Source of the DNA: a virus
Virus record (IMG/VR): IMGVR_UViG_3300023284_001597
Coordinates: 1 to 36,801 of that record
DNA: 36,801 nt
Reading direction: 5' to 3' (one strand)
How positions within the stretch are numbered: the first letter of the stretch is position 1; every line of letters starts with the position of its first letter. The notes beneath the pieces are model-generated. The model saw only the letters and a list, made by a program, of their open reading frames with translations. It did no database searches and was not told the DNA's origin. Below, one piece after another: positions 1 through 36,801 of the stretch. The position numbers and the translations under genes are program-made.

Positions 1-144
1 AAAGGTGAAAAACATTACCTAACAGTAGATGGTATAATTCTAAACCTAAAATCTATCAGAAATAAATGTATCAACAATATAGGGACCATTAAGACTGGTC
101 CTGCGTATGCTGCTGTAGCTGTTAGGGCGAATGAGTTAATGGGG
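1..144. repeat. Terminal overlap, left copy
   Basis: Bases 1-144 are identical to 36658-36801. The reading frame of the small terminase gene continues across the join without interruption, so the repeat marks a circular (or circularly permuted) molecule written with an overlap. A true packaging-derived direct terminal repeat is less likely because it would cut the terS coding sequence. Confidence 0.95.
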
Positions 145-333
145 CAACATATTGGTATGTGGCCTAAGAAAATAGAACTGGACCATAGGCATACAATAGA
201 GGAACAAAAACAAGTTGAAAATGAACAAAGGTTTACAAAGTTGCTGGGCAGCATTGCCTCTAGCAAATCAAATGGCGTTAACAAAACGCCTCGACTGGTT
301 GAAGGCGGCAAGAAAAAAACAAATAACGCCTGA
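1..333 (+). CDS. terS: Terminase small subunit, C-terminal part (gene wraps the junction)
   Basis: This is the C-terminal portion of the gene that starts at 36457. Joined over the 144-base overlap it encodes 177 aa. The small terminase subunit recognises phage DNA and loads the large subunit for packaging. The C-terminal third is basic and rich in Lys and Asn, as is common for the portal or large-subunit contact region. It overlaps the large terminase gene by about 110 bases in another frame, an unusually long overlap, though terS-terL overlap itself is common. Confidence 0.85.
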   Translation, partial: KGEKHYLTVDGIILNLKSIRNKCINNIGTIKTGPAYAAVAVRANELMGQHIGMWPKKIELDHRHTIEEQKQVENEQRFTKLLGSIASSKSNGVNKTPRLVEGGKKKTNNA

Positions 334-1519
334 TGGGAACTGGGATATTTGGCTTATTCTTGCGGGTCGAGGATATGGTAAAACTCGCGTAGCAGTCGAA
401 GATACATGGTGGTACGCCTTTAGCAATCCAAAAACGATATCTGGTGTCGTTTGTGCCACCAACTCAGATACAAGGGACACCGCATTTGAAGGTGAAGCTG
501 GTCTTATCGAGTGTATGCCTCACGAAATAATAAAAAGCAAAGGCGGTAATCTGATAGGGTTTACCAGAAAACCTCTCAAAATAGAGCTAATAAATGGGAG
601 TATTATCAAAGGGTATAGTGCAGAAGATCCCAGACGTTTGAGAGGTCCATCATTCCACAGACTTTGGGCCGACGAGCTTGCAGCGTGGCAATATGAAGAA
701 GCTTGGGATATGGCTGGATTTTGTCTCAGGTTGGGGAATAATGCCCAGGCGATAGTCACAACTACGCCCAAGCCAAGGCCTCTTATTAAACGTATGATTA
801 AGGAAAAAACTGTTTTAGTGACGACAGGATCGACGTTTGAGAATAAAGACAACCTAGCTCCAAATGTCCTAAAACGATTTAAAGAAAAATATGAAAATAC
901 CAGAATAGGTCGACAAGAACTTTACGCTGAAATATTAGACGATTTAGAGGATGCCCTTTGGAATAACGATATGCTGACGGCTTGTATCTATAAAGGTGAT
1001 ATTTATAAGATTCAGTTCCAAAGAATTGTCGTCGCAATTGATCCAGCCGGATCAACAAATGACCATAGTGATGAAACTGGAATAATCGTAGTGGGATGTC
1101 TAATGGGATATTATTACGTGCTTGAGGACCAATCTGACAAATACTCCCCGGACGGCTGGGCAAGTAAGGCGGTATACCTATATCACAAATACAAAGCAGA
1201 TAGGATAGTTGGGGAAAAGAATTATGGTGGGGATATGGTAGAACATACCATTAGGACCGTAGAGCCTAATATTCGTACTGAAATGGTAACGGCAAGCCGG
1301 GGTAAATTTTTACGTGCTGAACCTGTCGCCGCACTCTATGAGCAAAAAAAGGTTTTTCACGCAATTTGGTTTAACGAACTTCACGAACAAATGACAACCT
1401 TTGTACCAGGGGCAAAAGATTCGCCGGATAGATTAGATGCCTTGGTTTGGGCCATAACGAGCCTATCCGATATCAATAAAAAGCAACCCCGTATCACATT
1501 GGCAGGACGTAGACGGTGA
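221..1519 (+). CDS. terL: Terminase large subunit
   Basis: ATPase-nuclease motor that packages DNA into the prohead, 432 aa from ATG 221. The Walker A motif GRGYGKT lies at about residues 49-55. A Walker B-like stretch LWADELAAW lies near residue 150. The C-terminal RNase H-like nuclease has the acidic motif VVAIDPAGS and a late DRLDALVWA. This order is typical of the Terminase_6/gp17-type family. A TTG six bases upstream is an alternative start; neither has a well-placed Shine-Dalgarno, so translation may be coupled to terS. It is followed 21 bases later by the portal gene. Confidence 0.95.
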   Translation: MNKGLQSCWAALPLANQMALTKRLDWLKAARKKQITPDGNWDIWLILAGRGYGKTRVAVEDTWWYAFSNPKTISGVVCATNSDTRDTAFEGEAGLIECMPHEIIKSKGGNLIGFTRKPLKIELINGSIIKGYSAEDPRRLRGPSFHRLWADELAAWQYEEAWDMAGFCLRLGNNAQAIVTTTPKPRPLIKRMIKEKTVLVTTGSTFENKDNLAPNVLKRFKEKYENTRIGRQELYAEILDDLEDALWNNDMLTACIYKGDIYKIQFQRIVVAIDPAGSTNDHSDETGIIVVGCLMGYYYVLEDQSDKYSPDGWASKAVYLYHKYKADRIVGEKNYGGDMVEHTIRTVEPNIRTEMVTASRGKFLRAEPVAALYEQKKVFHAIWFNELHEQMTTFVPGAKDSPDRLDALVWAITSLSDINKKQPRITLAGRRR

Positions 1520-1540
1520 TATATGGTGTAATATAAGATT

Positions 1541-2869
1541 ATGGCTTTTGAAGGGATTAAGGGATTTTTAAAAAGATTTAGGAAGAAAAGTTCGGCAACC
1601 TTTCCGGCTTTTTCACAAAATGCTGGAATTCCTCAGCGACCGCCATTTGATCAGAGACGAGCAACTTTTGAATCGTACATGCAAAATAACGTTGCCTACG
1701 CTTGTATTACAATGGTTGCAGAACAAGCGGCCCATTTACCTTTTGAAGTTTTTGTTAACGACAAAAAACAAGATAACCATCCTCTTCTTACGTTACTTAA
1801 TAACCCAAATCCAGGCGAAGCAAAAGACTTTTTCTTTGAAAAAGTTTATTCCTACTGGCAGATAGATGGAAGTTCATACATAGAGGCCGCATATTCAGAT
1901 AGGAGCCCAGATTTTAATCCTGGGGAACCAGTTTGGCTTTATTCTCTTAGACCCAATAGAGTGTCAATTACACCAGGTAAAAACTTTATACCAGCATTTT
2001 ATGAGTTCGATAAAAACGGAAAAAAAGTCAGATTCAATGTCACTGTTCTTGGGAAATCAAATCTCTTGCAACTAAAAAAATTCCATCCGTTAAATGACTA
2101 TTTTGGCATGAGTTCGTTGATGCCTGCTGCTTGGGCAATAGACCAACATAATAACGCATCACAGTGGAACCTAAATCTATTAAGAGATGCTGCACAACCA
2201 ACTGGAAACTTAATAGTTGAAGGAGCCTTGACACTTGAACAACGAAACGTATTGCACCAAGAATTAGATGAAAAATTTAGTGGTCCAAATGCATCCAGAA
2301 GACCAATGATTTTAGAGGATGGGGTCACGTGGAAAGAGAATAGTATGACCCCTAGAGATATGGATTTTTTAAAGATGAAAAAGTCATCTGCTGCTGATAT
2401 AGCCCTTGCGTTTGGAGTCCCTTTGGTTTTACTTAACACAGAACAAGCCAAATTTGAAAACCTACAGGCATCAAATGAACAGCTTTGGAGCAATACAGTT
2501 TTACCTCTTGTGAATAATGTTGTTATGGAACTTAATATGTGGCTATCTCCCAGGTATGGCCCTAACGTTAGAATCGCAGTCGATCTATCAAGGGTGCCTG
2601 TTTTGATGCAGCGTAGGAGCCGAGAATTAGAAGCTTTGGAAAAAATTACGTTTCTTACTATCAACGAAAAGCGTAAGCGTGTAGGGCAAGACCCAATAGA
2701 GGGTGGTGATGACTTACTTGTGGAATTAAATAAGGTGCCTTTGTCGGCGCTATCTTCACCATTCCCACCAATTGCTAAGGACAAAAAAAGTTTATCCGAC
2801 CACCTCAATAAAAAATGCGGTTATAATGAAATCCAGACTGAAAAAATAATCAAACTTTTAAATCAATGA
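1541..2869 (+). CDS. Portal protein (HK97 gp3-like)
   Basis: 442-aa protein of the Phage_portal family, forming the dodecameric ring at the capsid vertex through which DNA enters. Family-typical features seen are an N-terminal NVAYACITMVAEQAAHLPFEV stretch (interrupted here for length at NVAYACITMVAEQ), a central FHPLNDYFGMSSLMPAAWAI region, and a late segment LAFGVPLVLLNTEQ followed by LEALEKITFLTINEKRKRVG. Length is usual for HK97-type portals. Its stop overlaps the next small gene as ATGA, indicating translational coupling. Confidence 0.93.
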   Translation: MAFEGIKGFLKRFRKKSSATFPAFSQNAGIPQRPPFDQRRATFESYMQNNVAYACITMVAEQAAHLPFEVFVNDKKQDNHPLLTLLNNPNPGEAKDFFFEKVYSYWQIDGSSYIEAAYSDRSPDFNPGEPVWLYSLRPNRVSITPGKNFIPAFYEFDKNGKKVRFNVTVLGKSNLLQLKKFHPLNDYFGMSSLMPAAWAIDQHNNASQWNLNLLRDAAQPTGNLIVEGALTLEQRNVLHQELDEKFSGPNASRRPMILEDGVTWKENSMTPRDMDFLKMKKSSAADIALAFGVPLVLLNTEQAKFENLQASNEQLWSNTVLPLVNNVVMELNMWLSPRYGPNVRIAVDLSRVPVLMQRRSRELEALEKITFLTINEKRKRVGQDPIEGGDDLLVELNKVPLSALSSPFPPIAKDKKSLSDHLNKKCGYNEIQTEKIIKLLNQ

Positions 2870-3084
2870 CTTTCGCATCCCCCGATGATCCTTACAGGGA
2901 CCGCAAAAAATATCATTATTCCAGAAAATTTGGGGAGAATGGCGAAGTTTTTGCATTATGTTTCAAGACAGAAAAAAAAATTGACCTAAATGTGTCGTTA
3001 TGGACAATCAGAAAAGAAGCTGTCACGTGTAAAAAATGTTTAAAAATTTTAGGTGGTATAAGCGAATGCCTCCACGCCCAATAG
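2866..3084 (+). CDS. Small CxxC protein between portal and minor head genes
   Basis: 72-aa protein not recognised by function. It starts in an ATGA overlap with the portal stop and overlaps the next gene, as expected for a real gene in a compact operon. The C-terminal half has TCKKC and a further Cys, so a small zinc-binding or disulphide-held fold is possible. No other motif is visible. Position suggests a head-assembly accessory role, but this is inference only. Confidence 0.6.
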   Translation: MTFASPDDPYRDRKKYHYSRKFGENGEVFALCFKTEKKIDLNVSLWTIRKEAVTCKKCLKILGGISECLHAQ

Positions 3085-3848
3085 CATCAAGACGAGAGGA
3101 ATTAGGGGCCGTACACACGCTTATAGATACCATAGGGGAACGGGAAGACAGCCGATTTATAAAGACTTTCAATGCATTCGCAAAGGAAAGTGCGGCTGAT
3201 CTTAGAAAAACAGGCTTTGCACCCTCTCAAGAAGCAATCTTGAATCACTTCCGACGTATCGAAAACGATTTGAAAATACTATATCGAACCGGAGGAAATA
3301 TATCAGCACAGAGGCAATTTACTCGCCTTTTGAAATCTCATTGGGAAACCTTTCACACGAAACAGGCCCAGCAAGATTTTGACCGCCTTTTACAGCGATT
3401 CATAGACACGGAATCATTTGAAAATGCTAACGAGATTGTAGGCACCAGTATTGAAGAATTAAGGTCTATTTTATCAAATGGACTTCAGGAGGGATTATCA
3501 AATGACGAGATTGCAAAATTGATAGTGGGCAAATTTGAAGACCAACTATCAAAATCAAGAACCATCCGAATTGTAAGGACGGAAACGCATAACGTATTGA
3601 TGTTCGCTAATTTGGCGAGCACCCAGATTTTAAATGACGAACTAAATTTAGGGCTTCAAAAGGAATGGGTTGCTGTAGAAGATGAGAGGACAAGGGAAGA
3701 TCACCAGATTGCAGATGGTCAGATTGTTGCAATGGAAGATAGGTTTAGTGTGGGCCCAGATCAGATGTTAAGGCCCGGTGATCCGAGTGCATCGCCAGGA
3801 AATGTTATTAACTGTAGATGTGCCTTGGTATTTGTGCCATCAACATAA
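3066..3848 (+). CDS. Minor head protein (Mu F / SPP1 gp7 family)
   Basis: 260-aa capsid-associated protein. The C-terminal half carries the family pattern: RIVRTETHN, then KEWVAVEDERTREDH, then a Gly/Pro-rich PGDPSASPGNVINCRC ending. Members sit between portal and protease genes and act in head assembly or DNA ejection. Start 3066 is preferred because AGGTGG lies 9 bases upstream; an in-frame ATG at 3036 has no ribosome binding site and would lie inside the preceding gene. Confidence 0.9.
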   Translation: MPPRPIASRREELGAVHTLIDTIGEREDSRFIKTFNAFAKESAADLRKTGFAPSQEAILNHFRRIENDLKILYRTGGNISAQRQFTRLLKSHWETFHTKQAQQDFDRLLQRFIDTESFENANEIVGTSIEELRSILSNGLQEGLSNDEIAKLIVGKFEDQLSKSRTIRIVRTETHNVLMFANLASTQILNDELNLGLQKEWVAVEDERTREDHQIADGQIVAMEDRFSVGPDQMLRPGDPSASPGNVINCRCALVFVPST

Positions 3849-3891
3849 TTTATGTAATACTAGAAATTACTTAGGGAAAATAGGGAACCAT

Positions 3892-5220
3892 ATGCACATT
3901 TTAACAAAATCATACGATTCACTAACAGAAAAGGCCGATTTCAAAGTGGGTGCGGCTAAAGAGTTGTCTATCTTAGAGCGTCCGAGTTGGGATGGATCGG
4001 CAGCTAAAAGAAACATATTCTCATTGGCTGGATTCGATACAGATAAGCCAAAGCCTGCTATCGCTAAACGGGCTTTTTTGATTTACGATGCGGAGAACCC
4101 TGATCTTAAAGGTTCTTACAAGCTACCCTTCGCCGACGTAGTAGATGGGAAATTGGTGGCGATTGATCGTGGTTTGAGAGCAGCCGCGTCGAGATTGCCG
4201 CAAACAGATGCACCGGAAGCTGTCAAAAACCGGGCGCGTCGGGTTTTAGACGGTTATTTTGACCGAATGGATGACGACAAAGATTTTGACGAGGATATGG
4301 TAGGAAAAAGCGCACATATTCACGTACTGAAATTAATATTTGACACTGATATTTTTGATATTGAGTCTGCTGTGGCTTGGGCCAGGGCTCACGGGTTTAG
4401 CGTTCCGGAGGAAATTGATACGCCTAATTCAAACGAAATAATATTGCAACAAAATTCAGAAGATATATTTAAACCTGGTACATTTGTTAGAAATAATATT
4501 ACAGAGGGAGTTGTCGGTATTGTTGGTGAAACCCCTCAAAAACAAAAAGAATTAATCTTAAATTTTGGAATAAAATCAACATTTAATCAAAAGAAAGACG
4601 GGCCACACACGTTTACGGCATTCGCCACGACATTTGGAAATGAAGATTTAGATGGTGACGTGATAATGCCTGGGGCAGTGGACGAAGCTATCCGAAAGGT
4701 ATTAATGGGCGGTAACTTTCCAAAGATTTTAAAAGATCACGACCGGACCCAACGACCTGCGGTTATGACTTCAATGATCGCAAATGATAAGGGCGTTTTG
4801 GTTGAAGGTAAATTTTTGGAAACCCAACTTGGACAAGATACCTTTATAGAAGTTAAAGAGGGTGCCATTACGGATATGAGCATAGGTTTTTTCATGGTTG
4901 AGGATGGTTTTTTCCGTAGGGACGGCAAGACGTTTATTACTGACCTCAATTTCAAAGAAGTTAGTTTTGTGACCTTCCCAGCTAATGAAGACGCTAATAT
5001 TATCAGCGTAAAAAATTCCAAGACTAAACAATACACGTCGTATCCGAAACCCGACAACGTTCGGGATTTTGAAAAACTCTTGCGAGATGCAGGTGGTTTT
5101 TCTAAAAATGAGTCTATAACTATAGCCTCCATTGGCTTTAAGAAGGCATTAGGGCGAGACGCTCTCATGCAATCTATTGTCGATAGCCTGAAAACTACAA
5201 CCAAAGAAATGAGGAGTTAA
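3892..5220 (+). CDS. HK97-type prohead protease with long N-terminal extension
   Basis: 442-aa protein. The C-terminal half (about residues 235-370) is an HK97-family (U35) maturation protease. Candidate catalytic residues are His283 in LKDHDRTQRP, Ser330 in ITDMSIGF and Glu356 in NFKEVSFVTFPAN. The N-terminal 200 residues hold two domains common in XkdF-like phage proteins: a region with AFLIYDAENP and YKLPFADVVDGKL (about 60-120), and FDIESAVAWARAHGF (about 155-170). It probably both scaffolds and cleaves the prohead. ATG 3892 has GGGA upstream; an upstream in-frame start at 3778 would overlap the minor head gene and is rejected. Confidence 0.9.
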   Translation: MHILTKSYDSLTEKADFKVGAAKELSILERPSWDGSAAKRNIFSLAGFDTDKPKPAIAKRAFLIYDAENPDLKGSYKLPFADVVDGKLVAIDRGLRAAASRLPQTDAPEAVKNRARRVLDGYFDRMDDDKDFDEDMVGKSAHIHVLKLIFDTDIFDIESAVAWARAHGFSVPEEIDTPNSNEIILQQNSEDIFKPGTFVRNNITEGVVGIVGETPQKQKELILNFGIKSTFNQKKDGPHTFTAFATTFGNEDLDGDVIMPGAVDEAIRKVLMGGNFPKILKDHDRTQRPAVMTSMIANDKGVLVEGKFLETQLGQDTFIEVKEGAITDMSIGFFMVEDGFFRRDGKTFITDLNFKEVSFVTFPANEDANIISVKNSKTKQYTSYPKPDNVRDFEKLLRDAGGFSKNESITIASIGFKKALGRDALMQSIVDSLKTTTKEMRS

Positions 5221-5221
5221 A

Positions 5222-6496
5222 ATGACAGTTACATTGGAAAAAATACTTGAAAAACAGGAAGAACAACAAAAGGTATTCCACCAGTTTAAAGAAGATCACG
5301 ATAAGTTTCTGGAAGCCCACGCAAAAGGCGAAGGGACCGCCGAATATCGAGAAAAAACAGACAAGCAGTTAGCGTCAATGACTAAGTTCATGGAAGAACG
5401 CCAAGACCACGACGCCCGACTCAAAGCCGTCGAACATGCCAACAATAGACCAGAGTCAACAGCCAATGTTGGAGGCTCAAGCCGTGAAATCAAATCTCAT
5501 TTTAGGGATTTCCTTAAGAAAACCAACTCCAACGCTGCGGATTGGACGGACTATTGCAGAGCTAACAAAATGGACGTTCCGGCTGAGTATGTAACCAAAG
5601 ATATTTCAGTGAATATAGACCCAGACGGTGGATTTAGCGTTATCCCTGAATTCAGGGATATGATTGTCACCAGGGAATTTGAAACTACCCCAATGCGCCA
5701 AATTGCAGACGTGGTTCCGATTAGCTCCGATGCGATTGAGTTCGATGCAGACAATGACGAGTTTCAAGACGGTGGATGGGTCTCTGAAAAAGCAACTCGT
5801 CCAACTACTGGAACGGCAAAACGGGAACATATCCGAATTGATGCCAATGAACAATACGCACAACCCCGGGCCACACAAAAGTCCTTGGACGATATTGTGG
5901 ACGTTGAAGCGTGGGTAGCCCGTAAGGTTGCAGATAAACTCTCCCGAACTTCAAACACCGCTTACGTTTCAGGTGACGGGGATAATAAGCCAAAAGGATT
6001 TTTGACTTACGCGGCTTGGGCAGTTGCTGATACTTACGAGAGTAACGCAATCGAACAAGTTAACTCCGGAATTGACGCAGCTTTTAAGGCCGACGGAATC
6101 ATTGCACTTCAAGGGTCACTAAAAGAAATTTACCAGTCAAATGCGGTTTGGTTGACCAAACGTAGTTCGTTTACCAAAATCGCGCAATTGAAAGATGGCG
6201 AAGACAATTACCTTTTCAACCGCAATTTAGACAAAACAGTTGGTCGTCCATTCGATCTACTGTCAAATCCGGTCATTTTTGCAGACGATATGCCAGTTGT
6301 TGGCTCCAACACGTTATCACTTGCTTATGGTGACTTTCGCCGTGGCTATATGATTGTTGATCGGCTTGGCACTCGCGTATTGCGTGATCCATTTACCGAG
6401 AAGCCTTTTGTGTTGTTCTACACCACACGTCGTACTGGCGGACAAGTCATTAACTTTGACGCAATCAAAATTCAAAAGTTAGCTCCACTAGTCTAA
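5222..6496 (+). CDS. Major capsid protein (HK97 gp5 fold)
   Basis: 424-aa shell protein. The N-terminal 75 residues are charged and coiled-coil-like (LEKILEKQEEQQKVFHQF), matching the delta scaffold domain removed by the protease. Body motifs typical of Phage_capsid are NIDPDGGFSVIPEF near residue 120, MRQIADVVPIS, a late YGDFRRGYMIVDRLGTRVLR and FYTTRRTGGQVINFDAIKI at the C terminus. GAGGAG lies just upstream and the gene starts 1 base after the protease stop. Single copy and undamaged. Confidence 0.95.
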   Translation: MTVTLEKILEKQEEQQKVFHQFKEDHDKFLEAHAKGEGTAEYREKTDKQLASMTKFMEERQDHDARLKAVEHANNRPESTANVGGSSREIKSHFRDFLKKTNSNAADWTDYCRANKMDVPAEYVTKDISVNIDPDGGFSVIPEFRDMIVTREFETTPMRQIADVVPISSDAIEFDADNDEFQDGGWVSEKATRPTTGTAKREHIRIDANEQYAQPRATQKSLDDIVDVEAWVARKVADKLSRTSNTAYVSGDGDNKPKGFLTYAAWAVADTYESNAIEQVNSGIDAAFKADGIIALQGSLKEIYQSNAVWLTKRSSFTKIAQLKDGEDNYLFNRNLDKTVGRPFDLLSNPVIFADDMPVVGSNTLSLAYGDFRRGYMIVDRLGTRVLRDPFTEKPFVLFYTTRRTGGQVINFDAIKIQKLAPLV

Positions 6497-6524
6497 AAAT
6501 AAAAAATAAGAAAGGATAAATAAC

Positions 6525-6956
6525 ATGACAACTCGTGAAATGCACAACACAAAATTTCCAAACATCGCTTTGGATCAACAGGAAATTACGACTAATACCA
6601 CAACAGTTGGAAATATCATCGATGTTCAACAGTTGCAAGGATTTAACTCACTGGAGTTTTATATCCTTGCTGGTGTATTAACAGATGGTGCTTATGCACT
6701 CCTGTTAGAACACGGCGATGATCCAGCTCTATCCGACGCAGCAGATGTGCCGGATGATGATTTAACCAATTTGGAGTCAACTGCCGGATTTACGTCCACC
6801 GATGACCAGGTTGCTAAAAGGATTGGTTATATCGGCGGTAAGCGTTTTGTACGTCCTAGTTTGATATCAACTGGTGTCACGACTGGCGGATTCTTTGTCA
6901 TTATGGCGTTACTCGGACATACCAGAAATGCGCCTGTAGACGGTAATCCATCGTAG
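6525..6956 (+). CDS. Head decoration/stabilisation-like protein
   Basis: 143-aa beta-rich protein directly after the capsid gene. It has the order seen in a common small phage family: a T-rich segment, LQGFNSLEFYILAG, LLEHGDDPALSDA, then KRIGYIGGKRFVRPSL and a hydrophobic GGFFVIMALLGH near the end. Such proteins are encoded beside HK97-type capsid genes and are thought to decorate or stabilise the shell. AAAGGA is upstream. Function is inferred from position and pattern. Confidence 0.65.
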   Translation: MTTREMHNTKFPNIALDQQEITTNTTTVGNIIDVQQLQGFNSLEFYILAGVLTDGAYALLLEHGDDPALSDAADVPDDDLTNLESTAGFTSTDDQVAKRIGYIGGKRFVRPSLISTGVTTGGFFVIMALLGHTRNAPVDGNPS

Positions 6957-6973
6957 TACAGTAGTATCATAAC

Positions 6974-7002
6974 GGAGGGACGCCCACTGTTGGCGTCCCT
7001 CC
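6974..7002 (+). terminator. Strong GC-rich hairpin after the capsid/decoration genes
   Basis: A perfect 11-bp stem (GGAGGGACGCC pairing with GGCGTCCCTCC) with a 7-base loop lies between two late genes. There is no U-run after it, so it is either a partial/attenuating terminator or an mRNA-stabilising 3' structure that would leave capsid transcripts more abundant than distal ones. Confidence 0.6.
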
Positions 7003-7021
7003 AACTTGAAAGGAAAATAAA

Positions 7022-7300
7022 ATGAAAACAACGAAAACATTAGTGAAAATGAAATCGACCCGAATGGGAAAAGATGATGATACTGCACTCACACTAAAGT
7101 ACAACGAAGGTGGCGAGTATAGAATTGGGCCAGACCTTTTGAAAGCATTTAAGAATTTAGGTGCCGTAAAGATTTTAGAAGAAAAGAAAAAAGACTCTTC
7201 TGATAAAAACCCAAAGAAAAAAGGCGGAAAGAAAAAAGACTCTCCTGATGAAACTCAAGGCAGTGAAAAAGACTCTCCTGATGAAACTCAAGGCAGTTAA
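7022..7300 (+). CDS. Small Lys-rich head-region protein with repeat tail
   Basis: 92-aa protein. Residues 1-60 form a small domain ending in YRIGPDLLKAFKNLGAVKIL. The rest is a low-complexity Lys/Asp/Ser tail made by a duplicated 33-base unit encoding KDSPDETQGSE. Small proteins of this kind lie between capsid and connector genes in many phages, but no function is recognised. AAAGGA precedes the ATG. The tail is probably flexible and may vary in repeat number among relatives. Confidence 0.6.
   Translation: MKTTKTLVKMKSTRMGKDDDTALTLKYNEGGEYRIGPDLLKAFKNLGAVKILEEKKKDSSDKNPKKKGGKKKDSPDETQGSEKDSPDETQGS
7232..7297 (+). repeat. Two tandem 33-bp units in a coding tail
   Basis: Two adjacent 33-base copies (7232-7264 and 7265-7297) differ at one base and encode the KDSPDETQGS tail. 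A more degenerate third copy is suggested just upstream around 7190-7215 (GACTCTTCTGATAAAAAC). Confidence 0.8.
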
Positions 7301-7591
7301 ATGAGTGGGATATTACTAAACAATGTAAATGTTGATACTACGAGTGGCCCCCTAAAAACTGATGGTGGAAATAAGGTGATTGTTGTTCGAGGAGACGATT
7401 TTGGCGGTGGAACTGTTGAGATACAAGTTAAAAGTAACAACGATAGCGAAAACAGATTTTTGACGTTAGATAACGGATCATTTACGGTTGATGGAACTCT
7501 TCTACTTTCGGCGACAAAGTCCGGTTTGACCTACAGAGCAGTTCTTTCTGGTGCCACAAGTCCAGTTAATATATTTGCGGAACTTGTTTAA
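7301..7591 (+). CDS. Small beta-rich structural protein
   Basis: 96-aa protein starting on the base after the previous stop. It contains alternating hydrophobic residues (KVIVVRGDDFGGGTVEIQV, RAVLSGATSPVNIFAELV), suggesting a beta-sandwich such as a head decoration or spike domain. The stop overlaps the next start as TAATG. No family was recognised. Confidence 0.55.
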   Translation: MSGILLNNVNVDTTSGPLKTDGGNKVIVVRGDDFGGGTVEIQVKSNNDSENRFLTLDNGSFTVDGTLLLSATKSGLTYRAVLSGATSPVNIFAELV

Positions 7592-8325
7592 TGATTCAAA
7601 CCCCGATTAGTCCGGTAGTAGCGAATAATGTTCGTTCTCTGGTCGGTGTAGAAACTAACCCTGCGATAAAGGTTAATTTAGACGCTTTAGTAACAAACTC
7701 GATGTTAAAAACACCAGCCGGAGGCGTTTTTAAATGGGAAGACCAAAGCGGAAATTTAAACCATGCAAATCAAACTCTTGTTGCAAGCCAGCCAATTATT
7801 TCAACAGCTTTTGGGAAGCCTGGTGTAGAATTTGACGAAGATGATGATTTTATGACGATTCCTTTTTCTTTGGATTGGGCTACTCAACAATTTACCATCT
7901 TAGTGGTCGCCACAAAACTTAATCTAGCTACCGCTTCGGGTATGGTCTCTAATAGAGATATAGCAACAATGCCGACAAGATGGTGGACTATGGGACAAAA
8001 TGTCGCAAACAGTATGGAGGTTGAGCGAAGCGGGTCTGGTACATTCCCTTCTGTCGGATACGGGATTGATGCCCGTGGGTTGGCACCTCAGATATACGAA
8101 TTTAGCCGTAATGGTTCTGATTTTGCTTATCTAAATGGGACGCTTACTCAATCAAAAGGAAAAGTCGATATCGGCGGTGTATCACAAACCTTGATAATTG
8201 GCAGGTGGTTTACTGCAACTCAAGGATGGGGAGGCTTATTAAATCAAATCCAAGTTAGAACTGATTTATTTGATGCCGCTAAAAGGGCATCTGTTGTGGC
8301 GAGTTTAAATGCCAAATGGCAGTGA
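7591..8325 (+). CDS. LamG/concanavalin A-like lectin-fold protein in the head module
   Basis: 244-aa protein with features of a LamG (Laminin_G_3) jelly roll: FKWEDQSGNLNHANQ near residue 45, KPGVEFDEDDDFMTIPF near 75, a central FTILVVATKL strand, then YEFSRNGSDFAYLNGT and LIIGRWFTATQGWGGLLNQIQV. These domains bind sugars or act as adhesive decorations. It overlaps its neighbours by one base (TAATG) and sits between capsid and head-tail connector genes rather than with tail fibres, so a capsid-surface adhesin is the simplest inference. The domain call is by pattern only. Confidence 0.7.
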   Translation: MIQTPISPVVANNVRSLVGVETNPAIKVNLDALVTNSMLKTPAGGVFKWEDQSGNLNHANQTLVASQPIISTAFGKPGVEFDEDDDFMTIPFSLDWATQQFTILVVATKLNLATASGMVSNRDIATMPTRWWTMGQNVANSMEVERSGSGTFPSVGYGIDARGLAPQIYEFSRNGSDFAYLNGTLTQSKGKVDIGGVSQTLIIGRWFTATQGWGGLLNQIQVRTDLFDAAKRASVVASLNAKWQ

Positions 8326-8339
8326 TCGGAGATTAAAAA

Positions 8340-8621
8340 ATGTCTGGATCAATAGGATATCAAATTTTTTTACTGGAGCAAGAGTGGGATGACCACGAAA
8401 CTCGGATAAAAACATTACTCAATATTCCACAAAGAGGATGTTGTGGTTATAGGGAAAAATTAAAAAGTTACACAGAGGAAAAATGGTGCGGTACTGTTAC
8501 TCAAATGTTGGTTGATGTTTGTGCTTCAATGTCTCCTGCAGAGCGTCTGCTGTATTATGATGAAAATAATCTTGTTACTCCAGAATATCTTAATGAAAAT
8601 GGTTGGTTTCCGCCTACCTAA
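8340..8621 (+). CDS. Small Cys-containing protein, unknown
   Basis: 93-aa protein with RGCCGYREKL, KWCGT and VDVCAS, giving four Cys, and an aromatic C terminus ENGWFPPT. No family was recognised. It is in-line with late genes and 15-18 bases from each neighbour. A GGAG-like sequence precedes the ATG. Role unknown; probably structural or assembly by context. Confidence 0.5.
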   Translation: MSGSIGYQIFLLEQEWDDHETRIKTLLNIPQRGCCGYREKLKSYTEEKWCGTVTQMLVDVCASMSPAERLLYYDENNLVTPEYLNENGWFPPT

Positions 8622-8638
8622 AGAGGTAAAATATAATT

Positions 8639-9334
8639 ATGTTTGACTTTCATCCACGACGAATGACCGCAAGAATGAAGGAAAGAGTTACATTTTCCCG
8701 TCCAAGTCTTTTTGCAGAACCGCTTAAAGAACCCGTAACTTTAACGGAGGCAAAATTACAACTCAGGGTAGACTTTGCAGCAGACGACTCTTTGCTTAAT
8801 TCACTAATAGTCACATCAAGACAAGCGGCAGAACTTTACTCTGGCCGTGTTTTCATCGATCAAACATGGGACTTATTTTTTGATTTCTTGGGATCAATAA
8901 ACGATATCCCATGGTGGGACGGTGTCCAACAGGGGGCTATCACTGCTTTTTTTCCAAGACAAATCACTATCCCGAAACCTCCACTCGACTCGATTGTTGA
9001 GATAACCTCTTTTGATGACGACGATGTAGAGACGGTATTCGATGCGTCTAATTATCAGGTTTCAGTATATGATGGCGTAAACCCTCCGGAAGGAAGAGTG
9101 ACACTAAGAAGAAATGCAACATGGCCGACGTCAACAAGAAATGCCGATGCTCTGAAAGTGAGATTTATTGGGGGGTATGGTTTGTTGGCTGATGACGTAC
9201 CCAAACAAATCAGAACAGCAATTCTTGAAGAAATCGCTTACCGTTATAACAATCGAGGCGATTGTTTGGACCCTGCTATCAAATCATCCATTGCCATGGG
9301 AATGTTACAGCAATACAAGATCAATTTTCTATGA
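8639..9334 (+). CDS. Head-tail connector (phiE125 gp8 / HK97 gp6-like)
   Basis: 231-aa protein. The early pattern EPVTLTEAKLQLRVDFAADD followed by LLNSLIVTSRQAAELYSGR is characteristic of QLRG/phiE125 gp8 connector proteins that form the ring beneath the portal. Later segments PKPPLDSIVEITSF and EGRVTLRRNATWP, then IRTAILEEIAYRYNNRGD, also match. AGAGGT precedes the start. The stop overlaps the next gene as ATGA. Confidence 0.85.
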   Translation: MFDFHPRRMTARMKERVTFSRPSLFAEPLKEPVTLTEAKLQLRVDFAADDSLLNSLIVTSRQAAELYSGRVFIDQTWDLFFDFLGSINDIPWWDGVQQGAITAFFPRQITIPKPPLDSIVEITSFDDDDVETVFDASNYQVSVYDGVNPPEGRVTLRRNATWPTSTRNADALKVRFIGGYGLLADDVPKQIRTAILEEIAYRYNNRGDCLDPAIKSSIAMGMLQQYKINFL

Positions 9335-9699
9335 GCAAATGTTGTAAAAATGGCAGCGTTATCGCGAAAATGGATAAACGGATCGACATACTCCAAGTAT
9401 CAACCACACGTGGAGACGGGGGTACTAGAGTTCAAACGTGGAGCGTGTTAGCCACCAAATGGGCACAGCTTACACCAAAAAGAACGAGCCCATTGCTGGA
9501 AGCACAAAACAAGTCAAATCAAATTACCCATAAAATTATGATACGCCATGACCCTGCATTGGTTTTAACGGCCAAACAACGTATCCGATTTGGCACACGG
9601 TTTATGTTTTTGACAAATTTCTATAACAAAGACGAAGATGATACATTTGATATTCTGGAAGCCACTGAAAGCGATAAGGCATCGGTGACGGTCGTTTAA
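9331..9699 (+). CDS. Head-tail joining (stopper) protein
   Basis: 122-aa protein of the SPP1 gp16/Phage_H_T_join type. Pattern: MDKRIDILQVSTTRGDGGTR, WAQLTPKRTSPLLEA, HKIMIRHDPAL, then KQRIRFGTRFMFLTN, the usual beta-barrel order. The chosen ATG 9331 overlaps the previous stop; an upstream in-frame start would bury 23 codons in the connector gene. It plugs the portal after packaging and accepts the tail. Confidence 0.8.
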   Translation: MSKCCKNGSVIAKMDKRIDILQVSTTRGDGGTRVQTWSVLATKWAQLTPKRTSPLLEAQNKSNQITHKIMIRHDPALVLTAKQRIRFGTRFMFLTNFYNKDEDDTFDILEATESDKASVTVV

Positions 9700-10149
9700 A
9701 TGGCACAAAAAAACGTTGAAGGGCTCGATAAGCTAACCCGAAAACTTATACGGTTTCCAGGAGCGGTTACCCTGGGACTTAGACAAGAGATAGCAAATGC
9801 GGGATTTCTTATACAGGGGCAGGCTATAAAGTCCATATCAAAGGGATCACGTTCCGGCGTTAAATATAAAAGGGGTGGAAAGTCTGCACAGAGATCCGCG
9901 CCGGGCGAGTTTCCCAAAACTGACCGGGGAGGGCTTGTTCAAAGTATATCGGTTAGATCGGTTCTTGCTGCGCGGGGCTTCGTTGTTTTGGTCGGCACTA
10001 ATTTAAAATATGGCCGTGCGCTTGAGTTTGGAACGCTGAAAATGGCTGCTCGTCCCTGGCTGGGAAGAACTTTGGTGTTAAATAGTAAATTTATTATAGG
10101 TAGAATAAGTGCCGAACTAAAAAAGGTATTAAGGAAACGAAGCGGATGA
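9700..10149 (+). CDS. HK97 gp10-like neck/tail-completion protein
   Basis: 149-aa basic protein beginning directly after the previous stop. The family pattern is visible: an N-terminal helix EGLDKLTRKLIRFP, a central QRSAPGEFPKTDRGGLVQSI and a C-terminal LKYGRALEFGTLKMAARPWLG, the hallmark of HK97-gp10 proteins. These bridge the head completion ring and the tail tube. The stop overlaps the next start as ATGA. Confidence 0.85.
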   Translation: MAQKNVEGLDKLTRKLIRFPGAVTLGLRQEIANAGFLIQGQAIKSISKGSRSGVKYKRGGKSAQRSAPGEFPKTDRGGLVQSISVRSVLAARGFVVLVGTNLKYGRALEFGTLKMAARPWLGRTLVLNSKFIIGRISAELKKVLRKRSG

Positions 10150-10583
10150 GTGGGTTTTCAGCATTTGAGATACAAACAGCAATCGACAATGTTTTAAAAG
10201 CTGATGCCGCACTTCTTGCTCTTCTTGGTAATGGGGTAGACAGCATCGTTGATAATCCATTTCAAGAAGAGAAGGCCCCTCTTGTATTCCCAATTTTGGT
10301 CTATAGCTCGCTTGAGAGCGAACCCTTTGATACGAAGACATTTAACGGCACTGATGCCAGGGTGCTAATAACGGCGTATTCCCAAAACTCGGATAAAAAA
10401 GAGACATCCAACATTCTTAAACGGGTTCATGACCTACTACATAAAGCGACTTTAACTGTTCCTGATAATAAATTCGTTCTTTGCAGATGGGACGGTTTAT
10501 CTGATATAGTTAGAGATGATAGCGATGAAGGTGTAAATTTTAGGGGAGACATACGATTCAAGGTTTTAACACAAGAAATTTAA
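10146..10583 (+). CDS. Tail terminator-like protein (DUF3168 type)
   Basis: 145-aa protein. Pattern of the DUF3168/gp17 tail-completion group: LKADAALLALLGNGVDSI, FPILVYSSLESEPFDTKTFNG, then ITAYSQNSDKKETSNILKRVHDLLH (split here at NSDKK) and FRGDIRFKV near the end. It caps the tail tube and joins it to the head. It is translationally coupled to the gp10-like gene by ATGA. Confidence 0.8.
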   Translation: MSGFSAFEIQTAIDNVLKADAALLALLGNGVDSIVDNPFQEEKAPLVFPILVYSSLESEPFDTKTFNGTDARVLITAYSQNSDKKETSNILKRVHDLLHKATLTVPDNKFVLCRWDGLSDIVRDDSDEGVNFRGDIRFKVLTQEI

Positions 10584-10593
10584 GGGGTAAATT

Positions 10594-11004
10594 ATGACAG
10601 CACAAGACGGAATCAATTTTTTACTTAAAATAGGTGCGGTGGCTGGAAGTCCGGTCACAGTAGCAGCAGCAAGAACAAACAGCATGACAATTAATAATGA
10701 GATGGTGGAGATTACGAACAAGGATTCCAACAAGTTTCGTACATTACTTGAGGGTGCTGGTGTCAAGTCGCTTTCTTTAGATATTGAAGGTGTGCTAGAT
10801 AAAGGTGGAACAAGCGTCACAGACTTTATGCAAAATGCAATCAATAATTCAATTGATATATACAGCCTATTTTTCAACGGTGGCTTTACCATTGAGGGTA
10901 GTTTTCAAATTGAGTCGTACACGTTGTCGGGCGATCACAATACTGAGCAGACATTCACGGCAACGCTACAAAATTCAGGTACGTACACGCTAACACCAAA
11001 TTAG
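10594..11004 (+). CDS. Major tail tube protein (TP901-1-like)
   Basis: 136-aa protein with the tail-tube pattern AQDGINFLLKIG, SMTINNEMVEITNKDSNKF, GVKSLSLDIEGVLDKGG, and a C-terminal FEIESYTLSG-like segment (IEGSFQIESYTLSGDHN) and FTATLQNSGTYTL. These stack as hexameric rings to form a flexible non-contractile tail. GGGG precedes the ATG. Position between the terminator and the assembly chaperone is the usual one. Confidence 0.85.
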   Translation: MTAQDGINFLLKIGAVAGSPVTVAAARTNSMTINNEMVEITNKDSNKFRTLLEGAGVKSLSLDIEGVLDKGGTSVTDFMQNAINNSIDIYSLFFNGGFTIEGSFQIESYTLSGDHNTEQTFTATLQNSGTYTLTPN

Positions 11005-11016
11005 GGAGGTAATAAG

Positions 11017-11370
11017 ATGGCAATACTAACAGTTGAGGATATGGTAAGAGCAGGAGTCGAACCTACGTTTAACGTGGCATCCGCAGCAGGGGATGAATTT
11101 CAAAACGATGGCAAAACATTTTTGTACGTTAAGAACGGTGCCAATGCCGTTGCTGTCACATTAACGGCTCAAAATTTACTGACAAACAAGCCAGGATTTG
11201 GCGATATTACGTTGGGCAACCAGGTTGTAAATGTTCCGGCCAATGAGGAACGGGCTATTGGGTTTTTCGAACAAGCAATATTTAATGATGGGAACAGTAG
11301 GGTTCAAATAACATACGACGATGAATCAAATGTTACACTTGCGGTACTTAAAGCTCCAGCTGTCGGTTAG
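11017..11370 (+). CDS. Small conserved phage structural protein
   Basis: 117-aa beta-rich protein. The pattern GDEFQNDGKTFLYVKNG, VVNVPANEERAIGFF and RVQITYDDESNVTLAVLKA recurs in small proteins encoded in head-tail regions of siphoviruses. AGGGAGGT gives a strong ribosome site. The stop TAG shares its last base with the GTG start of the next gene. It may decorate the tail or tube; direct function is not known. Confidence 0.6.
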   Translation: MAILTVEDMVRAGVEPTFNVASAAGDEFQNDGKTFLYVKNGANAVAVTLTAQNLLTNKPGFGDITLGNQVVNVPANEERAIGFFEQAIFNDGNSRVQITYDDESNVTLAVLKAPAVG

Positions 11371-11699
11371 TGAAACCCACTGTTGAGATAAACGTATTCG
11401 GGAAAGAATATTCCCTGATACCCACGTTTGATCTATATTCTAAAATAGAAAAAGGAACTGGCATGGGTCTGTTTTCAATTGTTGGTCATCCGGAATCAGT
11501 CACCCTTGAATGGCTAAAGGTTGTTCTTAAAATTGTTGTTGGTGATGACCTAAAGGATAAAAGTGATGATGATTTGAAAGCGTTGATAATGGAAGACTAC
11601 GTACATATTTCAAATCAACTCACATCTCTCGTAGTGATCGGCTTTATAAACCCAAACCTGGAAGTAAAAAAAATAAAACAATCGCAAAAAAAAAACTGA
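11370..11699 (+). CDS. Tail assembly chaperone, short form (gpG-like)
   Basis: 109-aa protein with GTG start overlapping the previous stop. Pattern TVEINVFGKEYSLIPTFDLYSKIEKGTG is typical of tail assembly chaperones that hold the tape measure before tube polymerisation. It ends at an A10 run (11686-11695) followed by C and TGA. The open frame continuing past this point lies in another register, so a longer frameshifted product is expected as in many siphoviruses. Placement directly before the tape measure supports this. Confidence 0.8.
   Translation: MKPTVEINVFGKEYSLIPTFDLYSKIEKGTGMGLFSIVGHPESVTLEWLKVVLKIVVGDDLKDKSDDDLKALIMEDYVHISNQLTSLVVIGFINPNLEVKKIKQSQKKN
11686..11696 (+). promoter_or_regulatory. 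Slippery A10-C run, probable frameshift or polymerase slippage site
   Basis: Ten consecutive A followed by C lie immediately before the chaperone stop codon. A -1 shift at A AAA AAC reaches a stop at 11744-11746 after 16 codons. A +1 or -2 shift (or loss of one A in the transcript) enters a frame open to 11922 that has a tail-chaperone-like sequence. So the productive shift here is not the classical -1. Confidence 0.65.
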
Positions 11700-11922
11700 C
11701 TTTTCTGACTTTTTTCCGTTCCATATTTACAAGGAGTTTGCCCTAGGGGTTTTGAAATGGGAGCCTTTCTCGTTTTGGGGTGCTACAATGTGGGATATAG
11801 AGGACGCACAAGTTGGGTACTTGGTGTCTCAAGGGGTCGATCTTAGTAAATCCCCTAAAGAGCCACTAGGCAAAGATTTCCTCGATGAGCTGAAAAGGAA
11901 GTTTCCAGATGGCAATAATTGA
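11698..11922 (+). CDS. Tail assembly chaperone, frameshift extension (gpT-like part)
   Basis: 74-codon extension with no suitable start of its own; the frame is open from about 11677. It encodes FPFHIYKEFALGVLKWEPF, then SFWGATMWDIEDAQVGYLV, resembling the second half of fused chaperones (an aromatic P-x-FW-x-T pattern). It overlaps the tape measure start by 14 bases. It is probably made only as a fusion to the 109-aa protein by shifting at the A10 run. Too short and start-less to be a stand-alone gene. Confidence 0.65.
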   Translation, partial: DFSDFFPFHIYKEFALGVLKWEPFSFWGATMWDIEDAQVGYLVSQGVDLSKSPKEPLGKDFLDELKRKFPDGNN

Positions 11923-13564
11923 CGAATTAAACGTAATAATATCCGCAGACATCAAGAAGTTGAGAAAAGGTGTCACCGAAGCAAACCGTAAACTTGCCAA
12001 CCTTGGGAAAACAAGTAAAAAAAGCACTAAAGAAATTGATAAAGGTCTTAAAGGTCTTAGTGGCCGTTTTCAAAATTTAGCCAGCTCGGTAGCTATAGTA
12101 CAAGGTCCATTGGGGGGAGTGGCTGGCCGGTTTAGTGCGATAGGAGCACTGATAAAGCGTGTAAATATTTTAACACTAGCTTCGATCGGAATATTTACAG
12201 CGCTGTCAGTAGTCATCGGAAAGTCAGTTGCTAGTTTTATCCCGTTTCAAAAGGTAACACTTCGGATTGGCGCTGTTTTAAAAGCAACCGGAAGAGAAGC
12301 AGAAACATCTGTACGACGACTCGATAGGTTTGCTACTCAACTAGGGAAGGCCACATTGACAAGTCGGAGTGCGGTTTTAGAAGCAGCCGCTGCACTAGCA
12401 ACCTTTCAAAACATTAAGACCGATCAGTTTGAAACGATATTGACGAAGGCTCAAGATTTATCGGCTGTATTTGGCGGTGATTTAAAGTCAAATACCATAT
12501 TGTTGGCAAGGGCGTTAAGTGCTCCTGGTGAAGCATTCACAATTTTAGAGCGTCGAGTCGGAAAATTTACACAAGCTGAACGAGAGTTATTGTTGGAACT
12601 TCAAAATACAGGGCGTATCGCTGAGGCTCAGGCAGTCATATTTAAAAAATTAGAATCAACTACAGGTGCCGCCGAACGAGAAGCTAAAGGATTAGCCGGT
12701 TCAACAGATACACTCGGAGAATCGTTTTTTAATTTATCGATCACGATAGCAAAAGTGACAGGTGTCGCAAGAGGCTTTAAAAAAGCCACTGACAGTATTT
12801 CAACAGCCATTTTTAATCTGAGGAGACGACTCGGAGACATAGATACATTTACAGTTAAAGAACTCGAAGATGCTATTAAAAAAGTAGAGTCTAGAATAGG
12901 AAAAGTAAAAAAAGCACTTCCATTTGATTTTGAGGACTTTGCCACAAAAGATATCAAAAAACTCGCAGAACTCAGGACAGCGTTGGAAGAACTTACCAGA
13001 GGCTTAGACTCAAAGCCAATTGACGATTCGACGAAATCATTTTTTGAGTTATTTGAATCAGCACGAACTGCTTCAAACGAAATTTCCAAGGGATTTGCAG
13101 ATGCAATAATAAAAAGTCGAAACGATTTAACCTCATTTGCCAACTTCGCTGAAAATATTTTAAATAAAATTGCGGCTGATATTTTGAGAGTAAGCGTCAC
13201 CGAACCATTGGTAAAAGGAATATTTGAAGAATTCAATATTAAGTCGTTGCCTGGATTTGGCGGTACGAAAGGTAAAGCACTTGGCGGTCCCGTTCAAGCC
13301 AATCAGCCCGTCATCGTTGGGGAAAAAGGACCAGAGCTTTTGGTACCTCGTACAAGCGGCACTATAGTACCAAACAATAAAATGGGGGGCGGAAATGTAA
13401 CCATCATGCAAAACATCACGATAGCCACAGGAGCCGATATATCTTTGATAGATCAAAAGATAGCCAATGCCGCACCTATTATTGCGGGCCAAGCACAAGT
13501 CGCCGTTTTTCAGGCGTTTAGAGAAGGTGGCAGGGCTAGTCAGTCGGTCGGGAGAAAAGTTTAA
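11909..13564 (+). CDS. Tape measure protein
   Basis: 551-aa protein that sets tail length and enters the cell wall during ejection. The N-terminal 60 residues are Lys-rich helix, followed by a hydrophobic segment ILTLASIGIFTALSVVIG near residue 90. The middle matches prophage tape measure proteins (VFGGDLKSNTILLARALSAP, AGSTDTLGESFFNLSI). The C-terminal region has ALGGPVQANQPVIVGEKGPE, the common C-terminal signature. At roughly 0.15 nm per residue, a short tail of about 80 nm is expected. GAAAAGGAAG precedes the start. Confidence 0.92.
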   Translation: MAIIDELNVIISADIKKLRKGVTEANRKLANLGKTSKKSTKEIDKGLKGLSGRFQNLASSVAIVQGPLGGVAGRFSAIGALIKRVNILTLASIGIFTALSVVIGKSVASFIPFQKVTLRIGAVLKATGREAETSVRRLDRFATQLGKATLTSRSAVLEAAAALATFQNIKTDQFETILTKAQDLSAVFGGDLKSNTILLARALSAPGEAFTILERRVGKFTQAERELLLELQNTGRIAEAQAVIFKKLESTTGAAEREAKGLAGSTDTLGESFFNLSITIAKVTGVARGFKKATDSISTAIFNLRRRLGDIDTFTVKELEDAIKKVESRIGKVKKALPFDFEDFATKDIKKLAELRTALEELTRGLDSKPIDDSTKSFFELFESARTASNEISKGFADAIIKSRNDLTSFANFAENILNKIAADILRVSVTEPLVKGIFEEFNIKSLPGFGGTKGKALGGPVQANQPVIVGEKGPELLVPRTSGTIVPNNKMGGGNVTIMQNITIATGADISLIDQKIANAAPIIAGQAQVAVFQAFREGGRASQSVGRKV

Positions 13565-14172
13565 TGGCAATACCCATACCCTCAGTCCCTAACTTCACGG
13601 ACTCATCATTCTTTTTACAGGCAAATACGCAACAATTTGAATCACCCCTCAACAAAGCAGTACAACGGGTACAACTTTCAGGACCACGATGGATTGCAAC
13701 GTTTTCGCTTCCCCCAATGACGAAAGCTATTGCCTCCGAGTGGATTACATTTTTTAACGATCTACGGGGAAACTTAAATACATTTAATGCATTTGATCCC
13801 GAAGGAAAAACACCAAGAGGGTCTGGAGGTGGTGTCCCTTTGGTAAATGGCGCATCACAAACCGGAAACACGCTAATAACGGATGGATGGCCCATTTCTA
13901 TAAACGGCATACTTCTTAAAGGCGATTATTTCTCAGTCAATGGCGAGTTAAAACAAATTACCCAGAACATTAATAGCGACGGAGGCGGCAATGCCACCCT
14001 AACATTCGAGCCTAACCTAAGAAATAGCCCGGCAGATTCAGTACCCATTACGACATCAAACGCAACCGTCGAGATGATTTTATCGAATGACAATGCCGGC
14101 ATTTTCAGCACAAACGCAAACGGAATTTACCTGCCCAAATTATTCAGCGCATTTGAACCACTGAGTATATGA
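13564..14172 (+). CDS. Distal tail / minor tail protein
   Basis: 202-aa protein whose first base overlaps the tape measure stop (TAATG). Pattern: VQLSGPRWIATFSLPPMT, EWITFFNDLRGNLNTFNAFD, then GWPISINGILLKGDYFSVNG, as seen in minor tail proteins located between tape measure and hub in Gram-negative siphoviruses. It likely forms the ring at the tube tip. Overlaps the next gene by 4 bases. Confidence 0.7.
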   Translation: MAIPIPSVPNFTDSSFFLQANTQQFESPLNKAVQRVQLSGPRWIATFSLPPMTKAIASEWITFFNDLRGNLNTFNAFDPEGKTPRGSGGGVPLVNGASQTGNTLITDGWPISINGILLKGDYFSVNGELKQITQNINSDGGGNATLTFEPNLRNSPADSVPITTSNATVEMILSNDNAGIFSTNANGIYLPKLFSAFEPLSI

Positions 14173-14765
14173 GCAAGGATATACCTGCTTCGATAGTAAC
14201 CGAAAGCGGCAAAGATTCTGTTTCGGCCATAATCTTAGTAAAACTTGAATTTGATTCTGGGGATGTTCGGGTCCATAGCGACATTGGCGATGTAACCTTT
14301 AACAGCGAAGTCTATCAGGGCATAGGTAGTTTGGGCTCTATCGGTGCAATGCAAGAAAATGCAGAGCTGTCTGCAAGTTCAATACTTGTGACCCTTAGCG
14401 GAGTAAATAACGCACTTTTAACGCTATTCTTGGATGATGACTTTCATGGTCGGCCCGCAACGGTCTACTTTGGGTTCAAGGATAGCTCAGGTGTTTTGAT
14501 TGATGCGTTTATTATTTATAATGGATTTATGGATACAGATAGCATCGTGTCTGGTGAAACCTCGATAATTACATTAAAAATAAATAACGTTCTAGCACTT
14601 TGGGACCGAAAAAAACTAAGTCTATACAACAACGAGGACCAACAAAAAGAATTCCCAGGCGATAACTTTTTCGAATTTGTAGAGGATTTAAGATTTAAGA
14701 ATTATGCATGGGGTCGGGCAAGTGAAGAATCGGGGGACACAGAACCGAAAGCTAGTGTTTTTTAA
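14169..14765 (+). CDS. Tail hub-associated protein (DUF2163-like position)
   Basis: 198-aa protein. The pattern LVKLEFDSGDVRVHSDIGDV, FNSEVYQGIGSLGSI and GFMDTDSIVSGETSIITLKI resembles baseplate hub domains of lambda/GTA-type tails. It follows the distal tail gene and precedes the NlpC/P60-like gene, the order found in GTA-like and lambda-like tail tips. Coupled by ATGA to the gene before. Family assignment is by pattern and gene order. Confidence 0.7.
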   Translation: MSKDIPASIVTESGKDSVSAIILVKLEFDSGDVRVHSDIGDVTFNSEVYQGIGSLGSIGAMQENAELSASSILVTLSGVNNALLTLFLDDDFHGRPATVYFGFKDSSGVLIDAFIIYNGFMDTDSIVSGETSIITLKINNVLALWDRKKLSLYNNEDQQKEFPGDNFFEFVEDLRFKNYAWGRASEESGDTEPKASVF

Positions 14766-14784
14766 GATAATGGAATAATAAAAA

Positions 14785-15195
14785 ATGTTTAAAGAAAAAT
14801 TGAGCCGAGAATACATTGAAAATACTAAGCCCACCTCTTTCAAATATGGGGTGCTTGATTGTGCTATATGGGTGGGTAAATATGTAGAGTCCATAACTGG
14901 AATGGATTTTTATAGCTCCTTTCAAAACAAATATAAAACATGGTCTGGTGGTAGGGACGAATTGAGAAGATCAGGGTACGAAAGCTTGACCAATTACATG
15001 GATAAAAATTTCTCGCGCATTCCGGTTCTTATGGCAAAAAGAGGCGACCTTGTGTTTTTTAAGGGAGCGTTAGGAATTTGCCAAGGCACATACTCTTGGT
15101 TTCTAAATAAAACCGGAAAATCGTCTAAATTTACAAATGATTGTACAAAGGCGTGGGTGATTGAGGAGGATCGAGAAACATGTCACCGCAAATAA
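14785..15195 (+). CDS. NlpC/P60-like tail tip protein (DUF6950-like)
   Basis: 136-aa protein with FKYGVLDCAIWVGKYVESI, containing the presumed nucleophile Cys at about residue 31, and AKRGDLVFFKGALGICQGTY near residue 80-100, the two core segments of the fold. The usual catalytic His is not evident in the second segment (ALGICQG), as in degenerate members. In related tails this protein is assembled next to the tip and may cut or bind peptidoglycan. It overlaps the J-like gene by 16 bases. Confidence 0.72.
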   Translation: MFKEKLSREYIENTKPTSFKYGVLDCAIWVGKYVESITGMDFYSSFQNKYKTWSGGRDELRRSGYESLTNYMDKNFSRIPVLMAKRGDLVFFKGALGICQGTYSWFLNKTGKSSKFTNDCTKAWVIEEDRETCHRK

Positions 15196-18053
15196 TTGCG
15201 GCTGTTGTGGGGACAATTATAACGGATTTTGTGACCGTTGCAATTGGTGGTACTTTGGGAGCTATTGCCGGAGGTATAGCAGGGGCAGCGGCAGCCAGTT
15301 TAATATTAAGCGCATTCTCAACAAATGCTCCGTCAATATCCTCTTTCGGTGCTGGAAGGCTTATCACTAATACAATTAACCCTGTATCACCCCAAATCCT
15401 TTTATACGGCACACGTCGCGTGGGAGGGCAAATTGTCTATAGGAGACCTTCAAGTGTAGGGAAAGATTCAAAAAATGTTGATGTGGCCGGAGAAAACCCG
15501 TTTTTTTGGACAATCCTGGCATTGGCAGGACATGAAGTTGAATCAATTGATTCCGTTTTCTTCGGCGATGTTGAACTAACTTTAGACGCAAACGGGTTTT
15601 GCACAAACAGCGAATTTGTTGCAAACGGTAACGGATTGATAATGGTCAAAAAATTTGACGGAACCCAAACGCAAGCTGATCAGCAAATGATTAACGAAAT
15701 AGACAACTGGACAAGTAGCCACGTTGGATTTGGCATTGCATATGTTGCGGTTAGGTTACAATTTGACCAGAACAAGTTAAGTCAGACCAGAACTATTAGC
15801 GCAGTTGTTCGTGGCAAAAAAGTATTTGATCCACGAAGTTCTTTGACCGAGTTTAGCAACAATCCAGCATTATGTATTCGGGATTATTTAACTAGCACCA
15901 AATTTGGATTAGAAGCCACCAGCAACCAAATAAACGATACTACCGTAATAGCCGCAGCGAATATTTGTGAAGAACAGATAGAATTTGTGGAGGAGGAAAT
16001 AAACGGGGCACCAGTGATTGGCCTATTTGATCGGTACACCTGTGACATTGTAGTGGATTCCGGTTCTAATTTAATCGACAATCTTAATTTCAATGTGACT
16101 ACTCTTGCTGGTGCCGTAACGTATGTACAAGGAAAATTTGAGATACATGCAGGTGCCTTTACTACCCCTACCCTCACAATAGACGAATCCTGGCTTTCCA
16201 GTGCACCAAAACTTGTGACTAAGACTACCAGAAACGAGCTTTTTAATGCGATAAAGGGTGTCTTTGTGGACCCAGAACAAAATTATGAAACGACTAGCTT
16301 TACCCCTGTTACAAGCTCAGTATTTGAGGCCCAGGATGGAGGTACCCGAATATTTCAAAATATTGAGCTTCGGGGTACTACAAACTCTCAAAGGGCGCAA
16401 AGAATTGCACGGCTGAAATTGAGACAATCGAGGCAACAGATAAGCCTCGATATCAACACCAATTTTAAAGCCTTGGAGATTGCAGGCTACGACAACGTCA
16501 ATGTAACTCTCGATATCTTTGGTTTTTCTTCCAAAGTGTTTAAGGTGATCCGTTGGCAGCTAAACGATAGTGGCCGAGGTATTTTTATGAGTCTTAGAGA
16601 GGAAGATGCGGCAAACTATGACTGGGACGTAGGTGATGGTGTCTTTGTACCACTTCCACCGGATACGACCTTTCCATCACCTTTTGATGTTTCGCCTCCT
16701 GGCGCACCCTCTATAATTCCTGAGTTATATGTCGCATCTGGTGGGGCTAGCGTAAAAACAAGAGCAGTCGTTACTTGGGAAGCCTCACCCTCTCAGTTTA
16801 TTGTTGCCTACGAGGTCTCATACACCGTTGACGGTGGGCCAGAAATATTTGTTGGACGGACATCCAGCCTAACTATTACAGCATTTGACGTTCCCCAAGG
16901 TCTTTTTATCTTTTTCGTAAAGGCAATTAACAATATTCAGGCAGAAAGCGAAAAGTCTCAAAATACAATTTCCATAGCGGGTCTCACGGACCCACCTTCT
17001 GATATAAAAAACTTTAGTTTGAATATGGTCAATAATAATTCAAATTTAACATGGGATTTAGTCCCCGATCTTCAAGTGAGAGTTGGGGGTAAGGTAATAG
17101 TAAAATGGAGTCCTTTACTTGTGGGGGCTACTTGGGGGACTGCATTCAATATTTTGGCATCTCTTCCTGGTATATCTCAAGGTGTAACAGTTGGTGCTTT
17201 GACTGGCACATACTTAATAAAGGCCGAAGATTTTCAAGGGAACCAATCTGAAAATGCGACCGTGATCGTTTCAAATGTGGCTGATCTTTTAAGAATGAAT
17301 TTTGTGGCAAACAGCACCCAGGAGCCCTCATTCACAGGAACCAAAACAAATATGATTGTGGTTGGAAGCACACTACAGCTTGACGGGGTTGGATTGTTCG
17401 ATGATGCATTAGGTTTATTTGATGACGCATCGGGTCTTTTTGATAGTTCCGGCGGAATTCAAACGAGTGGGGAATATGAATTTGATACTTTTGTAGATGT
17501 TGGGAAAGTCGTGAGATCGCGTGTTTCTGTTGATATGGAGGCACTCATTGTTGAAGAGGCTGATACGTTCGACGAAAGGCAAGGTCTGTTTGATGACCAG
17601 ATAGGATTTTTTGACGGTGGGGATTCCGATACCATATCAGTTGAAATTTTTGTTAGGACTACACCTGATGACCCATCAGGAAGTCCGACTTTCACTGATT
17701 TTAGGCGATTTGTTGTGGGAGATTATATTGCCAGGGCGTTTGAATTTAAAATAGTAGTGACATCTAAAAACAGTGCTTTCAATATCATAATTTCAAAATT
17801 GCAGGTGAATGTTGATATGCCGGATGTCGTAGATTCGGGTACACTTGTGACTACCCCAGCTGGCGTAACAAATGTCAGTTTTGCAATAAATTTCTTTGCG
17901 GCACCAATTGTTACTGCTACAATGTTAGATGGTGATACTGGAGACTTTATAGTTCTTCAAAATCAAACGAATAATAGTTTTGATATTGGTACTAAAAAGA
18001 ATCCGGCTACTTTTATATCAAATACGGTTAATTGGGTGGCTAAAGGATTTTAG
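15180..18053 (+). CDS. J-like tail tip / host specificity protein
   Basis: 957-aa protein, the largest in the genome. The N terminus is strongly hydrophobic (residues 1-47, Gly/Ala/Ile-rich), as in J-like and GTA tip proteins. Next comes a hub region with ILLYGTRRVGGQIVYRRPSS. A fibronectin III-like domain lies at about 520-615 (KTRAVVTWEASPSQFIVAYE). The distal part has short acidic repeats GLFDDA at about 737-758 and 794-813, then a beta-rich end typical of phage fibre heads. It should sit at the tail tip and contact the outer-membrane receptor. GAGGAGGAT precedes the ATG. Confidence 0.88.
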   Translation: MSPQIIAAVVGTIITDFVTVAIGGTLGAIAGGIAGAAAASLILSAFSTNAPSISSFGAGRLITNTINPVSPQILLYGTRRVGGQIVYRRPSSVGKDSKNVDVAGENPFFWTILALAGHEVESIDSVFFGDVELTLDANGFCTNSEFVANGNGLIMVKKFDGTQTQADQQMINEIDNWTSSHVGFGIAYVAVRLQFDQNKLSQTRTISAVVRGKKVFDPRSSLTEFSNNPALCIRDYLTSTKFGLEATSNQINDTTVIAAANICEEQIEFVEEEINGAPVIGLFDRYTCDIVVDSGSNLIDNLNFNVTTLAGAVTYVQGKFEIHAGAFTTPTLTIDESWLSSAPKLVTKTTRNELFNAIKGVFVDPEQNYETTSFTPVTSSVFEAQDGGTRIFQNIELRGTTNSQRAQRIARLKLRQSRQQISLDINTNFKALEIAGYDNVNVTLDIFGFSSKVFKVIRWQLNDSGRGIFMSLREEDAANYDWDVGDGVFVPLPPDTTFPSPFDVSPPGAPSIIPELYVASGGASVKTRAVVTWEASPSQFIVAYEVSYTVDGGPEIFVGRTSSLTITAFDVPQGLFIFFVKAINNIQAESEKSQNTISIAGLTDPPSDIKNFSLNMVNNNSNLTWDLVPDLQVRVGGKVIVKWSPLLVGATWGTAFNILASLPGISQGVTVGALTGTYLIKAEDFQGNQSENATVIVSNVADLLRMNFVANSTQEPSFTGTKTNMIVVGSTLQLDGVGLFDDALGLFDDASGLFDSSGGIQTSGEYEFDTFVDVGKVVRSRVSVDMEALIVEEADTFDERQGLFDDQIGFFDGGDSDTISVEIFVRTTPDDPSGSPTFTDFRRFVVGDYIARAFEFKIVVTSKNSAFNIIISKLQVNVDMPDVVDSGTLVTTPAGVTNVSFAINFFAAPIVTATMLDGDTGDFIVLQNQTNNSFDIGTKKNPATFISNTVNWVAKGF

Positions 18054-18069
18054 GGAGAAAAGTGGAAAA

Positions 18070-19077
18070 ATGGCACAACATGACGGAGATGTAGCGAACC
18101 AAACATTCCCCGCTTTTAGAGCGGACATGAACAACTTTTTTAATGCGATAAGTTCCCAGCAAAGCGGGGCATCGGATCCACCTGCTACGGTTCAATTCCA
18201 ATATTTTGCGGACACCACAAACGATCTATTAAAACGACGGAACGTGGGTGACTCCGCATTCTTACCTTTTGATACACTCCTAGATTCAAGAGTCGCAACC
18301 AAAACCACAAACTATACTCAACTTCTTGCCGATATGAATCGTCTAATTTTGTTGGACGCATCGTCAGGAGACCTAACCGTGACCCTTTTGGATGCAGCTA
18401 TCGCGCAAAACGGATTTGTGACTACATTCAAAAGAATAGACAGTAGTGCGAATGTTGTTTTACTAGATAACTTTGGCGGACAGACTATTGATGGCGTTGC
18501 CGATCTTGAACTTATCGGAGAGAATGCTACGGCGAAAATTCGATCTAATGGTACAAATTTGTTTAGGGAGTCAAAGGTTCTTGGAAAACCGCCTTTAGTT
18601 ATTTCTACTATCCCGATTGGCTTCCAACCTTCGCAGTCGTTTACAGTTAATACTTTTACTAGGATAAGTAAAGTTGAACTTACTGACAGTAGTAACCTTC
18701 CAGTTCGGATTTGGGATAAATCGGTCCTGTTGTCAGGACGTGTTTTTCTTTTTGCCATGATCGAGGGGACTGCTGGAACGCCATTCACAGGAGCTTTTCA
18801 AATTGTCGCAAATCCAGATGGTACGCCCATAACAGTTTTTGAAACTAATGACTTGTCGATCGGAAATCAAACTGCTGATGATTACAGTTATTTAGGTGTA
18901 GATGTTTCAACGGGAAATGTGACGAACTTGGATTTAACGACCACATTGTTAAATGCCGTTAACGCGGCGTCCGGTGGCTTTGGCGATGTTAAAGAATGGG
19001 AAATAAACTTCCGGGCAAACATCTCATCTGGAGCCTATCAGATTCGCGGATTAGAATGGCAATTGTTAGATTATTAG
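18070..19077 (+). CDS. Tail fibre / tip-associated protein
   Basis: 335-aa protein. N-terminal pattern GDVANQTFPAFRADMNNFFN followed by a fibre-like repeat-poor beta region (VTLLDAAIAQNGFVTTFKRI, GQTIDGVADLELIGEN), common to small fibre proteins that attach beside J. Start 18070 has GGAGAAAAGTGGA upstream; an earlier in-frame start would overlap the J-like gene. It may determine receptor choice together with J. Confidence 0.7.
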   Translation: MAQHDGDVANQTFPAFRADMNNFFNAISSQQSGASDPPATVQFQYFADTTNDLLKRRNVGDSAFLPFDTLLDSRVATKTTNYTQLLADMNRLILLDASSGDLTVTLLDAAIAQNGFVTTFKRIDSSANVVLLDNFGGQTIDGVADLELIGENATAKIRSNGTNLFRESKVLGKPPLVISTIPIGFQPSQSFTVNTFTRISKVELTDSSNLPVRIWDKSVLLSGRVFLFAMIEGTAGTPFTGAFQIVANPDGTPITVFETNDLSIGNQTADDYSYLGVDVSTGNVTNLDLTTTLLNAVNAASGGFGDVKEWEINFRANISSGAYQIRGLEWQLLDY

Positions 19078-19087
19078 GAGGATAAAC

Positions 19088-19402
19088 ATGAGTATTCAAT
19101 ATTATGATTTTGAAGATAAACCGATAAATAGAGCTCATTACGATAAAAAGCCAAATCGTGGTTTTCACAAGGAGGAAAAATATTATAAGATCGGTAATAA
19201 GAAAACAATAAACGACGATTTTGATTTGCAATACGCTAAGGCTATCCGAAATAAAGACATTGGGGCCGTAAGGATGAGGGACTATCCGCCATTGGCTGAT
19301 TTGGCAGACGCAATTTATTGGGAGAAAAAAGGGGACCCTTCAAAGATGGATAAATATATTTCTGATTGTGATAAGGTCAAAGAGGACCATCCATTAATTT
19401 AA
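19088..19402 (+). CDS. Small tail-associated protein with YPPxxD C-terminal motif
   Basis: 104-aa protein. The C-terminal 45 residues (RMRDYPPLADLADAIYWEKK, then CDKVKEDHP) match a motif found at the end of many small phage fibre-accessory proteins (YPPigdQLDalw...VKxxhP). The N terminus is charged and unlike known domains. AGGAGG gives a strong ribosome site 6 bases upstream. Likely an accessory or chaperone of the fibre. Confidence 0.6.
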   Translation: MSIQYYDFEDKPINRAHYDKKPNRGFHKEEKYYKIGNKKTINDDFDLQYAKAIRNKDIGAVRMRDYPPLADLADAIYWEKKGDPSKMDKYISDCDKVKEDHPLI

Positions 19403-19406
19403 TCAA

Positions 19407-19868
19407 ATGAAAATTGAAGGCATTGATAATTTCCGATACGAGGAGTTTTTCAGCGAGGATTATTTCAAGAAATGGAAAGATACGTTTTATTGGCTTATTA
19501 ATGTAATAGACCCCAAATTACCACACTTGGCACAATTTATAAGAAATCGATATGGTAAAGCCGTAACTATAAATAATTGGCAGTGGAGAAGCAAGAATGA
19601 CTATCCCTACGACTACTCTGGCTTTAGAGAAGAACAGTGTACTGAAGGGTCCAAAGTATCTCGGCATCGTCTAGGGAAATGCATCGACATTAAAGTATCA
19701 AACATGGCGGCTCAAGAAATTCAACATGACGTAAAGAAGAATTTTGACGATTTCTATAAATTTGGGTTAACAGCACTGGAAGAGGATACGCCAACTTGGA
19801 CTCATTTGTCAGTTGAAAATACAAGTTGGCGCAGAGAAGGGGGACTTTGGATTGTCCCAAAACCATAA
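19407..19868 (+). CDS. Endolysin, M15-type peptidase
   Basis: 153-aa enzyme with the zinc site of M15 D-Ala-D-Ala/L-Ala-D-Glu peptidases: SRHRLGKCID (His87 and Asp94) and TWTHLSV (His133). It would cut peptide cross-links of peptidoglycan at lysis. No signal peptide or membrane segment is present, so it needs a holin. No clear Shine-Dalgarno is seen (4 bases after the previous stop), so translation may be coupled. It overlaps the XhlA-like gene that follows. Confidence 0.85.
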   Translation: MKIEGIDNFRYEEFFSEDYFKKWKDTFYWLINVIDPKLPHLAQFIRNRYGKAVTINNWQWRSKNDYPYDYSGFREEQCTEGSKVSRHRLGKCIDIKVSNMAAQEIQHDVKKNFDDFYKFGLTALEEDTPTWTHLSVENTSWRREGGLWIVPKP

Positions 19869-20187
19869 AAAAGTGTTAGAATTAACAATTAAAAGGGTTG
19901 ATAAACTTGAGATTAATTTTAAAACATTGACTGGGTTTATCAAGAATTCCTTCCAGGAGTTAGGGATAAATATAGATAAGGGGAATAAATCTATGGAAAC
20001 TAAGATCGATGAACTGTTTGAAAATATTGGGGAAAATAATCACGATTTAGGTAAAATAAAAGAGGGTCAGAGGTTGAGGGCCAAATTTATTAAATGGTCT
20101 TTTGATGCGCTAAAACAATCTTTATCTATTATAATTTCAATTGTAACGTTATATTTTTTATTCAAATATGGAGGTCAAAAACTATGA
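19852..20187 (+). CDS. XhlA-like holin-associated membrane protein
   Basis: 111-aa protein: about 85 residues of charged, coiled-coil-like helix (TIKRVDKLEINFKTLTGFI) then one C-terminal membrane span SLSIIISIVTLYFLFKYG. This architecture is that of XhlA-type proteins, which with a holin or alone allow endolysin to act. The start is TTG 19852, preferred because GAGAAGGGGGA lies upstream; TTG 19813 and GTG 19873 are alternatives. It lies inside the 3' end of the endolysin gene and overlaps the next gene by ATGA. Confidence 0.65.
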   Translation: MSQNHKKVLELTIKRVDKLEINFKTLTGFIKNSFQELGINIDKGNKSMETKIDELFENIGENNHDLGKIKEGQRLRAKFIKWSFDALKQSLSIIISIVTLYFLFKYGGQKL

Positions 20188-20555
20188 GTCTTATTTCAAA
20201 ATATGCAAAAACAATATGGTATGTTTTTCGTAGCGTTTTAATGTGGTGTACTAGTCGAAAGAACTGGAAGACAATAAGACAATATTTTGCAATTGCCCAG
20301 GAGTTAAGCAAGTTTGCAAAAAAAGAAACTGCGGCAAAAAATATTGGGTGGTTAGCGAAACGGTTTGACGATCTAACGTCGAATTATTCAGAGGAGGACA
20401 CGAAAAGGGCCGCTACTGAAATATCCAGCGCTTGTGGGGTATTGGACACCTTAACAATAGGTTATTCTGAATCAGGTGTTACAGCTAACATTGGACCGAT
20501 AGAATCAACATACAACCCTAAGAACAAAACTGTAAAATTTGGTCTCAAGCTATGA
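20184..20555 (+). CDS. Lysis-cassette protein, unknown
   Basis: 123-aa basic protein of unknown function. The N-terminal 25 residues are aromatic and basic (IWYVFRSVLMWCTSRKNW) and could associate with a membrane, but no clean span exists. GGAGG precedes the start. It is tied to both neighbours by ATGA overlaps, so it belongs to the lysis operon. A spanin role is possible but there is no lipobox or signal anchor to support it. Confidence 0.55.
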   Translation: MSLISKYAKTIWYVFRSVLMWCTSRKNWKTIRQYFAIAQELSKFAKKETAAKNIGWLAKRFDDLTSNYSEEDTKRAATEISSACGVLDTLTIGYSESGVTANIGPIESTYNPKNKTVKFGLKL

Positions 20556-21061
20556 GAAAGTTTTTAAAATGGTTTTTATTTCTGGTAGCAAGTGTTCTTT
20601 TAGTATGTTTCTTTTTGAACAAATATTGTCATGCTGATCGTGGGGTTACTATCTATAGTTCCTACTATAGCTCCGCACATATTTCAGGTGTGATAGGTAA
20701 TTATAATGAAAATTACGATTTAGAGTTTGGTGGTTACATATCTGGCAACAATTCGTCTCCCCGTACCGGCGTCACTAATTATTTAATGCAGGGTAACTTA
20801 AAGGTACAGTTAAACGATAAAACGTGGTTTCTATATGGTTTATCTGCCGAGATTTTCACGGCAGGCATTGTAAAGGGGGTTTCATATACTGGAACATCTT
20901 ACGGGCCGTATGTGGGAATAGAACGGCGTTTAGATGATAATTTACGGTTGAGGGCTCTGTATCATCCGGTCTATATTTCCTCGTTTGATATCGGTGGGGT
21001 TAAAACCGATATAACCGATTTCGGTTTAAACGGGGCTTTTGGACTGACCTACATTTTTTAA
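20552..21061 (+). CDS. Outer-membrane beta-barrel-like protein
   Basis: 169-aa protein with a signal peptide (KFLKWFLFLVASVLLVCFFL, likely cleaved after CHA). The mature part has alternating hydrophobic strands with aromatic girdles (DLEFGGYISG, YGPYVGIERRLDDNLRLRAL, LNGAFGLTYIF) and ends in Phe, the usual outer-membrane insertion signal. About eight strands fit. Such barrels in phages can change surface receptors or block superinfection. Located at the end of the lysis operon; its stop lies in the first recombination-like site (21061). Host is therefore probably Gram-negative. Confidence 0.65.
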   Translation: MRKFLKWFLFLVASVLLVCFFLNKYCHADRGVTIYSSYYSSAHISGVIGNYNENYDLEFGGYISGNNSSPRTGVTNYLMQGNLKVQLNDKTWFLYGLSAEIFTAGIVKGVSYTGTSYGPYVGIERRLDDNLRLRALYHPVYISSFDIGGVKTDITDFGLNGAFGLTYIF

Positions 21062-21088
21062 TGTCTTGAATTGCCCATTACAGGAAAT
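21061..21088. repeat. dif-like site S1 (11-6-11)
   Basis: Plus strand: arm ATGTCTTGAAT, spacer TGCCCA, arm TTACAGGAAAT. It contains the stop codon of the minus-strand gene 21078-21428, and its first base is the last base of the outer-membrane gene's stop codon. The second arm is almost the same as in S2 (TTACGGGAAAT); the first arm keeps ATGTC. Confidence 0.6.
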
Positions 21089-21428
21089 CGGGTTTATTTT
21101 TATTTAAAATTCTTTCGACAATTTTGTTAGAAATTTTTCTTCTATCCTGCACATCTTTAGAATCTGGATCGTTGCTATCTCCAAGCCACATTTTTGGGCT
21201 TTTCGAGTAAGCTCGTTTCAATCTATCAAATCTTTCTGAATACTGGAATTCAGCATTGTAGATTAGGGTAGGTTTTTTATTTTCTATTTTACCCCTCCTT
21301 AAATCGGAAAATGCCATCCTGTCAAAAATCATCAAAGAATCCATTGCGCAAATGGCATACCTCATTTCATTCATAGTTGGGATTTTTCCGTCCTTACACA
21401 TTTCTATTATTTTCCCCAAAGTTTTCAT
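21078..21428 (-). CDS. Accessory protein in a site-flanked cassette
   Basis: 116-aa protein, not recognised by function. It resembles small phage/host proteins with pattern LGKIIEMCKDGKIPTMNEM then RYAICAMDSLMIFDRMAF and a basic C terminus. It is bracketed by dif-like sites S1 and S2 in the same orientation, with the stop TAA in S1 and the GAGAGGAG ribosome site just inside S2. It is therefore a self-contained module at the end of the par-like operon. No helix-turn-helix or catalytic motif is visible. Confidence 0.7.
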   Translation of the reverse strand: MKTLGKIIEMCKDGKIPTMNEMRYAICAMDSLMIFDRMAFSDLRRGKIENKKPTLIYNAEFQYSERFDRLKRAYSKSPKMWLGDSNDPDSKDVQDRRKISNKIVERILNKNKPDFL

Positions 21429-21444
21429 TCCCTAACTCCTCTCA

Positions 21445-21472
21445 ATGTCCCATAACCCAAATTACGGGAAAT
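21445..21472. repeat. dif-like site S2 (11-6-11)
   Basis: Plus strand: arm ATGTCCCATAA, spacer CCCAAA, arm TTACGGGAAAT. In the gene direction the arm TTATGGGACAT plus the next 8 bases (TGAGAGGA) is identical over 19 bases to the sequence at 31580-31598. It lies 8 bases beyond the stop of the zinc-finger gene (21480). Confidence 0.75.
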
Positions 21473-21479
21473 GAAGCAT

Positions 21480-21641
21480 TCAATCATCCTTACATCCTCG
21501 TTCAATACTAGCAAAATTTTTAATGGTTAGTAGATTTGTTTTTTTATTATCTTTTCCAAGGTGTTTATGATGGTAACAAAATTTAAAATTCATAGGGATT
21601 GGGTCCTGACACTCTTTACAGAAATGTCGCCATTCACCCAT
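21480..21641 (-). CDS. 53-aa zinc-finger-like protein
   Basis: Short gene starting in a TAATG overlap with the stop of the ribbon-helix-helix gene. The protein begins MGEWRHFCKECQDPIP and continues FKFCYHHKHLGK, giving C-x2-C and C-x2-HH, a treble-clef/zinc-ribbon layout. Coupling and Cys/His spacing make this a real gene. It may bind DNA or RNA alongside the par-like proteins. Function unknown. Confidence 0.65.
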   Translation of the reverse strand: MGEWRHFCKECQDPIPMNFKFCYHHKHLGKDNKKTNLLTIKNFASIERGCKDD

Positions 21642-21856
21642 TATTTTATCTTCCCTGAAAAGTATTGTTCAAGAGCCTCTTGCACGATATTAGATACAGA
21701 AATTCCATCTCGATCAATTTTCATTCGGTTAATCTTTTTATCAATATCACGGGTAACAAAATATGACCGCTTGATAATTTCAGGTTGTTTTGGTTTTGGT
21801 TTTAAAAAATCATGGGTGCCGATGTTTTCCATTGGGTTTCTTGGATTTTTATTCAT
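21641..21856 (-). CDS. Ribbon-helix-helix DNA-binding protein (ParG/CopG-like)
   Basis: 71-aa protein. The C-terminal half RSYFVTRDIDKKINRMKI then ISVSNIVQEALEQYFSG has the beta strand, helix, turn, helix order of ribbon-helix-helix proteins; the N-terminal 30 residues are a Pro/Lys-rich flexible tail as in ParG. Encoded in the same operon as the ParA-like protein, it is the natural centromere-binding and autorepressor candidate. Overlaps the YopX gene by 8 bases. Direct repeats at 23536-23581 could be its target. Confidence 0.72.
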   Translation of the reverse strand: MNKNPRNPMENIGTHDFLKPKPKQPEIIKRSYFVTRDIDKKINRMKIDRDGISVSNIVQEALEQYFSGKIK

Positions 21857-22241
21857 CAGGTTTTTCCAGTAGTTCTGGGTTATCGTGGATATTACCGATT
21901 TTTTCTAATTCATCTTCTTCATATTGATCTAAATCGCAACCGTCGGTAGATCCGATCATTTGAATATAAATCGAACCCTTACCGAATTTCACAACACTTC
22001 CTCCAAACTCCTCTTCTTTAATGACATCCCCCTCATAAATCTCTCTCCCGTCCTTGTCTTTTTTATCGATGTATTGACCTACCGTTTTAGGATCGACAGC
22101 AAACCCCTTTGATCTTCCGAGACTGACATTGTACGAGTCAGGTAAAAAGATCGACACCTGACCTTCCGAACAGTGCATAAGATCACCGTAAACCCATTCA
22201 CCAGTTTCAATATTTATACCCCTAAACTTTCTCTCACGCAT
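21849..22241 (-). CDS. YopX family protein (copy 1)
   Basis: 130-aa protein with the YopX signature RKFRGINIETGEWVYGDL, KTVGQYIDKKDKDGREIYEG and DVIKEEEFGG. YopX proteins are common in phages and have no established role. It lies between parA and the ribbon-helix-helix gene, 2 bases after the parA stop, which is unusual for a partition operon. A second, diverged YopX gene is at 33670. Confidence 0.85.
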   Translation of the reverse strand: MRERKFRGINIETGEWVYGDLMHCSEGQVSIFLPDSYNVSLGRSKGFAVDPKTVGQYIDKKDKDGREIYEGDVIKEEEFGGSVVKFGKGSIYIQMIGSTDGCDLDQYEEDELEKIGNIHDNPELLEKPDE

Positions 22242-22243
22242 CT

Positions 22244-23020
22244 TTATTTCACCCTTTGAGCCAATTCCAAAGCAAATGATTCATAATCAAGGGAACCTCT
22301 AGAGGTACTATCATACAGTCCTATTGGGACAGCAGACTCGGCAGCAGCGCACAGAGTCTTATTTGTCCGAATAATCGTATTAAACAAAAGAGCCTTAAAC
22401 CCACTTATTTTCACCTTTTCAAGTTGCTTTACATCCTGAGTATGCCCCTTATTAAACATTGTCATAAGTATGCCAAGCATGTTCGGGCAAACATTGTAGT
22501 CTGTTTTGATTGTGTTGATGGTTTTTAACAGTTTTGGGAATCCCTCAAGTGCAAGATATTGGGCCTGCATAACCACAACAAAATCAGTGCTTGCTATGAG
22601 AGCGTTTAGACTAGGTAGTCCGATGGTACCCTTGCAGTCAATTAAAACAAAGTCATAATTTAATTTATTGGCTTTGAAAAATCCGGATAAAACATTTTGT
22701 GCTATCCCATTGTTTACCGGTCGCCATTTTAAAGTAATGCCGGCTAATCTGTCGTCTCCTGTTATAACGTCGACGTCGTACTTAGAGATAATGTCTTTTT
22801 TGGGATTAAACCCACTGTAAAAAATATCGTATGCCGTAAACGTGTGCGGATTATCAACATGCCCGTTCCCTAGTCCTATAATAGACGTTGCGCTGGCTTG
22901 TGGGTCTAAATCTATAAGAAGGACGCGATATTGCGCCTTAGCGAGGAAATAGGCGGTGTTTACCACTGTTGTCGAGTTTCCGACTCCCCCTTTTTCATTT
23001 ATGAAGGATATTATTCTCAT
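22244..23020 (-). CDS. parA: ParA-like ATPase with altered P-loop
   Basis: 258-aa protein of the MinD/ParA group. The N terminus has the deviant Walker A layout but reads KGGVGNSTT: the P-loop Lys expected at residue 15 is Asn (codon AAC). The signature Lys10 is kept. Other ParA features are intact: VLLIDLDPQASAT near residue 35, DFVLIDCKGTIGL near 125 and an LALEG loop near 155. If the sequence is right, ATP binding or hydrolysis should be impaired. It is coupled by ATGA to an upstream membrane peptide and lies in one operon with a ribbon-helix-helix protein, as in type I partition. Confidence 0.85.
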   Translation of the reverse strand: MRIISFINEKGGVGNSTTVVNTAYFLAKAQYRVLLIDLDPQASATSIIGLGNGHVDNPHTFTAYDIFYSGFNPKKDIISKYDVDVITGDDRLAGITLKWRPVNNGIAQNVLSGFFKANKLNYDFVLIDCKGTIGLPSLNALIASTDFVVVMQAQYLALEGFPKLLKTINTIKTDYNVCPNMLGILMTMFNKGHTQDVKQLEKVKISGFKALLFNTIIRTNKTLCAAAESAVPIGLYDSTSRGSLDYESFALELAQRVK

Positions 23021-23187
23021 AAATCAACCATATTCCAACCGTCTAAAAATATAATACATGCCAACCGCGTAAAAATACCCAAAAATATAATTCCGACGAC
23101 TAACATACATACAACGAGGAAGGAGCAAAATATAAACTTGATTGTTACTCGAACAATTTTTTTAGCTTCTTGCATTTCCTGTCTCAT
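23017..23187 (-). CDS. 56-aa single-span membrane peptide coupled to parA
   Basis: Short gene: MRQEMQEAKKIVRV, then one hydrophobic segment (about residues 18-48, FIFCSFLVVCMLVVGIIFLG and on) and a short polar end. It starts in an ATGA overlap with the 93-aa gene and ends in an ATGA overlap with parA, and GAGGAGAGAG lies 7-16 bases before its ATG. Two coupled overlaps and a strong ribosome site make it a real gene. Function unknown; it could anchor the ParA-like protein at the membrane. Confidence 0.7.
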   Translation of the reverse strand: MRQEMQEAKKIVRVTIKFIFCSFLVVCMLVVGIIFLGIFTRLACIIFLDGWNMVDL

Positions 23188-23465
23188 GTTAATCTCTCTC
23201 CTCTCTTAGATACCCCGTAGATTGCTGCGGGGGGTATGTCATTTTCTAACAATTGATCCATTTGATGTCTTGATATAAAATCTCGTCGAAATATTTTTGA
23301 TAAGATCCATAAGATAGGATATATAGTACTGCTTGTCTCAAACCATTTTGAAAATTCAGGATCTAAATTTCTCAGTGTAATCCGCTTTCCTGATTCCTTT
23401 AACTTTGTAATTCTTCTATTATATTCTTCTTTGGTTAGTGCACGTGGCGGTATTATTAATCCCAT
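23184..23465 (-). CDS. First gene of the par-like operon, unknown
   Basis: 93-aa basic protein with a Pro-rich start (LIIPPRALTKEEYNRRITKL) and a central SSTIYPILWILSKIFRR segment. No known fold was recognised; the N terminus resembles short basic regions of DNA-binding adaptors. It leads the operon and is coupled to the membrane peptide by ATGA. AAAGGA lies upstream. A ParB or regulator role is conceivable but unsupported. Confidence 0.6.
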   Translation of the reverse strand: MGLIIPPRALTKEEYNRRITKLKESGKRITLRNLDPEFSKWFETSSTIYPILWILSKIFRRDFISRHQMDQLLENDIPPAAIYGVSKRGERLT

Positions 23466-23508
23466 TATTTTAAATCCTTTCTTATAGCATTTTTCTCATT
23501 TCAAGCCC

Positions 23509-23537
23509 ACAATACAACACATAGAATAAAAGAACAA
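23509..23537 (-). promoter_or_regulatory. Promoter of the par-like operon
   Basis: On the minus strand: -35 TTGTTC (23532-23537), 17-base spacer, -10 TATTGT (23509-23514). It is placed about 45 bases before the ATG at 23465. The -35 overlaps the first direct repeat, so a protein bound there would repress. Confidence 0.45.
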
Positions 23538-23581
23538 GTATTTATTTCTTTATGAGAGTAAGTATTTAATTATTCATAAGA
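23536..23581. repeat. Two 22-bp direct repeats at the par promoter (operator/centromere candidate)
   Basis: Copies at 23536-23557 and 23560-23581 agree at 18 of 22 positions and start AAGTATTTA. Their 24-base spacing is close to two helical turns. They contain an imperfect TCTTTATGA/TCATAAGA dyad. This is the expected layout for a ribbon-helix-helix operator that also serves as a partition site. Confidence 0.5.
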
Positions 23582-23590
23582 ATAAATATA

Positions 23591-23851
23591 TTAATCTTTT
23601 TCTTTGCTCAACTTTTGCAATGAATATGTTTTTCTATGGATTAATCTATACCCACGTCTTTTAAGAAACTTTTCTAGTGAAACGTCAGAAACCTTATATT
23701 TTTCCAAGAAACGCTCTTTAATACCGAAGTTATTTATTTCTTCTAAAATCGATTCAACACTCTCTGGAAGTTTCTTATATTTAGGTTTTTGTCCTGATCG
23801 TCCTTTTATTCCTGTCATAGGTAACATGTTAGGGGAAAAGCATTTTTTCAT
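23591..23851 (-). CDS. Basic putative DNA-binding protein
   Basis: 86-aa protein with GRSGQKPKYKKLPESVESIL and a following FLEKYKVSDVSLEKFLKRRGY that looks like a helix-turn-helix. Unidentified. Starts at ATG 23851, 23818 (MTGIKGRSG) and a TTG at 23917 are all possible; none has a clear Shine-Dalgarno. It is divergent from the replication gene and could regulate it. Not part of the par-like operon, being separated by 125 bases with its own promoter region. Confidence 0.55.
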   Translation of the reverse strand: MKKCFSPNMLPMTGIKGRSGQKPKYKKLPESVESILEEINNFGIKERFLEKYKVSDVSLEKFLKRRGYRLIHRKTYSLQKLSKEKD

Positions 23852-23933
23852 GTAGTTTGCCAATCCAATTAAATTGACTTGTGTTTGGAAAATGTATAGT
23901 CTTGATTTTGAAAGCAAGACTGATTGGTTAAAT

Positions 23934-23962
23934 TTGTACTGATCTGAATTAATTGCTAGTAT
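23934..23962 (+). promoter_or_regulatory. Promoter for the replication gene
   Basis: -35 TTGTAC (23934-23939), 17-base spacer, -10 TAGTAT (23957-23962). It would give a leader of about 185 bases before the ATG at 24155, which holds the repeats described next. Confidence 0.4.
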
Positions 23963-23970
23963 AAAAAAAA

Positions 23971-24016
23971 TCTCACTCCGTAATGTTGTGAGAAATCACA
24001 AACAAAGGAAGTGAGA
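23971..24016 (+). promoter_or_regulatory. Leader with TCTCAC and two GTGAGA elements
   Basis: TCTCAC (23971-23976) can pair with GTGAGA at 23988-23993 or at 24011-24016, giving alternative hairpins upstream of the replication gene. A dual-fold leader or a protein/antisense target controlling initiator level is possible. No open frame with a good start covers 23963-24154. Confidence 0.35.
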
Positions 24017-24154
24017 AGGAAAAAAAGATATTAATATTTTTTGTCTTGCTTTTTGTTGTTCTGCCGAGTTCAATTTTAAAGCGTTACCTTGATTCTATTG
24101 CCAAATGGCTTTGCATGTCAAGACGGGAATCCTAGTATCTTTTTCCGGAACATT

Positions 24155-25144
24155 ATGGAAAATTTAACAGTTAAGGAAAGAAAAACTAAAACAGGGGGAG
24201 AGAGAAACGGTCCGAGGACCAAAACGAAGTTTTACACAAAGGTCGAGGATGATATATACGACCTGTTTGTGGAGAAGGATGTACGCCTGACCTACAGGAT
24301 GATTTATATGGCACTGTCGGGATGTATGATTCCAAACAGCGAATTTGCAGAGGTGAAATTTAAAGCCCTGAGAATAAAATCTGGTGCCGGTTCCGATAGC
24401 ACCCTTACGGCAGCGCTCAAAGAATTGTCGAAAAAGGGTTTTATATCAAAAATGGGCGGCTCGACATACCGGCTTTGGCATTGCGTTTATAAAGGCGTCC
24501 GAGAAAATGAGAAAGAATACTCGGAGCTCAAGGAATCCACTACACCCAGTGTAGTAGCTGCCACTACACTGGGTGTAGTGCCTCATGTACGCGTCCTTTC
24601 ATGTCAATTAACAAAAGAACAGCAACACGAAACCGACGACGTTAATTTTAAAAATTTAACTTTTGGGGAGGGATCACCATTTAAAAATGATATTCCCATT
24701 TGGCAGTGGAGGTCTTGGATAAAAAAATACAATTTTGAATGGTGCCAAAAAATGGTTGAAGAATTGGAATGTGCCTATGGTAAGAATTACGAAAAAATAA
24801 AGTCACCCGTCAAACTTATGGCAAAGGGCCTAACAGACGGCAAACAGTGGCAACTCGAACGCAAGAGGCTTGAGGATGCCAAAAAATTTGAAGAGGAATT
24901 GGCAAAGAAAAAAGAACAGGAAAAACACATGGATCGTATACTGGAAAAAGAGCGAATGGAAAGAGACATAGAGAACGAAAAAAATGATTTAGACTACGCA
25001 GAGGCCATTAAGCAGCCGTATTTGATTGAACGGGCCATAGAATGTTTGGAGGCATCTGGAATTTTCCCAAAAGAAGGTAGTGACTGTTATCCAATTTTGT
25101 TGAGGCATAAAGTGGTTAAGGAATATCAGGAGGCGTTGATATGA
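24155..25144 (+). CDS. rep: Replication initiator (winged-helix, Rep/O-like)
   Basis: 329-aa protein. Residues 20-120 look like a winged-helix domain (KFYTKVEDDIYDLFVEKDVR, LKELSKKGFISKMGGSTYRL). The C-terminal half is charged coiled coil (KKKEQEKHMDRILEKERMER). The centre of the gene holds a perfect long inverted repeat (24538-24580) followed by an AT-rich stretch, as in lambda O, whose origin lies inside the gene. ATG 24155 is chosen; TTG 24089 would add 22 codons and has no ribosome site. The 65-aa gene downstream is coupled by ATGA. Confidence 0.7.
   Translation: MENLTVKERKTKTGGERNGPRTKTKFYTKVEDDIYDLFVEKDVRLTYRMIYMALSGCMIPNSEFAEVKFKALRIKSGAGSDSTLTAALKELSKKGFISKMGGSTYRLWHCVYKGVRENEKEYSELKESTTPSVVAATTLGVVPHVRVLSCQLTKEQQHETDDVNFKNLTFGEGSPFKNDIPIWQWRSWIKKYNFEWCQKMVEELECAYGKNYEKIKSPVKLMAKGLTDGKQWQLERKRLEDAKKFEEELAKKKEQEKHMDRILEKERMERDIENEKNDLDYAEAIKQPYLIERAIECLEASGIFPKEGSDCYPILLRHKVVKEYQEALI
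24538..24580. repeat. Perfect 18-bp inverted repeat in rep, candidate origin
   Basis: Left arm 24538-24555, 7-base loop, right arm 24563-24580; the arms are exact reverse complements. Each arm is itself a dyad: ACTACAC, 3 bases, GTGTAGT. So there are four ACTACAC half-sites in alternating orientation. The region 24641-24662 is AT-rich (TAATTTTAAAAATTTAAC) and could be the unwinding element. Coding is still intact (TTPSVVAATTLGVVP). Confidence 0.65.
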
Positions 25145-25338
25145 AACCCATTGATTTAGAACGGAAGGATAGGGTGTTGGACTTTACAAGCTATGCGTTA
25201 ACCACCCAAAAAAATAACAAGGATAGTTGGATGGTCGGATTTGTTTCTAAGGCAAACGCAATGTTTTCTAGTTTAGGTCAAAATAGGCGGTTGAGATATA
25301 AGGGAGATAAGATTCAGGACTTAAACCAAACCCTATAG
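25141..25338 (+). CDS. Small protein after rep, unknown
   Basis: 65-aa basic protein coupled to rep by ATGA, with AGGAGG in the end of rep. No recognised motif; the C terminus is Lys/Arg-rich (QNRRLRYKGDKIQDL). Could be a replication accessory factor by position. It converges on the small minus-strand gene with only 3 bases between the stops. Confidence 0.5.
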   Translation: MKPIDLERKDRVLDFTSYALTTQKNNKDSWMVGFVSKANAMFSSLGQNRRLRYKGDKIQDLNQTL

Positions 25339-25341
25339 TTT

Positions 25342-25536
25342 TTATAGCTTGTGTCTGTCCAATTTAGCCCAATGATGCTTACTGGGGGTTTGTAAAATTT
25401 CAATATTATTTCTTTTGAGCCATGCTTCCACGCATCCGTTTGGTTTTTTAAGTAACTTGTTTATTTCTCGCCATGATTTTCCTAGATCAAGCCATAAAAT
25501 TATTCTATCAATATTGTATGTCACACGCTTTGGCAT
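25342..25536 (-). CDS. Small helix-turn-helix-like protein
   Basis: 64-aa protein; KSWREINKLLKKPNGCVEAWL has the length and spacing of a helix-turn-helix. It is divergent from the promoter at 25613. It could be a repressor of the operon starting at 25674, but no operator is proven. Its own ribosome site is weak. Confidence 0.45.
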   Translation of the reverse strand: MPKRVTYNIDRIILWLDLGKSWREINKLLKKPNGCVEAWLKRNNIEILQTPSKHHWAKLDRHKL

Positions 25537-25612
25537 AAATTTATAGTATAGGAATTTATTTTATATATCAACAGTGCAGAACTATAACAGAGGAATTGAA
25601 TACAATAAACTA

Positions 25613-25641
25613 TTGATTATACATCGGCATTGCTGTACTAT
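25613..25641 (+). promoter_or_regulatory. Strong promoter for the recombination/early operon
   Basis: -35 TTGATT (25613-25618), 17-base spacer, -10 TACTAT (25636-25641). It drives genes from 25674 to about 29605, all on the plus strand. The 64-aa helix-turn-helix gene is divergent from it. Confidence 0.6.
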
Positions 25642-25673
25642 AGACTTATCAAATAAAGAAAGGGAGTGATTAG

Positions 25674-25886
25674 ATGTCAGTTGCATTTTTAGAATTAGAA
25701 AAGGGAGATCAAGTAATAGTAGAGTCAGGAAATAGTATTATCAATATTGAGGAGAATCCCTTAAAAGTGGATTCCCCAATTATTCACATATACCGGAAAG
25801 ATCGGAGGGAATATGGCCCGGCTTTACTCAAAACGTTAAAGGGTGATTATTCAATTGATAACAAAAAGGAGGGGATAACAGCATAA
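25674..25886 (+). CDS. Small first gene of the early operon, unknown
   Basis: 70-aa acidic/hydrophobic protein (LELEKGDQVIVESGNSIINI). AAAGGGAG precedes the ATG. The order of short beta strands loosely recalls CsrA, but the key residues do not align and I do not assign it. It heads the operon that includes the RNA leader and the annealing protein. Confidence 0.5.
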   Translation: MSVAFLELEKGDQVIVESGNSIINIEENPLKVDSPIIHIYRKDRREYGPALLKTLKGDYSIDNKKEGITA

Positions 25887-25901
25887 AGTAAAAAGGCCCC
25901 A

Positions 25902-25984
25902 GATCGTGAAATCCAGAGCCCAGTACAATAGTAAGTCTAGGCTAACACGATCCGGGGGTAAAGCTCAACAAAAGGAGATCGTGT
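25902..25984 (+). promoter_or_regulatory. RNA leader with mutually exclusive hairpins over a ribosome site
   Basis: GATCGTG at 25902-25908 can pair with CACGATC at 25946-25952, while ACACGATC at 25945-25952 can instead pair with GATCGTGT at 25977-25984. The second fold encloses AAAGGAG (25971-25977), the ribosome site of the next gene. This is a classical switch layout: fold 1 exposes, fold 2 hides the start. Confidence 0.5.
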
Positions 25985-25986
25985 AC

Positions 25987-26325
25987 ATGTTTACATTCAA
26001 TGTAACAGACCAGGAATATTGGAAAAATAAAAGGGGGTATTCAAAAAGCAACGGAAAAGTTTTGGACATAGAAAGTCTGACAAGTGATCTTTTAGAACAG
26101 ATCAGGAATAAAGAAATTCTAGTGTCCGGTGATTTATTAGTTCATTTTGGAAATTCTCACAACAACTCAAACGTGGATATTATGTTGGAGACAGGTTGTG
26201 CCAGATTGAAAAGAAACATTCTGTCGGCAACCAATCTACCCAATAAAATATTGCGTGGAAAAACGTTGCGAGGGATTAACGTCCAGAGTCTCACAGGTGT
26301 TTCACCATATAGGTTGCGGATATGA
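25987..26325 (+). CDS. 112-aa protein under leader control, unknown
   Basis: Protein beginning MFTFNVTDQEYWKNKRGYSK. The N terminus may be a small beta fold; the middle has VLDIESLTSDLLEQI and GDLLVHFGNSHNN. Not recognised. Start 25987 is chosen because AAAGGAG lies 9 bases before it; an in-frame start at 25906 would place the whole leader inside the gene. The stop overlaps a 43-aa gene as ATGA. Confidence 0.55.
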   Translation: MFTFNVTDQEYWKNKRGYSKSNGKVLDIESLTSDLLEQIRNKEILVSGDLLVHFGNSHNNSNVDIMLETGCARLKRNILSATNLPNKILRGKTLRGINVQSLTGVSPYRLRI

Positions 26326-26453
26326 CCCCCGTAGCCGAGAAGGTAATAACCATGGACGACCTCAACTATAGCGTTGATTTGATAATGGCAAAGGTTAAAG
26401 ATGTGGAAGATATGCAACAAGAAATGGGGATTGGTCCATATGAACGACACTAG
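26322..26453 (+). CDS. 43-aa acidic peptide
   Basis: Small gene coupled to the preceding one by ATGA: MTPVAEKVITMDDLNYSVDL and a Met/Gln/Glu-rich end. No ribosome site of its own is needed if coupled. Function unknown. It overlaps a further tiny gene by 14 bases. Confidence 0.4.
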   Translation: MTPVAEKVITMDDLNYSVDLIMAKVKDVEDMQQEMGIGPYERH

Positions 26454-26544
26454 AATTCAGGACTGGTTTAATACGCAAATTAAAGCCTTGCGTCCCATTA
26501 ACCCTGTTAAATTATTTTTCATGAAACTATTTGGAGGTGTTTAG
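26440..26544 (+). CDS. 34-aa basic peptide
   Basis: MNDTRIQDWFNTQIKALRP then INPVKLFFMKLFGGV, a short amphipathic, basic peptide. It starts inside the previous gene's end and its 3' end carries the GGAGG ribosome site of the annealing-protein gene, so it may act only through coupling. Low certainty that the peptide matters. Confidence 0.35.
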   Translation: MNDTRIQDWFNTQIKALRPINPVKLFFMKLFGGV

Positions 26545-26545
26545 G

Positions 26546-27475
26546 ATGAAGAGTATGGAATTGACCACAGAAATGGAACAGGATACAGCCTTATATGACG
26601 ACAAGGCAATGACCCCTGAAAGTCTCAGAGAACATGTGACCCATATCCAGAAAATAATGAAATCCGTCATGAAAGAGGGCGCTCATTATGGGACGATCCC
26701 AGGGACCAAAAAACCAGGGCTATGGAAACCAGGGGCGGAGATACTACAACTCACCTTTGGAATCAGTATCTCAGTGGAAATTGAGGACAAGTCCACAGAG
26801 GATGCCGTTAGGATTCGGGTTAAGGCCACAGCAACGCATCGTAAGAATGGTACCGTACTAGGTAGTGCTTACGGCGAGGCCAGTTCAAATGAGGAAAAGT
26901 ACAAATGGCGTGCAGCAGTATGCCAGGAGGAATTTAACAAGACACCGGAACTCAAAAAGAGGGTGAAGTACAAGAGGAAGTACAAAAGCAAGGAGATCGA
27001 AAAGGTAAACCAGGTCAAAACTGAGCCTGCCGATATTGCTAATACGGTACTCAAAATGGCTGAGAAACGGGCAGTCATTGGAATTACCATAAGAGTCACT
27101 GCGGCATCAGATGTATTCGACCAATCAGAATACGATGATAACGGGTCAGCGCAGTCCGGTAATGGTCAAACTTCGCAAGTTCAATCCCATCCGAAGGATG
27201 TCTCTCAACCCAAACCGTACCAAGCACCCCAACCACAGTACCAGCAAGCACCGTCACCACCAGACATAGGGTCGGGGTATCTCAGTTATGCCAATGGGGT
27301 GTTCTTTTGGACCGGCCCTATCGAAACAAAGGAGATCCCAAAAGGTGCAGGCATGAGATGGAATGCGGACTACAAGAAATGGCAAACTGAAGATTTCAAT
27401 GTTGCCAAAAAACTGGCTGAATATGCCGACAGTGCAGCACAAGCACAAATGACGGAAGTACCAGCTAATGGCTAG
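26546..27475 (+). CDS. Probable ssDNA-annealing/recombination protein with HARP-like tail
   Basis: 309-aa protein. Residues 40-70 show MKEGAHYGTIPGTKKPGLWK and a following PGAEILQLTFGI, and residues 160-185 show NTVLKMAEKRAVIGI; these two motifs mark a widespread phage family of probable DNA-binding or Rad52-like annealing proteins. A Pro/Gln-rich linker leads to a C-terminal segment KGAGMRWNADYKKWQTED, resembling the short HARP-like motif of some helicases. The gene is followed by a RecB-type nuclease, the normal partner of an annealing protein. ATG 26546 is chosen over TTG 26531. Confidence 0.6.
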   Translation: MKSMELTTEMEQDTALYDDKAMTPESLREHVTHIQKIMKSVMKEGAHYGTIPGTKKPGLWKPGAEILQLTFGISISVEIEDKSTEDAVRIRVKATATHRKNGTVLGSAYGEASSNEEKYKWRAAVCQEEFNKTPELKKRVKYKRKYKSKEIEKVNQVKTEPADIANTVLKMAEKRAVIGITIRVTAASDVFDQSEYDDNGSAQSGNGQTSQVQSHPKDVSQPKPYQAPQPQYQQAPSPPDIGSGYLSYANGVFFWTGPIETKEIPKGAGMRWNADYKKWQTEDFNVAKKLAEYADSAAQAQMTEVPANG

Positions 27476-28073
27476 AGAGACCTTTAAATACGCCCCTGGT
27501 TTGGAGTACGACGACCCCGAACATAAGTACTACTACCAAGGGGCTGCTCTGCCTGGTGTGACTGGCACACTTGAATATGTCGGCCTATCTGATTTCTCAT
27601 TCGTTGACAATGAAACGCTCACCAGAGCAATGCTTTTTGGCACGGCGGTTCATTCATTAACGGAGTTTGATGATAAGGGAATTTTGGGAGAATACGACCC
27701 AAAACTACAACCAGCACTAACGGCTTGGCGAAACTTTAAAAAAGACTTACGGGTTGAAATATTACCCGAGTACATCGAATTGAAAGTTTTCAACAAGGCT
27801 CACCGTTACGCTGGAACGCTTGATCGTATTTTCATGGTGGATGGCACCTACTGGCTGATTGACATAAAAACAGGCGGTCATGTGAAATCACATGCCATTC
27901 AATGTGCTGCTTATGAGGCAGCGTTTAGGAATCTATTTGGATACAGGAAGAAAATAAAAAGAGCCTGTGTTTACATAGATGGAGACAAGTACAAGGTAAA
28001 AGAACATAACGGTGTCGGGGATTGGACAATGTTTCAATCAGCCCTGAATATCGCAAACTACATGAGGAGATAA
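27468..28073 (+). CDS. PD-(D/E)XK exonuclease (RecB/Cas4-like)
   Basis: 201-aa nuclease. Motifs in order: GTAVHSL (His62), IELKVF (Glu104), GTLDRIF (Asp119), LIDIKTG (Asp132, Lys134) and IQCAAYEAAF (Gln145, Tyr149). This is the complete RecB-family set. It probably trims DNA ends for the annealing protein 8 bases upstream, making a two-gene recombination module. ATG 27468 overlaps the previous stop; length is normal for phage exonucleases. Confidence 0.85.
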   Translation: MARETFKYAPGLEYDDPEHKYYYQGAALPGVTGTLEYVGLSDFSFVDNETLTRAMLFGTAVHSLTEFDDKGILGEYDPKLQPALTAWRNFKKDLRVEILPEYIELKVFNKAHRYAGTLDRIFMVDGTYWLIDIKTGGHVKSHAIQCAAYEAAFRNLFGYRKKIKRACVYIDGDKYKVKEHNGVGDWTMFQSALNIANYMRR

Positions 28074-28078
28074 GAAAA

Positions 28079-28828
28079 ATGAAAACAACAACGACTAGAC
28101 CATTATTTCAGACAGAGATGGAATCATCGCAAAGTGAATTGGAAGTACAGAGGCCTGAAAATGTGACAATTGAAATGGCAGACAAAGCAAAGGAGGCAGA
28201 AGCCATTTTACAAAAGGCGCAAACACTGACTATCTCAAACGAGGAACAGTTCAGTAACGCCAGCAATATTTTGACTGTTGTTAAGATACGGTACAAGGAA
28301 ATAGAGGCAGATCGGCAGACGATTACAAAGCCTATGAATGATGCACTCAAGGCCGTTAATGCTTATTTCAGTCAACCCAAGATATTACTAGGCCAAGCTG
28401 AGAACATTTTGAAATCGGGGATCGTTAAATTCAGGACCTATCAGGAAATGAAAGCTCAGGCCGAACAAGCCAGGATTAATGAGATAGCTCGTCAGAAAGC
28501 AGAGAAAGATCAGGCAATACTTGAGAAGAAAGCGCAGCAAGCCGAGAAAAAAGGTGAGGAAGAAAAGGCCATGGAATTACGGCAGGTGAAAGATACCGTC
28601 GTGCCAGTGGCACCCCTTGTCCAACCCACGGTTATCAAAGGGGCAGGGCAATCATTTCGAAGTGTTTGGAAATGGGAAGTCACGGATACGTCAGCAATAC
28701 CACGGCAATATTTGACTTTGGATGAGAAGCAAATAAACGCGATAGCAAGGGGTGGTATCCAGGGCGCAATGCATATCCCAGGCATCAAATTTAGGGAGGA
28801 AAAGCAATTAGCGGTTAGGGTGGGGTAG
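28079..28828 (+). CDS. Coiled-coil recombination-accessory protein
   Basis: 249-aa protein. Residues 25-180 form long coiled coil (KAKEAEAILQKAQTL, AEKDQAILEKKAQQAEK). The C-terminal 60 residues have KWEVTDTSAIPRQYLTLDEK and IPGIKFREEKQLAVR, a domain common next to phage annealing proteins. AGGAG precedes ATG 28079; an in-frame start at 28022 would overlap the nuclease gene. Likely a partner in recombination or replication, role not established. Confidence 0.6.
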   Translation: MKTTTTRPLFQTEMESSQSELEVQRPENVTIEMADKAKEAEAILQKAQTLTISNEEQFSNASNILTVVKIRYKEIEADRQTITKPMNDALKAVNAYFSQPKILLGQAENILKSGIVKFRTYQEMKAQAEQARINEIARQKAEKDQAILEKKAQQAEKKGEEEKAMELRQVKDTVVPVAPLVQPTVIKGAGQSFRSVWKWEVTDTSAIPRQYLTLDEKQINAIARGGIQGAMHIPGIKFREEKQLAVRVG

Positions 28829-28880
28829 TAAATTAGGGGGGGACACCACAAGTGATAAATAAAAACGGAGGTAAAAGAAC

Positions 28881-29138
28881 ATGGCAATAGGACAACGACC
28901 AACAGGACAACGACCAACAGGACAACGACCAACAGGACAACGATCATACAAGGATAATTTAAGAAGGCTAGAACCGTTTGTTAAGAAATACGGGGTACCT
29001 CAAAAAACACCCACTGATTTGGGCCAAGGACGGTCCATGATGACTCCCCCTCTAATATTTCGGATAATCGGAAAGGTTTTACGGTGGCTATTTATTGAAT
29101 TGCCCAATTTGACTAGAGATAGAAGGCAGGAAAATTAA
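28881..29138 (+). CDS. Small protein with GQRPT repeats
   Basis: 85-aa protein: the N terminus is three exact copies of GQRPT plus a degenerate fourth (GQRSY), from 15-base tandem repeats. The remainder is a basic helix and a C-terminal amphipathic stretch (FRIIGKVLRWLFIELPN) that could touch membrane. CGGAGG precedes the start. Role unknown. Confidence 0.5.
   Translation: MAIGQRPTGQRPTGQRPTGQRSYKDNLRRLEPFVKKYGVPQKTPTDLGQGRSMMTPPLIFRIIGKVLRWLFIELPNLTRDRRQEN
28890..28945 (+). repeat. 15-bp tandem repeat in a coding sequence
   Basis: Three perfect copies of GGACAACGACCAACA (28890-28934) and a partial fourth. The repeat keeps the frame and adds GQRPT each time, so copy number can vary without breaking the gene. 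Confidence 0.85.
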
Positions 29139-29142
29139 GAAG

Positions 29143-29298
29143 ATGAGAAAAAAAACAAGTGTTAAAGTTTATGGGGTGTATATAGAAGCTTTTGCAAGAA
29201 CAATTAGTTTTAAAGAAGCAAAAGAAAGGACACAGAAACTTCTTGATCTTATTAGTTGGGAAAGTAGAAAAAAAGTTAACAGGATCAACCATGACTGA
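29143..29298 (+). CDS. 51-aa basic protein, unknown
   Basis: Small gene: MRKKTSVKVYGVYIEAF, then KEAKERTQKLLDLISWES. A short beta hairpin then a helix is likely. It is five bases after the previous stop and its end (CATGACTGA) carries the ATG of the next gene. No function recognised. Confidence 0.45.
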   Translation: MRKKTSVKVYGVYIEAFARTISFKEAKERTQKLLDLISWESRKKVNRINHD

Positions 29299-29461
29299 AT
29301 TTATAATCGAGATCATTAAAAAAATCCCACCTCAAGCATTCCCCATGTGTCTTATTATACTAGACGCATGCGCTGCCACAATTTGGATGGCTCACGGGAA
29401 TGTGAGGCAAGCAATTTACTGGATGGCTGCTGGTGTCCTTACCGCTATAGTGACCTTTTGA
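29291..29461 (+). CDS. 56-aa two-span membrane peptide
   Basis: MTEFIIEIIKKIPPQ followed by two hydrophobic segments (FPMCLIILDACAATIWMA and AIYWMAAGVLTAIVTF). It starts within the previous gene's end. The layout recalls small phage inner-membrane proteins such as antiholins, but it lies in the recombination operon, not the lysis operon. An upstream frame start at 29192 is discounted. Confidence 0.5.
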   Translation: MTEFIIEIIKKIPPQAFPMCLIILDACAATIWMAHGNVRQAIYWMAAGVLTAIVTF

Positions 29462-29481
29462 TATCTGGAGTTGAGACAATA

Positions 29482-29605
29482 ATGAAAAAAATAATAGCTA
29501 CATTTGAAAAAAAAAGAATGTTTTTGTGACGGATGTTTTCTCTACTGGCAGAAAAATGGGTTTCCTGATGGGTGGTTAGATAAGTTTGAAAAGTTTTGGC
29601 GATAG
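29482..29605 (+). pseudogene. Frameshifted small zinc-ribbon gene (or recoded at A9)
   Basis: From ATG 29482 the frame ends after 15 codons at 29527. Another frame, entered by dropping one A from the A9 run at 29507-29515, gives KKECFCDGCFLYWQKNG then FPDGWLDKFEKFWR, a clearly protein-like Cys-containing ending to 29605. In that frame TTG 29504 is the only start. Either a sequence or natural deletion/insertion in the run, or recoding like that proposed for the tail chaperone. Confidence 0.4.
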
Positions 29606-29778
29606 GAAATAAAATAATACCGCTGGCCCCGAGTTTGCTAGTCTACACTTCGCGAATGTATTTATGCATTATGCATTATGAACTCTAACATCGGGATCAT
29701 CGGTGGCATTATTGTATCACTATGAAAGCGTTGTACGTCTATGGTTTTTTATTGATATAGGTTTCGCCAGGCATAAAA
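29606..29778. other. Intergenic, no clear feature
   Basis: Nothing firm is seen. It has a short direct repeat (ATGCATT twice, near 29669-29686) and several tiny frames of 10-15 codons. It lacks a tRNA cloverleaf or clear terminator. It separates the plus-strand early operon from a minus-strand gene that converges on it. Confidence 0.5.
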
Positions 29779-30162
29779 TTAACCTTTAAAAATTAGCTCT
29801 AAAATTCTGATAGCTTCTTTTGTTCGAAAACTGTCATCCTGTAATCTCTCATCTTTGAGATTATCGTATAGAAGCATTGCTACGTTTGCTACATATCCTA
29901 ACTTCATTCCTTCGTCATTGAAAATTCTGTCGTACATAAGAGTCCTTAAATCTTTAAGCGGTATTTCTTTTGTTCCCCAAGACACAACCATTTTCTCGTA
30001 ATATTTCAATATTTCACTGTATAATTTGGCTCTTACGTTGTTATCTTTTTCCCCTTTTATTCGTTCGCGATAAATTTTTAATTTTTTCCTGTATTCGTTT
30101 AGGTTTTCATCAATAGGTTCAGGCGGTGGATCTGGGAGAGGTAAACTTTTTGTATCAGGCAT
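29779..30162 (-). CDS. Accessory protein, unknown, under operator control
   Basis: 127-aa acidic/basic helical protein: Pro-rich start (LPLPDPPPEPIDENLNEY), then long helices (YRKKLKIYRERIKGEKDN, ILKYYEKMVVSW). AAGGAG precedes ATG. No family recognised. Its promoter region holds a perfect 11-bp palindrome, so it is tightly regulated with the divergent gene at 30361. Confidence 0.55.
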   Translation of the reverse strand: MPDTKSLPLPDPPPEPIDENLNEYRKKLKIYRERIKGEKDNNVRAKLYSEILKYYEKMVVSWGTKEIPLKDLRTLMYDRIFNDEGMKLGYVANVAMLLYDNLKDERLQDDSFRTKEAIRILELIFKG

Positions 30163-30193
30163 TTTGTTACTCCTTGGGTTTTATTAGTAGATT

Positions 30194-30221
30194 ATAGCAT
30201 AAAACGATCGTTTATTGCTAT
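30194..30221. promoter_or_regulatory. 28-bp near-palindrome with central AAACGATCGTTT
   Basis: ATAGCA at one end and TGCTAT at the other enclose a perfect 12-bp palindrome AAACGATCGTTT; four of 28 positions do not pair. Lies between the operator at 30234 and the 127-aa gene. A second operator or a binding site for a dimer is likely. Confidence 0.5.
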
Positions 30222-30233
30222 TTTTGAAATCCA

Positions 30234-30256
30234 GTTGTTCGGAATTTCCGAACAAC
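30234..30256. promoter_or_regulatory. Perfect palindromic operator
   Basis: GTTGTTCGGAA, one central T, TTCCGAACAAC: an exact 11-bp inverted repeat. It lies just downstream of the minus promoter -10 (30263-30268), a position that blocks transcription. It is a strong candidate for the binding site of a phage repressor not yet identified. Confidence 0.65.
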
Positions 30257-30262
30257 TCAAAC

Positions 30263-30291
30263 ATTATAGCAAAAACTCAAGCAGAAATCAA
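30263..30291 (-). promoter_or_regulatory. Promoter toward 30162
   Basis: Minus strand: -35 TTGATT (30286-30291), 17-base spacer, -10 TATAAT (30263-30268). Both elements match the consensus closely. A second minus-strand TATAAT at 30191-30196 has no good -35. Confidence 0.65.
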
Positions 30292-30301
30292 ATAGCATTT
30301 A

Positions 30302-30331
30302 TTGACATAGTTTTACGTTTGCCGCTATAAT
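30302..30331 (+). promoter_or_regulatory. Promoter toward 30361
   Basis: -35 TTGACA (30302-30307), 18-base spacer, -10 TATAAT (30326-30331): near-perfect sigma-70 promoter. It is divergent from the minus promoter and about 45 bases from the palindromic operator, so both may be controlled together. Confidence 0.75.
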
Positions 30332-30360
30332 GTATTTATAAAACAAAAGGAGAATAACTA

Positions 30361-30546
30361 ATGGATAAAGATTTAGAATACTTGAACTCGAAGGGGCAGT
30401 TAACATGTAAACCGTATGTACCCTGTACTAGAAAGATTGAGAATGATAATGAGGGAATTATTGATTGGGATAATCCTTCAAAAAAAATTATTCAAGATGG
30501 TAGGAAAATGGGGAAAAGACTAGCTAGGGATGCCTGGAAAATATAG
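30361..30546 (+). CDS. 61-aa protein, possibly truncated by frameshift
   Basis: MDKDLEYLNSKGQLTCKPYV, two Cys, then a basic C terminus ending in RLARDAWKI. AAAAGGAG precedes the ATG. Right after its stop the next frame stays open for 28 codons with protein-like composition; adding one A to the AAAA at 30539-30542 would join the two. So the gene may be a truncated form of an 89-aa protein. Confidence 0.5.
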   Translation: MDKDLEYLNSKGQLTCKPYVPCTRKIENDNEGIIDWDNPSKKIIQDGRKMGKRLARDAWKI

Positions 30547-30630
30547 GTTTTGCTTTAACAGGAAAGAAACACACAAACAAACAAGCAGATGAATTAATCA
30601 AATCTGCTAGAGAAAATATAAAGGAGGATT
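30547..30630 (+). pseudogene. Out-of-frame remnant of the 30361 gene
   Basis: Open reading in a shifted frame: GFALTGKKHTNKQADELIK then SARENIKED, stop at 30630. It has no start of its own and continues naturally from the preceding basic helix. The end carries AAAGGAGG, the ribosome site of a 19-codon frame (30638-30697). Confidence 0.35.
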
Positions 30631-30689
30631 AAATTCTATGGATCAGCACAAAATAAAGACATTAAATTTTAAAGAGAGGTGGATTATTA

Positions 30690-30938
30690 ATGGGTGAATG
30701 GATAAAAAAAACTAATGTTGGGGAATCTCACGTTTCTACAGTAAGACTTACTGTACATCACCCAAAATGTTTATTGGCGCGATTACCAGGACCCTATGAA
30801 ACCATGATATTTGGAGGGAAAAACGATGAATTTTCTATTCAACATCAAACTAAAGAAGAAGCCATTAATTTTCATAATAAAATAATAATTTGTATTCGTT
30901 CTGGACTAGATTGCGAAAATTTGGATTATAATGTCTGA
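30690..30938 (+). CDS. Small protein before the serine recombinase, unknown
   Basis: 82-aa protein MGEWIKKTNVGESHVSTVRL with a central HHPKCLLARLPGPYETMIFG and a Cys-containing end. AGAGAGGTGG precedes it. Overlaps the recombinase gene by 8 bases, so they are expressed together. No fold recognised. Confidence 0.5.
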   Translation: MGEWIKKTNVGESHVSTVRLTVHHPKCLLARLPGPYETMIFGGKNDEFSIQHQTKEEAINFHNKIIICIRSGLDCENLDYNV

Positions 30939-31563
30939 ACTTATAGGATGGGCAAGAGTATCAACAGCAGACCAGAACCTAGACTCACAAATTGACGAGC
31001 TAAAAAAGGCAGGCTGCAAGAAAATATTTTTTGCCAAAGTATCCGGCGCAAAGGAAGAAATCAAAGAATTACAAAAAGCAATAGAATACATGAGGCCAGG
31101 TGATACGTTGGTTGTCACAAAGCTATCACGGCTCCACAGGTCCATGCTTAAAGGCATCCGGTTGTTAGATGAATTCAAAGAAAAAAAGGTTAGCATTAAA
31201 ACATTGAAAGATGGTGTTGATACCAGCACGAAGGGAGGCGAATTTATTTATGTCCTATTGTCATTGATGGCTGAATGGGACAGAGAAAATATTAGAGAGA
31301 ATACCAGGGCCGGTCTATTATCGGCACGAAAGAGAGGCAAGGTTGGTGGCCGTCGTAGGATATTAACGCAGAAGATGATAGAAGAAATGGTTAAAATGTC
31401 CAAGGATATAAACCAACCGATAGCTCACATTCTAAAGATTTTCGGCATTGCTGAACGAACCTATCATAACTATCTGAAAGAATATAAAGATGGTGTTTTA
31501 TGGTTCCAGGATGGTTACGAGGAATTTAAGAAGGCATCTAGGGAAACGGGCGGTGAAAAATAA
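30931..31563 (+). CDS. Serine recombinase (resolvase/invertase)
   Basis: 210-aa protein. Catalytic Ser11 in WARVSTADQN, Arg67/Arg70 in KLSRLHRS, and ENIRENTRAGLLSARKRG at the end of the catalytic domain, followed by a helix-turn-helix tail (ILKIFGIAERTYHNYLKE). It could resolve genome dimers, invert a segment, or integrate. Its stop TAA lies at the first base of dif-like site S3. Confidence 0.88.
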   Translation: MSELIGWARVSTADQNLDSQIDELKKAGCKKIFFAKVSGAKEEIKELQKAIEYMRPGDTLVVTKLSRLHRSMLKGIRLLDEFKEKKVSIKTLKDGVDTSTKGGEFIYVLLSLMAEWDRENIRENTRAGLLSARKRGKVGGRRRILTQKMIEEMVKMSKDINQPIAHILKIFGIAERTYHNYLKEYKDGVLWFQDGYEEFKKASRETGGEK

Positions 31564-31590
31564 TGACCTGTAAATTATGTTATGGGACAT
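31563..31590. repeat. dif-like site S3 (11-6-11)
   Basis: Arm ATGACCTGTAA, spacer ATTATG, arm TTATGGGACAT. The second arm plus the next 8 bases (to 31598) is identical to the sequence next to S2 over 19 bases. It separates the serine recombinase from the nuclease gene. The flank GAGAGGA supplies the ribosome site for the nuclease. Confidence 0.75.
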
Positions 31591-31611
31591 TGAGAGGATG
31601 TGGCTATTTTC

Positions 31612-32172
31612 ATGGCTGTAGTTTTGGCGAGTAAGAAAATTTTGATGAGCAAAAAAAAGAGGCCCAGTTTTAATGCTGAAAATTTAAAATTTGCCTTGAT
31701 GGACCATTACCGCAATACCAAAGGGTTTGATATTACTTGTACTGAGTTTATGTATGGACGGTGCGACGTAGCGGCTATCAATGAAAAAGAATTTATTGAT
31801 TTTGAGGTCAAGGTATCAATTTCCGACCTAAATCGTGACAAAAAAAAATCGAAACATATTGAATATGAAAAAGCCGCGAAAGGACTGTTACCCTATGGAA
31901 AATATTGTATGCCAAATAAATTCTACTTTGCTGTGCCTGAACTTATCGCTGACCATGCAGTTAAAATTTGTTTGAAGATAAACCCAAAATATGGAGTCAT
32001 TACGTTCGACGAAGTAAACGGAGTGTTATGGCCCAGGGTCGTAAGACGAGCTAAAAAATTAAAACCAGAGCCTCCCTGCAAAAACCTGATATTAATAGGC
32101 TGTAAAAGATTATCATATGATAATTTGGTTTTTCGTAGGAAAATGATGGGTATTAAACCCAATGTCCTGTAG
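31612..32172 (+). CDS. PD-(D/E)XK-like nuclease (MmcB-like) in a cassette
   Basis: 186-aa protein. Pattern GRCDVAAINEKEFIDFEVKV gives Asp52, Glu65 and Lys67 in D-x12-ExK spacing, then a conserved SDLNRDKKKSKHIEY and NKFYFAVPELIADHAVKI. This matches a group of restriction-endonuclease-like DNA repair/defence proteins. It lies between dif-like sites S3 and S4, its stop TAG being in S4. ATG 31612 is chosen; ATG 31645 (MSKKKRPSF) and GTG 31600 are possible. Confidence 0.72.
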   Translation: MAVVLASKKILMSKKKRPSFNAENLKFALMDHYRNTKGFDITCTEFMYGRCDVAAINEKEFIDFEVKVSISDLNRDKKKSKHIEYEKAAKGLLPYGKYCMPNKFYFAVPELIADHAVKICLKINPKYGVITFDEVNGVLWPRVVRRAKKLKPEPPCKNLILIGCKRLSYDNLVFRRKMMGIKPNVL

Positions 32173-32186
32173 GCATTAGAGGACTT
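32162..32186. repeat. Degenerate dif-like site S4 at the nuclease 3' end
   Basis: ATGTCCTGTAG holds the stop codon, then GCA, then TTAGAGGACTT. Arms match the family at many positions but the spacer is 3 bases and one stop base has changed. It also forms a weak hairpin (GTCCT with AGGAC, then TTTT), which may serve as a bidirectional terminator against the convergent recombinase. Confidence 0.45.
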
Positions 32187-32195
32187 TTATACCTA

Positions 32196-33167
32196 TCAAT
32201 TCTCCAAATCCCGATTAAGGGCTTCAATTGGAGTTCTTGTTTTAACCGATACTTGCTGGAGATATTCCACAGTGGTGGCTACTTTTTCATGGTTTAGATG
32301 TGAGCGTGTGGTATAGATATCGTTACTGTGCTTCTGTACTGAATACCCTGATAAATTACGGATACCGTGAATAGTAACATGGCTCTTTTTGCCAGTTACT
32401 GTCTCATAATATGTCCTTAATAGGTTGTTGGGTACACGTTGATCCAGTTTTGTTTTGCTGTGTTCTGATAGGTTGCGTTTACTGGTAAAAATGTAGTCAT
32501 CTGATTCTTTTTTTTCTATGATCTTTAATTCTTGAACTAACACATATAGGCTCTTTAAAAACTCTTTCGTGACCCTTTTCCCACCTTTCACTGTTGTTTG
32601 ATATACAAGCATTTCGTTTTCCTCAAAGATGTTGGAATGTTTTAAGTTCAGGACCTCCATTTTACGCAGACCCGTAACATAAAAAATTTTAAACATGATC
32701 AAATCTCTCAAGTATTTGGAGTATTTAAGACGATCTTTATAGCGCATCTTTTTTTCAATATGGAATAATATTTTGTTGAAATTCTCAAGATTGATAACAT
32801 TGATGTTTTCGTAGGGTTTCTGCTTGATGGTCCGGTATCTAAATCTCTTTCCGATATATTTCAGCAGTGTCCTAACGTGGCTTATTCGTTGAGCGTAAGT
32901 GTTTTTTGAGATTCCCGTCTCCTTTAGATGTAACTGGTAGTCAATAATTGTTTTTTGATCTACCGAAGACAACGCAATCCCTTTATCTCTAATAAAACAG
33001 GAGAAATTAGCCAGGTTTCGTTTCATCATCACAATAGATGTTTCAGCATAAGGGACTAAAAACCCAGGGTCGCTCTCTAAAAAGGATTCTATCGAGTCTA
33101 AATTATCCGTATTTTCCGTGCACATTTCATTGATCGGAAACAGATAGTTATTGTTTTTGGGTTTCAA
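32196..33167 (-). CDS. Tyrosine recombinase (Xer-like)
   Basis: 323-aa recombinase with all catalytic residues: Arg168 (TGLRKMEVLNL), Lys194/197 (TVKGGKRVTK), His267 and Arg270 (HGIRN), His293 (LNHEKVATTVEYL) and Tyr302. The N-terminal 130 residues are the SAM-like core-binding domain. Length and layout match XerC/D and phage integrases. A 27-bp dyad (33284-33310) lies 117 bases upstream. It could act on that dyad, on the dif-like cassette sites, or in dimer resolution. Confidence 0.9.
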   Translation of the reverse strand: MKPKNNNYLFPINEMCTENTDNLDSIESFLESDPGFLVPYAETSIVMMKRNLANFSCFIRDKGIALSSVDQKTIIDYQLHLKETGISKNTYAQRISHVRTLLKYIGKRFRYRTIKQKPYENINVINLENFNKILFHIEKKMRYKDRLKYSKYLRDLIMFKIFYVTGLRKMEVLNLKHSNIFEENEMLVYQTTVKGGKRVTKEFLKSLYVLVQELKIIEKKESDDYIFTSKRNLSEHSKTKLDQRVPNNLLRTYYETVTGKKSHVTIHGIRNLSGYSVQKHSNDIYTTRSHLNHEKVATTVEYLQQVSVKTRTPIEALNRDLEN

Positions 33168-33283
33168 TTCAATGCATCTCCAATCTTTGGTCTATACTAA
33201 CATACCCCGTACTTAAGTATATTCAACTAAATAAAGCGTGGATTTAACAATTCTTAGATGTTGATTTTGCTTCTTTGTTTTAT

Positions 33284-33310
33284 GTCAATATAACCCTACA
33301 TTATATTGAC
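33284..33310. repeat. 27-bp dyad, candidate recombinase core site
   Basis: GTCAATATAA, 7-base spacer CCCTACA, TTATATTGAC: exact 10-bp arms with ATAA and TTAT facing the spacer, as in Xer core sites. It is not the same sequence as the cassette sites. Minus-strand TTGACA in its left arm might also act as a -35 box, but no matching -10 is seen. Confidence 0.55.
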
Positions 33311-33537
33311 TTCTTTTGTAGCTAGGTTCATAAAATTGCGTTTTTGTCGCTTGGAAAAATGGATTTAGCCTCAAAGAGGGTGTTGGTGGATTTTATGGTG
33401 GTTAACCTTTTTGGGTCGGAAATAGGCACGAATAAGAGAGATTGAAAAACGCTTACTACAACTTTGTGTTTTTTGGGTGTGGTTTGGGATTATGGTTTGC
33501 TCTTTTGACTGTTTTTGACCATACGATAGGTGCCTGG

Positions 33538-33566
33538 TTGAATATATATCAGCAATGATGTATTAT
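33538..33566 (+). promoter_or_regulatory. Promoter toward the second YopX gene
   Basis: -35 TTGAAT (33538-33543), 17-base spacer, -10 TATTAT (33561-33566). AGGAGG and a 13-codon frame follow at 33587-33641, then the YopX gene. Confidence 0.55.
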
Positions 33567-33599
33567 AAAGGTCAGATAAGTTGTTAGGAGGATACACCT

Positions 33600-33641
33600 A
33601 TGAGCAATTGGATTGATGTAAATAAACACCTTATCTTGTAA
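33600..33641 (+). pseudogene. 13-codon remnant (DUF551-like start) ending in a site arm
   Basis: MSNWIDVNKHLIL, with a strong TAGGAGG ribosome site. The first residues (W-I-x-V-x-x-x-L) match the common start of DUF551-like phage proteins, but the frame ends at TAA within dif-like site S5. It looks like an eroded gene whose 3' end was at the site, or a short leader peptide. Confidence 0.35.
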
Positions 33642-33653
33642 GTTATGGGACAT
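33631..33653. repeat. Degenerate dif-like site S5
   Basis: TTATCTTGTAA, one base, TTATGGGACAT. The second arm is exact (as in S2 and S3); the spacer is shortened to 1 base, so the site is probably not active in its present form. The ribosome site GCGAGG of the YopX gene follows. Confidence 0.5.
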
Positions 33654-33669
33654 CGAAAGCGAGGTTAAA

Positions 33670-34098
33670 ATGAGAGGAACTAAGTTTAAGGGTAAATGTA
33701 TTGAAACTGGGAAATGGGTGTATGGTGATCTTATTTATGGTGAATATATCTACCCAACCTCGAGCGGCCAACCTCTTGATATGGGTGAGTATTTAGATAT
33801 AAGGGCGGTTGAAGTCTATCCAAAATCAGTGGGACAATACACCGGACTCAAAGACAAGAACGGAAAAGAGATTTATGAGAGGGATATTGTAAATTGGAAT
33901 TCCGAAGATTTTAATATGAGTATTATTTTTCATGAGGGAACATTTTTAGCCATTGCCTCATCTTCAGTATATGAACCTGGGAATAGGCTATTTTATCCGC
34001 GCTCACAACATGGATCGCCAAAATGGAGCGAATTTGTAATATTGGGAAACAAACTTGAAGGGATTAACCGGAGCCTTATCGAATCCAATGTCCTGTAA
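33670..34098 (+). CDS. YopX family protein (copy 2), cassette gene
   Basis: 142-aa YopX protein: GTKFKGKCIETGKWVYGDLI, KSVGQYTGLKDKNGKEIYER and DIVNWN match copy 1 only in the core. It is flanked by sites S5 and S6 and its stop TAA is inside S6 (ATGTCCTGTAA). GCGAGG precedes the ATG. Role unknown; YopX proteins are often the first gene of accessory islands. Confidence 0.85.
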   Translation: MRGTKFKGKCIETGKWVYGDLIYGEYIYPTSSGQPLDMGEYLDIRAVEVYPKSVGQYTGLKDKNGKEIYERDIVNWNSEDFNMSIIFHEGTFLAIASSSVYEPGNRLFYPRSQHGSPKWSEFVILGNKLEGINRSLIESNVL

Positions 34099-34115
34099 TG
34101 GGTAAAAGTGCATAT
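34088..34115. repeat. dif-like half-site S6
   Basis: ATGTCCTGTAA (with the YopX stop), spacer TGGGTA, then AAAGTGCATAT, which shares little with the other second arms. The first arm is exact as in S4 except for the last base. Treat as a half-site. Confidence 0.45.
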
Positions 34116-34290
34116 CCCCGACAGAAAGTACATATACCCGGAAAAGGAAACCATCAAATAGCGGAAACCTGAATTATACGTTTACCGCTATACATAATAG
34201 GTTATAGTAGGTTATAGTATCATCTTAAAGTGATACCTATAGGTACCACTTTGGATAACACCGCCAATGGCAAACGGTGTCGACTTTAAA
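34099..34290. repeat. Dense inverted-repeat region downstream of YopX
   Basis: Four elements follow in 190 bases: an inverted repeat ATAGCGGAAAC (34158-34168) with GTTTACCGCTAT (34180-34191); a tandem GGTTATAGTA pair (34200-34219); a 26-bp near-palindrome AAAGTG...CACTTT (34227-34252, one mismatched pair); and ACACCG/CGGTGT (34258-34280). Two similar 17-base direct repeats, one containing GTGCATATCCCCG and the other GTACATATACCCG, precede them. No protein gene is seen. Non-coding RNA, origin, or recombination hot spot are all possible. Confidence 0.5.
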
Positions 34291-34476
34291 CTAGCCTTGG
34301 CTTATGAGCTGTAACTCTGCCAAGGCTATTACCATTCTAGAAATCGATTTCACTAATACATCATCTTTCTGTTTTTGTATTAGTTTATTCGAAGAAAATA
34401 CTCCGGCAGCTTGCTGCGGAACTCGGGTCCAGGGCTTCCCCTGGGGTTCATACCTTTGATTATTCTTCTTGTTCAT
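34291..34476 (-). CDS. Small basic protein, unknown
   Basis: 61-aa protein from ATG 34476 (GGAGAGATTT upstream): NKKNNQRYEPQGKPWTRVPQ, then a Lys/Ser/Ile-rich helix to LAELQLISQG. A longer frame reaching 34617 lacks a ribosome site. It ends in an inverted repeat at 34292-34328. Divergent from the zinc-ribbon gene at 34578. Function unknown. Confidence 0.5.
   Translation of the reverse strand: MNKKNNQRYEPQGKPWTRVPQQAAGVFSSNKLIQKQKDDVLVKSISRMVIALAELQLISQG
34292..34328. terminator. Inverted repeat at the 3' end of the 61-aa gene
   Basis: TAGCCTTGGC (34292-34301) pairs exactly with GCCAAGGCTA (34319-34328) across a 17-base loop. For the minus-strand gene it is a possible 3' stem that extends into the stop codon; it lacks a long U-run. 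It may also belong to the repeat cluster just upstream. Confidence 0.4.
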
Positions 34477-34548
34477 AAATCTCTCCGGATTCCTGAGTAG
34501 CGCATGCTGTTCACGTTTGACTGTGCTAAAATCGTCTATGCATTTAGT

Positions 34549-34560
34549 TTGGTATACCAA
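34549..34560. promoter_or_regulatory. 12-bp palindrome between divergent genes
   Basis: TTGGTATACCAA is a perfect 12-bp palindrome 17 bases before ATG 34578 and 73 bases before the minus-strand ATG 34476. Its location fits an operator that represses both genes. Confidence 0.45.
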
Positions 34561-34577
34561 TAGAATGGAGAGATAAT

Positions 34578-34784
34578 ATGCCTCAACAAAATTCTGATAT
34601 GACCGTAGTGTACACAAAATATCTATGTGATGTTTGCCTTAAAGGGTATATGCTTCCATTCGGTCAACGGTTTATAAAAGATGATGAGGCTATGTTTCAT
34701 CATCAATGTAACAACTGCGGACACAAAGCCGATTATGACGTTTCCTACCCGACGATTAATTATATTGTAAAAAAAAGCGATTAA
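34578..34784 (+). CDS. Zinc-ribbon protein, unknown
   Basis: 68-aa protein with KYLCDVCLKGY, then HHQCNNCGHKADYDV: two CxxC pairs, the classical zinc ribbon. GGAGAGATAAT precedes the ATG. Zinc-ribbon proteins in phages often bind nucleic acid or RNA polymerase. It converges with the 34781 gene, the two stop codons sharing the bases TTAA. Confidence 0.65.
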   Translation: MPQQNSDMTVVYTKYLCDVCLKGYMLPFGQRFIKDDEAMFHHQCNNCGHKADYDVSYPTINYIVKKSD

Positions 34785-35725
34785 ATTTTTCTACAAAAAA
34801 CATTCATCTGATCAGGATATGGAATTACCCTATGTACTTTAGTGACCCTATAAACTGGTTCATCAATGGCTTCCCCATGTTCATTAACAATCACCTCTTT
34901 TATCATGTCAACCTCTAAGATGCAGTTTGGAGGGGCTGAAATCTTATTTGATTGAAAGTCAGATAACCATTGTTCATCATCAATAGATGCCTCTATAGAT
35001 TTTTCATAAATAAGGGTCCATTTTGATTTCCCTTCATACGCTGGCTTTTTGATTCTAACTGTTGTTTTTATGTCGGAATGAGTAATGTTTGATGGAACCA
35101 CCTCGGGACAAGCTTCTATTTCAGGCACATCCATTCTTGTAAATTCTTCGTAAACTTTTTTACCTTTATAAAATTTAATTTTGTCATAACCTTCTCTTTT
35201 TAGTGGGGCTAATACCTCAATAGCTCTTTTTCTGGTCAAATATGAAGAATAAAGTTTATACACCGGCTCAGAAACATTGATATTTTCTACTCTATTGTTA
35301 TCGCCTATGACAGTTATTTGTATTCCGAATTCTGAATCTCCCATTTTTACTTTACTTACTGACTCAACAGTTTTTCCATTTAATACTTTTATTAATTTAT
35401 AAAGGGTTATAGGCGATGTTATTCCGCCAATAATTCCAATCCATTCTAAAATTTCTTTAGCTTGTTTTACTTTATTCTCACTTATTAAGACCGTCATTTG
35501 ATCAAAAATTGTCTGAGTAACATGAACAATAAGCTCAAAACAATTTTGTTCTAAATCGGCATTAACGTAGACCTTTATTCCCGCCCTATTTCCGTTAAAT
35601 GTTCTGTTTGCATCTTTAATTAATTCCGACAGGGATAAAAGTGATGGTGCCAAATCAGACACATCCATCTTTTTTTCTTCTAATGCAGGCCCGTCATATT
35701 TTATGATTGTTTTAACATCGTTCAT
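34781..35725 (-). CDS. Conserved protein of unknown function
   Basis: 314-aa protein. Start: TIIKYDGPALEEKKMDVSDL followed by PSLLSLSELIKDANRTFN and RAGIKVYVNADLEQNCFELI, a pattern I know from a widespread but uncharacterised family in mobile elements. The middle has a hydrophobic segment (ILEWIGIIGGITSPITLY). ATG 35725 is chosen over TTG 35746; a TATAAT lies 6-11 bases before the ATG, so a leaderless transcript is conceivable. Possibly accessory or defence-related, not shown. Confidence 0.55.
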   Translation of the reverse strand: MNDVKTIIKYDGPALEEKKMDVSDLAPSLLSLSELIKDANRTFNGNRAGIKVYVNADLEQNCFELIVHVTQTIFDQMTVLISENKVKQAKEILEWIGIIGGITSPITLYKLIKVLNGKTVESVSKVKMGDSEFGIQITVIGDNNRVENINVSEPVYKLYSSYLTRKRAIEVLAPLKREGYDKIKFYKGKKVYEEFTRMDVPEIEACPEVVPSNITHSDIKTTVRIKKPAYEGKSKWTLIYEKSIEASIDDEQWLSDFQSNKISAPPNCILEVDMIKEVIVNEHGEAIDEPVYRVTKVHRVIPYPDQMNVFCRKI

Positions 35726-35830
35726 ATTAATATTATATATCAACAAGACATGAAATTACTTAATTATGCCAAGGGGATAATCGCCTTATTATAAGGAAAA
35801 TTCCGATACAAGCTAAAATATCTAAAAGTG

Positions 35831-36373
35831 TCATACCATTTGGAAATTAAATGGGGCCGATACTCCTGTGTTAAATTTACCCGCAGCTTCCAATGCCATT
35901 TTAAGTCTTTCATTAGGAGTTTTATTTCTCATCGTGTTTGAGGTATACAAAGACCCTAATGCCAAATTTGCTCCACACCCTGTTGCATCGTAATTATCGT
36001 TTTGTTCTCCCACCTGATAGTCACAATAAATGTGAAATAAACGACCTTTAAACCCAACTAAAAAATCCCCTCCTTCGTCCTGATCGTGTTCTTTTTTGTT
36101 GTAGCCACCATCCTTAAAAACTTTTCTAATCGCCTCTACGAAGTTTGTACACATATAGGCGTAAACATCCTCTTTGTCTTTTAATCCTTGTGGTTTCAAT
36201 TTAAATCGTAAAAGTTGCCCCATTCTAAAACTACTGGTATACCCGATTAAAAAATCCCGGTTTTTAAATATTTTAGTGTCCTTCCTGCTTTCTATTGAGT
36301 TTCCGTGAACTCCAGCAGAATCACCCCCCATGTAAACTTTTCCTTTTTCAACTAATCCTACAATGCAAGTCAT
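35831..36373 (-). CDS. HslV/proteasome-like Ntn hydrolase
   Basis: 180-aa protein beginning MTCIVGLVEKGKVYMGGDSA: Thr2 would be the nucleophile after removal of Met, the arrangement of HslV and proteasome beta subunits. Conserved later segments are KDTKIFKNRDFLIGYTS, GGDFLVGFKGRLFHIYCD and NYDATGCGANLALGSLY. Phage genomes carry such proteins often; substrate unknown. AAAGGAG precedes ATG 36373; an upstream in-frame ATG at 36409 would hide the Thr inside the protein. Divergent from terS. Confidence 0.75.
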   Translation of the reverse strand: MTCIVGLVEKGKVYMGGDSAGVHGNSIESRKDTKIFKNRDFLIGYTSSFRMGQLLRFKLKPQGLKDKEDVYAYMCTNFVEAIRKVFKDGGYNKKEHDQDEGGDFLVGFKGRLFHIYCDYQVGEQNDNYDATGCGANLALGSLYTSNTMRNKTPNERLKMALEAAGKFNTGVSAPFNFQMV

Positions 36374-36456
36374 GATTTCTCCTTTTATTTCCAATATATA
36401 ATACATCAATGCTGATACATATTCAATAATTTCCGTGGGTGGTGTACACTATAAGA

Positions 36457-36801
36457 ATGGCCAAAGTTTCTAAATCAAACTGCACAGAAAAACTAACCGG
36501 AATGCAGGAGAAATTTTGTAAGGAATATCTAAAAGACTTCAACCAAAAACAGGCAGCAATACGTGCTGGATATTTAGAAAAGAACGCGAAAATCCTTGCC
36601 TCTAGGATGATGGCCCAGAAAAAAATAACTGACAGGATTACGGCTATACGAGATAAGAAAGGTGAAAAACATTACCTAACAGTAGATGGTATAATTCTAA
36701 ACCTAAAATCTATCAGAAATAAATGTATCAACAATATAGGGACCATTAAGACTGGTCCTGCGTATGCTGCTGTAGCTGTTAGGGCGAATGAGTTAATGGG
36801 G
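36457..36801 (+). CDS. terS: Terminase small subunit, N-terminal part
   Basis: 115 codons ending at the window edge; the gene continues at base 145 of the window and ends at 333 (177 aa in all). Residues 12-65 have the Terminase_2 pattern: LTGMQEKFCKEYLKDFNQKQ, AAIRAGYLEKNAKILASRMM and KKITDRITAI. This is a helix-turn-helix DNA-recognition region. A GTGTACAC palindrome and a CACTATAAG element lie just upstream of the ATG; a full promoter is not certain. Confidence 0.92.
   Translation, partial: MAKVSKSNCTEKLTGMQEKFCKEYLKDFNQKQAAIRAGYLEKNAKILASRMMAQKKITDRITAIRDKKGEKHYLTVDGIILNLKSIRNKCINNIGTIKTGPAYAAVAVRANELMG
36658..36801. repeat. Terminal overlap, right copy
   Basis: Identical to bases 1-144. 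Remove one copy to obtain the circle; the length is then 36657 bases. Confidence 0.95.

Follow-up and report, generated by a model that had tools for sequence, protein, structure and literature searches.

How do three genes that are unrelated to one another come to carry the same short sequence at both of their ends? The precise gain of single accessory genes by phages, with the neighbouring genes left unbroken, is mostly unexplained, and a repeat that marks where unrelated genes begin and where they end provides a seam that can be tested. In the window analysed here (IMGVR_UViG_3300023284_001597, 36,801 nt, 55 genes), one short mirrored sequence frames each of three unrelated add-on genes, as a start-side repeat, GTTATGGGACAT, and a stop-side repeat, ATGTCCTGTAA, which is approximately the reverse complement of GTTATGGGACAT (start-side pattern of the system, GTTATGGGACATYGA; stop-side pattern, ATGTCCTGTAR at the stop codon). 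The repeats form six sites, S1 to S6, which are dispersed over 13 kb, and both ends of each bracketed gene lie in one orientation (Table 1). Our reading of the sequence agrees with the first-pass annotation on the positions of all six sites and on their placement on both sides of a 116-aa gene, a nuclease-like gene and a YopX gene. It agrees, too, that in all three genes the upstream repeat stops immediately 5' of the Shine-Dalgarno sequence, while the downstream repeat holds the stop codon.

Table 1. Repeat sites, bracketed genes and other features of the window.
Feature	Position	Strand	Description
S1	21061..21088	-	Stop-side repeat of 116-aa gene; ATTTCCTGTAA at 21078-21088, degenerate outer arm ATTCAAGACAT at 21061-21071
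S2	21445..21472	-	Start-side site of 116-aa gene; ATTTCCCGTAA-TTTGGG-TTATGGGACAT, then TGAGAGGAG
S3	31563..31590	+	Start-side site of nuclease-like gene; ATGACCTGTAA-ATTATG-TTATGGGACAT, then TGAGAGGA
S4	32162..32186	+	Stop-side repeat of nuclease-like gene; ATGTCCTGTAG-GCA-TTAGAGGACTT, 3-bp spacer
S5	33631..33653	+	Start-side site of YopX2; TTATCTTGTAA-G-TTATGGGACAT, 1-bp spacer
S6	34088..34098	+	Stop-side repeat of YopX2; ATGTCCTGTAA, outer arm not recognisable
Bracketed gene 1	21078..21428	-	116-aa protein, PHROG_21314, ends ILNKNKPDFL
Bracketed gene 2	31600..32172	+	190-aa PHROG_2776 protein, nuclease-like, ends IKPNVL
Bracketed gene 3	33670..34098	+	YopX2, second YopX copy, 142 aa, ends LIE-SNVL
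YopX1	21849..22241	-	Unbracketed paralogue, internal control
Exonuclease	27468-28073		
Serine recombinase	30931..31563	+	Resolvase/invertase, candidate enzyme; last base is first base of S3
Tyrosine recombinase	32196..33167	-	Xer-like, below family cut-offs, candidate enzyme; between S4 and S5
13-residue ORF	33600..33641	+	MSNWIDVNKHLIL; stop inside outer arm of S5

The sites are far from uniform. Copies with two 11-bp arms around a 6-bp spacer had been described for this locus, and this geometry holds for S2 and S3, the only intact 28-bp sites among the six, but not for S4 (spacer of 3 bp), S5 (spacer of 1 bp, without which its left arm is not seen, the right arm being exact at 33643-33653), S6 (left arm alone) or S1, in which the left arm is present and the right arm has 5 mismatches in 11 positions. 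S2 and S3, about 10 kb apart and on opposite strands, have 19 exact bases in common, as had been noted, and agree at 88% over 32 nt. Across the sites the gene-facing arms are nearly invariant, with 2 mismatches in 66 positions, whereas the outward arms have decayed, with 20 in 66; the arm consensus was drawn from these same sites, which somewhat inflates the contrast.

The bracketing lies far beyond chance. When all 55 genes were ranked for start-side and for stop-side sequence, the same three genes (116-aa, nuclease-like and second YopX) came out on top in both scans, for which the arithmetic gives odds of 1 in 26,235 if the scans are independent. The ends of the three genes have 12 of 20 non-stop columns in common, a value matched by one of 300 control sets. 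The 19-mer of S2 and S3 is longer than the longest repeat in any shuffle (18), the longest repeats of the window overall being other ones, terminal and tandem.

The repeats also reach into the proteins. All three unrelated products end in a similar tail (KPDFL, KPNVL and ESNVL), which is read from the stop-side repeat in the same frame. For two of the three genes, homologues or a paralogue without the repeats are available for comparison: relatives of the 116-aa protein in Vibrio phages have no repeats and end in ILSRVY, and YopX1 has none either, its nucleotide homology to YopX2 starting at the ATG. The label of the remaining gene, nuclease-like, rests solely on a weak match to a DNA-repair protein.

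We propose, with about even confidence and from comparison of the sequences, that the repeats are the boundaries of three single-gene units, gained or swapped singly by recombination at short gene-end repeats. A unit would consist of a left end (GTTATGGGACAT plus the Shine-Dalgarno sequence), one reading frame, and a right end, AAACCCAATGTCCTGTAAT, which would supply the last codons and the stop. The two ends are imperfect inverted repeats of one another, and two units lying head to tail would recreate a palindromic site of the kind found at S2, S3 and S5. The genes would most likely have been acquired or exchanged one by one through their shared end sequences, and the likeliest route may be the general recombination machinery of the phage, which encodes an exonuclease and, adjoining it, a 314-aa protein with no assigned function at the position where an annealing protein would normally be encoded. 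It is also possible that the palindromes are acted on by a dedicated recombinase. We infer both the movement of the units and the enzyme responsible.

It had been suggested that no such family is known in phages, which was too strong: start-associated repeats occur in Cluster K (PMC3203893), and Corndog gene 14 and YungJamal gene 60, of Cluster O mycobacteriophages, are accessory genes flanked by short repeats, with a single repeat in relatives that do not have the gene (PMC4351075). As in Cluster O, where the repeats on both sides of a single unrelated gene at a junction are either direct, of 17 bp, or inverted and imperfect, of 24 bp with 14 conserved (PMC4351075), each of the three genes here is a single accessory gene lying between copies of one short junction repeat. 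In Cluster O, however, each gene comes with a repeat of its own and relatives show the empty site, whereas here one repeat pair serves three genes and the stop codon always lies in the downstream copy.

Could the repeats be control elements instead? In this possible, if tentative, alternative the start-side palindromes would be operators, promoters or mRNA stem-loops controlling the three accessory genes, like the ESAS of actinobacteriophages, and the stop-side half-copies would be terminators, remnants or junctions with the next gene. S2, S3 and S5 are indeed imperfect inverted repeats directly 5' of the ribosome sites of unrelated genes and can fold as RNA (S2 at -12.0 kcal/mol, S3 at -7.7 kcal/mol), although S1 and S6 form no hairpin and S3 is squeezed between two genes only 37 bp apart. 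The ESAS of Cluster K are 17-bp imperfect inverted repeats 5' of start codons, with putative promoters inside them in Adephagia (PMC3203893, PMC11373665). Together with the 18-bp repeats of Cluster EG (PMC3203893, PMC7302621), they resemble our sites in having an imperfect inverted repeat with a short variable spacer, which lies before the ribosome site, is oriented with the gene and serves accessory genes of different families; they differ in that a stop-side partner is undescribed, that each genome holds about 7-10 copies and that the repeats are conserved among sister phages. Regulation would leave unexplained why the same three genes have their stop codons in a sequence close to the reverse complement of the start-side repeat, and why the outward arms have decayed. 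The unequal conservation of the two arms fits the ends of units better than operators, in which both halves matter. Reading the repeats as unit boundaries is weakened by the possibility that the start-side repeats, taken by themselves, have a regulatory role, and by S4, a stem plus TTTT, which doubles as a terminator-like structure.

A sequence related to the sites occurs in a bacterial WOR-3 MAG (JAGMCL010000053), in which the two phage ends are joined in an exact hybrid, ATGTCCTGTAAT-TAGA-GTTATGGGACATTGAG. The hybrid lies in a 66-bp element that one contig carries twice, in front of two small genes unrelated to each other, and the two copies have their downstream tract in common. This arrangement speaks for unit boundaries; the position of this full site, within a conserved stretch just 5' of two ORFs, is also what a regulatory element would show. 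A bolder proposal, which we consider unlikely, is that the units are phage-borne mobile single-gene cassettes, whose terminal inverted repeats would supply the stop and the last residues, whose abutting ends would re-form a 28-bp recombination site, and which a phage recombinase would move; the same site in a WOR-3 bacterium would then mean that units are exchanged between phages and bacteria. WOR-3 was considered as the host and set aside: the terminase found a match in one of 147 genomes (40%) and the nuclease in none. The 66-bp element was present in the first genome only, the tyrosine recombinase was represented solely by distant Xer-like proteins, and near-matches to the sites in two other WOR-3 genomes were at control level.

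The phage does carry both an Xer-like tyrosine recombinase and a serine recombinase, as the first-pass annotation had stated, and both are candidates only for acting on the sites, to which nothing links them. Insertion and excision of single genes by the tyrosine recombinase or host XerCD, recombining 28-bp sites, seem quite unlikely to us. The 11-6-11 geometry and the TAA..TTATG inner ends of S2, S3 and the WOR-3 site point to such a system, as does the location of the tyrosine recombinase gene, whose best models are XerA and XerC, though at 56 and 55 bits against NCBIfam cut-offs of 220 and 335. By our own count the right arm, TTATGGGACAT, agrees at 8 of 11 positions with the XerD arm consensus, TTATGTTAAAT/TTATGTTAATT (PMC10132070). 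Against this, four of the six sites do not have the geometry, the spacers differ from one end of a gene to the other (TTTGGG/TGGGCA, ATTATG/GCA and G/none), and relatives of the integrase elsewhere are distant (21-30% identity). Exchange at pdif sites requires identical or nearly identical spacers, and the sites flanking a module are inverse in orientation, with C and D modules alternating (PMC13141974); here spacers are mismatched across the genes and there is no alternation of orientation, the two sites of any one gene pointing the same way, and therefore the pdif definition fails. The Xer/dif reading is only partly supported, and membership in the dif/pdif kind is not supported: the geometry is not kept at both module ends, and the right arm is not the XerD consensus. 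Dif modules of Acinetobacter plasmids (PMC13141974, PMC10132070) do resemble our units in that small unrelated genes are bracketed by 28-bp two-arm sites, with 11-bp arms and a 6-bp spacer as in S2 and S3, but the phage sites have other arms, variable spacers and direct orientation, with one gene per unit and the stop codon within the site.

A comparison with integrons had also been drawn, and integron cassettes share with our units one oriented gene per unit and a reading frame that enters the repeat. The comparison could not be upheld: no match at the level of IntI was found (the best NCBIfam model, XerA/integron integrase, gives 56 bits against a cut-off of 220), the attC core RYYYAAC/GTTRRRY is not seen at the arms by direct reading, and the phage units, by inspection without a long foldable attC, are scattered over 13 kb and form no array.

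It is very unlikely, in our view, that S2-S5 are sub-sites bound by dimers of the serine recombinase, with the intervening genes as cargo or bystanders. The recombinase gene abuts S3, and a generic resolvase-type palindrome, TGTCYNNTAA..TTANNRGACA, matches exactly S2-S5 and nothing else in 36.8 kb at 14/16. The lengths of 28 and 25 bp are those of box I and box III of the Tn3 family, which differ by 3 bp in the spacer (PMC12217951, PMC9943657), and TTTCCTGTAA is common to S1 and an invertase-type site beside the invertase gene of phage P88. Our sites are like Tn3-family res sub-sites or serine-invertase crossover sites in being imperfect palindromes of 25-28 bp, one of which touches a serine recombinase gene; however, they lie 0.6 to 10 kb apart, a spacing that rules out a clustered res site (sub-sites I, II and III within about 110 bp by the recombinase gene), and the motif is absent beside the genes of 12 relatives of the recombinase (39-47% identity), several of which have other palindromes upstream.

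That short repeats in AT-rich DNA simply coincide is scarcely credible: shuffles often contain an 11-mer in three places (14.5 such 11-mers on average), and repeats as long as S1/S6 or S4/S6 are close to background when each pair is considered by itself, but the joint pattern of the same three genes, both ends, an inverted relation and a common frame is far outside the controls.

The system is known from one phage. Exact and gapped site patterns retrieved no IMG/VR contig with it, the matches read in context being unpaired and either within other genes or no better than chance; pattern and terminase searches of IMG/VR found no sister phage, and no related genome turned up in which the site is empty or the repeats enclose another gene, which counts against the boundary reading. 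The terminase search returned only distant phages (32-49% identity), without sites at the loci examined, and peptide patterns found no IMG/VR relatives of the tyrosine recombinase or the 116-aa gene; a search with the serine recombinase gave two distant relatives. Short-query blastn against phages and plasmids yielded nothing convincing, and a literature search on the arms found no relevant paper.

Next to YopX2, the 13-residue ORF that terminates in the outer arm of S5 resembles the start of a gene that has been cut short. Should a recombinase act on the repeat, the locus would form a compact system of gene cassettes, different from both integrons and pdif modules; otherwise it would clearly exemplify general recombination at repeats shared by gene ends.

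Each of the three bracketed genes of this complete-looking phage genome (144-bp terminal repeat, large terminase, major head protein, ParA and two recombinases) forms a unit with a left (start-side) and a right (stop-side) end, which are near reverse complements of one another. In the gene direction, the left end reads GTTATGGGACAT, T/C, GA and runs into the Shine-Dalgarno sequence, while the right end reads A-A-A/T-C/T-CC-A/G-AT-G/T-TCCTGTA-A/G and is translated in one common frame, giving the protein tails KPDFL (116-aa protein), KPNVL (nuclease-like protein) and ESNVL (YopX2, the second YopX copy). The first-pass annotation had placed the upstream repeat directly before the ribosome site and the stop codon inside the downstream arm, and both placements hold for all three genes. 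All six sites that it listed were found in the window, but the 11-6-11 layout ascribed to them is intact in S2 and S3 only. A generic palindrome search of the window, independent of our motif, recovered S2, S3, S4 and S5 only. Gene-facing arms carry 2/66 mismatches versus 20/66 in outward-facing arms, a contrast that is partly built in because the arm consensus was derived from the same sites.

Repeat sites and other features of the phage genome
Feature	Position	Description
S1	21061	left arm present, right arm poor
S2	21445	intact 11-6-11
S3	31563	intact 11-6-11
S4	32162	palindrome, 3-bp spacing
S5	33631	right arm exact, left arm at 1-bp spacing
S6	34088	left arm only
YopX1	21849-22241 (-)	first YopX copy
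Serine recombinase	30931-31563 (+)	resolvase/invertase kind; abuts S3
Tyrosine recombinase	32196-33167 (-)	Xer-like, far under family cut-offs
Short ORF MSNWIDVNKHLIL	33600-33641	stop in outer arm of S5; resembles remnant of a gene cut at a repeat
Short ORF MGKSAYPRQKVHIPGKGNHQIAET	34097-34171	start overlaps stop in S6; likewise remnant-like
30-nt sequence	33538-33567, 36397-36426	inverse orientation, 93%; one before YopX2 region, other before HslV-like gene; both promoter-like (TTGAAT-17-TATTAT)
Inverted repeat	24538-24580	21 bp, 95% complementary, 1-nt loop, within 351-aa gene (24089-25144)
Tandem repeat	28885-28944	15 bp, coding (GQRPT repeats)
Palindromes ATAGCATAAAACGATCGTTTATTGCTAT and AAAGTGATACCTATAGGTACCACTTT	30194-30221 and 34227-34252	non-coding, near-perfect; candidate operators or attachment sites
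Consensus promoter	30302-30331	TTGACA-18-TATAAT
321-aa protein	34781-35746	matches candidate defence family PDC-S42 and PHROG_3243
HslV/proteasome-like peptidase	35831-36409	phage-encoded (PHROG_1040)

Because shuffled sequences often hold 11-mers in three places (14.5 on average), the arms by themselves are weak proof. The proposed 19-base repeat of S2 and S3 was confirmed and is longer than in any of 60 shuffles (maximum 18). The positional evidence is the strong part of the case against chance: GTTATGGGACAT is the sole 12-mer present in three upstream regions (55 genes; such a triple arises in 30/500 sets of random windows), the best gene-end triple has 12/20 non-stop columns in common (matched by 1/300 control sets), and both tests select the same three genes. 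Vibrio-phage relatives of the 116-aa protein (~49% identity) have a different tail and no repeats, YopX1 has no repeats, and the YopX1/YopX2 similarity starts exactly at the start codon; the repeats therefore belong to these copies and not to the gene families.

Membership of the dif/pdif modules fails by spacing, arm sequence, orientation and spacer identity (PMC10132070, PMC13141974). Tn3 box I/box III resembles the phage sites (28 and 25 bp) in its mixed spacers (PMC12217951, PMC9943657), but the phage sites are not clustered. Cluster O phages have accessory genes between 17-bp direct or 24-bp inverted repeats, the repeat being single in sister phages (PMC4351075), and inverted repeats at gene starts, their role unproven, are known from Cluster K and other phages (PMC3203893, PMC7302621). 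Here both kinds are combined, as a start-side repeat with an inverted stop-side partner, common to three unrelated genes. That they constitute a phage cassette system, the stronger claim, we consider rather unlikely. The tyrosine and serine recombinases reported earlier are both present; the site motif was not found beside the genes of 12 relatives of the latter. The phage also has an exonuclease gene, adjoining a protein without assigned function, and general recombination at short shared ends therefore requires no special enzyme; the units would have joined by this route.

Site patterns scanned across 2.9 million viral contigs gave unrelated matches only. A strict scan covering 257 billion bases of genome sequence yielded one match, on JAGMCL010000053 of a WOR-3 bacterial MAG: ATGTCCTGTAA-TTAGAG-TTATGGGACATTGAG, the exact join of a phage right end and a phage left end. 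The chance expectation is estimated at ~0.06, leaving aside four further matching bases; the match may be coincidental, palindromes being commoner than random sequence. The contig carries another copy, diverged in sequence, at a distance of 25 kb. Over a 66-bp stretch the two copies are 82% alike; each stretch precedes a small ORF, and the two ORFs, unrelated to each other, also have a common downstream tract, AAAAAACACGCAAATACAG, whose core is confined to these two places in that genome. A search of the other 146 WOR-3 genomes did not find the 66-bp element. On this contig it is the left arm of the site that faces the gene, opposite to the phage start-side sites, a placement that would fit a promoter element and a mobile unit equally. 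The small ORFs (JAGMCL010000053.1, ~3888-4196 and ~28823-29262) are possible mobile or co-regulated units.
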